Source of the DNA: Ascidia mentula
Lineage: Eukaryota; Chordata; Ascidiacea; Phlebobranchia; Ascidiidae
Assembly (NCBI GenBank): GCA_947561715.1
Contig: OX387198.1
Span: 2,294,001 to 2,358,000 of the forward strand
Reading direction: 5' to 3'
Length of the DNA stretch: 64,000 nucleotides
Shown one piece after another: positions 1 through 64,000 of this stretch (position 1 is the stretch's first letter; every line of letters begins with the position of its first letter). The position numbers and the translations under genes were made by a program. Under the pieces are notes generated by a model, which saw only the letters and a list, made by a program, of their open reading frames with translations, searched no databases and was not told the DNA's origin.

Positions 1-728
1 TTTAAAGACAAGGCACGACCGTCGCGCTCGGCTATTGACTGACCCATTGAAATGCTTAACCGTTTCGCTCTTGAAAGCCATTCCAATTAAAAGAAAGCGG
101 TTTTTGCAGTTCAACTCAAAATAGAGTGTTCTAATAATGTGCAAAATTTAATTTCGATTGAAGTTGAAACAAACGAATGGGAGACTGACAACCTGTTTAA
201 AGACAAGGCACGACCGTCGCGCTCGGCTATTGACTGGCCCATTGAAATGCTTAACCGTTTCGCTCTTGAAAGCCATTCCAATTAAAAGAAAGCGGTTTTT
301 GCAGTTCAACTCAAAATAGAGTGTTCTAATAATGTGCAAAATTTGATTTCGATTGAAGTTGAAACAAACGAATGGGAGACTGACAACTTGTTTAAAGACA
401 AGGCACGACTGTCGCGCTCGGCCATTGACTGGCACCTAACAATGCTTAGTCGTTTCGATCTTAAAGCCATTAGAATTAAAAGAAAGCGGTTTTTGCAGTT
501 TAACTCAAAATAGAGTGTTCTAATAATGTGCAAAATTTGATTTCGACTGAAGTTGAAACAAACGAATGGGGGACTGACAACTTGTTTAAAGACAAGGCAC
601 GACCGTCGCGGTCGGCTATTGACTGCGCACGTAGCAATGCTTAGTCGTTTCGATCTTAAAAGCCATTTAAAAGAAAGCGGTTTTTGTAATTCAACTCAAA
701 ACAGAGTGTTGTAATACTGTGCATAATT
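1..728. repeat. Tandem repeat, 195-bp period, about 3.7 copies
   Basis: Units begin at 1, 196, 391 and 585, each opening with tttaaagacaaggcacga and running through a shared body to gtgcaaaattt. The first copies differ at only a few positions; the fourth is more diverged and stops near 728. The array continues off the left edge of the window. No unit holds a convincing reading frame or a transposon end, so this looks like a minisatellite or satellite block. Confidence 0.9.
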
Positions 729-2269
729 TTGCATCGCAGGATAGTGAAGGACAAGTCTTTCCAAAATTGTAAAAGAAAACGTAAACGTGATGGAAAGGCC
801 TTTGTGTGGTTTTATAGTTGCTACTAAACATCTGTTTTTAGGAAATGGGGCGAGATCAGTTGTTTTTAGAGTGATGATTTGCAAATATTAACGTCATATG
901 CGCAGTATTTGTCCCGTACACAAATTCTACATCCCTTTGACACACACACTGTGATTAATTGGGACTGTCCACCGACCTCGCTGTAGTTCGTCCCTTATGG
1001 ATTTTCCACAGCGTGTGGTCACAGTTCGGCAAGTCAACGCACCGCATACCTCACATGTTCATAAAAGAAAATTTGGCGCTATCTGGCCTTGCCGCGGCTT
1101 GTGGGAGAGAAGCCGGTTGGCGGGAAAGTTTTTCAAAGTACCGTTGGATTCCTCTCGGGAGGGATATATTATTGGTATTGGCTGCGAGTCAAATCAAACT
1201 TATGGGTATCCTCCAGTCTTTCACATGTCAGAAACAGAAATAGCATCAGATGATATTATAGTATTATACTATGATAGCATACCCTTACAACATATATTTT
1301 GTTTGGTTCTATTTAGCAAATGTTGTGTTTGTTGTTGGCCTTTAGTGTACTTGGATTGTTTTGCAGATTAATCGTTTGTAAATGGCTTTGGTGTGAAATT
1401 ATTTGTTTGTTAAGTTCAAAAGTTCCATGAGAATCATTTTGAAAAGCAGGACAAGGAACCTACAGAAAGTAAAGGTAATTTAACTTTATCGTTGTATTGT
1501 ATATATTGCTATTTTTCATATTTCATGTACAGTTACGTTGGTTCCAAAATTATGAAAGACATGTGTTTTAAATCTTACACCAAAACCTGATTTTCAGATA
1601 TTCTATTTTCTCTGCGGTACTTCTGGGAATGTGGAAAAAAAACACCCACAGAACAAATGAATAAGTAGGTGCTGGTTTTGTCTGGATACTATAATAATGA
1701 ACTTGTAGCGGATTGTTTAAATCAACTATAGGGTGTTAAATTATAATTATAGAGTACAAAAATCTTTTTTCCAGATAATACTTGCTATGCGTATAACATA
1801 TTATGTCCCGGTACTGCAGTACATGTCACGGCTTGTTTAATGCACTTTAAAGTTAAATTTCCATTTTTACAGGAGCTTGCCGAAAAACTACATTCTGCCC
1901 CCAAGAAATCAAAAGGAAGTGGGTTGTTTTTTTAAGCATGCACCGAGAAGGCAATGCGGAGAGAAAGGCAATGTGGCGACTTTTAAAGGGTATGTTTTTG
2001 TGTAAATTTTAAAACTGTGTCTTAGTGTGTGACACTGCTGTATAAAACTTTAATTATATTGATTGGTGATATTCTTGCTTTGTTTTTGCAGTACCCCTAT
2101 TCCAGCAGCGGATTATACGACACCACTGTCTTCATATTGACGGATTTAGCATAGTATTGTTGTGCTGGGATTATTTTAATAAATTATTTTATGTTGACAA
2201 ACTGCAGGTGGTGCTTATTGTGCAGGCGTTGGTAAGATAAATCAAAAATTATTAATTAACAAAATCTAA
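729..2269. other. Unassigned region, no supported gene
   Basis: There is one open stretch of about 124 codons on the plus strand at 997-1371 and short open pieces near 1872-2000 with AG/GT edges. I recognise no family in their translations and see no repeat of them elsewhere in the window. They could be exons of an unknown upstream gene or chance frames. Confidence 0.4.
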
Positions 2270-2760
2270 ATATTTTGAAAGGTATATCTGGCGTTGAAAG
2301 GAACGTTTCAAAATCGTCAGATCGGTGTCAGATTAGACGTTAATTGCAACGTTAGCCCAACGTTCCGAAACTATGACTAAACAACGTCACAGTAATCAAT
2401 GTTTTTACGTTAAATAAACATTCGCGTCAACGTTTTATAGACGAATCCTGTGACGTAAAATGTAACGTAAAACAAATGTCCTTTCGCGACGTAAACAGCT
2501 ACGTCAGGAAAACATCGTTTAGAGTCGACATTTCTACGTAAACATAACGTTGTTACGAATGTCCAGCCAACGTTGGTTTTGAACGTTACTGTACAGAACG
2601 TCATTTCTACGTATGTGGTTGACGTTTTTGAAAACGTTTTGAAGACGTAGTTTCGAGTCGACAGATTTACGTAAAAAAAACATTCCGACACTACGTAGAT
2701 TAGACCAAAACGCAACCCGAAATCTACGTAGAAATTACGTCAAATTGTTTGCTGGGTCGT
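2270..2760. repeat. CGT/ACG-rich interspersed repeat, MITE-like
   Basis: About 490 bases crowded with aacgtt, acgtaa and tctacgta words on both strands, far richer in CpG than the flanks. It ends at 2760 with tttgctgggtcgt, whose reverse complement resembles the CCCAGCAAAC ends of CpG-rich palindromic non-autonomous elements common in aquatic animals. The minus-strand frame at 2410-2715 is a by-product of the repeat. Family assignment is uncertain. Confidence 0.5.
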
Positions 2761-3479
2761 AAACACAGGCAATTCAATGTCGCTCATTCATGTCCCTTGC
2801 GCGTCAAACCAACAGCGAATCTTGATGTACTTTATTATATCCTTGTTTGTGTATTATAATTTTTAGGTGTTGTGTTTTGTGTTACAATAACATTAGGCCT
2901 GTAACAGCAGGATGTTCGAGTTTTTTTTACAATGCAAATTTATGTAGGGGGTTATTTAAAACGTCTACACAAAATATTAACACTGCCGTATATCTGACTC
3001 CTGATAAAAAGGCTAGGCTATATACTCTCTAACCCAAAGTCAATCTGTTAGTTTAATGCATAAATAACATTCGCACGAGTATTACAATAAAACGTTACAA
3101 ACCGCGCATACTGACGTCTCTGTTTGTTAGGCTTGAAAATTATCGACTTAATGTCTTGACTTAATAACTCGGAAGGACTCTATTTTTTACCTAAAGATGT
3201 GGTGGCTTATATAATAAATGCATACAGGGTCGTTTGAGTTCGGACCAATTCGTGACTCATTTGAAAAGGCAGCTTGTTGCTGGAAGTTGTCACAAAATAG
3301 GTCGGCCGGATATTTAGTTGTCTTCCGTGCAAAACAAATGAATAGCACGCTCGTCGTAAATGAGTTGATATGGTTTCGTGGCGTGATTAGTATTCGACGT
3401 TATTAAAAATACAGTTGATGCCACAAAAACACAACATAACATACGATAAATACGACGTCGGATACATGCGTATCAGCGT
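2761..3479. other. Unassigned AT-rich region
   Basis: Only short unconvincing frames (2847-3032, 3218-3406). I see no repeat, RNA gene or recognisable domain here. Confidence 0.4.
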
Positions 3480-3604
3480 TGCATGCAGTTAAAAATTTCG
3501 GTTTCTGCCCAATTTTGCAAAAATATTCGGCCGAAACAGAATAATTATAAAAACCTTAGTTTCGGCCGAATAAATTTGGCAAACCGAACTTTCGGTGCAT
3601 CCCC
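3480..3604 (-). mobile_element. hAT-like end or MITE, about 125 bp
   Basis: In reverse complement this reads ggggatgcaccgaaagttcg followed by repeated ttcggccgaa words. It is almost identical to 36975-37103 in the other orientation, and both copies stop at the same tgcatgcaac. The outer gggatgcaccgaa resembles hAT terminal inverted repeats. No second terminus was found, so it may be a small MITE or a solo end. It lies just upstream of the kinase gene. Confidence 0.55.
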
Positions 3605-3740
3605 AGTGGTTCTGTTCCCCCTTTTTGCTTTCGTTTGGTTCCTTTTCGAAACCACCACCGCCATTTTGAAAAGGGAAAGCAAAGAGGAACAGTTTTTTTT
3701 TCGTTTCCCGGCGTCCTTTCTGTCGCAATTAGATGGTAAT

Positions 3741-6700
3741 ATGTCTTCTGTGGAAGAGGTATGTTTTGTTTCATTATCATTATGTTACCGGGGTAGCAGC
3801 CTACATCACCTTATGTTTTTGATCAGTAATATCAGCAATAACAATCCATTTTGTATGTTTTTGTAGTTACCTTTTATCCAAGCCGGGGATATTTTATGTG
3901 ACGAATTGAACTATGTTGCTGGAAGTGGTGGATCCGGTGACGTAATAATTGGTTACCATGTTGGTTTGGAGCAATTTGTCGCCGTCAAAGTAATCAAAGT
4001 TGTTGGTCGTCACAGTGAAGAACTCTTTAAAAAAACGTAAATCCAGTATTCATGATACACTACTGTAACTGTTTTGTTTGACAATAATTTACTGTTGCAG
4101 AATTGGTGAAGAGCTGGAAAACCTGCAAAAACTAAATCATATCAACATAGTGAGTGTTTATGGTTGGACCAAATGGCCATTTGCCTTAGGGATTGTCATG
4201 GAGTTCTGTAAAGGGGGGAACCTTTTGGAACTGTTGCTGAATTTCTCGATCAGTTTGGGATTTCCCTTGCGTGTCCGGTTTTTACTGGATGCTGCAGAAG
4301 GTCTCAAAGCTTGCCATGGTTTACCTCTGAAGAGAATGATTCACGGAGATGTCAAGCCTGAAAATGGGTTGCTTACCAAAATTCTGCTCCTGAAACTGTG
4401 CGACTTTGGAAATGCGGAACTCACAACCATAACTGGATTGACGACAAAGAATCCTTCTACAAGAAGCAAGAAGGAAAGACCTCAACACACACCGATGTAC
4501 ACGGCACCTGAAAAAATTGAAAACTCTTTCATGAAACCAACAAAAGAACTTGATGTTTATGCTTTCGGTGTGATGGCCTTTACTGTCGTGGTTAGGGCAT
4601 TGCCATACTCCACCGACAACCTAAAAGCTTTACTAGACTCCATTAAGGAAGGGACTAGACCTAACTGTTTAGTAATAGAAGAACTGAAGCAAAATCTTAA
4701 TGAAAGCGACAGAGCAATCGTTGAAAACCTGGAGCAACTATTGAAGCAGTGTTGGGATCAAGATCCATCTAAACGACCAAACATGATCGAAATCTGTGAG
4801 AGATTGCAGCAACTTCTTGACCAGCAAAGTCCGGAAGTGATCGAGCAACAAGTGGAAGATGTTGTCAGGCAGATGAACATGAAAGATCCCTTTCTTGTCA
4901 ACGATGACAAGCTGGTTTCCCTTAAATGGTATTGTGCAAGAACCCGAAGATTCCAAGGTTTGTTCTGAAAATTACACCAACTAGAAAAAATTTAGAAATT
5001 GACTCATAATTTGCTGGCTTGTGTCTGTTGTATTATGTGAGCCCTTTCTTTCCCAGCACCCAACAATCTTCCAACCTTTAATGATGCCAAGAAAGATCAT
5101 TCATCTACTGACAAGAAACCAGTTTTAGGTGATTCTGTTCAAGTCCCATCATCTTCTGGATTGGCGTCAAAAGTTAATCGAGATCGTCAGGATCAACAAC
5201 ATTTGGGAGGTATATACAGCATCAATGAGTTAGTGAAAAAATAATGTCAGACAGAAAACAATATAAAATCATCCCTCGAACACTGGGTTGGGAACCACTG
5301 GTTTAAAAGTTATGTACTAATCTTAAACTTTTAATTTCCTTAAAGTACAATAAGACTGTATTAAATCAAGTAATATTGTTTGCATCAAATTCAGGACATA
5401 TTTTACTTGGAAGAGGTCCTTCTTTTCAAGTTCCTCTTTACCATAACAATGCAATCCGACAAAACACAAGTTCATCAGCTCCACCACAGCAAAGAGGTAG
5501 AATTAAAGAAATTTGCATCCACTCCATATATTATCTACTTCCTGTATAAAGATTTTACTTTTGTGAGTAGTGGAAGTTCCTATAATACTGTCTCCAGTTA
5601 CCCACCAAGGAATGATCCCATAGTATTCACCAATCCAACACAACAACATCTGAATACTGTGCAAACTTTACAAACAGTTGTGAACTGCAATAAGATTGAT
5701 AGTAGAAGTCGCACAGAAATGCAAGACATGTTTAGTCCAGTATTGTGTAAAAATTTGTTTTGTCTTAAATTTGAAAACACAAACAAGAATGGTTGGTCCT
5801 GGGGTGCTCGCCAATGTAAACTCAGTTATGCCATGAGGCAACCGGTGATGCATTGGGGGCAAATTTATGGTTGAATGAGCAGGGAGACATGTGCTGTTGC
5901 CAGGGCGATTTTCGGCTTGTTTGGTGCAGTTTTAGTGCACTTTTTGACTTTTTCATTCAGGTAGTCATTTTGTGCTTGGTGTTGTCGAAAAGTTAGTTGA
6001 AAAAGCATCAAAATGTTCAAGAGGACATAGCTTAAAATCACAAACAGGTATAGATTCAACTAAGAATCAATGTGAAAGTTACGTGGAAATGCAAAAAAGG
6101 ACACATGGGCATGCATGTGTAGCAAATGTCTATTTCACATTTTTTTCTCCGAAGTCGTTTTATTTGAAATGTTATGTCAAAGCGAAAACAAGATTTACAA
6201 CAAAAAACTATGCAGTGTTTTCATTGCAATTTGTCACACAAAAAACTTTGTACCAATCTTGTCCACTGTAAATATTGTAGTGCCAGACTGCATTATTATA
6301 GCAGTCAATATAGGAAAGTAAGTATACTTACTGGGTTTTAAAATTAAATTTGTCCTGGTAGCGGTGTACTTTCATCATCGATCTTGCGATAAAGCACAAA
6401 ACCTCAGTTAGTGTTTCACACAACCATATTGTGATCCAATAAATATATGCCCACGAGTCTTATGTATTATTCGGGGTTGCATGAATAATAAAACTATGCT
6501 CATATTCAGCGAATCTATTCGGGTTCGGGTTTGCTTGGCACATCCCTAGTTGACATTAGCAATCTATTCTCATTCAGCTTTGAAAAGAAAATCAAGCAAT
6601 GACATTCCAAGCGCTTCCAGTGACAGCAAGAAAAAAAAAAAAACTAATGAAGATGGAACATCACGAAAGGAAGAAGCAGGTGAAAAAATAAAACTTACGA

Positions 6701-9700
6701 CCTCCGTCATATATATTTTGATATTGTTAACGGAGGGCACCTGTTATGACATCACAAACTAGTGATTGTGGTAAACATAATATAAATAAATGTAAATTCA
6801 TGTTATATCACTTCCAAGACACTGAACAGCATCCAACCACCTCTCATGATGAAACCCATGATCATTTTTCAAGTTATGAACAGATAAATGCAGGAAAAGT
6901 TGTGCAGGGACGACAACAAACAGGTAACGCTATGTGTGTAAAATTTTTATACTGAAAACAATTTGAATAAACTGTATCTGCTGTTGGTATGCTACTGATA
7001 GTGGTAAACATTGCATTACAGTGAAGCAATTACTTTCCTAGGGTTTTAAGTTAAATTTATGTAAGACAATACATTGGCAATCACTTTTGAAAGAAGCCTT
7101 TTTCCTTGCCAAGCCTTAAAAGCTACATAATACACTTTTTGGTACAATGTTATTAACAGCTTCAGTTAGTTTAGTGTTTCCCAACCGGTAGTACCACTAG
7201 TGGTACGCAAAAGCATTCCAGGTCGTACGCAAGTGCCTTTCCGTAATTTGCGGATATAGTTCAAATTAAAAAAATTGCAAGTGATCTAAAAATGTTTGTT
7301 ACTTCATCCCCTAGGTTACTTTGTAAATTTGTTTTACCTCCAAGTGAACTGGTCTAAAACTAATGCAGAATGTGATGTGTTTATTTTATTTAAGGAAACA
7401 CAACATCAGCTGAGGTTAACATGGATGGTGCAAAAGAAGAACATGCAGCCACCAGACACAATCAGCAACATTATGAAGGTACAAACAACATAAACACATA
7501 TTTTCGTGAATAGTATATGAAGATACTGATATCAGGTTGCAAAAATACTGTGCAACCCACAATAGCTTCAACATCCACCTAAGACAACACAGAAATCATG
7601 TACATATACTTTAATTGTGGTAAGGTAGGATTGCTTGCGGCAAAGGCTTCTGTTTGGCGATGTAAAAAATAAGCATGTTTAGTCTGAACTAAACAAGTGT
7701 TTTTGATGATGGCAAATAAATGTGGTTGTCTGGCAATTTGTTTGTATTAATGTAACTTGCCTAGGATCTTAAGTTCACACTTCACTGAGATCTATAATTG
7801 TATTTCTTATTTAGACTTTTACAAAGCTTAGTTTTAACATTTTTATACAATGTATATATGTATATTATACATTGATTGATAGGGCCCAGAAAATAATTTG
7901 CTTTGCCCCCAAAAATGGACACTGTATCGGTTTTTCCCATTATATTTTTTTGATCTTGTAATGTTTTGATCTTGTAATTGCTTAAATAATGGTGAAAGCC
8001 TTCAACATCCTTGGAATGGCAATGGTCATGTTTTGCATGTCACTACAGCACAGCAATGTGCACAAACTATACCGCAGAAGCAACAAGCAGGTATTTTTAA
8101 AGCTGAAAATACTATTGTGAAGTTGGCACACTGTTAAATTGTGTAAGTCTGTCCATTTAGCTGGAAACTGTGGGTAGTAGTTTAATGTGGATGAGGTCTG
8201 TCGATCAAAAAATGTCACTTTCTGCAACTCAATTATCATAAGTGGTTGCATTACTTTTGTGCCTTACAATACGAGTTTTATTAAAATAGTAGTTATGCAA
8301 GTGTATTTCTTATCATAATCAATATAATAATTATTGTGTAGTATTAGTTTGCCTCTAAATATTTGCTTCTCAAATGTAGACTCTGCTTTGAACACTGGTG
8401 AACCTGAAAGTTACCACAATCCTGTCAGCAATACTACAGAAAACTTCATTCCAGCAAATCAATCTTCAGTTAATGCTAATGATTTACCACCACAAACAGG
8501 TATTTCACATTGCTGCATTTCTATATGTACAGAAAGGACATTTTGTATCATAAGCCAAATTGAACAACGTTAAACCTTACAGTAGGTTTAAATTGAAAAT
8601 CATGCCAACATAAACAAGACATGCAAACCGGCTCATTTCGATCTGTGCTTGTTTTTTTGTTTTTTTTTGTGTTCACAGACACAGATAATATTCGAAAAAA
8701 GGAAATTAGCTTTTAGGTTTGTCTGCAAATACAGCTATGTAATTTTTCTAAAGTGTAAGATCCATGTCGATTTCAAATTTGAGTTGTTTTTTTATTGATG
8801 TTTAATGCAGGTTTTATTTCAGTGGGCGGAAATTTAAATCTCTTGACTGGAAACGATGCCTTTACTGCAAACAATTCAACACAGCAACCACAACTTATGC
8901 AATTTTTTCCATCAACAACAGGTATTTTAAAAAATCTTGGAAATTTGGCTAGGTGGTAGAAGAAGAAATGAACAATTAAGGCTCAATTTTTGCCTTTTTC
9001 ACCATTCTAAGTTTTCAACATGCAAAGCCACTGTTCGACACCCGTGGCGTGAAACAATGTTGAGTTACCGATATTCAGGAACATGAACAGACCAACGCCA
9101 TTGTCCTTAAAGACCATAAATTGAATTACTTTAATAACTTAATTATCGGTCATGCCAATCTTGCAGCATTCACATCGATCTTACTAGTTTTCTTTTTTCA
9201 ATGACTGGCATATAGATGCTGGTGGAAAAGTGGTTCAAAAAAATTGGTGCCAGTAGAAGTCATTTAATTGCAAACCGCAAATAATTATTTGGGGAGAAAT
9301 TTGTATTTCGAGTCACTATTAAACAACAGCATTTACCTGAATGGTTACGTAGTGTTGAAAACTTAATGCGGTCATCGTTTGCTATGCTGGGATCCTCATC
9401 CAAATTGATTTTGTCTCTTTAGATGGCTAAATAAATTCAACCGCAATAAATTCTTGTACAAAATCCATGCAAACACCAGCCAGCACTTGCTTTACGTTCA
9501 GTGAATAAGCGCGTTATGTTTAAAACTTACCATTTACCAAACACGTGGCAAGGTTGCCAAACATCTTGCTTTGTTATGAAACAAAGACCGTTTTTCGTTC
9601 AATTGGACCTATTTAATGAAACATCTCAGCCTACAACATGCAGGTTATTCTTTTGTTTTGTTGCTATTTCAACATGTATTTTAAACTTATGTAAGTACAA

Positions 9701-12700
9701 GAATCCTATAATGGAAATAAGCCTGGTCGTTCTCATAGGTTAGTTACCACATAAGGCATTTTTACTATTCAACATGCACGAAAATCTTTACTTAGGATTT
9801 TTGACACGCAATAAAAAACGACGGCCTGAACAATAAAGATAAAAATCTGCATTATCAAAAGCCTTAACTTTCAAGTTCCTTATCGCCAATTTAATCCACA
9901 TGCTAGATATGTATAATTTTTGCGAGCCCCATCAGAGCACTTAATCTACTAAGTTAATTTTTGGCATAAGCTTAAATAATGAAAACTACTTCCATCCACA
10001 TGTCATTGTGTACATATTTGAAGAGTTATAAATTTCTTTTTTGTGTAGATTCTACTTTCTGTAATGGTGGAAGTTCCTATAATACTGTCACCAGTGTCCC
10101 ACCCAGAAATGGTTCTTTGATTACCGCTAACCCAACACAACAACATGGGGATACGGTGCAAACTTTACAAACAGGTATTAACTTAAAATTATTAAGCTTA
10201 AAGCCAAAAGTCACACAGAAATGCAAGGAAGAAATTTTCTCCAAAATGGTATATAAAAATATGCAGTGAATTCATTGCAACTTTGTGACACGAAAAAATC
10301 TTTATGTTAATTCATTTGTGCAACACCTTTTCTCATGTCTTTTTTTTAGTGTCATGCAATGAGGCCATCAGTCCATCCTAGCAAATTTGTTAATATCAAA
10401 AACTAAGCGAAGAGTATTGACATGGAAAGATGTTTTTAGTCCCTGTTCACCATCTTTTTTTGTATTGATATGATGTAACATTTATTATGTTTCCAAAAAC
10501 AGAATTCAGTGCAAACCATGTTGAAATTGCCAATAACCCAACAAGCTTTGGTGAATACAAAACAAGCAGTGATATTTCTACGAGGCAATCAGATGCTGCA
10601 ATAGTATTGATGCAACTTTCAGGTAAGTTTTCTTGTAAACAAACACTGATTAGTAAATGTGACAAAAAATTTGACGTTCTTTTGTTTCTTTGGGTTTTTT
10701 TGCACACGAACCTTTATGTGACCCTACCTAGGCCTAAATGTTTTCATTTTTTTTGAAAATCTGTAAAGTCTTGTATCGTATTCACTAGATTGTAAGCCAC
10801 AGCTTGTAAAGTTTTTTAACCTATCGTTTCCGCGGTGTTCAATCGAGGGCAGCTTATATTCGTGGGTGGCTGTGGCTGTGGCTGTGTTTCTCAGTTTCAA
10901 TGAAATTCACCTTTCACTTGCTCTGCCTTACCAATACGTTTTATCAAACGCAGTTATCAGCGTACCTGACAATTTCAATGGACAGATTTGTTGACAATTA
11001 TTGTTATAGGGCACCTAAGGTTGCCTATGACATTTACATGTGGCTTAAATTCGAAGGCGGCTTATATTAACTTTTGATCACCGTCACAATCGATTAAATA
11101 AGGTTGTACATTCTCAAGTCTATTTGGACTAGTTTTTTCACAAAATCACCAACTTGCTTAACACTAACATGACAAAAGTATGAAAATATATTTTTGTGAA
11201 ACCTATTCAAGGTATTGAAGAGCCTGCAACTACTCCCTATAGCCCAAGGTTCACTGAACTATTCAATAGTCAACAAGACAACACTTGGAATATTATCCGG
11301 GGAGCAATACAACAAACAGGTAATTTCACTGTTTATTACAAGCCCATTGATGTACATAACAGAAATGCAAAGTTATATTTTTTAAAATTACAAAACATCA
11401 CCTAGGGTGTAGCTTAGATTTACTTTTGTTTAATCACTTTCAAGGCACTGAACAGCATCAAACCTCTTATGATGTAACCCATAATCAGTTTTCAAGTGAT
11501 GAACAGATAAATGCAGGAAAAGTTGTGCAGGGACGACAACAGCAAACAGGTAATAAAAACAATTTGAAGAAAACTGTATCTGTTGTTGGTAACCCCTAGG
11601 AACAGACTGCTAGCACCCCCTTTTTGACAACTACTAGTATTGAAACATGAATAAGTTGTCATGTAAGAGAAATGTAGGAATACCATTTAACAGAAATGCA
11701 AGCAATGTAAAATGCTTCAAAGAAAGCTGTTGATTATACAGTGGATATAACATTTTATAATTAAATACCACTGTATCGGGAAAAATGAACATTTAGGACT
11801 TTCAAATATCACATATTTCGTGACAAAACATACATGGTTTTACAGCACATTTGTTGTTTTATGACATCACAAATAACGGCATTGACGTGTATATTCTGTG
11901 ATTTTTCACTAAACCTAATCAAAATCCCTTTCTGATAAATTGTAAAACATTAAAAGTACGAAATCTTAAATTTATTTTTCCAATATGTCCCCTTTTTTAA
12001 AAAAATACACGTTTACCACTCTTTAGCGCTACCAAAAAAAATCCCCCGAAACACTGACACTTTGAATAGACCGCCAGGGTATGTGATGGTGGGAGGTTGG
12101 GTTTATTTATGTTTAAATTAAATAAATTGTTTTTATTTCAGATGAAAACATCCAAACTTTTTGGATCCAAACTTACGTGAATTTGTTGAAAAAACATAAA
12201 TATTTGGAAGCAAATGAAACAAGAAACCAACTTTTAAGGTTGCTTGAAGGTCGTTGGGTAACTGAGGAAGTTTTGAGAATAACTGGAGATATAAAGAGAA
12301 GAGAGGGAAAATGTTTGGAATCGATTTTATTTTTCGATGTTGCGTCTGAACTTTATGTCAAATGTGGTGGATGGAAAACGGTGAAAGGTGTGAGGGGATG
12401 TGTTTGGGGTTTGTATCTGACATGCGGAGGTTTGATGAAAACATCGGATTTGAATCAAAAACTTGAAAACAAACGAATAATTAGTGGTTATGTGATCCCA
12501 CTCATGGAAACGATCAGACTCAAAGTGTATTATGTCAAAAACGTGGAAGAAGGATTTAAATGCGACAATCAAGTGTGGTGTTTGCTCGGGATTGGGTTGA
12601 GTCAACGTTTAATCGGAGATTATTCGTCCAGTGAATCAACAATTAATCTTGGACTTGAAATGATGAGAAAACGGTTTGGTGAAAACTCAGCAAAGCATAA

Positions 12701-12902
12701 AGTGTTTGGAATTTTGTTAAGTGACCTTGGTTTGGTTTGCATGAAAACAAATCGACTGAATGAAAGTGTGGATTTTTATAAAGAATCAATCCAAGCTTAC
12801 AGAACGGCAACAGACATAACTGAAGAGAGAAGGGAGGAGTTGATTGAAATGAGTGAAAACAATTTAAGTGAAGTTGAATCAAAACTTGCACAAAGGAAAT
12901 AA
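3741..12902 (+). CDS. Gene 1: TKL/RIPK-like kinase, linker exon array, TPR-like C-terminus
   Basis: Proposed multi-exon gene of about 1084 codons. Exons: 3741-3758, 3867-4036, 4101-4957, 5057-5209, 5395-5496, 5552-5677 (weak), 5961-6047, 6578-6679, 6819-6923, 7395-7478, 8380-8499, 8811-8921, 10049-10174, 10503-10622, 11212-11319, 11445-11549, 12142-12902. Exon edges are AG/GT except where noted, and the joined lengths sum to a multiple of three. The N-terminal kinase head probably phosphorylates Ser/Thr; the middle is a Q/N/T/S-rich linker; the last exon is helical and TPR-like. The start is uncertain because the frame is open upstream of 3741. A candidate polyA signal (aataaa) lies near 13053. 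A paralogous linker and C-terminus occur in gene 3 behind a different head. Confidence 0.75.
3867..4957 (+). CDS. Kinase domain of gene 1 (exons 3867-4036 and 4101-4957)
   Basis: The domain is nearly complete. Numbered from Met 3741, the Gly-rich loop GSGGSG is at 25-30, the VAVK lysine at 47, the alpha-C glutamates at 66-67, the catalytic loop HGDVKPEN from 144, DFG at 164-166, APE at 199-201 and DVYAFGV from 214, followed by a CWDQDPSKRP segment typical of TKL kinases. The catalytic Arg of HRD is Gly here, but Lys, catalytic Asp, Asn and DFG are kept, so activity is plausible. The intron at 4037-4100 is phase 2 and the exon ends in phase 1, matching the linker exons that follow. RIPK/ANKK-like kinases are the closest style; exact orthology cannot be set by eye. 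Confidence 0.85.
5057..6679 (+). CDS. Kinase-proximal linker exons of gene 1
   Basis: Exons 5057-5209, 5395-5496, 5961-6047 and 6578-6679 (51, 34, 29 and 34 codons) are all class 1-1 and open in the shared frame. They encode polar, low-complexity sequence. The 6578-6679 exon has a basic run (SDSKKKKKTNED) that could be a nuclear localisation signal. A further copy of the DSTFCNGGSS-type exon lies at 5552-5677; its frame is intact but the usual GT donor reads TT (cagttgtg), so it may be skipped. Function of the linker is unknown. Confidence 0.65.
6819..8921 (+). CDS. Linker exons of gene 1, first group
   Basis: Exons 6819-6923 (DTEQHPTTS), 7395-7478 (GNTTSAEV), 8380-8499 (DSALNTGEP) and 8811-8921 (GFISVGGN) are each class 1-1, with AG before and GT after, and most end in a Gln-Thr-Gly junction (QQT or PQT plus split Gly). 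Homologues with near-identical introns occur in genes 2 and 3. A fifth member at 7977-8090 has lost its AG acceptor and carries an in-frame stop, so it is a dead exon. Confidence 0.7.
7173..7346 (+). mobile_element. hAT-type MITE, end-truncated
   Basis: Begins agtgtttcccaaccggtagt and matches 26026-26231 closely through ttttacctccaagtg, but lacks the far terminus. The gtttcccaacc end is typical of Charlie-like hAT elements. It sits in the intron before linker exon 7395-7478. Confidence 0.65.
7977..8090 (+). pseudogene. Dead linker exon (DCLDNGES type)
   Basis: Matches the 114-base exons at 27273-27386, 43258-43371 and 50959-51072. Here the acceptor tttag reads tgtaa, and the frame soon meets TAA (ttg gat in the intact copy is ctt aaa taa in context). 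Because the exon is symmetric, its loss does not alter the downstream frame. Confidence 0.7.
8922..10048. other. Long intron of gene 1, conserved in the paralogue
   Basis: No exon or RNA is evident. The sequence recurs at 44203-45319 and 51921-53036 at high identity, so it was copied with the exon array. The open stretch 9501-9743 is shared by the copies but has no splice context and differs among them by replacement changes; I do not treat it as coding. Confidence 0.55.
10049..11549 (+). CDS. Linker exons of gene 1, second group
   Basis: Exons 10049-10174 (DSTFCNGGSS), 10503-10622 (EFSANHVE), 11212-11319 (GIEEPATT) and 11445-11549 (GTEQHQTS) are class 1-1 with good splice edges. Unlike the C-terminal exon, they differ from their gene 3 counterparts by few replacements. 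The 11445 exon is a diverged repeat of 6819-6923 (shared SYEQINAGKVVQ-like core), showing that whole exon cassettes repeat inside the gene. Confidence 0.7.
10770..11075. repeat. Intronic repeat with gtaagccacagc / gcggcttatatt ends
   Basis: A segment between linker exons begins near ttgtaagccacagc and ends near ggcggcttatattaac, giving imperfect inverted ends, and contains a short ggctgt tandem run. Copies sit at the same place in the array at about 46045-46322 and 53765-54050, so it predates the array duplication. Probably an old MITE. Confidence 0.4.
12142..12902 (+). CDS. C-terminal TPR-like exon of gene 1
   Basis: Final exon of about 253 codons after a ttatttcag acceptor, entering in phase 1, ending at TAA 12900-12902. 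Predicted all-helical with TPR-like pairs, for example GDIKRREGKCLESILFFDVA, GLSQRLIGDYSSSEST and LGLVCMKTNRLNESVDFY, the last being the clearest repeat. TPR folds bind protein partners. Compared with the gene 3 exon (55130-55893) it has about 69 amino-acid differences and only about six or seven silent ones by eye, against about 5% difference in flanking non-coding DNA. Confidence 0.75.
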
Positions 12903-15025
12903 TTGTGACATCACAAACACGAAATGTGTTTTTGTTAAATATGTTTGAATTATGCATTGTTTACGTAATTTGTATCAAAATGGAAGGTAGCTACCATGCA
13001 CTTAATGAATTTTGTGATTATTATTTTCATGTCGCTAGTGATTTGTAGCTGATAATAAAGTAAATAAGTGATGTTGGCTTTAAGATTAAGCTTTGGTAAA
13101 TTCAATACAAGGTTTTAGGTAAAAATGCAGAATATTATATTTCAGCTTAAAAGAGAAACCAACTTTAGCCAAAGAAAATTAGTGTCCTGGTAAGAGTTTG
13201 CTTTTATCTTCAATGAAAGTGCGTACCACCATAAAAAATAACTATTCAAGTATGAAAAACTTGCCAATATATTGGGTAATTCTGTTTGATAAATACGTCA
13301 TTCGAATGTGCCATAGTTTTTAAGTAGCTTATTTCACATTACTAGCTTTTAGCACATGCATTTGGTGCACCCAATAATAGGTATTATAAAAAAAAACTTT
13401 AAACAGTGCTAAAAACTGTGCAAAGTAATACAATGGCTAACCTCCTGCAAAGGACCAAATGTGGCACATTAGGTCTTTGTATCTGGCCTGCTAGGAGTTT
13501 GTACAAATGAGACACTTTACAAACAAGGTTTATACTGCAGTTTGATGTAATTTTTGTACACGTCACTTACCTAGGCCACATTTTAAAGCATTGTTGTAAA
13601 TAGGTTATAGTTTACCTCTAATTGTCCACTTTAAAATGGTTAAAATATGTCAAATATTTGATGATTTTTGGACTGTCAATAGAAAAGTGTGCCCAACCCT
13701 ACCAGGGCAGAATAACCTTACCCACCATTCCACATGTGCAAGGTAAAAAAATTTTCTGCATGCTATGCAACCAATAGTTCCAAATTACAACTGGTTACTA
13801 TAGACGATTCCGCTACGAATGCATGTTGATTAAAAGACTGCATTTCCATCATGGGTACAGCATATATCAACCCAACTTTTTGGAATGGGAAACTGTTGAA
13901 GATTTTTGTAATAAATCTACTGATATCAATCAGAGGCCTTTTGCTTCTGACTAATTAATACAAATCTTGGTTGTGTTGGTTAAACAAATACCTGACAACG
14001 GTTTGAGGACATGGTCATCTATATTCTAGTAAGTTCCAGTGGTTACGTTCTAACAAGCCAATTTTCTCATTTTGAGATTTTGACATCCAGCACCATATTT
14101 GCAGTTTGCACCAGAAGGTCCTGAAACCTTTCAAAAAACTTAATACACATCTGAGACTTTTTTGGTGAATATATTGTGGATTGAATCAGTACGATAAATC
14201 GAGCAAACATTTGAGATGACAGCAGTGCAGAGTTAGTGAGATTGGCTGGGGTGAGAGTAAGGAGAAATTTCCATGTTTCTATTTCTACTGCTGGTCCTTG
14301 CTACAATTCCTTAATTTAAGTCAATTTATTTTACAAAGGTATAATTTGCACAACAATAAATGGCCAAAACGCAGCACAGTAAAACTTGATTTGCAGTGAC
14401 AATTCTGGTGTGACAAGTTTCTCTTTTTTTGTAAAACAGTTGCACGTTCTTGTTTTACAACTGCAAACGTCACAAAACCACAATGGCTCATGACGTCACT
14501 GTTTACATGTTACGGATGAGTAATTTTCTGTGCAGGGACCCGGGTTTGCAGAGAGAAAACACGCCGTGTATCTGACTCCTATGACTTTTTAAAAAAACAC
14601 CCACACGGGTTACCTTTACGAACTTTTAATTAGCGCAAAAACAAACGACAACACTCACCTTAGACAACTACGCGTAAGCACTCAATGCAGCATTCTCCTC
14701 ACGATTTTTCTTACAGAGCGCGTAACTTGGGCCTCTTCGCTCAGTTCTCTATATTCCTTCTGTGGCTTACGGCCATCGATATATATACGGTTATTGAGAT
14801 TACATAAAATAATGAATTCGACAGGATTAATAAAAATGTCGATGTGAAATTAAAACCAAAACCGAATTGCACATATGTCAGAGATTAGCCGATATGTCGG
14901 ATAGAAACGAAGCGATTGACCCCAAAACAACATATGCGCACGTACGCGAACTAATCAAATTGCACAATTTAACACAAAATGACGTTTAATCATAAAGTTT
15001 TGCTGCATCTGCACTTGCCTGGGTT

Positions 15026-15951
15026 TTGCATTGCAAAGTAATTTTTTGTATGTTCCGCGTCTTAGTGGTGAAAGATTTTTGGAAAACACGACTTTCGCCC
15101 TGTTCAAATTCTTCCGTAACATTGCCACCAATTACAAAATATTCCCTCAATTGTCAATGTTTAATGCTCGCTGTTCGTAGTTTTCTATTTAACATTTGTA
15201 TTTTAAAGGTAATTTAGCAAGCGTTTCAATCAGAACAGGCACCAGTTTAGGTGACAACTAGTATATTCGGCCAATTGTGTCGACTGTAGCTTGTCTATAT
15301 TTTTTGGAGACGGTAGACGAAAGCGCCAATCCTACGTCGTACCAGAGTAACCAACTATTGAAACGTCATGAAGTTAACTCCTGGCGTATGCAAGTGTGTA
15401 GAATTATCGAGTCGCGGCCAAAAATAATCAAAAAATCGACAGGTAGGCCAACAGACCGCATAAGAGAAACAAAAGAATGCAGTTTAATGAATCAACCCAA
15501 CTACATTATTTAATAAAAATTTAAACACTGTAACCGAAAAACAATAAAAAAACATTCAACTGCAGCATGGAGAATTTTCCCAATGACAATAATTTATACC
15601 AAGCCCTGGGGCGACAAATTAAAAAAAAAACGAACCAGGCATTGCCAATATCTGAGATATACATTACGATTGCAACCGTCTTATTTCAGTGTTATGTCCT
15701 CAGCGTTGAAACGTCATCATGGGTTAAGAAGCTCGCGAAAAAAAGTTAGGCAGCGCGTGGAACCCATTGTGTCATCTTTGTTCATTCTGCGACGGGATTT
15801 TGGCCGAAAACATTACGGAAAAGGCTTTTGTTTATTATCTTTGACACCCAGTCTTAGTGTTGATCGAAAGCATCCTGTCGTAATCACCGTAGACGAAGTA
15901 ATGCCTCTTTGTAACGAAAATTCAAACTATATCTGCAGGAAGTTGTGTTAG
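15026..15951 (+). other. Shared open stretches in the downstream block, doubtful coding
   Basis: Plus-strand frames at 15277-15513 (LLKRHEVNSWRMQVC) and 15583-15951 (HHGLRSSRKKVRQR) are preserved in copy B at 57720-57922 and 58107-58388. I recognise no family. In the second frame most A/B differences change the residue, which gives no sign of purifying selection. The first begins after a possible acceptor. They may be remnants of a mobile element or an unknown gene. Confidence 0.25.
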
Positions 15952-16363
15952 CTTTTCAGAAACATGCCAGGCACAGAATTATTGCAGTTTTTCGCTGCTA
16001 CGTTTTTTTAACCCTGAGAAAAATCAGCGAAGAACCGCGGTCTATAGCCTACTGAGCTATCAAACATACATTGCGTTTTGTTCTCCAGTGAAAATTTTGT
16101 GTCCATTTCGTACAATACCATTTTTCACCTTCTCCTCCACCCTCGAAAAAAGCAACTTCAATTAACCTTTGCAAGGATATGCATTGGAACCGCAGTTTCT
16201 ATGAACGTAAAGTCCCTCTCCGTGGCGCGATTTGTTGCAGTTTCCTGTTTAAAAAACCCTCGTCTTCCAGCAAGAGGCATCAGTGTACCGCTGTGTGTAA
16301 ACCGGCAAAATGCACATAAATAACTAAAACCCTAACCAATCCTGTCAATGCGTGATAAATCAA

Positions 16364-16436
16364 GCTCTCGGTAAGGTTTAAACTCACGACCCTGGGCTAA
16401 CCAGGCCCAACGCTCTACCAACTGAGCTCTCAGTGG
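16364..16436 (-). repeat. tRNA-derived repeat (SINE-like), copy 1
   Basis: On the minus strand this shows an A-box-like gctcagttggtagagc, an anticodon-arm-like TGGGC/GCCCA stem and a B-box-like ggtcgtgagtttaaacc with a five-pair T-stem. The acceptor stem does not pair, so it is not a working tRNA. Identical placement at 28372-28444 and 58801-58873 shows all three descend from one insertion copied by segmental duplication. Confidence 0.55.
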
Positions 16437-17639
16437 TTTTACGGGGTATATTGTGGCCAAAGTACACTGATGTGCAAGCGCACAACTTGTCAGGTAACCT
16501 TCACACATACGTAGGGATACCTGTGCAGTTGGGCAATCATGTCATTCTAATCTCACTCAGACTTTCCAGGAAAAGTTGTTTGTTATGCAATGATAGTTGA
16601 ATAGTAACATTAATTTGTTTAATTCTTATAATCCGGGCATCGATTTTTGCCTTTTTCACCATTCTAAGTGTTCAAAATTTGAAGCCAGCACTGTTCGACA
16701 CAGGCGGTGTAAAGAAGTGTTTAGTTACCGCGTTACCGGTATGCAGTACCACAAACTTTGGTAATAACTCTATTGTTATTAACCAAAGTCCATAAATTAA
16801 ACTACTACTGTACATTCTTCAACACAATAATTGTGAATTTATGGAGCCTAACATATCCGTTATACAAATCCTGCTTCTTCAACACCGATCTTCTCAGTTT
16901 GAATTTTTTGAAGGTTTAGCACCAATATGCTAAAACTGACCATTTTTTCCAAACATGGAGCATTGTTAACGAACACACGGTATTGTTAACGAACATTGCC
17001 CTGTTATGAAACTATGACCATTTTTTATTCAATCTGAAGAGATATAGCAGGCTACTTTTTATCTGTTTTTAATTTAACATGTATTCTAAACTTGTGTAGG
17101 ACTGTTATGAAGAAATATACTATGTTTAAGTACAAGAAACGTGTAATAAACAGTAGTAGTATTATTTATCTACTTTTATCAAACGTTTTTGTAGCGCAAA
17201 ATAACTTGCGATCATTTGTTGGCGTTTCCTTTCCAAGTTTCACGCTTTCGTTGTGTCACGTATCCATTTACGCCACGTTCTTTTTATCTTTTGTTTTTTC
17301 ACCTTCCACCTGCTTAGTTAAATGTTTTGTGTCAATTTATATTTTTATTCACGAATTGTCTCGAACGCACCAGTCACCGCACGTTGATTTTATATCGCAG
17401 CGCTCCCTTCCTCTCACGTGACACGGTTGGGCCAATGACTGGCGAGATAAAAGATAAAACCGGACTAACACGAGACGCTAAGAGAAATCGAGAGACGTTT
17501 TTGCAGATTGTGATTCGTCTGTGGTATTTGTTTTTGAACAAGATATTATGTAAACGGTTGTGCTGGAACAGACTTGTGGTTAGCCGTGGATGCAGCGTCC
17601 TGAAAACCAAGGAAAGCGTTTATTTAAGAAACATTTTGG

Positions 17640-17925
17640 TTGAAAAAGTTTTTTTTAATATTGATAAAGAAGCACTTTGTATCAAATATCTCTGTGTAAG
17701 AGTGTTTTGTAAATGTGTAACATAAACACTTTTTGGTACAATGTTATTAACAGCTTCAGTTATAGTTTATAGCAGTGTTTCCCAACCGGTGGCACGCGGC
17801 GGCATTCCAGGTGGTATGAAATTATTGAAAGCATTCAACATCCTTTGAATGGGAATGGTCATGTTTTGTATGTCACTACAGCACAGCAACGTGCACAAAC
17901 CATACCACAGAAGCAACAAACAGGT
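17640..17925 (+). pseudogene. Relic of MADF-gene intron and linker exon, copy A
   Basis: 17649-17735 matches the intron after the gene 2 BESS exon (about 25908-25990). A short hAT-MITE start follows at 17775, then 17826-17920 matches the DCLDNGES-type linker exon, including its caacaaacag/gtatt donor, with its start replaced. The order mirrors gene 2, so an older MADF gene stood here. Confidence 0.65.
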
Positions 17926-18594
17926 ATTTCAAAAGCTGAAAATACTATTGTGAAGTTGGCACACTGTTAAATCATGTAAGTTTTGTTGGCCTCCGGACGC
18001 TTATGTTGGGAGGTGGATTTCAAAAGTTACCGATAAACTGTAGATAAAATCTTTCATGCATTTGGGAACAACAGTGTTTCAAGTCGATGTGATATCGAGC
18101 CTCCTACTGGGCTGTGATTGCCCTGTAAGGAACTACGCAGTGGGGCGACCCTGTGTTGCGAAAGCATGAAAAAAACTTCGTCGTGACAGATAAGCCCAGA
18201 TGTCAAGGCTGTAAAAACACTGCATGTACCTTTGCACGTGTAAGCTTACACAGATTTGGCTTCGTAAGCATTACACAGGCGCAAGCACTCAGTCTGTTTT
18301 GGTTGGTCACTGCAACATGAACTATTTGAATTTAAATTTCACAGATACTACTTGATCAACATGGTTCCTAGCGCAGCACTACCATTAAAAATGTACTAAT
18401 TGAAACAGTATGGGTCAACCAATAAATAATTTTTAAATTAATAAGAATTGTTCTTTTGGCACTTAAGTTACGAGAGATTTTTATTGCCATCAACGATTCG
18501 TCCACCATCCGGTGAGACTTCCTCAAGGTTATGTCACAACAATAATGAATCAAACTTACATTTAAGTTTTAATGTCGAGATGTTGTTTTTCAGG

Positions 18595-18715
18595 ATATGT
18601 TGGAAGACGGCGAACTACGACACTTGCATGTTGATATATACGGTGAATGGAGGATGCTAGTTTTCAAAATACCTCTGTGCGCTGCATTGTTGACTATTAT
18701 AGTTTAAACAGTATT
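18595..18715 (+). other. Small conserved open frame (about 38 codons)
   Basis: After a tttttcag acceptor-like site the frame reads DMLEDGELRHLHVDIYGEW and ends in a hydrophobic segment before TAA. Copy B (61421-61530) keeps the frame with a single replacement (L to F) and several silent changes. It could be a terminal exon or a small protein with a membrane-like tail. Unrecognised. Confidence 0.3.
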
Positions 18716-19125
18716 TACAACAAACATGTCCGAAAACGCTGGTTCGGTGTACCAGTTCCATTTCAATGCAGCAGCGACATCATGCGGAAAATGATCCAAT
18801 ATGCATGGTATAGTAATGAAAACGAAATGTAAGGAATTTTAAGGACAACAGTTACAATGGATTCGTAGATAAAGTTACTTCAAGCCACTTTTATCGTAAA
18901 AAAAATCAATTCAACATCGGCGCGAAGTTGAATTGCTTCAAAAATATAACCGGATTCGAATAAAAAAGGTACAAAGAGCTTACGTAAAATAAATTTACAT
19001 CGAAGAGCATAGCTTTTTGGTTAACGTTACAGTTTTACAATAGTGATTACGAGTAAAAAGCTGAAGAACTGTTGACAAAGTTTGTTTATGGATTTTGTTG
19101 GTTTAATGGAGGAACTGTTGCCATG

Positions 19126-19311
19126 TTAGCCATCATCGTCAGTGTCCATATCAGATTCTGGGTGTGCAAGGGGATTCCCAGCGTATGTTGTAAGTTCGAC
19201 GAAGGCGCGCAACTCCTCGTATCTGAAGACCAGACTTCCACGTTCGTCTCTGATGTCCACAACCAGATAGATTTCTTGACCGCGAGCAACGTAGTTTGTG
19301 CATACAGGCAT
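19126..19311 (-). CDS. Candidate small ORF with acidic tail (61 codons)
   Basis: Minus-strand frame from an ATG reads MPVCTNYVARGQEIYLVV, continues through GSLVFRYEELRAFVEL and ends in ESDMDTDDDG. Copy B (61950-62135) preserves length and stop with a handful of substitutions, and a 5' fragment (MPVHTYYVARGQE) recurs at 38800-38849. An upstream in-frame TAA limits extension unless it is a spliced exon. Family unknown. Confidence 0.35.
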   Translation of the reverse strand: MPVCTNYVARGQEIYLVVDIRDERGSLVFRYEELRAFVELTTYAGNPLAHPESDMDTDDDG

Positions 19312-19616
19312 ATTAAAGCTTTGTTGTTACGCAGCGGTTTAAGAGCCTGGAAAAAGTTTTGCATGTTGAATCTGAAAGAAATCACTCAAAGCTGGCTATT
19401 AAAAGGTAAAAAGTTTCGTGGTGATTTCGAAATTCCGTGACTTGGCATAACTTATGGGAATAATTCTGCATTATTCGACCTCCAGGAAAAGAATAAACAA
19501 ACAATAGAAACAAGCCCTCGTAAACCACGTGACTTAAATAGCCAACCCCCTTACAATATTCTTGTATCCTAAACCGGTCGTAGAATTAGTGGCCAAAGCG
19601 AAACGTCCGACTGGCA

Positions 19617-20760
19617 ATAATTTCCTTCAAATACCACAAACCTATTTCATTCTCTCATATTCGCGTCATTAATTTCGTACTCTTCAACACATGCGCAGGG
19701 GGTGTTAAAATCATCCAACAGCGAAGAGCAAAGCGCTAGTTTGATCGTGACGTCATTAAGGGTACTATTCAACTCCAACAGTTCGCTTCGAAACGACTTC
19801 CTACAACATACAATAAAACTGAAAAATCTGCTGCCTTCTTGTGGAGAACTTTATGTCAACGAATAAACAATAAATAAATTTTACAATTAGCGACTCCTAA
19901 AGTTGCTTTGTTTCGTCTGCTCAAATAAAACACGTTCTTAAACTGCTACAGTTCTGTAGTAGCATATCCTTAACCGGCACCCACTATATACTAAGCGACT
20001 CGGCCCGGATACCCTTTTTCAGTTTGTATCGAATACGCGATGGGGCGAAATCCGCCAGCAGCAAGTTTGCGTCAAGCGTCGTAAGATACATTACTGAAAC
20101 GTTTTGGGGTTCTGGTTACGGGCTCAATTGCAATTCTATACTAGGACCAAACTATGAATTTGCCTACGTTAAAAACATGTGCTGAAAGCAACTCCGTATC
20201 TAATTCCCTGCTGTAATCCACATTCAAACAATCTACCAGTAGTGGCGCAGTTACAAATCACAAAGCATTTTAACAAGTGTTCCCCTGTTGTTTTTTTTGT
20301 AAACTTGCAAATGCGAACTCCACACGGGGCCACAACAACAAAAAATCTACCATCCTGTGCAGAACGTTATATGTATCAGCATAAATATCCGGGTTATAAA
20401 AACTCAATTAGGTTGTTTTGATTACTTTAACATTAGACGCCCTTGGGTAGCTTTTGGGTTCGCATCCAGGCAGACAGGAATAAATACAACAGTACGTTTA
20501 TAGTTCGGGCAAAACACAAGCTTTAAATGCAAGTTTCGCATGAACTTACGGTAAAGATATTAAACATGTGTCACCAAACTTTTTGGAATTTATTGAGGTG
20601 GTACCAGGCTGTTAATATATACACATATAAAACATCTGTGACAATGGACATTAAGCACTCACGACACGGTTACGAAAAAGGCTCCAAAATGTCAGCGAAA
20701 CGAACACAGCCAATACGACCTAATGCGAGATTCCAATCCTTAACGCTCGTCGTTTGACGC
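19617..20760. repeat. Local duplication, first copy (pairs with 21340-22530)
   Basis: Shares the ataccacaaacctatttcatt start, the tgcgtcaagcgtcg segment and the gcagaacgtta words with 21340-22530. Copy B of the large block has only one version (62460-63650), so this doubling is specific to copy A. The intervening 20760-21340 is unrelated and includes a possible hAT fragment around 20955-21035 (cacgggcccaaac ... cgcgggccagtg). Confidence 0.7.
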
Positions 20761-21339
20761 CATGTGTCGTCGTACGGGTTTCAATAAAAGTTTCGCCGCC
20801 GAGTGATCATTGTTACGACTTTCTGTGTGTGACGTATAAGTAGAAAAATACTGATCACGTGACTTCAGGTGTGAGAGATGTCGGGCGGAGTCAATGTATT
20901 AAAATAGGGCTGGGAGTTTGCCTAAATTCATTGCAGGGGGGCGTTTGTGGTCTACACAGGTGTTGTCCAACTGAATTTTGTCACGGGCCCAAACAAACCG
21001 TTAGTTTATCCCGCGGGCCAGTGTAATTATAAAATATCCTCGTTACTTTTAATGCGATATTTGCGGAACGTAATTGCTATTATACAAATAACACAGCTTA
21101 ATCTTTATTCAATGCGACATTTGTGGTCGAGCTGCTTCTTTAACGAATGAAGGCGTGCCCACGGGAACTATGGTGATGACCATGGGAAAACAAGCGTACA
21201 AAGTTGTATTTCCAAACCAGGTTACAATTGGTGAGCCAACGAATATACAATATTTTTGTGTTGTCTTGAATCATAATCCGGTCGTCTATTTGGTGGTCAA
21301 AGGGAAATTTTCGACTGCCAATAATCGCCTTAAAAACGA

Positions 21340-22530
21340 ATCGAAATACCACAAACCTATTTCATTCTCTCATATTCGCGTCATTAATTTCGTCATCTTT
21401 AACACATGCGCAGGAGGTGTTAAAATCATCCAACAACGAAGAGCAAAGCGCTAGTTTGATTATGACGTCATTAAGGGTTCAACTCAAACCATTCGTTTCG
21501 AAACGACTACCTACAACATACAATAAAACTGAAAAATCTGCTGCCTTCTTGTGCAGAACGTTATGTCAACGTACGCACAATAAATTTTACAATTAGCGAC
21601 TCCTAAAGTTGCTTTGTTTCGTCTGCTCAAATAAAACACGTTCTTAAACTGCTACAGTTCTGTAGTAGCATATCCTTAACCGGCACGCACTATATACTAA
21701 GCGACTCAGCCCGGATTCCCTTTTTCGGTTTATATCAAATACGCGATGCGGCGAAATCCGCCAGCCAGCAAGTTTGCGTCAAGCGTCGAAAGATACATTA
21801 CTGAAACGTTTTTGGTTTCTGGTTCAACATGAGGCCCCAATTACAACTCTATACCACAATCTAACCATGAATTCAAAACATGTGCTGAAAGCAGCTCCGT
21901 ATCTAATTCCCTGCTGTCATCCACATTCAAACAATCTACCAGTAGTGGCGCAGTTACAAATCACAAAACATTTCAACAAGTGTTTCCCTATCGTTATTTT
22001 GTCAACTTGCTAATGCGTTACAACCCGACGACCGCAACAATAAAACATCTACTGTCTGATGCAGAACGTTACAACACCTCGCTTGTATATTAACAATAAA
22101 TTTCCTGGTGAAAAAAACCAATTAAGTTATTTCAACTACACTGACAACACGCTGTTGGATGGTTTTGGTTCGCATCGAAAGCAGGCAGGTATATATATAG
22201 GTATTTATACACCGGCCACAGCGCGAGGCTGCCTTCTTCAGTAGTTTTCGCCAAACACAAGACACAGAGCGCTAAGCGTCAAGAGCGCGACTTCGTGTCG
22301 TAAATATCAGTTTCGCATGAACCTCATGACAAACAGACCAAACTTTCGTCTCCTAATTTTTTTGAATATATTGATGTGATACCAGAGGGCACTTGGAAGG
22401 ACTTTGCTGCATTATGTATATGCAAAAAACAGGTGTGATGCTGGACATTAAGCACACACGACCCAGGCACGTTTCGAATGAGGTTAAAAATTGTCAGCGA
22501 CACGAGCTGAGTCGACACGAGCATACGCAT
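21340..22530. repeat. Local duplication, second copy
   Basis: Second version of the unit at 19617-20760. Within each version the word gcagaacgtta followed by an aataaa signal appears twice about 500 bases apart, so the unit itself arose from an older duplication. Short TATA-like stretches (gtatatatatagg at 22187) and aataaa signals occur but no recognisable protein. Confidence 0.65.
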
Positions 22531-22938
22531 GGCGTTTGACTCGTTGTTTCATGGTTAGTGTAATTCGGCGACCAAGTCTACCGACGTTCAGCAAACACAC
22601 AGGTCACGTGACGTACTGGGGTGGAGTACATCACATGGGGTCGACCGTTATGTGTCCTTCCGTGTTTTTTATTATTTTTAGATGTTTTGGGGTGTCGTGT
22701 TTGCAAGATTCTTTTTACTAAAGTTTGTAATGTTCTGCTTGTTTGTAGATGGGTTTTACCCGCTCAGTGTAATTTGGCCACTCATAACTGGAAGTTCAAT
22801 TTGTCAAAAGTGATTGGAAAAACTTTCCAGGTCCTTATTCAAGTATTTCCAAATTTTAATGTGAAGTAAAAAATAACATTGGACAGCTGTACATTGCTGC
22901 AACTTCTTTTTCCAAGACGTTTGCTTTTCACCGTAAAT

Positions 22939-23173
22939 CAGTGATTCCCAACCTTTTTGTGGTTGCGTGCCACTTGGAGGTAAACAACTTCGACGACGCG
23001 TATCACCTAATTGAGAAAGTAACCTAGGGGATGACGTAACAAACATTAAGTGATCCCTTACGGTTTTTTTAAATTCAAACTATATCCGCTAAATACGAAA
23101 AGGTTGTCGCGTACCACCTGGAATGCCGTCGCATACCACTAGTAGTGCGCGTACCACCGGTTGGGAAACACTG
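22939..23173 (-). mobile_element. Complete hAT MITE with target duplication
   Basis: The ends are cagtgattcccaacc and, inverted, cagtgtttcccaaccgg, flanked by ccgtaaat and ccataaat (7 of 8 bases), the 8-bp target duplication expected for hAT. No coding capacity. The same family occurs at 26026-26231 and 7173-7346, with short starts at 17775 and 60615 and a scrap at 5280-5303. Confidence 0.8.
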
Positions 23174-24831
23174 CCATAAATCAAACCATTCCAAACCATA
23201 TTCCTTGAGCTAATGCATTGCCGACTGTTACATCTCCAGACTATCACTGCACCTCCTTGACTGCGACGCAACAATGGTCACTGTGCGTAATAATCCATTT
23301 GTAAAATCATTGTTGTGGTTGTTGCTAAGTTCTGTTCATTTTCGTTCGCAACGTGAGAGTATGAGGTGCTCATTGTGACTGAATGAAGTTGTTGTATTTA
23401 CACCTTAATGCAAAAAGGCATTTGATAAATTGTGAAAATAAAGAACTAATTCACAAAAGTAAACAACATTGTGGTTGTTAGAATACAACATTGTGGTTGT
23501 TGTGACCTTGATATACCGTGGTTAGGAATTGTTGAATAGGGCGGGGCGGTACGTTTTGACGAAATATATCCGTTACTAGCCTTAGCCCTTGTAGGCCTGG
23601 CGTATAAGAGTCTACACTTACGTATATAACTTAATGTGACATATATGGGTAATTGTAAAAGGCCACGAAAATAATGCTATCTGTAACGTTTGTGGGTACA
23701 TAGATTTGGGCGCTTCTGTTGTTTTGTGCCACGAATTTTTCGCAAGACTTGTACAATCCAGCAGCAAGAAGTAAACTCCAATGCCGCAAGTTTAATTGCC
23801 GAGTAACACTTGACGTTCGACGCGACGTACCATTGGGTAATAGCAGGAAGAAATACAAAAAGACAAGACCTTTGCTTCAGCTTCTTTTGGTGTAGGTGGG
23901 GTGTGACGAAGCAGCGGGCGAAGAACGCTGTCTGACCTGACATCATTTTATAGGTGTTTGTATTTGACTGCACGCAGTGCTGATGCCATTTTCCTTTCTT
24001 TGCAACACAAAACAATATTGTTACGTAAGTCATTGATAAAAAAGAATCACATTGATCGGCAAAATTTTGTTGACAGCAATATGTTGTCGGAATAAAAATA
24101 TGTTGTTGACTCTAATCGTTTTTATTTTGCATGAAACTTTAATAAGTACAGTCAGCAAAAAATGTTTCGGCATCAAAAATGTTGGTCTTTTGTACAAAAT
24201 TAGAAAACCACCGGTAAGGAATGTATTCTCCACGTCCAGTGAACAATTGCCACGGGATCACGTGTAAAATAGTTTCCCAGGAAAAGGCCCTGCGACGTCA
24301 TTCCCGTTGGTTGGTTTGTGTGGCGTCAGAAGTCAAACTTGTGAAGAAGAAAACATGGCGCCAGACGTTCGATTGCGAAATAAGGCAACAAATAAGGTAC
24401 AACAATAAAACACTGGAAGGTTACAACAACAAAAAATGGCGAAAATATTCCGGTCTTTTCCATAATATACATTTAACTGTTCTCAATTAATATGTGACAA
24501 ATATCTAATGGTGATCATGCCAATCAAGCAAAGACTTCCTCTTTTTCGTGACATTCTTGTGTTTACCGTTTAGCTGTTTTACCTAAGATTTTCTGTTAGC
24601 CTAACACAAACATTTGTCTGACGTCAACCAAAGCTCGTGAGGTTTTACGATGGAAAGTTTCAGTTCCTCTGTGCGATGAAACATGTAAAGTGTGTTCAAT
24701 CTGCATAAATACCATTGAGGATTGATACAATTGCTAGCAGCGTGAATTTGTGGTTTGAGTGGATTGCTTAATTTATAGTTTACAGTATTTCAAATAACAA
24801 AATTTTTGTTTAGACCCCAAAGTTGTTTATA
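23174..24831. other. Region upstream of gene 2, no supported gene
   Basis: Contains a short duplicated aacattgtggttgtt word near 23466-23500 and several short frames with no recognisable content. The gene 2 promoter should lie in its 3' part, but no clear element is visible. Confidence 0.4.
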
Positions 24832-25311
24832 ATGGAGCTTGCTAAGGTGTTGATACCAATGGTTAGCCGTGAGCCATGTCTGTATGATTCTAAACACAAA
24901 GATTACAAAGATAAGGAATTCAAAGAAAATGTGTGGCTACGAATTAGTCAAAAAACGCATCAATCAGGTTAATTCTTTTGTTACATTGGCTACTGCTTTT
25001 GTGATTCTAACAATTATGCAAGATGTTAATTTTATAAAAAATATTCAGTGGATGACTGCAAGGAAAGGTGGAAAAGTCTGCGTGATCGATTTTCAAAAGT
25101 AAAAAAAACTATGGATAGAAATAAAAAAAGTGCTAAAGGTAAAACAAGAGTTTGGAAGTACTACAAGGATCTACAGTTCTTACAGGGTCATTTACGACTA
25201 CCGATGTAAGCTATTCAAAATTCTATTATGTTTTGTGAGTGTATAAAATTATGTCTGTTTACAGTATTGTTGACAACCTTGATTCAGACACAACTGAATT
25301 TCCTGAAAAAG
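24832..25311 (+). CDS. MADF domain of gene 2 (three exons)
   Basis: Exon 1 reads LIPMVSREPCLYDSKHKDYK then a W-containing helix; exon 2 carries VDDCKERWKSLRDRFSK and W-KYYKDLQFL. This is the MADF (Adf-1/Myb-like) pattern, a three-helix DNA-binding fold. Splice phases are 1, 2 and 1, with a 47-base third exon, exactly as in gene 3, so the two heads share ancestry despite roughly half of residues differing. Confidence 0.85.
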
Positions 25312-28300
25312 GTATGTTATATTATGTTTTAGGTTTACAGGTTTTACAGCCTATAGCTGTATCAGCCACTTTTTCCTGAAAAGTCCGAGCGAGATTTAAA
25401 AAATCAGTCACTAGACTTCGATATTTTTGCTGTTCGACGCACACGATAATTTTTTTCCCCATGTTCAATCGCAATTACAAAGCAACACCCTGTGTATAAT
25501 GTTAAAGATAATTTAATTACTTTTGAAATGTTTTGTAGAATCTCATGGAAATAAAATGGAAGAGAAAGATATTTCGTGTACATCAACATCTACAAACTCC
25601 TCATCGCTTTGTAAGAAACGAAAACTGTCAACCTCAGAGTCGCAGGTAACAAAATTTTGCTTTATTTCATGTATGTATGTTATTATTTAACTATTTGCCC
25701 TTTTACCAGGAAAACTTTGATCACAACAATACGCATTCAAAGGAATCAAAAACTTATAACTTTTCAAACTTTGGCAATTTTGTGGCAGATACACTTCAAT
25801 CTATGCCCCTTAATTCTGCCTATAAAGCAATGGCCACAATATTACAGTGTTTAGGTGCTCATTGTATGAATACTGAGGAAGTTTCAGGTATGTAAGATTG
25901 TTTTTTTTTTAATATTGATAAAGAAGCACTTTGTTTCAATTATCTCTTTATAAAAGTGTTTTGTAAGTGTGTAACATAAACACTTTTTGCTACAATGTTA
26001 GTAACAGCTTCAGTTGGTTTGTAGTAGTGTTTCCCAACCGGTAGTACCACTAGTGGTTTGCAAAAGCATTCCAGGTCGTATGCGAGCGCCTTTACGTAAT
26101 TTGCGGATATAGTTCAAATTTTAAAAATCGCAAGTGATCAAAAAATGTTTGTTATTTCATCCCCTAGGTTACTTTGTAAATTTGTTTTACCTCCAAGTGG
26201 TACACAACCACAAAAAGGTTGGAAATCACTGGTTTATAGTGTAGAGTAGTGATGTAATGAAGCTTCGGTTTGCCAAATTTATTCCGCGAATCTGCGATTT
26301 CGATGAAGATTCAGTTTTGGCCCAATAATTTGTTTTGATTTGGACAAAACTAAACTTATACGCTCATGAAAACATTGTGAGATACCAACAATAGCATGTG
26401 AACTGTATTAATAATTTCCAATACTTTGAAAGATGATAATATTTTGGGCGCAAATCTTATCTTTTCTGCGTAGTTGTGCATCACACAAAAAAATTAAAAA
26501 ATGGGAGCGATGGTGTTCAATGAAATATTATCGTTGTGCCCATGCCTGGTACAAAATCGTTGATACAACTTGAAAACTATCGCAAAAACTGAATATTTGG
26601 TTTGGACCAGAACCGAATTTGGACGATTCCATGCATCACTAGTGTAGAATGTCAGATTATGGAAATTTTTAAAATTGTGATGTGTTTATTTTATTTAAGG
26701 AAACACATCATCTGCTGAGGTTAACACGGATGGTGCAAAAGAAGAACATGCAGCCACCAGACACAGTCAGCAACATTATGAAGGTACAAACAACATAAAC
26801 ACATATTTTCATGACTAGTGTATGAAGATGCTGATATCAAGTTGCAAAAATACTGTGCAACCCATAATAGCTTCAACATCCACCTAAGACAACACAGAAA
26901 TCATGTATATATACTTTTATATGGTAAGGTAGGACTGCTTGCGGCAAAGACTTCTGTTTGGCGATGTAAAAAATAAGCATGTTTAGTATGAACTAAACAA
27001 GTGTTTTTGATGATGGCAAATAAATGTGGTCGCCTGGCAATTTGTTTGTATTAATGTAACTTGCCTGGGATCTTCAGTTGACACTTCACTGAGATCTATA
27101 AATATATTTCTTATTTAGACTTTTACAAAGCTTAGTTTTAACATTTATATACAATGTATATATGTATATTATACATTGATTGATAGGGCCCAGAAAATAG
27201 TTTGCATTGCCCCAAAAAATGGACACTGTGTAGGTTTTTCCCATTATATTTTTTTGATCTTGTAATGTTTAGATTGCTTGAATAATGGTGAAAGCCTTCA
27301 ACATCCTTTGAATGGGAATGGTCATGCTTTGCGTGTCACTACAGCACAGCAACGTGCACAAACCATACCGCAGAAGCAACAAACAGGTATTTTAAAAGCT
27401 GAAAATACTGTTGTGAAGTTGGCACACTGTTAAATCGTGTAAGTCTGTCCATTTAGCTGGAAACTGTGGGTAGTAGTTTAATGTGGATGAGGCCTGTCGA
27501 TCAAAAAATGTCACTTTCTGCAACTCTATTATCATAAGTGGTTGCATTACTTTTATAATTTTCATTGATATTAGCAAGCGTATTTCTTATCATAATCAAT
27601 GTATAGTGTTAGTTTGCCTCTAAATATTTGTTTGTTTGTACTTTTGCCTCATCCACATTAGTTTGCTTCTCAAATGTAGACACTGCTTTGAACACTGGTG
27701 AACCTGAAAGTTACCACAATTCTGTCAGCGATGCTACAAAAAACTTCATTCCAGCAAATCAATCTTCAGTTAATGGTAATGTTTTACCACCACAAACAGG
27801 TATTTTCCATATGTACTGAAAGGACATTTTGTATCATCAGCCAAATTGAACAACATTAAACCTTACAGATGGTTAACATTGAAAATCATGCCAGCATTAA
27901 CAAGACATGCAAACCGGCTCATTTCAATCTGTGCTTGTTTTTTTTATTTTTGTGTTCACATACACAGATAATATTCCAAAAAAGGAAATTAGCTTATAAG
28001 TTTGTCTGCAAATACAGCTATGTAATTTTTCTAAAGTGTAAGATTCATGTCGATGTTAAATTTGAGTTGTTTTTTTATTTTATGTTTAATGCAGGTTTTA
28101 CTTCAGTGGGCAGAAATTTAAATCTCTTGACTGGAAAAGCAACTCCACCCTCGAAAAAAGCAACTTCAATTATCCTTTGCAAGGATATGCATTGGAACCG
28201 CAGTTTCTATGAACGTAAAGTCCATCTTCGCGGCGCGATTTGTTGCAGTTTCCTGTTTAAAAAACCCTCGTCTTCCAGCAAGAGGCATCAGTATACCGCT

Positions 28301-28327
28301 GTGTGTAAACCTGCAAAATGCACATAA
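24832..28327 (+). CDS. Gene 2: MADF-BESS protein with linker exons, truncated chimeric 3' end
   Basis: Exons 24832-24967, 25049-25205, 25265-25311, 25539-25645, 25710-25887, 26700-26783, 27273-27386, 27680-27799 and 28095-28327 join in frame to about 391 codons. The head is a MADF DNA-binding domain, then a Ser/Thr-rich exon with a basic KKRKL motif, a BESS-like exon and four linker exons. The GFTSVGRN-type exon breaks at about 28137 into sequence homologous to 16140 of the downstream block, and the frame continues about 63 codons to a stop at 28327. The TPR-like domain is absent. It may be a working shortened protein or a decaying copy; without transcripts I cannot tell. Confidence 0.65.
25539..25887 (+). 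CDS. Basic exon and BESS-like exon of gene 2
   Basis: 25539-25645 encodes Ser/Thr-rich sequence ending CKKRKLSTSESQ, a possible nuclear localisation signal. 25710-25887 (phase 0 in, 1 out) encodes a segment FVADTLQSMPLNSAYKAMAT with the hydrophobic spacing of a BESS motif, which in MADF proteins mediates protein contacts. Its donor is phase 1, allowing direct joining to the linker exons. Confidence 0.7.
26026..26231 (+). mobile_element. hAT MITE in gene 2 intron
   Basis: Runs from agtgtttcccaaccggtagt to ggttggaaatcactg. Both ends are present as inverted repeats and it is about 200 bases with no coding content. Same family as 22939-23173. Confidence 0.75.
26247..26641 (+). mobile_element. 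Second hAT-like MITE with 8-bp target duplication
   Basis: Begins tagtgatgtaatgaag and ends ccatgcatcacta, giving inverted ends, flanked by gtgtagag and gtgtagaa. The interior has cggttt/aaaccga inverted words. About 395 bases and non-coding. A 5'-truncated relative sits at about 47440-47582 in the equivalent intron of gene 3 with the same gtgtagaa flank, so the insertion predates that duplication. Confidence 0.8.
26700..28136 (+). CDS. Linker exons of gene 2
   Basis: Exons 26700-26783 (GNTSSAEV), 27273-27386 (DCLNNGES), 27680-27799 (DTALNTGEP) and the start of 28095 (GFTSVGRN) match the linker series of genes 1 and 3 in order, phase and intron sequence. Unlike gene 1, the DCLNNGES-type exon here keeps its acceptor and frame. 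The series stops abruptly at about 28137. Confidence 0.7.
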
Positions 28328-28697
28328 ATAATTAAAACCCCAACCAATCCTGTCAATGCATGATAAATCAAGCTCTCGGTGAGGTTTTTACTCACGACCC
28401 TGGGCTAACCAGGCCCAACGCTCTACCAACTGAGCTCTCAGTGGTTTCACGGGGTATATTGTGGCCAAAATACACTGATGTGCAAGCGCACAACTTGTCA
28501 GGCAACCTTCACATATAAGTAGGGAAACCTGTGCAGTGGGGCAATCACGCCATTCAAATCTCACTCGGACTTTCCAGGAAAAGTTGCTGAAACGTTAGCC
28601 TACTGCATTATGTTATGCAATGATGGTTGAATATTAACATTAATTTGTTTAATTCTTATAATCCGGGCATCGATTTTTGCCTTTTTCACCATTCTAA
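28137..28697. repeat. Fragment of the downstream block fused to gene 2
   Basis: Matches 16140-16680 (copy A) and 58575-59125 (copy B), including the tRNA-derived repeat at 28372-28444. The join at about 28137 lies inside a linker exon. The fragment is interrupted at 28698 by the Harbinger element, and its expected continuation (gccactgttcgacac) reappears at 32236. Confidence 0.75.
28372..28444 (-). repeat. tRNA-derived repeat, copy in the gene 2 fusion
   Basis: Same element as 16364-16436 with a few substitutions (gtgaggttttta in place of gtaaggtttaaa), consistent with decay after copying. Confidence 0.5.
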
Positions 28698-28943
28698 TAC
28701 TTCGTTTCCATGGCCAATTTACACTCGGACAAAACACTCGGTCATTACTAAAAAGTCGAACAAATTGGAATGGCCAAAATAGCTTGCGTTTCCATGGCCA
28801 AAATTATCCAAGCGTGACGTAAGCAACAACAACTATCGATTGACCATAGTATACTCTATACTATGGATTGACAGTCGACGACTGAACTCTTGGATTTGCT
28901 GTGTGATGTCTGTCAAGTTTTGCCATCTCAATAAAAGATTGTT

Positions 28944-30511
28944 ATGCTGAAATGGTGTCAGATCTATACGGAGTTTTCTAAAATAGAACACGCATCTACA
29001 ACGACGACCTTGTTCAATAACATTTTAGACTATATAGAGGAAAGAATGCCATCCAATGCATCAACAGTGTCACGAAAGCTAAAAAAGATAGTTTTAATAC
29101 TAACTGTAGTTTTAAAAATACTTTGTATTACAAATCTCGCTACTCATCAGAGGTTGCTGAGTACAGTGCATGCTATTGTTGCAGCAAAGCACAATTTAAG
29201 GAAACATAAAAGAAGATGGATGTTAAGAAGGTAGGCAGATACATTATAGCGTTTCAAGTTTCAATTATGTGCAGTAAAATTTTTATAGATCATCCGATTG
29301 GTGGAACAACATCGTTAAAGATTTTAATGACAGTGATTGGGTGGCCCATTTTAGGATTAGGAAGGCTACGTTCGACCGGTTGGTTGAATTACTTGCTAAA
29401 ATGGGCCACCCAATCACTGTCATGTTTTTTTTTTTTAATAAAATGACCTTTGTGTTTAGATGAACGATCAGTGAGAGCACCCATATCACTGGAGAAAAGA
29501 GTTGCTGTTGATCTCTACAAATTAGCCTCAGCCTCGGAGTATAGAGTTGTTGCTGCCATGTTTGGAATTCACAAAACGTCAGTACATCGGTGTCTACACT
29601 CGTAAGTTGAAATTTTGACGATATTTTGAACAGCTACAGTGAAAAGTGAGCTTTACTGACATGTTTTTTTTTAGATTTTGTCATGCTATTTGTAACAAAC
29701 GGGACCAGTTTATCAAACTTCCAAGTAGGCTACTCAGGAAGCAAAACACATCGCCTGTGAAAATCACCAAAAATCAGGATTTCCCCAAGTTTATGGAGCT
29801 ATTGATGGGTGCCACATCCATATTACACCACCAAAGGATGGACTCAGTGATTTTTTAAACAGGAAGAGATTTCCATCACTTTTTCTCCAAGCAGTTGTAG
29901 ACAACCAATACAGTTTTTTTTTGTCATTTCAAAACCAGACCAGAGATTCATTAGTATTAATAGATTTAGATATGTGTCCATGATGCCAGCGTTCTTCGTG
30001 CATCGGAAGTATATCGCAACTCGGCTGTTCTACCAAAGGTATGGTAACCCATTCCTGAAGTAGTTAAAATTAAACAAGTTTACGCACTGTCTCACTCTTT
30101 TAGGGGGATATAACAATAAATGGGGTTCAAATCCTGTTAATGATAGTGGGTGACGCAGCTTACCCTATGTTGCCATGGCTTATGCGACCTTACACGGGAT
30201 CAAGACTAACACCTCGCCAGGAAATGTTCAACTTTCACCATAGCAGTGTTCGAATGGTTGTGGAAAATGCATTCGGAAGGCTGAAAGCACGGTGGCGAAT
30301 TTTAAAGAGGCAGTTGGATGTGCATCTGGAAGAAGCTCCCTTTGTTATTGGAGCTTGTTGTATCCTCCACTATCTTTGTGAGGAAGCTCAAACCTCAGTC
30401 CCACTTGATGTGGAAAATCAGGAAAGTGTTGGGTCATCAGCTCAGCGAGACCCACCTATTGGCAACCATGTCCGTGATACAATTGCTGATTATATTTTTG
30501 AGCATGTTTGA
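28944..30511 (+). pseudogene. Harbinger DDE transposase (HARBI1-like), degraded
   Basis: Pieces in order: KHKRRWMLRR then SSDWWNNIVKDFNDSDWVAH (29176-29350), APISLEKRVAVDLYKLAS and FGIHKTSVHRC (29460-29600), GAIDGCHIHITPP with the first Asp (about 29800-29835), HDASVLRASEVYRNS (about 29972-30016), GDAAYPMLPWLMRPY with the second Asp and VVENAFGRLKARWRIL with the Glu (30149-30310), ending at 30511. The catalytic triad is visible. Breaks include a frameshift around 29790, an in-frame loss before HDASV, and a disrupted splice near the 27-base inverted repeat at 29327-29423. Confidence 0.85.
29327..29423. repeat. Perfect 27-bp inverted repeat inside the transposase
   Basis: 29327-29353 and 29397-29423 are exact reverse complements around a 43-base loop. 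Both arms read through in the transposase frame (NDSDWVAHF in the first, KMGHPITVM in the second). The second arm takes the place where the donor of this exon should lie, so it probably arose by copying from the opposite strand. Confidence 0.9.
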
Positions 30512-30637
30512 TTCGCCCTTATTTTAAATTTAATTTGACTACACCCACAATAAACATATAACCTGAATATTTAAAAGATTTGGGTGTATTTTTATAAACA
30601 CCTAACACAAGTTAATATCTCTAGCAAATGGAAATAT

Positions 30638-31802
30638 TTAGTTTGTTGAGTCATTTTCCAAGGTTCTTTGAATCAAGTTAATTAAATTTGTAACAGAACT
30701 GAGCAAGACATTCATTTGTTGTTGATGATTCTCATTAGCCTGGGTCATAAGTTGAATTAAGCTGTCTGTTTGATCCTGTTGCCTTGTTTGAGCTGCTCTT
30801 CTTCTCATGGTTCTCCTAGATCTTCCTGTTGCAAATACATTAGTTCCAACTGAAGTGTTTGTTTTTGCCAAATATCACTGCACATACCTGTGATGTTTCT
30901 TGAGGAGTCCAAGCTGGATGGCTAAGTTTCATCATTTTGTGTGCTGATAGGTTGGGTGTGGTCTTGTGGAGAACATGGTTGGTCATTTTGTGTGGTGTTT
31001 GTGTGGGAGTATTCTTGCGAAATGTGTGGTTCATCAAGTTGTGTAGGATTTTGTTGGAACTCATTTTGTGATGTTGTTGGTTCATTGTTATGGTGGAATT
31101 GATTTTGAGATGTGTGTGGTTCAATAGTGGGTGTAGTGTTTAAAGTTTCACCAAAAGAATTTAGAATAGCTGCTTCAAATTCCCCCTCGGGTGTTTCTGC
31201 TAATTACATGTCATCAAAAAAGTTATATTTATAAAGCATTTAATAAATTACCACAATCCATTTGAAACTCGTATCCATCCAGTGTCTGGGGTAAAGGTGA
31301 CTTTAAGGATTCAAATCCAAAGCCAGGTCTTGCAGTCTTCAACAGTTAAACAGTTTAGCAATGAATAGTTGCAAAAGAACTTATGTTTACCTTGGATCGA
31401 GGTCTTGAAATAAGTATGTCTGACATTGCAGTCAGATGACGCCATTTTAAATTTTTGGATGAGGCTCCAGAAAGATTAAGTTCACTATTAATTTCAAAAC
31501 ACTTGGTCTTCATAAATTTCCATTTTTTTCTGATTTGTTCTTTGTTTGGAGGCAACAGCAATAACACAAATTTGGTGGAAAACACCCCTGACAAAATATG
31601 ACAAATTTATTAAAACTGACATAACCTACTCTGTGAAATCATGACCCCGTTTCCTCATTTCGCCAACAGCCTGCATCATGATATTTTTGTTTCTTCTTGC
31701 CTTACTGTCTGTTTGTTGGACTAAGTGTAACTCTTTCGCTACCACAACCAAATCATCCTCTTCACTATCACTCCATCTTCTCTTTAAACTTCCTTTGGGC
31801 AT
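30638..31802 (-). CDS. Harbinger Myb/SANT-like accessory gene
   Basis: Starts at the ATG ending 31802: MPKGSLKRRWSDSEEDDLVV, a Myb/SANT-like first helix. It continues with a piece reading KEQIRKKWKFMKTKCFEINS (31355-31560) and a Gln/Asn-rich segment, and ends near 30638 with a helix MTQANENHQQQMNVLLSSV. In Harbinger elements this protein binds DNA and helps import and recruit the transposase. Exon joins are not firmly placed. Confidence 0.65.
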
Positions 31803-32562
31803 TTTTGTGATATGTTACCTGCGACAAAAGGCAGAAGTAGGATGGCAATGCTTTAAAAGTAACAAAACTAAAAAAAAACCTACTATTGCTAGAAATAGTT
31901 CCGCTCCGATGCCAAAAAAAGTAATCAAAACCTTTGACCTTGCTTACGACCCTGTTGGCAGCGTGGCGCAGACAACCATAGACGCTAACGCTGCGCGGCG
32001 CAATTGAGCAAAATATTATATTTTTCAATAATACCTTCAGGATAGTGGAACTGAAACGCGTGCACGTGGCGATTTATATCCGTGTAAGTCGGCCATATAG
32101 CGTTATGTCCACCCGTGACGGAAGGACAAACGAAAGTCGTTTTTGTCCGACTATTTTTGCGTGCGTCATTTGCGTCACTTCCAAATATGGTCACTTGGCC
32201 ATAAAAGACGGACAAAAAGCGTCCATGGATGGCGCCACTGTTCGACACCAGAGTCATAGAAATCACGAGTACTCCAACTGCCACGTTTGGCCGCCATTTT
32301 GTGTCCAAAAGCCTGGAATGCGTGTAGCCTGTTCAGTAGATGCCCTAATGGTTTAGCGGTTTCGAAATTTATTGCTGTCCACAAGATGGTCTAAAATTGC
32401 TTGTTGGTGTGTTTTTTCAATATAGAAGGTAAGTATCACGCACAAGATGTTTCACTGATAAGCTTTGTTGGTAAAATACGTCATGTATTAAATGAATTAT
32501 ATCAGCATCAGCCATAACACACAACAAAAGTTACTGATTAACATAAAAATTTTTTCAGTATT

Positions 32563-35500
32563 TTATTGCAGACCATCTTGCTGCACTTTTGCTTCCAAAT
32601 TGTGTTTTTGGGAAGCCTGTTTAGTCACGGTCTTGCCATGAATGTGGAGTCGTAACTTAATGTACTTTTTTACAATTTTTGGAACAACCTCGTGACAGTT
32701 GGGAAACATGACATTTTCTGGCAGGGCTTCAGTAAGTATATTGAAGTACATCTTTTTGTCCAGCCACGTTAACAACAATTTGGCGAAACTTGCTCTCAAG
32801 GGCATCTTGGGTTAGCCGCCCGGACATTAAAAATTTGTAGTTACCATGAACGACAATAAGCTCCTGGTGCAAAGCTAACAAACTAGTAGTGGCCAATTTG
32901 ATTCCTGATTGTACAGGCTTCCATGAACTGGAAATATGTATTTTTTGAAATGTGTCCAACATCTGAAAATAATTTTATGTAAATTTAAATGCGGATATAC
33001 AATATTTTAGGTAAGTTTTTTGTAACAATAATAGTATTATTGATATTGTTTTACGAAAATAATATTTTACCTCTGTTAGCTGGTCTAACTTTTCTGCTGA
33101 ATTTGGAAAAAGGGCATCCTGCATGCATCGATAGTTCATGATGTCGAACCAATTATTAATATATTGCCAAAAAAATCCAGTTGTCAGTGCTTCGGGATAA
33201 AGTTTGTTTATTGCAACCATTGTGCGAATGACTCAATACCTAATTGGAATTTGAAGGTGAGGACAGATAGAAAAATTGAATATTATTTACTGAGTTACAT
33301 ATATACCTGAGCTGCCATATTTACTCATTTTTTGATATTGTGTTGGATGAATATGACTTTTTGTCAGCTTCGGGGCTAGCTTAAACTCACCTTCCTCTTG
33401 ATAATTAATAAGTTTTTCCACCCAACTTTTTAAAACCTTGATAAAAACATTTATTACTTTTAGAACTTGAATTAGGTTACTGAATGTATGTGCTAACTGG
33501 GTTAAGTTAGTTTTGTGCAAACCTGATTTGTGGGAAGGCTGTATTTGGTCACAACGCTGTCACTTAAAAATATCATGCTTTAAAAAAGGACTCCTTGTAG
33601 CGCTCACTTTACCGCATTTTAGCGAAGCGGATTAATTGCCTTTTTCGCCGTGTTTCTCTTTTGCCGCTGTTGCGTAGACTCGTTGATTCATTCTTAACTT
33701 TGCAACGGAATAAAGCTGTGTAACGCTTTAATGGTGACCCCGACGAGTCAGAAACGTATATTTCTTGACATAAATTTCAAGTTAAGATGGATGGTAGTGA
33801 CCAAAACGCTGTGGCTATTAAACTCCCCACATTTTGGATGTCGCAGCCACGTGTTTGGTTCCAGCAAGCGGAAGCTCAATTTGCTTTGAAGAAAGTGACA
33901 GCTGACGAAACCAAGTACTTTTACGTTGTGTCAGCTCTCGATCAGAACACAGCTAGTCGTTTGATTGATTTACTTGAACAACCGCCGCATGAAGACAAGT
34001 ATGCAGCAATTAAGGAGCGATTGCTGACTACTTTTACTTTCACACCGTCTCAAAGAGCTCAACAATTACTCCACATGCCAACTTTGGGTGACCGGCTGCC
34101 AACTGCCCTAATGGACGAAATGCTGGCGTTGCTTGGGAGTGAGGAACCTTGTTTTTTGTTCAAAGAATTATTTTTTGTTCAAAGAATTATTAAAAAAGGA
34201 CTCCTTAACTTTTTTAAAAGTCGAGGCACATCTAGCATGAAGTAAAGAAGTTGTTCAGTCAGTGCAGGATGGTGAATGCAACATCTAACTTCATCTCTGA
34301 CCATTTGTAATGCAGAAAAGGGTAAAGATGAGTTTTTGCTACAGCCTAAATATCCTAAAATGAAACAGGATATCACCTGTTGCTAACAACTCCAGCAGAC
34401 TTCCACATTGCTTGGTTGCAAGCCCCCATGTCACTAATCACCACTTTGACTGTGAAACCCCTTATGGCGAGCTGTTTAATAATTTCCTTTGTTGTTTTCC
34501 ATAAACTAATTGAAGTACCAGTGTAAAAATATGCTGTTAAAAAACACAACATTACGAATATTGCACATTTAAATTTTTTACCGAAATAACCAACAAACTA
34601 CTTGTTTCTAGTGTGTTGTGATGCCTTTTGCCATAAAACACAACACACATGATGCCATTAAATTTCCTGACTTATGGCATCATTTCAGGGCTAACGTACC
34701 CCACAAATTGCTTGATGCCGGGATCGTACTCAACGGCTGTTGCAATTTGAACCTCGTCGAGCAGTAAACTACAAACACGCTCGTGCTCTTCGGTCGCCTC
34801 CAACTTGGATTTCATCCAGTCCAAGACTACATTTTATATTCCCGGACTCATCCCAAGAGGCACAATTCTATTGCAGAGTGTTGAGTACGAGGGCAGTGGG
34901 TACGTAAGCGATCTTAGAAACTCGTATCTGCGTGAGATCAATACGCGGTTTCAGTTGAAGCTCAGTACAACAAACTTGACATTGTTAGATACCCTTGCTT
35001 GCCAACTGCGCATCTAATTTTTAGTGCAACTTTGATAGTCACGTCTGACCACTCAGATCTCGAACTGTTCACTGTTCCGCCTTGCAAAGCCTTGATTTGG
35101 TCATCATGCAAAAATTTCGGCAAATTAGAAGCCATGTTTTGCAGTTTTGCATTCAAAAGTGTGATCTAATTTTGAAACAATAAATACAGAGCAAAACAAA
35201 TATTTATGTTAGTACCTGTCGCTTCAATTGCCTATTTTCTGTTTCATATTTTGAGCAATTTGTACAAGTCACTTGTACTACTTCTGTTGGTTCTGTTCTT
35301 TCTGCACTTTCAGCTTCTGATTTGCTGTATTTGTGGTCGTGACTGCATGCTAAATTAATAAATACGTTTTACTATCTAGGCTTAATGTTTAGTTTAGTTC
35401 CCTACTGGAAAAATCTCCATGATTTCTGATATTCCTGTGCCGTTTCAAAAGGCGCCTTTGACTAGAAAGTTTAGCTGGGCAGTTTGGAACATTAAATAAT

Positions 35501-35748
35501 GTTGGCACGGCTCCCAACTTCAATTTTTTCAGGCCGTCTTTTCCATTTTGTTCAAATAATAACTGATCTGTGCACGGAGTATCTTTCAGTCAAACCTCGC
35601 AAAGCCGACTGTTCTTCGTTGGTACCCACTTATCCCGGCGACAATTTTGCAGCCAGCGTCTGCGAATGGATACAGCAGTGGGAAAGCGGAGCATTTTAAA
35701 ACCATTCTCACTTCTGTTCACACAGTTTGTGGCTGAGCATCTTCCCAT
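32563..35748 (-). pseudogene. P-element/THAP9-like transposase, degraded
   Basis: Reading on the minus strand: a THAP zinc-binding domain (MGRCSATNCVNRSENGFKML, 35748-35590), a helical DNA-binding segment (LPKFLHDDQIKAL, about 35120), an RNase-H-like region with LDEIQVGG and a GITTH-K-VV stretch (about 34790-34590), FMLDVPRLLKKLRSPFL (about 34210), VVTKYSLPTNQ and FKLAPKLTKSHIHPTQY (33560-33320), NWFDIMNYRC (about 33140) and the C-terminal SGRLTQDALESKF (about 32790). Catalytic-core pieces contain stops and shifts, and the insertion at 33581-34206 splits it, so it is inactive. Confidence 0.8.
33581..34206 (+). mobile_element. Ty3/gypsy-like LTR element fragment (fossil)
   Basis: Holds an LTR-end-like stretch, a primer-binding-like tggtgacccc at about 33731 and the start of a gag-like protein (KLPTFWMSQPRVWFQQAEAQ) from 33787. 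No pol or envelope is present, so it is a broken remnant. It lies inside the P-element transposase and is bounded by a 16-base direct repeat (taaaaaaggactcctt at 33581 and 34191). It is younger than the P-element it interrupts. Confidence 0.7.
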
Positions 35749-35986
35749 TATGTGATAATCTTTTGAAAACTGCACTAGCTAACCTTAAACCTGGTGCGTA
35801 TTCAAGTAAATTTTCATCAAAATCGCTACCTTTCCACTGAATTCTCATATCTAATTAAACTAAACTTAAAGTTTCATTAATCACGACGAAAGAAAATTTT
35901 TCTTGAACTCGACAATTTCTGCCAAAAGAAAATTTCTATAGTTTGGCCTATGTCCATTGTATTATTTTGGACACAAAATGGCGGCC

Positions 35987-36974
35987 ATGAGCTTCTATCG
36001 CGTAACAATGGGTTGGACAACTTGTGTTTTCTATGGACTTTGGGAATACCTATTTGGCAACCAAGGCAATTAAGTGTCTTTGAGCCAGCAAATTTCCAGG
36101 CCACCCCAATAACTTAAATAAGTGTAACGGTCAACAAAGTCCTCTTTGCATTGAAAGTTAATTTCCCGTGACTAGCTTGACTTGGAAATTGACTGACAAA
36201 TTTGTTCTGCGGTGTTTTTAGCCTTATTCTTAGTGAACGCAATACATGAGTATTTTCGGACACTTGTTACAATTTGCTAACAGAGCCTTTTAATCCAGGA
36301 CAATCTTGCACACCAATGAAAAGATAAAACTTATTTTACAAACCACAGAATTAATTTCCATCAAGTAAAGACGGATTCCAAATTTCTGCTGAAAATCAGT
36401 GAAACCTCACGAAATCATAAACAGAGCACGCCAGGATGGTTCATAAACAATCCATAAACAACATTCAAAAATACATAAACAGATATCGCACACAAACAAC
36501 TTTTACGCAATCGCCAAACAACCGAAATGGTTTGATAATATAACCTGGATCTATCATGATTTAATAAACACTTTCAAAGCAAATCAACAGTCCTGAAAAG
36601 AAAGCATGTCGTCGATGCAATTACTGCGCATGCGCAACAGCAATAGTATTGAAGCGTGGAATTACTTTTGGTTCGTCTTTATTATCTGTCGAAATTCTAT
36701 TCACAATTAAAAGTCTTTAGTTATAAAATGTTACACCAACAAAAACTGACACAAAAACTTTTCAGGCTTGATTTAATACCTGTGTAACATATTTTATCAG
36801 TCCAACGTAATTTTACAACACGGTGGCGCTCGTGTCGCATCATAGAATACTAAAACAGTATTAGTATTCTATGGTCGCATGGAACAATTTGTTTTGAATT
36901 GGCACCGCGACCTGTTGGTTCATCTCGTAATCGTAGTCGTGTTCTCGTTACTGTCAGACAAAAAGCATTGCGAC
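35987..36974. other. Unassigned region between transposons
   Basis: No gene is recognised. A short hairpin, atagaatacta with its reverse complement, lies at 36841-36873, and a tgcgcatgcgca palindromic word at 36626. Confidence 0.4.
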
Positions 36975-37103
36975 CAGGGATGCACCGAAAGTTCGGTTTG
37001 CCGAATTTATTCGGCCGAAACCAAGGTTTTTATAATTATTCGGTTTCGGCCGAATATTTTTGCAAAGTTCGGCCGAAACCGAAACTTTTTTACTGCATGC
37101 AAC
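36975..37103 (+). mobile_element. hAT-like end or MITE, second copy
   Basis: Begins cagggatgcaccgaaagttc, then ttcggccgaa words, ending tgcatgcaac. Near-identical to the inverse of 3480-3604. The matching inner limit in both copies suggests a small stand-alone element. Confidence 0.55.
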
Positions 37104-37289
37104 ACTGGTACGCAAAGTTTAGAATCATAGTTCAAACTGTACTACTGTGTTTTATTTGTTAATTGTCATCGAAATCACTTTTAAGCAGTTGCTTATGTGC
37201 CAATAAAAGGTTGTATGATACGATCAGATGCATTCCAGCACATGCTGTAATCCTCTATTTGTTTTTTTTTTAATCTAATTGTTTTTTTG

Positions 37290-38590
37290 TAGAAAGTGTT
37301 TCCCAGTTTGCCAGTACCAGCCAAGCACCCAAAGATGTTGAAGAAACGGTTGCATTCAATGTTCAATTATGGATGACAGCCTTTTTGAAATAATTGAAGA
37401 ACCAGTGAGCCCTGCATCATCACACTCTGAAGCATCATTACAACACAAAGCAAAGCGCCGCCGTCGTGATCCAGAAAAGGACATAGTTGACATACAAAAA
37501 GAAATTTATGTCCAAATATCAAACATAGCTATAATTCAACAGCAACAGTTGGAACAAATGATAATAGCAAATGATTTGCAGTGACAAAAGTTTCAGTTGT
37601 CTGAAACCAGTAAAGTTGAACTAACCTGCAGTCAACCCTTCACAGTTGATGATTAGAACTAATTTGCATTTTCAACAATATGCTTCTTTCTGCATGTGTT
37701 TTTCAATTTTCTTTTATTCACTGCTGGTTTTAAAGGTCCAAATCTGTGCTAGTCTGTCGGGGTGTTATTCATTCTTGTTCACTGTTTTTCATTACCCTAC
37801 TTCATTAGTTTCAAATTCTTCACTGTTCTTTTCACCTACCTTATGACTTTCATATTCGTTCAGTATTCTGTTACCTACTTTTTCAAGTTCATTTCTGTGT
37901 TGCTGTGCAGCCACTTTTTTTAATAAACAAACGCAAAAACATTTCACAAACATCACTTTATTGGAATGTAGAAACAATTGAATCTCTCACAGTACTACCT
38001 TGTAAGTCATGAATTTCATTTGTTGTGGTGGTGTCTAGTAGTGAATCTATGTCAGCATTTGCTGGCAGTGGTTGAGGCAATGGCACATTGTGAAGGCGAC
38101 AAATATTGTGCAGAATGAAACAACACATTGTAATTTTACAAACTTGTAGAGGTGAATAACATAACCTTCCTCCTGTGTGATCAATAACTCTCCATCTCTG
38201 TTTTAAAACACCAAATGCACTAAACAACAAAGCTTTATTATCATTTATGTTAATGTTATGAGGTGCAAGACAAGTGTAACTTACTTCTCTATAGTTGACC
38301 GTGTTTGTTTGTGAGCCTTATATTGAAGGGTACTTGGATGACAATACTTCTGTTGTGAAGGGGTACTTGGATGGCTAAGAGGTGTCATTAACCAAGGTTT
38401 TCATGGATAACCACTGTCACCCAGCAAAATGTCATCGTGATATTTTTCACTCTCAAACTCCTGGTACACATTTGATTGTCGAAGAATGAATGAATCATGA
38501 CATGAGCCAGGCCACTTGCATACCACATCCAGAAATACCATATTGGCGTCACATATAGCCTGCAAACAGAATTTTAAGTCAAAACCAATT
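37290..38590. mobile_element. PIF/Harbinger element 2, partial
   Basis: On the plus strand at about 37290-37584 is the C-terminus of a Myb-like accessory protein (RRRRDPEKDIVDIQKEIYVQ, then a Gln-rich helix). On the minus strand at 38580-37958 is the C-terminal half of a transposase: a KWPGSCHDSFIL segment, GDSGYP with the second Asp, AFGVLKQRWRVIDHTGGRLC and ILHNICRLHNVPLP. The N-terminal half is missing and the GDSGYP piece is followed by a stop. It belongs to a different Harbinger lineage from element 1. Confidence 0.75.
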
Positions 38591-38639
38591 TATCTCAAGA
38601 GAAAAGTATGCAACTTGCCTGCACATTGATGGAATGGAA

Positions 38640-38800
38640 ACCCTTTTTGTTGACAAAGAAATGTTCTTCGCTACTTAGCGAAGAGTTTAGCGAGGTCCGG
38701 TTAGCGAGACGGGGGTTCGTAATACCAAATCTCGACTTAACGAGGTCGTGCGTCAATACCGAGCTCGCTAAACTTAGTGAGATGTGTTCGTAATGCCGCC
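38640..38800. repeat. Palindromic gcgag/ctcgc-rich repeat
   Basis: Words such as cttcgctacttagcgaagag, tctcgacttaacgagg and gctcgctaaacttagtgag form several nested inverted repeats. Probably part of a small mobile element; family unknown. Confidence 0.4.
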
Positions 38801-39130
38801 CCAGATAGGTTTCCTGGCCGCGAGCAACGTAATAAGTGTGTACAGGCATATTAAAGATTTGTGTTACAGCGGTTTAAATAAGAGTCTGAAAAAAGCAAAG
38901 TTTTACTTGTTGTATCTGAAAGGAATCATTCTTAGCTGGCTTTAAGAGGTAAAAAGTTTCGTGCTAAGTGTTTTTGAAACACCGTAACTTGCTTGACCTT
39001 TAGGAATAATGCTGCATTTTGCGACCTCCACACAATGAATAAAAATTTAATCGAGCCCTCGTAAACCACGTGACCTTATAGCCCATGTCATCATAACATA
39101 CTTCTGTCGCTTTGAACTCAAATCCCAAAC
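38800..39130. repeat. Fragment of the downstream block before gene 3
   Basis: Matches 19280-19560 and 62085-62400, including the start of the acidic-tail ORF and the taaaccacgtgac word. Its presence upstream of the gene 3 MADF head matches the order block-then-MADF gene seen at 23000-24832. Confidence 0.65.
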
Positions 39131-40126
39131 CAGCCGTGGAACTCAAATCATGACTTACTCTGTACCACCGAAGCAATATATATACTGGTCAGAAATATCT
39201 CAAACAGCAAGTTGTGGTGGTAACACGAATTTTCTGCATCTGTCCTCACTTTTTGAAGTGAGTCGTTTCAAACTGCTGAGGCAGCTTTCGATCTACCTTA
39301 CATATGGCTAATCGAGGCGCCAAACGCTGCCGCTATGCGCTGCCGTCTTGCGCTGCCGTCTTGCGCTGGCAAAATCCATCCCAGTTCACACGTTGCGTTG
39401 AGGGAAATTTCGATTGTTACGTCACACAGTGGTTTGTGTAGCAAAGGGCATCATGAAATGCTTTTTACAGAATTGTTTTTGTTTCATCCATTCACAATTG
39501 ATCTGAGCTTTAATTTCAGAGACAATGTGGGTGACTGACTGTGAAGCAGAAACAAAAAGTCTGGGCTAGTTGGGCACCAAGCGCACTTTAGCTGAACGAG
39601 AAACACACATGCAAGTGCTTAACGCCATGATATGTGCACAAAGGCTGTTTCAGATCGGTGTGACATAGCGAAATGGGGATAGTCATCAAGCAGCCAACTA
39701 GGATTTGGGCTCGATAGTGCGCTTTTGTTCGTTTGGTTGTGCAGTTTAGGCCTACAGTACTTCCGATTCCTTTAGAAGCAATGTCAGTTCAGGTATTTGT
39801 GACCAAAGCAAAATAATTTTTTGAGTTATACTTTAACGGCAAGTTTGTAGCGCTTTTTCTGAAATACTAGGTTTGTCAGAGTTTAGAATTAGTGTTATAT
39901 TTAGGTAAACCCTATCTACCCAGGAACCCCAACCAACCCTATAGGTCATTGTATGGTAATGGAAACACAGTTTATGATATGTTTAGTAATCAGCAATTTA
40001 AATCTTTTAACATGTTGTACTTCGCGTAGTTTTATAGGGTGTGCTTTTAAAAGTAAACCTAATTTAAAAGGGTAAGCATTGTTTCAATAGTGGATATCTG
40101 TTTTCAAGGTATATCGGGTCAATGGT
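39131..40126. other. Region upstream of gene 3, no supported gene
   Basis: A short direct repeat ctgccgtcttgcg occurs at 39341-39365. Otherwise there are only short frames. The promoter of gene 3 should be here, but I cannot point to a specific element. Confidence 0.4.
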
Positions 40127-42180
40127 ATGATGAGCTTTAATAAAACTCTTATAAAACTAGTCAAAGATTCACCATGTTTATATGACTCCAAACACAAAGA
40201 ATACAGAAGCGTCAAAAATAAACAAGATAAATGGACGGAAATCAGCCTAAAGCTTGGTCAAAGAGGTAAATATAAACGTGGTTATCCAGGATTTGTAAAA
40301 CAAAGGGTTTCGAGTGTATTTGGGGAGTTTACCTCTTTTTTTGCTTTTTTTTTCGGAATATGGGTAATTGCTAAAGAACTGTCACCCCAGCAGGTCAACA
40401 TATGGGACTAACATATAAGTCTATGTTGCTTAGACTTACTTGTGAATCTCATATGCGACCTACTTGGTGGACAGTTTTTGTGCATCTACCCCAAATATAT
40501 ACACCATGAAAGTTAATGAGACATAAATACTAAATTGTTCATTCTTCCTGTGAAAAAAAAACAACAAATATAGGCCTACACCTTTTGTTTAGGAAGGTTG
40601 TATTTTCTGACGTTGCCTGTACGAACTACTTGGCTTTGAGTTATGAGTCATAATTAGTTATGAGCAAAATCATGGAAATGCATGCGAAAGTACTTAATTC
40701 TATCATTGCGATTAGGTATAGATTTTTGGTCATAACTATTCATAACTCTTGTTTTCCATGTTTGGACAATTGACTGGTGATTGGTGCTATTGTAGCGTTT
40801 TTTGATAATTTGCTATGCATGGCTAATAAATTGACTTGCAGACTTTGGATAGAAAGATGCGTTGCGATGTCAGGCTTTGTAAATTAAATTGTTCCAAGCA
40901 TGTTATTGACTGAGCGAGTATATAACTGCTACTTCTGATAATCTGAGTGAGTTCCAGTAAGTTAGTTGAGGTTGGGTCATCAGAAAATACAATCTTTTTA
41001 AACAAAAGGTGAAAGTTACATTTGTTGTTTTTTTTTTACCTGAAGAACAAATATAGTTAAGTATTCATCATGTTACAAAAGCATTTCTCAACGGTGAAGG
41101 GCAGACCCCTTGAATATACCTAAATTCAAATAAAATACAAGTCGATCATAATTATTCAAACTTTTAGTGGATGTGTGTAAAAAAAGATGGAAAAGTTTGC
41201 GTGATCGATTTTTGAAAGAGAAAAAGAGGTTGGACAAGTTACAAAATGATGAAGGGACCACAAATGAATCTAATTGGGAGCATTATAAGGATCTCCACTT
41301 CTTGCGCGATCATTTAAGACCTAAACTGTGAGTGAGAGGGTAATGGTTGTAGTCGGTGTGGGATTCACATGCACCTGTAAGAAAATATATAATTCTGAAG
41401 TTTGTAAACAAACCATGCTTATGCCGATGAAAATACAATAAACAACACCGGATCGGTGAACCAAGCCACCCTGGTAGGCTGTCGATCGATACCGTATCTG
41501 TAGTAGCTGAGTAAAACTTTTAAATCAATCTTTCAGACAAACCATGCTTATTGGTCTTTTATATGCAAGTGAAATGGTTTATCTTTGTGTTACTCTTGTA
41601 ATTAATACAGCAAACTGGCATTTATAGTGATTTACACAAAAATTATAGCTGATTGGTTTACCTTAGTATTGTATGTCAATCAGTGATTCAAAACTGTAAT
41701 CTTGTTGTGCAGAATGGTTGTCAATTGTACTGCACACAACACTTGGTCACAGAAAACAGGTAGTAATAACAGTAGTTAAAATTCATGATATTCTTTTTTG
41801 TTAAAAAATATGTTTTTATTCATGTTTCATTTAAGTAGATACAAGTGATGTTTTGGAGGAAGAAAGTACTTCATCCTCTTTTGACCCTTTTGTGATTGGT
41901 AAAAAACGAACAGCTTCATACCAAGATTGTGGGGTATTATGATTTGAGTGTATTTAGTAATTATTTTGCAAATTTCATTTCTTCCAGGAAAATCAGCACA
42001 ACAAAAAAAGCCGACAATCTGTGGAATCAAAAACCACTCAAACTCTACAAACGTTTTCTACTTTTTACAATTTGATCTCAGAAAAACTTGAATCTATGCC
42101 CACTATTTCTGCCTATATAGCAATAGGCGAAATGACAAAGTATTTAGAGCAATATTGTGCTAATCCTAATAAAGTTTCAG
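40127..42180 (+). CDS. MADF domain and BESS-like exon of gene 3 (five exons)
   Basis: Exon 1 carries LIKLVKDSPCLYDSKHKEYR; exon 2 carries VDVCKKRWKSLRDRFLKEKK and W-EHYKDLHFLRDHL, the MADF pattern. Exon 3 is 47 bases as in gene 2. Exon 4 (41839-41933) contains a basic KKR; exon 5 (41988-42180) has HNKKSR then the BESS-like LISEKLESMPTISAYIAI. Phases 1, 2, 1, 0, 1 are the same as in gene 2. Likely nuclear, but no target can be named. Confidence 0.8.
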
Positions 42181-45100
42181 GTATGTAACATCAATAGTTA
42201 TATAATTAGTTCTCTTTCTTTTTGTGAATACATTCATTAATGTGAGGGTTCTTAAACTGGTGGGTGTGAAAGGTTGACATGTATTGGGTGGGGATATAAA
42301 AGATATTGGAATACCTGACTAGCAACCTGTCAGCCATTTATGTTTGGTTTTTCTATGAAAAGGAATTTGTGACAAATCTAAGCAACCCTCAAAAGCTCCT
42401 TTTAATGTCACTTTTATTGCAATGGTAACTGTAATGTGATAATGATCATTACATTGACTCAAGTAGTTCTGGCATTCTGACTAGTTGTTTGTTCATATAA
42501 TATGAATCAAGGATTTAAGGGCATGTGTGTTAAATCCAATTGGATATATTAATAAATAAAGCTATTCTAATAATGTTGTTATTGCTGGACTGGATGAACA
42601 ACAACATACAGGTAGCAAACTATATAGAGCATTAGATCAAGGGAATTTGTAATGTTTCAATACGTTTTTTTTTATTTAAGGAAACACAACATCAGCTGAG
42701 GTTAACACGGATGGTGCAAAAGAAGAACATGCAGCCACCAGACTCAATCAGCAACATTATGAAGGTACAAACAACATAAACACATATTTTCGTGACCAGT
42801 GTATGAAGATACTGATATATAAAGTTACAAAAATACTGTGCAACCCACAGTAGCTTCAACATCCAACTACGACAACACAGAAATCATGTATATATGCTTT
42901 TATATGGGTAGGTAGGATTGCTTGCGGCAAAGACTTCTGTTTGGCGATGTAAAAAATAAACATGTTTAGTGTGTACTAAACAAGTGTTTTTGATGATGGT
43001 AAATAAATGTGGTCGTCTGGCAATTTGTTTGTATTAATGTAACTTGCCTGGGATCTTTAGTTCACACTTCACTGAGATCTATAAATATATTTCTTATTTA
43101 TACTTTTACAAAGCTTAGTTTTAACATTTATATACAATGTATGTATATATGTATATTATACATTGATGATAGGGCCCAGAAAATAATTTGCTTTGCCAAA
43201 AAAATTCGGACACTATATGCTTTTCACATTATATTTTTTTGATATTGTATTGTTTAGATTGCTTGGATAATGGTGAAAGCCTTCAACATCCTTTGAATGG
43301 GAATGGTCATGTTTTGCATTTCACTACAGCACAGCAACGTCCTCAAACCATACCACAGAAGCAACAAACAGGTATTTCAAAAGGTGAAAATAGTATTGTG
43401 AAGTTGGCACACTGTTAAATCGTGTAAGTCTGTCCATTTAGCTGGAAACTGTGGGTAGTAGTTCAGTGTGGATGAGGCCTGTAGATCAAAAAAATGTCAC
43501 TTCCTGCAACTCAATTATCATAAGTGGTTGCATTACTTTTTTGCATTACAATACGAGTTTCATTAAAATAATAGTTATGCAAGTGTATTTCTTATCATAA
43601 TCAATATAATAATTATTGTGTAGTGTTAGTTTGTCTCTAAATATTTTCCTTTCAAATGTAGACACTGCTTTGAACACTGGTGAACCTGAAAGTTACCACA
43701 ATCCTGTCAGCAATGCTACAGAAAACTTCATGCCAGCAAATCAATCTTCAGTTAATGGTAGTGTTTTACCACCACAAACAGGTATTTCACATTGCTGCAT
43801 TTCCATATGTACAGAAAGGACATTTTGTATCATAAGCCAAATTGAACAACGTTAAACCTTACAGTTGGTTAACATTAAAATTCATGCCGGCATAAACAAG
43901 ACATGCAAACCAGCTCATTTCGACCTGTGCTTGTTTGTTTTTTTATTTTTGTGTTCACAGACACAGATAATATTCCAAAAAAGGAAATTAGCTCATAAGT
44001 TTGTCTGCAAATACAGCTATGTAATTTTTCTGAAGTGTAAGATCCATCTTGATTTTAAATTTGAGTTGTTTTTTATTGATGTTTAATGCAGGTTTTACTT
44101 TAGTGGGCAGAAATTTAAATCTCTTGACTGGAAATGATGCCTTTACTGCAAACAACTTAACACAGCAACCACAACTTATGCAATTTCTTCCATCAACAAC
44201 AGGTATTTCTTGGAATCTTGGAAATTTGGCTAGGTGGTAGAAGAAGAAATGAACAATTAAGGCTTAATTTTTGCCTTTTTCGCCATTCTAAGTTTTCGAC
44301 ATGCAAAGCCACTGTTCGACACGGGCGGCGTGAAACAATGTTGGGTTACCGATATTCAGTAACATGAACAGACCAATGCCATTGTCTTTAAAGACCATAA
44401 ATTGAATTACTTTAATAACTTAATTATCGGTCATGCCAATCTTGCAGCATTCACTCATCAATCTTACTAGTTTTCTTTTTTCAATGATTGGCATATAGAT
44501 GCTGGTGGCAAAGTGGTTCAAAAAAATTGGTGCCAGTAGAAGTCATTTAATTGCAAACTGCAAATAACTATTTGGGGAGAAGTTTGTATTTTGAGTCACT
44601 ATTAAACAACAGCATTTACCTGAATAGTTATGTAGTGTTGAAAACTTAATGCAATCATCGTTTGCTATGCCGGGATCCTCATCCAAATTGATTTTGTCTC
44701 TTTAGATGGCTAAATAAATGCAACCGCAATAAATTTTAGACAAAATCCATGTAAACACCAGCCAACACTTGCTTTAACGTTCTGTTATGTTTAAAACTAA
44801 CCATTTACCAAACACGTGCCATGGTTGCAGAACATGTTGCTTTGTTACGAAACAAGTACCGTTTTTTGTTCAATTGGACCTATTTAATGAGACATATCAG
44901 CCTACAACATGCAGGTTATTCTTTTGTTTTGTTGCTATTTCAACATGTATTCTAAACTTATTTAAGTACAAGAATTCTATAATGGAAATAAGCCTGGTCG
45001 TTCTCATAAGTTAGTTACCACATACGGCATTTTTACTATTCAACACGCACGACAATTTTTCTCAAGATGTTTGACACGCAATAAAAATCCGATGCCCTGA

Positions 45101-48100
45101 ACAATAAAGAAAATAATCTGCATTATTAAAAGCCTTAACTTTCAAGTTCCTTATCGCCAATTTAATCCACATGCTAGATATGTATATTTTTTTGTGAGCC
45201 TCATCAGAGCACTTAATCTACAAGTTAATTTTTGGTAAAAGCTTAAATTATAGAAACTACTTCCATCCACATGTCATTGTGTACATATTTGAAGAGTTAT
45301 AAATTTCTTTTTTGTGTAGATTCTACTTTCTGTAATGGTGGAAGTTCCTATAATACTGTCACCAGTGTCCCACCCGGAAATGGTTCTTTGATTACCGCTA
45401 ACCCAACACAACAACATCAGAATACTGTGCAAACTTTACAAACAGGTATTAACTTGAAATTAATAAGCTTAAAGCAAAAAGTCACACAGAAATGCAAGGA
45501 ATAAATTTTCTCCAAAATGGTATAAAAGCATGCAGTGAATTTATTGCAACTTTGTGACACGAAAAAAATGTTAATTCATTTGTGCAACACCTTTTTCTCA
45601 TGTCTCTTTTTTCGTGTCATGCAATGAGGCCATCAGTCCATCGTAGCAAATTTGTTAATATCAAAAACTACACGAAGAGTATTAACATAGAAAGATGTTT
45701 TTAGTCCCTGTTCACCATCTTTTTTTATATTGACGTGATGTAACATTTATTATGTTTCCAAATACAGATTTCAGTGCAAACCATGTTGAAATTCCCAATA
45801 ACCCAACAAGCTTTGGTGAATACAAAACAAGCAGTGATATTTCTACGAGGCAGTCGGATGCTGCAATAGTGTTGATGCAACTTTCCGGTAAGTTTTCTTG
45901 CAAACAAACACTGATTAGTAAATGTGACAAAATTTAACGTTCTTTTGTTTCTTTGTTTTTTTTGCACATGAATCTTTATGTGACCCTACCTAGGCCTAAT
46001 TCTTTTCATTTTTTTGAAAATCTGTAAAGTCTTGTACTGTATTTACTTGATTGTAAGCCACAGCTTGTAAAGTTTTTTAACCTACTGTTTCTGCGGTGAT
46101 CAATCGAGGGCAGCTTATATTCGAGGGTGGCTGTGGCTCTGAGTTTCAATAAAATTCATGTTTAACTTGCTCTGCCTTACCAGTACGTTTTATCAAACAC
46201 AGTTATCAGCGTACCTGACAATTTCAATGGACAGATTTGTTGACAATTATTGTTATAGGGCACCTAAGGTTGCCTATGACATTAACATGTGGCATAAATT
46301 CGAAGGCGGCTTATATTAACTTTTGAACACTGTCACAATTGAATAAATAAGGTTACACACTCTCAAGTTTATTTGCACTAGTTTTTTCACAAAATCACCA
46401 ACTTGCTTAACACTAACATGACAAAAGTATGAAAATATATTTTTGTAAAACCTATTCAAGGTATTGAAGAGCCTGCAACTACTCCTTATAGCCCAAGGTT
46501 CACTGAACTAATAAATAGTCAACAAGTATATACTGGCAATATTATCCAGGGAGCAATACAACAAACAGGTAATTTCATTGTTTATTACAAGCCCATTGAT
46601 TTACATAACACATATGCAAAGTTATATTTTTTTTTGCAAATTTTACTTCTTTCTTCTTCCAGGAAAATCAGCACAACAAAAAAAGCCGACAATCTGTGGA
46701 GTCTAAAACCACTCAACCTCCACAAAAGTTTTCTCCCTTTTGCAATTTGATCTCAGAAAAACTTGAATTGATGCCCACTATTTCTGCCAACAAAGCAAAA
46801 CACGCAATCTTACAGTGTTTGGAGCAATATTGGGGTAATCCTAATGAAGTTTCAGGTATGTAACATCAGTAGTTATATAATTAGTTCTCTTTTTTTTCTA
46901 ATTCATTAAGGATGTGAAAGGTTGACACGTATTGGGTGGGGATATAAAAGATTTTGAAATAACTGACTAGCAACCTGTCAGCAAATTATGTTTGGTTTTT
47001 CTGTGAAAAGAAACTTATAACAAATCTAAGCAAGCCTCAAAAGCTCCTTTTAATGTCACTTTTGTTGCAATGGTAACTGTAATGTGATAATGATCATTAC
47101 TTTGACTTGAGTAGTTCTGGCATTCTGACTAGTTGTTTGTTCATATAATATTAATCAAGGATTTAAGGGCATGTGTGTTAAAACCAATTGGAGATATTGA
47201 TAAATAAAGCTATTCTAATAATGTTGTTTTATAAAGTTGTTTTAATTACAGAAAATGTTATTTCATCTGATGTCACAAAAGAAGTATCAGTTGTTGCTGG
47301 ACTGAATGAACAACAACATACAGGTAGCAAACTATATAGAGCATTAGATTAAGAGAATTTGTAATGTTTCAATACATTTTTTTTTGCTATTGTGATACAA
47401 GTCTTAGCATGTGCGCTCGCTAACGACATAACTTTTTAAAAAACGAAATTGATGGTGTTCAATCAAGTATTATCGTTTTGCCCATGCCCGGTACAGGATC
47501 GTTAATACAACATAAAAACTACCGCAAAAACTGAATATTTGGTTTCAACCAGAACCGAATTTGGACAATTCCATGCATCACTAGTGTAGAATGTCAGATT
47601 ATAGAAATTTTTGAAATTGTGATGTGTTTATTTTGTTTAAGGAAACACAATATCTGCTGAGGTTAACACGGATGATGCAAAAGAAGAACATGCAGCCACC
47701 AGACTCAATCAGCAACAGTATGAAGGTACAAACAACATAAACACATATTTTCGTGACTAGTGTATGATCATACTGATATCAAGTTACAAAAATACTGTGC
47801 AACCCACAATAGCTTCAACAACATAGATAAATGTGGCCGCCTGGCAAATTGTTTATATCAATGTAACTTGCCTAGAATCTTAAGTTCACACTTCACTGAG
47901 ATCTGGATGTTTGTCATTTCTTCTTCAAACTTTTAAAGTTACTTTTACAAAGCTTGGTTGTAACATGTATATACATTGATTTTTAGCGCTCAGAAAATAA
48001 TTTTTTTTGTCGAAAAAAATGGACACTGTGTAGGTTTTTCCCATTATATTTTTTTGATCTTGTAATGTTTATATTGCTTGAATAATGGTGAAAGCCTTCA

Positions 48101-51100
48101 ACATCCTTTAAATGACACTGGTCATGTTTTACATATCACTACAGCCATAGGCGCATAGTTTTCATTTTCCCAAGTGGGGCGGCTATATTATGACGTTATA
48201 ATTTGTTACTATGACGTCATCAAGTATCGAAAAACTGTGTTTGAATTTCAACGCATGAGGCGGATTAGCCAAAAGGGCGGCGTTAACGACGAACGCACGA
48301 GATCGGTCTACGACACAACCAATACGTACCTGTTGGCATATCATACTGCGAGACTGACGTTGCAACAACCGATGTCAGCTACGCAAGCGAATCTAGGTCA
48401 ACATGTTTTTTGTGCGTGGTGCAAGAAACACATTGTTTTAGGTCTTTTTATCTTCGAACGTTACGAATGCGACGAGTTAACATGGTGCGGACAGACGCGC
48501 GTAAAAGCCACTCGTTATCATTTTCAAAAAACCTGGGGGGGGGCGCCGCCCCCCTGCCCCCCCCCCGGACTAGGCGCCTATGACTACAGCACAGCAACGT
48601 GCACAAACCATACCACAGAAGCAACAAACAGGTATTTTAAAAGCTGAAAATAGTATTGTGGTTGGCACACTGTTAAATCGTGTAAGTCTGTCCATTTAGC
48701 TGGAAACTGTGGGTAGTAGTTCAGTGTGGATGAGGCCTGTAGATTAAAAAAATGTCACTTTCTGCAACTCAATTATCATAAGTGGTTGCATTACTTTTTT
48801 GCATTACAATACGAGTTTCATTAAAATAATAGTTATGCAAGTGTATTTCTTATCATAATCAATATAATAATTATTGTGTAGTGTTAGTTTGCCTCTAAAT
48901 ATTTGTTTGTTGTATACTTTTGCCTCTAAATATTTGCTTCTCAAATGTAGACACTGGTAAACCTGAAAGTTACCAGAATTTTATCAGCAATGATACAGAA
49001 AACTTCATGCAAGCAAATCAATCTTCAGTTAATGCTAATGTTTTACCACCACAAACAGGTATTTCACATTGCTGCATTTCTATATGTACAGAAAGGACAT
49101 TTTGTATCATAAGCCAAATTGAACAGCGTTAAACCTTACAGTTGGTTAACATTGAAAATCATGCCAGCATAAACAAGACATGCAAACCAGCTCATTTCAA
49201 TCTGTGCAAAAAAAATCTTAGCACCTATTTTGTTTATTGTTATGTTGCAGGTTATGTTAATTTATGTGTGTGACGCCTTTTTTCTCATGTCTCTTTTTTC
49301 ATGTCATGTGGTCGTCAGGTAATCCAAGCAAGTTGATCCCATTGTGATGTCATAACTAATGTTAACTGTGATTAGGGTATCCTAAATTTTGGAGAAAATT
49401 CCATTATTTTTTGCTGTTATATTTTGGTAAATTGGGGTTGAGCTCTAGAAAGTACGAACATCCGTGTTTGCGCTAATGGAAATGGACACACACATAAATG
49501 GTGGGTTGCGCAATTGCATTACATTATGGAAAACTTGAACGCGAGTTTCTGCATGGCACCATACTTCCCCCCCCCCTCCTCCAGATGGCGCCACTGCCTG
49601 GTGACCATCCTTCATTTTTTTTACCAAACTTTAAATTTAATTTGTGTATGTTTTTTATATATAGAAAAAAATCATTTCGAAACTCTCAATATCCCAACAC
49701 ACTTAGATGAATACGAAACAACCAGTGATATATCTGCAAGGCAGTCTGCAAAAGATACTGAAGAAGTGTTGAAGCAACTTTCCAGTAAGTTTTCTTGTAA
49801 ACAAACACTGATTAGTAGATGTTTGAGACAAAATTAAACCTTGTTTCGTTTTTTTTTTGTACATGAATCTCTATGTGACCCTGCCTGGGTCTAAATCTTT
49901 TCATTTTTTGCAACTTTGTAAAGTCTTGTATACATTTTCAAGTTTATTTGGGACTCGTTTTTCCACAAAGTTACATACATGCTAACTTGCTCAACATTAA
50001 CATGGTAGAAACATGAAAACATATTTTTGTAAAACCTATTCAAGGTCCTGAAGAACGATCAGCCTCTTCTCATAGCTCATCGCTCTCTGAAATATTACAA
50101 TATTTTGATGGGAATATTATCCAGGGAGCAATGCAACCAACAGGTAATTTTATTATTTATTGCAAGCCCCTCAGTCACATAATACAAAAGTAGTTGTAAA
50201 TTTTTTAATTATGAAACAACATCCAAGGTGAAGCTTAGATTTAGTTTTGTTCAATCACTTTCAAGACAATGAACAGCATCCAACCTCCTCTAATGATGTA
50301 ACCCATCATCAGTTTTAACGCTGTGTGTAAGAATTTTTTACTGAAAATAATTTGAATAAACTATACCTGCTGTTGGTATGCTACTGATAGTGGTAAGCAT
50401 TACAAAAGCAAGCAAATACTTACTTTCCTATGCAGGGTTTTTAAGTTAAATTTATGTAACATACTTATTGTCAACCACTTTTTGTAGAAGCCTTTTCCTT
50501 GCCAAATATTTTTCTATTTATAACCACATCTTCAAGATTCAGCCACTCCAAAACCCCTAGGAACTGATTGCTAGCACCCCTTTTTGAAAGCTACTGGTGA
50601 TAAAACAATAATAAAATGTTAAAATGTAGGAATACAATTCAATAGAAGTGTAAGCAATGTGAATTGCTTCAAAGGGAGCTGTTCGTGATATCGTAAATAC
50701 AACTTTCAACAATCAAATACCATTGTATTTAAATATATCTGTGTAAACCAATGAGCAAGTAACAAAAATCTTTCGGGATAAAATGAACATTTAGGACTTC
50801 CAAAATATACATATATGTTTTACAGCACGTTTGTTGTTTTATGACATCACAAATAATGGCATTGACGTGTATATTTTGTGTTTTTCACTAAACCAAATCA
50901 AAATCCCTTTTCTGTTAAATTGAAAAACATTACAGGTAACAAAATCTGTAATGTTTAGATTGCTTGAATATTGGTGAAAGCCTTCAACATCCTTTGAATG
51001 GGAATGATCATGTTTTGCATATCACTACAGCACAGCAACGTGCACAAACCATGCCACAGAAGCAACAAACAGGTATTTTAAAAGCTGAAAATAGTATTGT

Positions 51101-54100
51101 GGTTGGCACACTGTTAAATCGTGTAAGTCTGTCCATTTAGCTGGAAACTGTGGGTAGTAGTTCAGTGTGGATGAGGCCTGTAGATTAAAAAAATGTCACT
51201 TTCTGCAACTCAATTATCATAAGTGGTTGCATTACTTTTTTGCATTACAATACGAGTTTCATTAAAATAATAGTTATGCAAGTGTATTTCTTATCATAAT
51301 CAATATAATAATTATTGTGTAGTGTTAGTTTGCCTCTAAATATTTGTTTGTTGTATACTTTTGCCTCTAAATATTTGCTTCTCAAATGTAGACACTGGTA
51401 AACCTGAAAGTTACCAGAATTTTATCAGCAATGATACAGAAAACTTCATGCAAGCAAATCAATCTTCAGTTAATGCTAATGTTTTACCACCACGAACAGG
51501 TATTTCACATTGCTGCATTTCTATATGTACAGAAAGGACATTTTGTATCATAAGCCAAATTGAACAGCGTTAAACCTTACAGTTGGTTAACATTGAAAAT
51601 CATGCCAGCATAAACAAGACATGCAAACCGGCTCATTTCGATCTGTGCTTGTTTTTTTTTTGTTTTTGTGTTCACACACACAGATAATATTCCAAACAAG
51701 GAATTTAGCTTATAAGTTTGTCTGCAAATACAGCTATGTAATTTTTCTGAAGTGTTTTATCCATCTTGATTTTGAATTTGAATTGTTTTTTATTGAAGTT
51801 TTAATGCAGTTTTTACTTCAGTGGGCAAAAATTTAAATCTCTTGACTGGAAACGATGCCTTTACTGCAAACAACTTAACACAGCAACCACAACTTATGCA
51901 ATTTCTTCCATCAACAACAGGTATTTTAAAAAATCTTGGAAATTTGGCTTGGTGGTAAAAGAAGAAATGAACAATTAAGGCTTAATTTTTGCCTTTTTTG
52001 CCATTCTAAATTTTCGACATGCAAAGCCACTGTTCGACACGGGCGGCGTGAAACAATGTTTAGTTACCGATATTCAGTAACATGAACAGACCAACGCCAT
52101 TGTCTTTAAAGACCATAAATTGAATTACTTTAATAACTTAATTATCTGTCATGCCAATCTTGCAGCATTCACTCATCAATCTTACTAGTTTTCTTTTTTC
52201 AATGATTGGCATGTAGATGCTGGTGGCAAAGTGGTTCAAAAAAATTGGTGCCAGTAGAAGTCATTTAATTGCAAACTGCAAATAATTATTTGGGGAGAAG
52301 TTTGTATTTTGAGTCACTATTAAACAACAGCATTTACCTGAATAGTTATGTAGTGTTGAAAACTTAATGCAATCATCGTTTGCTATGCCGGGATCCTCAT
52401 CCAAATTAATTTTGTCTCTTTAGATGGCTAAATAAATGCAACCGCAATAAATTTTGGACAAAATCCATGTAAACACCAGCCAACACTTGCTTTAACGTTC
52501 TGTTATGTTTAAAACTAACCATTTACCAAACACGTGCCATGGTTGCAGAACATGTTGCTTTGTTACGAAACAAGTACCGTTTTTTGTTCAATTGGACCTA
52601 TTTAATGAGACATATCAGCCTACAACATGCAGGTTATTCTTTTGTTTTGTCGCTATTTCAACATGTATTCTAAAGTTATTTAAGTACAAGAATCCTATAA
52701 TGGAAATAAGCCTGGTCGTTCTCATACGTTAGTTACCACATACGGCATTTTTACTATTCAACATGCACGACAATTTTTCTCAAGATGTTTGACACGCAAT
52801 AAAAATCCGACGCCCTGAACAATAAAGAAAATAATCTGCATTATTAAAAGCCTTAACTTTCATGTTCCTTATCGCCAATTTAATCCACATGCTAGATATG
52901 TATATTTTTTTGTGAGCCTTATCAGAGCACTTAATCTACAAGTTAATTTTTGGTTAAGCTTAAATTATAGAAACTACTTCTATCCACATGTCATTGTATA
53001 CATATTTGAAGAGTTATAAATTTCTTTTTTGTGTAGATTCTACTTTCTGTAATTTTGGAAGTTCTTATAATACTGTCACCAGTGTCCCACCCGGAAATGG
53101 TTCTTTGATTACCGCTAACCCAACACAACAACATCAGAATACTGTGCAAACTTTACAAACAGGTATTAACTTGAAATTATTAAGCTTAAAGCCAAAAGTC
53201 ACACAGAAATGCAAGGAAGAAATTTTCTCCAAAATGGTATAAAAATATGCAGTGAATTCATTGCAACTTTGTGACATGAAAAAAATGTTAATTCATGTGT
53301 GCAACACCTTTTTCTCATGTCTCTTTTTCGTGTCATGCAATGAGGCCATCAGTCCATCCTAGCAAATTTGTTAATATCAAAAACTACACGAAGAGTATTA
53401 ACATAGAAAGATGTTTTTAGTCCCTGTTTACCATCTTTTTTTGTATTGATATGATGTAACATTTATTATGTTTCCAAATACAGAATTCAGTGGAAACCAT
53501 GTTGAAATTCCCAATATCCCAACAAGCTTTGGTGAATACAAAACAAGCAGTGATATTTCTACGAGGCAGTCGGATGCTGCAATAGTGTTGATGCAACTTT
53601 CCGGTAAGTTTTCTTGCAAACAAACACTGATTAGTAAATGTGACAAAATTTAACGTTCTTTTGTTTCTTTGTATTTTTTTGCACATGAATCTTTATGTGA
53701 CCCTACCTAGGCCTAAATCTTTTCATTTTTTTTTGTAAATCTGTAAAGTTTTGTACCGTATTCACTTGATTGTAAGCCACAGCTTGTAAAGTTTTTTAAC
53801 CTATTGTTTCCGCGGTGTTCAATCGAGGGCAGCTTATATTCGAGGGTGGCTGTGGCTGTGGCTGTGGCTGTGGCTCTGAGTTTCAATGAAATTTAACTTT
53901 TACTTGCTCTGCCTTACCAGTACGTTTTATCAAACACAGTTATCAGCTTACCTGACAATTTCAATGGACAGATTTGTTGACAATTATTGTTATAGGGCAC
54001 CTAAGGTTGCCTATGACATTTACATGTGGCTGAAATTCGATATTAACTTTTTAATGCCGTCACAATCGAGTAAATAAAGTTGTACATTCCCAAGTTCATT

Positions 54101-55893
54101 TGGACTAGTTTTTTTTACGAAGTCACCAACTTGCTTAACACAAACATGACAAAAGTATGAAAATATATTTTTGTAAAACCTATTCAAGGTATTGAAGAGC
54201 CTGCAACTACTCCCTATAGCCCAAGGTTCACTGAACTATTGAATAGTCAACAAGTATATACTGGGAATATTATCCAGAGAGCAATGCAACAAACAGGTAA
54301 TTTTATTGTTTATTACAAGCTCATTGATTTACATAACACTAATGCAAAAACAAATGCAATATTTTTTCGAATTACAAAACATCACCAAGTGTGTAGCTTA
54401 GATTTAGTTTTGTTTAATCACTTTCAAGGCACTGAACAGCATCAAACCTCTTATGATGTAACCCATAATCAGTTTTCAAGTGATGAACGGATAAATGCAG
54501 GAAAAGTTGTGCAGGAACAACAGCAAACAGGTACTGAAAACAATTTAAAAAAAACTGTATCTGTTGTTGGTAACCCCTAGGAACAGACTGCTAGCACCCC
54601 CGTTTTGAAAACTACTAGTATTGAAACATGAATGAGTTGCTATGCAAGAGGAATGTAGGAATACCATTTAACAGAAATGCAAGCAATGTAAAATGCTTCA
54701 AAGGGAGCTGTTGATTATACAGTAGATACAACATTTTATAATTAAATACCACTGTATCGGGAAAGTTCGTGAAAAATGAACATTTAGGACTTTCAAATAT
54801 CACATATATCGTGACAAAAACATACATAAGTTTTACATTTGTTGTTTTATGACATCACAAATAACGGCATTGACGTGTATATTCTGTGATTTTTTACTAA
54901 ACCTAATCAAAATTCCTTTTCTGGTAAATCGTAAAACATAAAAGATACGAAATTTTAAATTTCTTTTTCCAAAAGGTCCCCTTTTTAAAAAAATACACGT
55001 TTACCACTCTTTAGCGCCACTAAAAAAATTCCCCCGAAACAGTGACACTTTGAATAGACCGCCAGGGTATGTGATATCGGGAGGTTGGATTTATTTTTGT
55101 TTGAATTAAATAAATTGTTTTTATTTCAGATAAAAACATCGATTCAACGTTTTTGATCCAAACTTACGTGAATTTGTTGGAAATACATAAATATTTTGAA
55201 GCAAATGAAACAAGAAACCAACTTTCAAGGTTGCTTGAAGGTCGTGGGGAAACTGCGGAAGATTTGGAAACAACTGGAGATGAAAAGAGATGGGAGGGAA
55301 AATATTTGGAATCGATTTTATTTCACGATGTTGCGTCTGAACTTTATGTCAAACGTGATGGAGATGAAGCGGCGAAAAGTGTGTGGAGTTGTGTTGGGGG
55401 TTTGTATCTGACATGCGAAGATTTGATGGAAACATCGGATTCGAATCAAAAACTTGAAAACAAACGAATAATTCGTGATCATGTGATCCCACTGATGGAA
55501 ACGATGAGACTCAAAATACAAAATATTAAAAACATGGAAGAAGATATCAGATGTGAGAATCAAGTGTGGTGTTTGCACAGCATTGAATTGAGTCAAGGTT
55601 CAATCGGAGATTATTCGTCGAGGGAATCAACAATTCGACTTGGACTTGAAATGATGAAGAAACAGTTTGGTGAAAACTCAGCAAAGTATCATGTGTTCGG
55701 ACATTTGTTAAACAACCTTGGTTTGGTTTGCATGGAAACAAATCGACTGAATGAAAGTGTAGATTTTTGTCAAAAAGCAATCCAAGCTTTCAGAATGGCA
55801 ACAGACATTAGTGAAGATATAAGGGAGGAGTGCATTGAAGAAAGTGAAAACAATTTAAGTGTTGTTGAATCAAAACTTGCACGAAGGAAATAA
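40127..55893 (+). CDS. Gene 3: MADF-BESS head, long linker array, TPR-like C-terminus
   Basis: Exons: 40127-40265, 41168-41327, 41713-41759, 41839-41933, 41988-42180, 42681-42764, 43258-43371, 43662-43781, 44092-44202, 45320-45445, 45768-45887, 46461-46568, 47252-47323, 47642-47725, 48951-49058, 49665-49784, 50045-50143, 50959-51072, 51392-51499, 51810-51920, 53037-53162, 53484-53603, 54189-54296, 54429-54530, 55130-55893. Joined, they give about 1150 codons in one frame. The BESS-like copy at 46663-46855 is left out because its phase would break the frame. The head predicts DNA binding, the tail protein binding. The linker contains repeated cassettes, so internal duplication has lengthened it. 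Confidence 0.7.
42573..42612 (+). pseudogene. Damaged linker exon (ENVISS type), first copy
   Basis: Compared with the intact exon at 47252-47323, about 60 bases covering the acceptor and the exon start are deleted, leaving only GLDEQQHT-coding sequence and the donor. The intact copy downstream shows the original form. Confidence 0.65.
42681..46568 (+). CDS. Linker exons of gene 3, first cassette
   Basis: Exons 42681-42764, 43258-43371, 43662-43781, 44092-44202, 45320-45445, 45768-45887 and 46461-46568 follow the same order as gene 1 (GNTTSAEV, DCLDNGES, DTALNTGEP, GFTLVGRN, DSTFCNGG, DFSANHVE, GIEEPATT). All are class 1-1 with intact edges, and introns are near-identical to gene 1. Confidence 0.7.
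46663..46855 (+). pseudogene. Duplicated BESS-like exon inside the linker array
   Basis: 193 bases, same length as 41988-42180 and open in its own frame. It enters in phase 0, whereas the preceding linker exons end in phase 1; splicing to it would reach a stop within about 15 codons. It must be skipped, or begin another transcript, or be a by-product of the duplication that copied about 41990-42660 to 46630-47390. Confidence 0.65.
47252..50143 (+). CDS. Linker exons of gene 3, second cassette
   Basis: Exons 47252-47323 (ENVISSDV), 47642-47725 (GNTISAEV), 48951-49058 (DTGKPES), 49665-49784 (EKNHFETL) and 50045-50143 (GPEERSAS) are class 1-1. The last two are clearly diverged versions of the DFSANHVE and GIEEPATT types. 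The cassette has lost some members: the DCLDNGES-type exon is broken by a MITE and a GTEQ-type exon at 50263-50317 ends in a stop. Confidence 0.6.
47394..47582 (+). mobile_element. Truncated hAT-like MITE
   Basis: Matches the 3' half of 26247-26641, ending ccatgcatcacta with the same gtgtagaa flank; the 5' half is missing. Confidence 0.7.
48072..48631 (+). pseudogene. Linker exon split by a MITE
   Basis: A DCLDNGES-type exon whose acceptor reads tttat instead of tttag and whose body is split by the element at 48145-48582. The donor (caacaaacag/gtatt) remains. Not usable as the usual exon. Confidence 0.75.
48145..48582 (+). mobile_element. MITE with cataggcgc ends, inserted in an exon
   Basis: About 438 bases bounded by ccataggcgcatag and ctaggcgcctatg (inverted ends) with actacag on both sides as a 7-base target duplication. 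Near the right end is a GC-rich gggggggcgcc/ggcgccgccccc tract. The 157-codon frame crossing it looks accidental. It is absent from the paralogous exons, so it is a recent insertion. Confidence 0.8.
50263..50317 (+). pseudogene. Truncated GTEQ-type linker exon
   Basis: Starts like 11445-11549 after ctttcaag, then meets TAA after about 18 codons and lacks the second half and the donor. Confidence 0.6.
50959..54530 (+). CDS. Linker exons of gene 3, third cassette
   Basis: Exons 50959-51072, 51392-51499, 51810-51920, 53037-53162, 53484-53603, 54189-54296 and 54429-54530 repeat the standard order up to GTEQHQTS. 51075-51600 is nearly identical to 48640-49190, and 51921-53603 to 44203-45887, marking recent duplication. 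All are class 1-1; the 51810 exon has gcag/tttt instead of gcag/gttt, changing Gly to Val at the join. Confidence 0.7.
55130..55893 (+). CDS. C-terminal TPR-like exon of gene 3
   Basis: About 254 codons after ttatttcag, phase 1 in, ending TAA. The most TPR-like part reads LGLVCMETNRLNESVDFC, with upstream helix pairs such as GDYSSRESTIRLGLEMM. Differences from gene 1 cluster in stretches like RGETAEDLETT and KRDGDEAAKSVWSCVG, where adjacent codons nearly all change, while blocks such as ENKRII and TNRLNESVDF are unchanged. This mosaic suggests a fixed scaffold with variable surfaces. Confidence 0.75.
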
Positions 55894-58800
55894 TTATGAC
55901 ATCACAAACACAAAATGTGTCATGTTAAATATGTTTGAATTATGCATTGTTCACGTAATTTGTATGAAAATGGAAGTTAGCTACCATGCACTTAATGAAT
56001 TTTGTGATTATTATTTTCATGTCGTTAGTGATTTGTAGCTGATAATAAAGTAAATAAGTGATGTTGACTTTAAGACTAAGCTTTGGTAAAGTCAATGCAA
56101 GGTTTTAGGTAAAAATGCAGAATATGATATGTCAGCTTAAAGAGAAACCAACTTTAGCCAAAGAAAATTAGTGTCCTGGTAAGAGTTTGCTTTTATCTTC
56201 AATGAAAGTGCGTAACACCATAAAAAAAAACTATTCAAGTATGAAAAACTTACCAATATATTGGGTAATTCTGTTTGATAAATACGTCATTCGAATGTGC
56301 CATAGTTTTTAAGTAGCTTATTTCACATTACTAGCTTTTAGTACATGCATTTGGTGCACCCAATAATAGGTATTATAATAAAAAAGTTTAAACAGTGCTA
56401 AAAACTGTGCAAAGTAATACAATACAATGGCTAACCTCCTGCTAAGGACCAAATGTGGCACATTATGTCTTTGTATCTGGCCTGCTAGGAGTTTGTACAA
56501 ATGAGACACTTTACAAACAAGGTTTATACTGCAGTTTGATGTAATTTTTGTACACTTCACTTACCTAGGCCACATTTTAAAGCATTGTTGTAAATAGGTT
56601 ATAGTTTACCTCTAATTGTCCACTATATAATGGTTACAAAAGCTGCATGCCAAATTTTTGATTATTTCCCGTCTGGTAATAGAAAAGTGTGCCCAACCCT
56701 TTCAGGGCAGAATAACCTTACCAACCATTCCACATGTGCAAGGTAAAAAACTTTTCTGCATGCTATGCAACCAATAGTTCAAATTACAACTGGTTACTAT
56801 AGTCGATTCCGCTACGAATGCATGTTGATTAAAGAATGCATTTCCATCATGGGTACTGCACATCAACCCAACTTTTTGGAATGGGAATCTGTTGAAGATT
56901 TTTTTAATAAATCTACTGATATCAATCAGAGGCCTTTTGCTTCTGACTAATTAATACAAATCTTGGTTGTGTTGGTTAAACAAATACCTGACAAAGGTTT
57001 GAGGACATGGTCATCTATATTCTAGTAAGTTCCAGTGTTTACGTTCTAACAAGCCAATTTTCTCATTTTGGGATTTTGACATCCAGCACCATATTTGCAG
57101 TTTGCACCAGAAGGTCCTGAAACCTTTCAAAAAACTTAATACACATCTTGAGACTTTTTTGGTGAATATATTGTGCATTGAATCAGTACGATAAATCGAG
57201 CATACATTTGAGATGACAGCAGTGCAGAGTTAGTGACATTGGCTTGGGTGAGAGAAGGAGAAATTTTCATGTTTCTATTTCTACTGCTGGTCCTTGCTAC
57301 AATTCATTAATTTAAGTCAATTTATTTCACAAAAGTATAATTTGCACAACAATAAATGGCCAAAACGCAGCACAGTAAAACTTGATTTGCAGTGACAATT
57401 CTGGTGTGACAAGTTTGTCTTTTTTCAAAAACAATTGCACGTTCTTGTTTTGCAACTGCAAACGTCTCTCAACCACAATGGCCCATGACGTCACTGTTTA
57501 CATGTTACGGATGAGTAATTTTCCCACTTGCCTGGGTTTTGCATTCCAAAGTAATTTTTTGTATGTTCCGCGTCTCGGTGGTTGAAGATTTTTGGAAAAC
57601 ACGACTTTCGCCCTGTTCAAATTCTTCTGTAACATTGCCAACAATGACAAAATATTCTCTGAATTGTCAATGTTTAATGCTCGCTGTTCGTAGTTTTCTA
57701 TTCAACATTTGTATTTTAAAGGTAAACGAAAGCGCCACTCCTACGTCGTACCAGGGTAACCAACTATTGAAACGTCACGAAGTTAACTCCTGGCGTATGC
57801 AAGTGTGTAGAATTATCGACTCGCGGCCAAAAATAATCGAAAAATCGACAGGTAGGCCAACAGACCGCATAAGAGAAACAAAAGAATGCAGTTTAATGAA
57901 TAAACCCAACTACATTATTTAATGAAAATTTAAACACTGTAACCGAAAAACAATAAAAAAACATTCAACTGCAACATGGAGAATTTTCCGAATGACAATA
58001 ATTTATACCAAACCCTGGCGCGCCAAATTAAAAAAAAAAAAAACGAACCAGGCATAGTCTTCGCTGTGGGTCACAAGTTTGCCAATATCTGAGATATACA
58101 TTACGATTGCAACCGTCTTATTTCAGTGTTATGTCCTCAGCGTTGAAACGTCATCATGGGTTAAGAAGCTCGCGAAAAAAAGTTAGGCAGCGGGCGGAAC
58201 CCATTGTGTCATCTTTGTTCATTGTGCGACGGGATTTTGGCCGAAAACATTACGGAAAAGGCTTTTGTTTATTATCTATGACACCCAGTCTTAGTGTTGA
58301 TCGAAAGCATCCTGTCGCAATCACCGTAGACGAAGTTATGCCTCTTTGTAACGAAAATTCAAACTTAATCTGCAAGAAGTTGTGTTAGCTTTTCAGAAAC
58401 ATGCCAGGCACAGAATTATTGCAGTTTTTCGCTGCTACGTTTTTTTAACCCTGAGAAAAATCAGCGAAGAACCGCGGTCTATAGCCTACTGAGCTATCAA
58501 ACATACATTGCGTTTTGTTCTCCAGTGAAAATTTTGTGTCCATTTCGTACAATACCATTTTCACCTTCTCCTCCACCCTCGAAAAAAGCAACTTTAAACT
58601 ATCCTTTGCAAGGATATGCATTGGAACCGCAGTTTCTATGAACGTAAAGTCCCTCTCCGTGGCGCGATTTGTTGCAGTTTCCTGTTTAAAAAACCCTCGT
58701 CTTCCAGCAAGAGGCATCAGTGTACCGCTGTGTGTAAACCGGCAAAATGCACATAAATAACTAAAACCCTAACCAATCCTGTCAATGCGTGATAAATCAA

Positions 58801-58873
58801 GCTCTCGGTAAGGTTTAAACTCACGACCCTGGGCTAACCAGGCCCAACGCTCTACCAACTGAGCTCTCAGTGG
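58801..58873 (-). repeat. tRNA-derived repeat, copy in block B
   Basis: Same sequence and place as 16364-16436; copied with the block. Confidence 0.55.
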
Positions 58874-60104
58874 TTTTACGGGGTATATTGTGGCCAAAGT
58901 ACACTGATGTGCAAGCGCACAACTTGTCAGGCAACCTTCACACATACGTAGGGATACCTGTGCAGTTGGGCAATCATGTCATTCTAATCTCACTCAGACT
59001 TTCCAGGAAAAGTTGCTGGAACATTAGCCTACTGCATTATATTATGCAATGATGGTTGAATATTAACATTAATTTGTTTGATTCTTATAATCCGGGCATC
59101 GATTTTTGCCTTTTTCACCATTCTAAGTATTCAAAATTTGAAGCCAGCACTGTTCGACACAGGCGGTGTAAAGAAGTGTTTAGTTACCGCGTTACCGGTA
59201 TGCAGTACCACAAACTTTGGTAATAACTCTATTGTTATTAACCAAAGTCCATAAACTAAACTTTTCTACACAATACTTTTGAATTTATGGAGACTAACAT
59301 ATCCGTTATACAAATCCCGCTTCTTCAACACCGATCTTCTCAGTTTTAATGTTTTTAAGGTTTAGCACCAATATGCTTAAACTGACCATTGTTTCCAAAC
59401 ATGGAGCATTGTTACCGAACATTGCCCTGTTATGAAACTAACACCATTTTTCATTCAATCTGAAGAGAAATAGCAGCAAGCTACTTTTTAATCTGTTTTT
59501 AATTTAACATGTATTCTAAACTTGTGTAGGACTATTATGAAGAAATATACTATGTTTAAGTACAAAAAACGTGTAATAAATAGTAGTATTATTATTTATA
59601 GTCTACTTTTATCAAACGTTTTTGTAGCGCAAAAGAACTTGCGATCACTTGTTGGCGTTTCCTTTCCAAGTTTCACGCTTTCGTTGTGTCACGTATTCTT
59701 TTACGCCACGTTCTTTTTCACCTTTTGTTTTTCCACCTTCCACATGCTTAGTTAAATGTTTTGTGTTAATTTATATTTTTTTCACGAATTGTCTCGAACG
59801 CACCAGTCACCGCACGTTGATTTTATATCGCAGCGCTCCCTTCCTCTCACGTGACACTGTTGGGCCAATGACTGGCGAGATCAAAGATAAAACCGGACTA
59901 ACACGAGACGCTAAGAGAAATCGAGAGAAGTTTTTGCAGGTTGTGATTCGACTGTGGTGTTTTCAAAGTTTTTATGAACAAGATATTAGCTAAACGGTTG
60001 TGCTGGAACAGACTTGTGGTTAGCCGTGAATGCAGCGTCCTGAGAACATTTTGGTTGAAAAATATGTCAGGCCTTTCGCATGTGTTAGTCACCAGACTTC
60101 GAGA

Positions 60105-60475
60105 TTTTTTCTTTTCCATAGAACTGAAATGGAAGAGGCAGACATTTCGTGTACATCAACACCTACAAACTCCTCACCGCCTTGCAAGAAACGAAAACTG
60201 TCACCCTCAGTGTCTTAGATAACAAAAATTTGCTTTATTTCATGTATGTATGTTATTAATCAACTCAATTTGCCCTTTGCCAGGAAAGCATTGTCCACAA
60301 CAATACACATTCAATGGAATTAAAAACTCAGTCACAATCTCATAACTTTTCAAACTTTTGCAGTTTTGTGGCAGATACACTTAAATCTATGCCCATTAGT
60401 TCTTCTTAGAAAGCAATGGCCGCAATATTACAGTGTTAAGGGGCTCATTGTATGAATACTGATAAAATTTCAGGT
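60105..60475 (+). pseudogene. Relic of MADF-gene basic and BESS-like exons
   Basis: 60130-60218 matches 25555-25645 (TSTNSS, KKRKL coding) and 60282-60475 matches 25708-25887. The donor of the first has gataac for ggtaac, and the BESS part has stops (tct tag and tgt taa in the expected frame). MADF exons 1-3 are not found. So an older MADF gene lay downstream of the TPR gene before the block was duplicated; copy A lost these pieces. Confidence 0.75.
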
Positions 60476-60599
60476 ACGTAAGATTGTTTTTTATAAATAT
60501 TGATAAAGAAGCACTTTGTTTCAAACATCTCTGTATAAGAGTGTTTTGTGAGTGTGTAACATAAACACTTTTTGCTACAATGTTATTAACAGCTTCAGT

Positions 60600-60765
60600 T
60601 ATAGTTTATAGCAGTGTTTCCCACCCGGTGGCACGCGGCGGCATTCCAGGTGGTATGAAATTATTGAAAGCATTCAACATCCTTGGAATTACAATGGTCA
60701 TGTTTTGCATGTCACTAAAGCACAGCAACGTGCACAAACCATACCACAGAAGCAACAAACAGGTA
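60600..60765 (+). pseudogene. Relic linker exon in block B
   Basis: A short hAT-MITE start at 60615 is followed by DCLDNGES-type exon sequence at 60668-60762 with the caacaaacag/gtatt donor. Equivalent to 17826-17920. The exon start is missing. Confidence 0.65.
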
Positions 60766-61949
60766 TTTTAAAAGTTGAAAATAGTATTGTGAAGTTGGGA
60801 CACTGTTAAATCATGTAAGTTTTGTTGACCTCCGGACGCTCATTTTGGAGGTGAATTTCAAAAGTTACCGATAAACTGTGGATAAAATCTGCCATGCATA
60901 TGGGAACAACAGTGTTTTGTGTCGGTCTGATATCGAGCCTCCTACTGGGCTGTGATTGCCCTGTAAGGAACTACGCAGTGTGGCGACCCCGTGTTGCAAA
61001 AGCATAAAACACTTCTGCGTCGTGACAGATAAGCCCAGATGTCAAGACTGTAAAAGCACTGCATGAATTTTTGCACGTGTATGCTTACACAGATTTGGCT
61101 TCGTAAGCATTTAGACAGGCGCACGCACTCAGTCTGTTTTGGTTGGTCACTGCAACATGAACTATTTGAATTTAAATTTCACAGATACTGCTTGATCAAC
61201 ATGGTTCCTAGCGCAGCACTACCATAAAAAATGTACGAATTGAAACAGTATGGGTCAACCAATTATTAAGAATTGTTTTTTTGGCACTTAAGTTACGAGA
61301 GATTTTCATTGCCATCAACGATTCCTCCACCATCCGGTGAGACTTCCTCAGGGTTATGTCACAACAATAATGAATCAAACGTACAATAAAGTTTTAATGT
61401 CGTTATGTTGTTTTTCAGGATATGTTGGAAGACGGTGAACTACGACACTTTCATGTTGATATATACGGTGAATGGAGGATGCTAGTTTTCAAAATACCTT
61501 TGTGCGCTGCATTGCTGACTATCATAGTTTAAACAGTATTTACAACAAACATGTCCGAAAACGCTGGTTCGGTGTACCAGCTCTATTTCAATGCAGCAGC
61601 GACATCATGCGGAAAATGATCCAATATGCACGGTATAGTAATGAAAACGAAATGTAAGGAATTTTAAGGACAACAGTTACAATGGGTTCGTAGATAAAGT
61701 TACTTCGCGCCACTTTTATCGTAAAAAAATCAATTCAACATCGGCGCGAAGTTGAATTGCTTCAAAAATATAACCGGATTCGAATAAAAAAGGTACAAAG
61801 AGCTTACGTAAAATAAATTTACGTCGAAGAGCATAGCTTTTTGGTTAACGTTACAGTTTTACAATGGTGATTACGAGTAAAAAGTTGAAGAACTGTTGAC
61901 AAAGTTTGTTTATGGATTTTGTTGGGTTAGTGGAGGAACTGTTGCCATG

Positions 61950-62135
61950 TTAGCCATCCTCGTCCGTGTCCATATCAGATTCTGGGTTTGCAAGGGGATT
62001 CCCAGCGTATGTTGTAAGTTCGACGAAGGCGCGCAACTCCTTGTATCTGAAGACCAGACTTCCACGTTCGTCTCTAATATACACAACCAGATAGGTTTCT
62101 TGACCGCGAGCAACGTAATAAGTGCGTACAGGCAT
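61950..62135 (-). CDS. Candidate small ORF with acidic tail, copy B
   Basis: 61 codons, MPVRTYYVARGQETYLVV to ESDMDTDEDG. Same start and stop as 19126-19311; differences include C/R, N/Y, I/T, D/Y, E/K, H/N and D/E. Too many replacements to claim strong purifying selection, but no break in either copy. Confidence 0.3.
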   Translation of the reverse strand: MPVRTYYVARGQETYLVVYIRDERGSLVFRYKELRAFVELTTYAGNPLANPESDMDTDEDG

Positions 62136-62852
62136 ATTAAAGCTTTGTTGTTACGCAGCGGTGTAAGAACCTGGAAAAATCAAAGTTTTACTTGTTGAAT
62201 CTGGAAGGAATCACTCAAAGCTGGATATTGAGAGGTAAAAAGTTTCGTGCTCAGTGATTTTGAAAATTCCGTGACTTGCATAACTTATGGGAATAATTCT
62301 GCATTATTCGACCTCCAGGAAAAGAATAAACAAACAATAGAAACAAGCCCTCGTAAACCACGTGACTTAAATAGCCAACCCCCTTACAATATTCTTGTAT
62401 CCTAAACCGTTCGTAGAATTAGTGGCCAAAGCGAAACGTCTGACTGGCAATAATTTCCTTCAAATACCACAAACCTATTTCATTCTCTCATATTCGCGTC
62501 ATTAATTTCGTCATCTTTAACACATGCACAGGGGGTGTTAAAATCATCCAACAACGAAGAACAAAGCGCTAGTTTGATTATGACGTCATTAAGGGTACTA
62601 TTCAACTCAAACCATTCGCTTCGAAACGACTTCCTACAACATACAATAAAACTGAAACATCTTTTGCCTTCTTGTGCAGAACGTTATGTCAACGTACGCT
62701 CAATCATTTTTACAATTAGCGATTCCTAAAGTTGCTTTGTTTCGTCTGCTCAAACAAAACACGTTCTTAAACTGCTATAGTTCTGTAGTAGCCTATCCTT
62801 AACCGACACGCATAATATACTAAGCGACTCCGCCCTAATTCCCTTTTTCAGT

Positions 62853-63209
62853 TTGTATCGAATACGCGATGCGGCGAAATCCACCAGCAGCAAGTTTGCG
62901 TCAAGCGTCGTAAGATACAGGACTGAAACGTTTTGGGGTTCTGGTTCAACATCAGGCCCCAATTACAACTCTATACTAGAATCTAACTATGAATTCAAAA
63001 CCTGTGCTGAAAGCAACCCCGTATCTAATTCCCTGCTACCATCCACATTCAAACAATCTACCAGTAGTGGCGCAGTTACAAATCACAAAGCATTTCAACA
63101 AGTGTTTCCCTATTGTTATTTTGTCAACTTGCGTTACAACCCGACGACCGCAACAATAAAATGTCTACTGTCTGATGCAGAACGTTACAACACCTCGCTT
63201 GTATATTAA
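62853..63209 (+). other. Open frame of 118 codons in block B, doubtful
   Basis: Reads RIRDAAKSTSSKFASSVVRY and continues to a stop at 63209. In copy A the matching regions (20030-20420 and 21735-22095) do not keep one frame, so it is probably not a maintained gene. Confidence 0.2.
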
Positions 63210-64000
63210 CAATAAATATCCTGGTGATAACAACTTAATTAAGTTATTTCATCTACACTCACAACACGCCGTTGGATAGTTTTGGTTCACATCGAAAGCA
63301 GGCAGGTATATATACACCGGCCACAGCACCGGAGGCTGCCTTCTTTAGTAGTTTTCGTCCAACACAAGATACAGAGCGCTAAGCGTCAAGTGCGCGACTT
63401 CGTGTCGCAAATATCAGATTCGCATGAACCTCACGACAAAGAGGCCAAACTTTCGTCTCCTAATTTTTTTGAATTTATTGATGTGATACCAGAGACTTTG
63501 AAGGACTTTGCTGCATTATGTATAAATATATGCAAAAAACAGGTGTTATGCTGGACATTAAGCACACACGACCCAGGCACGTTTCGAATGAGGTTAAATA
63601 ATGCCAGAGACACTAGCATACGCATGGCGTTTGACGCGTTGTTTCATGGTTAGTGTAATTCGGCGACCAAGTCTACCGACGTTGAGTAAACAAACTGATC
63701 ACGTTTGTTTACTCATCACGTTTGTAGATGGGTTTTACCCGCTCAGTGTAAATTGGCCACTCATGGAAGTTCAATTTGTCAAAAGTGAACGGAAAAACTT
63801 TCCAGGTCAAGTCCTTATTCAAGTATTTCCAAAATTTCATGTGTAGTAAAAAATAACATTGGACAGGTGTAGATTGCTGCAACTTCTTTACCAAGACTTT
63901 TACTTTTCTCCGTAAATCAGTGATTCCCAACCTTTTTGTGGTTGCGTGCCACTTGGAGGTAAACAACTTCGACGACGCGTATCACCTAATTGAGAAAGTA

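Follow-up and report, generated by a model that had tools for sequence, protein, structure and literature searches.

The ascidian Ascidia mentula carries a very large, clustered family of genes in which a constrained, putatively RIPK/IRAK-like kinase is followed by linker exons and by one terminal exon for a predicted TPR-like domain, and this last exon is under diversifying selection among close paralogues. We analyzed a stretch of 64,000 nucleotides (C2:2294001-2358000; hereafter the window, with positions counted from its first letter), which holds two copies of the TPR exon, and searched 195.8 Mb of genome for relatives. Because selection falls on a probable groove, the kinase is constrained and of an immune type, the copies are clustered, and the same kind of selected site class recurs among groups, we read the products as intracellular kinase-linker-TPR receptors that would sense pathogen or other non-self ligands through the TPR groove, and we give this reading a probability of roughly 60%.

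The complete gene in the window, gene 1, was modeled from the sequence alone, with linker boundaries picked by eye. It has 16 exons (3741-12902; all window features described here lie on the forward strand), is open throughout, and encodes 1,039 amino acids in three kinase exons, twelve linker exons, all of phase 1-1, and one terminal TPR exon. The first coding exon (3741-3758; MSSVEE), which has no second match in the window with up to three mismatches, is followed by the exon for the kinase N-lobe (3867-4036) and by the main kinase exon (4101-4957), which is supported by PDB matches and in which HGDVKPEN and DFG are recognized by eye; Pfam Pkinase matches the gene 1 model at an E value of 5e-39. 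The first six linker exons are at 5057-5209, 5395-5496, 5961-6047, 6578-6679 (with a lysine run, by eye a possible nuclear signal), 6819-6923, and 7395-7478. The other six, which are also supported by comparison between the copies, are at 8380-8499, 8823-8921, 10049-10174, 10503-10622, 11212-11319, and 11445-11549. A further linker copy near 7986 was omitted since its acceptor, by eye, is not AG. TPR copy 1 occupies 12142-12902 and is followed by AATAAA at 13054. Copy 2 consists of linker exons at 50959-51072, 51392-51499, 51822-51920, and 53037-53162 (the last three backed by copy comparison), a last linker with coordinates read by eye as 54429-54530, the counterpart of 11445-11549, and a TPR exon at 55130-55893 with AATAAA at 56044; no kinase match or first exon like 3741-3758 of its own was found for it in the window. 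Both TPR exons are open, follow a CAG acceptor, and end in an in-frame stop, and the whole 253-amino-acid domain is encoded by the one exon.

The best PDB match of the kinase is RIPK1 (E value, 6.5e-22), with TAK1, RIPK2, MLKL, and IRAK4 close behind, so that on PDB matches the class can be given only as probably RIPK/IRAK/TKL-like. A VAIK-type lysine, HxD, and DFG are present by eye, with HGD in place of HRD. Pfam lists only kinase families for the model without its TPR domain (E values up to 0.01), with no death, CARD, or RHIM region, and detects no NACHT, NB-ARC, or immune adaptor domain in the gene model. Kinase exons have an omega of 0.425 among 12 from the clade A region defined below and of 0.351 among 8 of the 17 of group C, and model M2a brings no significant gain in either set (2ΔlnL, 4.3 and 4.9, respectively). 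For linkers, the first-pass annotation had reported few changes. This is not borne out: between the two window copies, pN is 0.071 and pS is 0.074 over 218 codons in six exons, which is about neutral. Judging by the rates of kinase, linker, and TPR exons, the three parts of the gene thus evolve differently: the kinase is constrained, the linkers are about neutral, and the TPR domain diversifies.

How strong is the signal in the two window exons themselves? Their codon alignment has differences at 79 of 252 codons, of which 72 are replacements and 7 are purely silent, in good agreement with a by-eye count of about 69 against six or seven in the first-pass annotation. The same source had noted that the exon is more diverged than its own intron and 3′ flank, and this stands as well: in 250-nt bins, of which those at the exon edges mix exon and flank, 10 to 18% of positions differ within the exon, compared to 6 to 9% in the 1.2 kb upstream and 2 to 7% in the 1.55 kb downstream. 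The pairwise dN/dS is modest because silent sites are few (151 of 756) and 22 codons carry two or three changes. Our own implementation of NG86 gives a dN of 0.160, a dS of 0.122, and an omega of 1.30; YN00 gives 0.162, 0.116, and 1.4; and maximum likelihood gives 0.161, 0.102, and 1.6. The yn00-type check proposed for this pair therefore returned values in the expected direction (1.3 to 1.6) that are not significantly above 1, the codon bootstrap of the NG86 omega extending from 0.82 to 2.23 with dN at or below dS in 121 of 1,000 replicates. Since this interval spans 1, the pairwise ratio was dropped as sole proof of omega above 1. The commonest class of base difference between the two exons, looked at with regard to hypermutation with a base bias, accounts for 25 of 104 differences.

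Diversifying selection is secure only once paralogues are added, not from the exon pair alone. Clade A is one close group of 23 full-length exons at C2 2.27-3.05 Mb that includes both window copies; four partial exons (C2:2279543, 2365877, 2793038, and 2865783) are not part of the set. Codon analyses used 22 of the 23 exons, one with an internal stop (L024) being dropped, and 250 of 262 columns after removal of every codon with a gap. In this clade, amino-acid change outpaces neutral change: dN exceeds dS in 229 of 231 pairs, and the means are 0.111 for dN, 0.068 for dS, 0.071 for the nearest intron, and 0.069 for the nearest 3′ flank. Compared with the nearest intron, dN is higher in 186 of 231 pairs and dS in 119. 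The nearest flank columns, about 420 before the exon and 290 after it, were chosen because farther out the divergence is strong or the alignment poor (up to 0.4); when the full 1.5 kb on either side is taken as aligned, the exon is more diverged than the intron in 120 of 253 pairs and more than the 3′ flank in 70 of 253. Mean dS equals the nearest-flank divergence, indicating that the exon is on average no older than its immediate surroundings. Copy 1 departs from this average, with a dS of 0.102 to its own clade and flanks at 0.053 to 0.062.

Codon models give a one-ratio (M0) omega of about 2 for clade A (1.955 in an early IQ-TREE log line and 1.99 with our own codon code, which reproduces the final IQ-TREE likelihood of -5321.57), and fixing omega at 1 costs a 2ΔlnL of 42.6. 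Site models with further paralogues, as the first-pass annotation had proposed, were run with branch proportions fixed from M0 and one common scale free, and they yield a 2ΔlnL of 453 for M1a/M2a, 454 for M7/M8, and 456 for M8a/M8, with 40 of 250 codons selected at a naive empirical Bayes posterior probability of >0.95. The two exon halves, each with its own tree, give 208 and 226. A tree-free statistic agrees, πN/πS being 1.59 with a codon bootstrap range of 1.20 to 2.17 and none of 2,000 replicates at or below 1. Sites chosen in one clade also predict those in another: codons picked in clade C have a πN/πS in clade A of 2.84 versus 1.21 elsewhere, and codons picked in clade A have a πN/πS in clade C of 2.30 versus 0.79. 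Of the 243 positions mapped between the clades, A has 40 selected and C has 30, with 22 in common (Fisher's exact test, 3.4e-14). As many as 10 amino acids occur at the selected sites of clade A, including exchanges among Gly, Trp, Lys, and Glu, and a single amino acid is found in all 22 exons at 100 of the 250 gap-free positions.

Could this signal be an artifact of relaxed constraint, of pseudogenes, or of conversion from an older paralogue? Two observations lean that way. Pairwise omega taken by itself is not significant, and the 15 pairs whose introns are most alike (0.012 to 0.031) have an exon dS of 0.05 to 0.12, so that exon and flank histories are partly unlinked. Relaxation, however, cannot give an omega above 1, 22 of the 23 full-length exons have no internal stop, and mean dS matches the nearest flanks. 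Neutral data were simulated with M1a parameters for the 22-exon clade only. A recombinant null in which tip labels were reshuffled every 25 codons gave 2ΔlnL values between 0 and 13.8, with zero to five sites falsely called, in six replicates, far under the observed values, and two replicates without recombination gave 2.5 and 0.4. That the exon was swapped in from an older paralogue, named in advance as a possible refutation, is not supported for copy 1 either: in comparison with 79 exons, 10 of 11 windows of 120 nt match their own clade best, one of these closely (110 versus 109 identities), and the eleventh ties with clades C and D. We consider an artifact highly improbable. The original claim of diversifying selection is thus upheld by 22 paralogues, tree-free statistics, cross-validation between two clades, and simulated controls.

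Other TPR groups were tested with 15 of 17 exons of group C, 10 retrieved exons of D, 9 of the 20 retrieved from B, and 10 of C69. The M1a/M2a 2ΔlnL is 274 in C (15 exons), 83 in D1 (5 exons), 68 in D2 (5 exons), and 63 in C69 (10 exons), values that far exceed anything in the recombinant null of clade A. The 2ΔlnL of group B1 (9 exons), 12.6, is inside the recombinant-null range simulated for clade A, and this group was not retained as selected. One-ratio omega is 1.00 in C, 1.77 in D1, 1.19 in D2, 1.00 in C69, and 0.71 in B1. Omega above 1 across the whole domain is therefore not general among the groups; what recurs is the selected site class.

Where do the selected codons fall? Pfam TPR models stay below the cutoff for both window exons. 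The AlphaFold2 model of the TPR exon (copy 2; 77 paralogues) has a mean pLDDT of 96.4, a pTM of 0.92, and 11 helices, with LGN/Pins, KLC, and 14-3-3 as the best Foldseek matches, predicting a TPR-like superhelix. In TPR proteins, the A helices line a concave groove, where LGN and kinesin light chain bind peptides. Mapping the variable codons onto the predicted structure, another step proposed at the outset, places 29 of the 40 selected codons in A (odd-numbered) helices, which hold 109 of the 250 codons (Fisher's exact test, 9e-5); of the rest, 8 are in B helices and 3 are in loops. Six helices carry at least three selected sites each; these sites cluster on one face in helices 5, 7, 9, and 11 (uncorrected P values, 0.005 to 0.03), clustering is only suggestive in helix 3 (P = 0.07), and helix 10, a B helix, shows no face. 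Loops also have a high πN/πS (3.4) with few silent changes. On the model, the fast-changing face is the probable binding surface.

A groove of this type could also serve endogenous clients, each TPR cassette having its own cellular partner through ordinary neofunctionalization. The matched LGN and KLC TPR structures were, by their titles, solved with Inscuteable, NuMA, and JIP3, and selection to diverge would also fit self-recognition or endogenous ligands. Against fixed partners, single positions switch among residues such as Gly, Trp, Lys, and Glu (up to 10 amino acids), and clades A and C reuse the same positions, which suits a continuing arms race better. We hold endogenous clients to be quite unlikely as the main function.

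The family is large. At least 150 genomic matches to the copy 2 exon were retained, fragments included (the best 150 of 289 candidates), some of them partial or with stops, and a query from another cluster added 16 further TPR matches, several of them fragments. The gene-order map covers 89 of 135 kinase matches and 150 TPR matches; the other 46 kinase matches lie chiefly on C1, C70, and C52, with single ones on C2, C67, C69, C71, and C72. Two clusters are one-to-one or nearly so: at C2 0.98-1.41 Mb, kinase and TPR exons strictly alternate, 17 to 17 with disrupted or partial copies included, and C69 19.28-19.62 Mb holds 23 kinases for 24 near-full-length TPR exons, of which three contain a stop, besides fragments. 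Elsewhere TPR exons are in excess. Among the matches listed, 12 kinases stand against 27 TPR exons (four partial) in the clade A region, where nine TPR exons, including both window exons, lie between two kinases; one kinase and nine TPR exons occupy C2 2.21-2.256 Mb; and at C2 2.565-2.728 Mb, a single kinase is followed by 30 TPR exons, all on its own strand, with no further kinase inside this array among 147 matches listed to its own kinase.

What are the TPR exons without an adjacent kinase? πN/πS is 1.67 in 15 such orphan cassettes and 1.52 in 7 kinase-adjacent ones; being under the same selection, the orphans are probably used. They might serve a single kinase gene as alternative 3′ terminal exons, comparable in principle to the choice among alternative exons in Dscam and the clustered protocadherins, and compatible with our preferred reading of pathogen or non-self receptors. 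The single kinases before 30 and before 9 TPR exons and the imbalance in the clade A region would suit such an arrangement, as would the shared selection and the acceptor phase, shared by 70 of 80 acceptors picked automatically (among the remaining ten, several seem to be wrong picks). In the 79 exons read, the frame hits a stop at the domain end or no more than about 30 residues from it, L024 stopping earlier, and the 16 of 30 read from the large array do likewise. The clade A exons share one stop position, and 18 of 23 have an AATAAA within the next 250 nt or so. In groups other than clade A, a splice donor before that stop is possible. Against alternative terminal exons speak the two one-to-one clusters and the equally good fit of separate promoters giving kinase-less TPR proteins; the case is one of genomic order and phase, and in the 30-exon array a donor may precede the stop. 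Moreover, in the array at C2:15.85 Mb (L110), a linker sits between two TPR exons, so that multi-TPR proteins are possible. Alternative terminal exons are a tentative, rather unlikely explanation of the orphans, and the stronger proposition, that a single set of kinase exons can be joined to any one of many (up to 30) hypervariable terminal TPR exons by splicing, is unlikely on our estimate. If true, a germline array could let single cells each express a sensor of their own, an innate counterpart of a receptor repertoire, and the use of alternative terminal exons is directly testable in the array that has one kinase for 30 TPR exons.

Under the favored reading as intracellular receptors, a conserved TPR scaffold would hold about 40 hypervariable positions, mostly in A helices, and diversifying selection would drive paralogues apart at groove positions. 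Each paralogue would then bind a different fast-evolving peptide or protein ligand, from a pathogen or another non-self source, in its groove, and binding would switch the kinase to signal as RIPK and IRAK kinases do. Expression, the class of ligand, kinase activity, and signaling are what we infer for these kinase-TPR proteins. The likeness to immune or allorecognition genes drawn in the first-pass annotation is accordingly plausible, and the RIPK/IRAK-like kinase and the A-helix sites strengthen it; its functional part stays conjectural.

Tunicates are known for gamete self-incompatibility and allorecognition, and such conspecific recognition of self and non-self, in place of pathogen sensing, would fit the selection pattern, copy number, and clustering equally well. 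Contact recognition needs surface parts, and the N-terminal kinase and the lack of an obvious secreted or membrane part (by eye; Pfam finds only kinase outside the TPR domain) count against it. Nor did such a gene appear among the open-licence papers listed for ascidian or tunicate tetratricopeptide proteins, and no paper was listed for Ciona self-incompatibility. We therefore regard conspecific recognition as improbable and retain pathogen or other non-self sensing as the preferred account. Which molecules take the place of a receptor repertoire in tunicates, the vertebrates' sister group, has long been asked. The present genes, with a constrained kinase, selection in A helices, and no fewer than 150 matching TPR exons (a count that covers fragments), are a testable candidate for a tunicate recognition family.

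Among named proteins, the TPR exon has two homologues, both of them fragments (52 and 50% identical) from the ascidian Phallusia mammillata; a profile of 77 sequences recovers nine homologues, the seven besides Phallusia being at 30 to 39%. A joined kinase and TPR query matched 37 kinases at 22 to 35% identity among the best 7,997 candidates by shared words, including several kinase-TPR proteins, some from bacterial sources, and no named animal protein. A fusion of CesA and GH6 is a tunicate hallmark, and in the same genome, a CesA-like open reading frame (C71:8044065; E value, 7.8e-5) and a GH6 match (C71:8046784; E value, 9.2e-6), both weak, lie 2.3 kb apart on the same strand. Like the Phallusia homologues, this pair points to a tunicate.

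Several known systems share single features with this family. LGN/Pins and KLC resemble the TPR exon in overall fold, with a query TM-score of about 0.5 to 0.6 for most chains and a root mean square deviation of 5.6 to 10.7 in those, but are only 10 to 18% identical to it, and we know of no hypervariable family of LGN/Pins or KLC TPR domains. RIPK1, RIPK2, IRAK4, and MLKL provide the nearest solved kinase domains and share the VAIK-type lysine, HxD, and DFG seen by eye; here, in contrast, Pfam finds no death, CARD, or RHIM region, HGD replaces HRD, and a predicted TPR domain is C-terminal. The vertebrate antiviral IFITs are likewise TPR proteins with immune roles, which in our case are conjectural; humans have four such genes and the proteins lack known enzymatic activity according to one paper (PMC6930875), whereas in our gene model a kinase precedes the TPR domain. 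NLRs, especially fungal ones, are similar in having a C-terminal sensor of superstructure-forming repeats, TPR included, selected surface residues, and large families (PMC10197012, PMC12881547), the second paper reporting positive selection on surface residues of fungal NLRs. The present family differs in that no NACHT or NB-ARC was found in the gene model.

Brown-algal NB-ARC-TPR genes have one TPR per exon. According to one paper, these genes and brown-algal LRR-ROCO genes, both candidate immune receptors, join a repeat-domain sensor to a signaling domain as the Ascidia genes do; LRR-ROCO genes show diversifying selection (M1/M2, M7/M8) at codons of the concave side, their repeat exons are alternatively spliced, and NB-ARC-TPR genes are a sister case of exon shuffling (PMC11378527). 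Positive or diversifying selection on the concave side or surface of repeat sensors is thus already reported from brown algae and fungi. The LRR-ROCO genes have one LRR motif per exon, and the brown-algal signaling domain is ROC-COR or NB-ARC, while the Ascidia genes combine a single TPR exon with a putative RIPK/IRAK-like kinase in a chordate. No description of a RIPK/IRAK-like kinase with a hypervariable TPR family this large in a chordate was found among the open-licence full-text papers listed, and within that scope, what is new here is the joining of such a kinase to a hypervariable, predicted TPR domain in a large chordate family.

Within clade A, the group of close full-length TPR exons at C2 2.27-3.05 Mb that includes both copies in the window, the histories of intron and exon look unlinked. 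Two of its loci, L016 and L023, diverge by only 0.012 in the last intron, compared to an exon dS of 0.073 and a 3' flank divergence of 0.112, a contrast that suggests conversion tracts adjoining diversifying exons. For window copy 1 (12142-12902), silent divergence from clade A is 0.102, well over that of its nearest flanks (0.053 to 0.062).

Linker exons, the short phase 1-1 exons between kinase and TPR exons, also occur as additional blocks with no TPR exon at window 26494-28137 and 42666-50316. The segments 48576-49207 and 51017-51648 are 99% identical, which indicates a very recent copy or conversion. By eye, the linker exon at 10049-10174 has a degenerate copy at 5556-5701 with no good donor. 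A tandem array of period 195 (3.8 copies, 1-729) starts with the first base of the window, and an open frame matching DUF7041 (33769-34245; E = 1.1e-23) sits between the two TPR units and, judged by eye, resembles a gag-like fragment of a retroelement.

Elsewhere in the family, kinases at C2:990791 and C2:1026119 have equal scores, as do TPR exons at C2:13795236 and C2:13867695; because scores are identical within each pair, both are probably very recent duplicates. Related kinases also cluster at C1 1.95-2.80 Mb, C70 6.77-6.93 Mb, and C52 0.65-0.70 Mb. No TPR exon falls in these clusters among the matches listed in the genome searches, and hence their kinases may be joined to other sensors.
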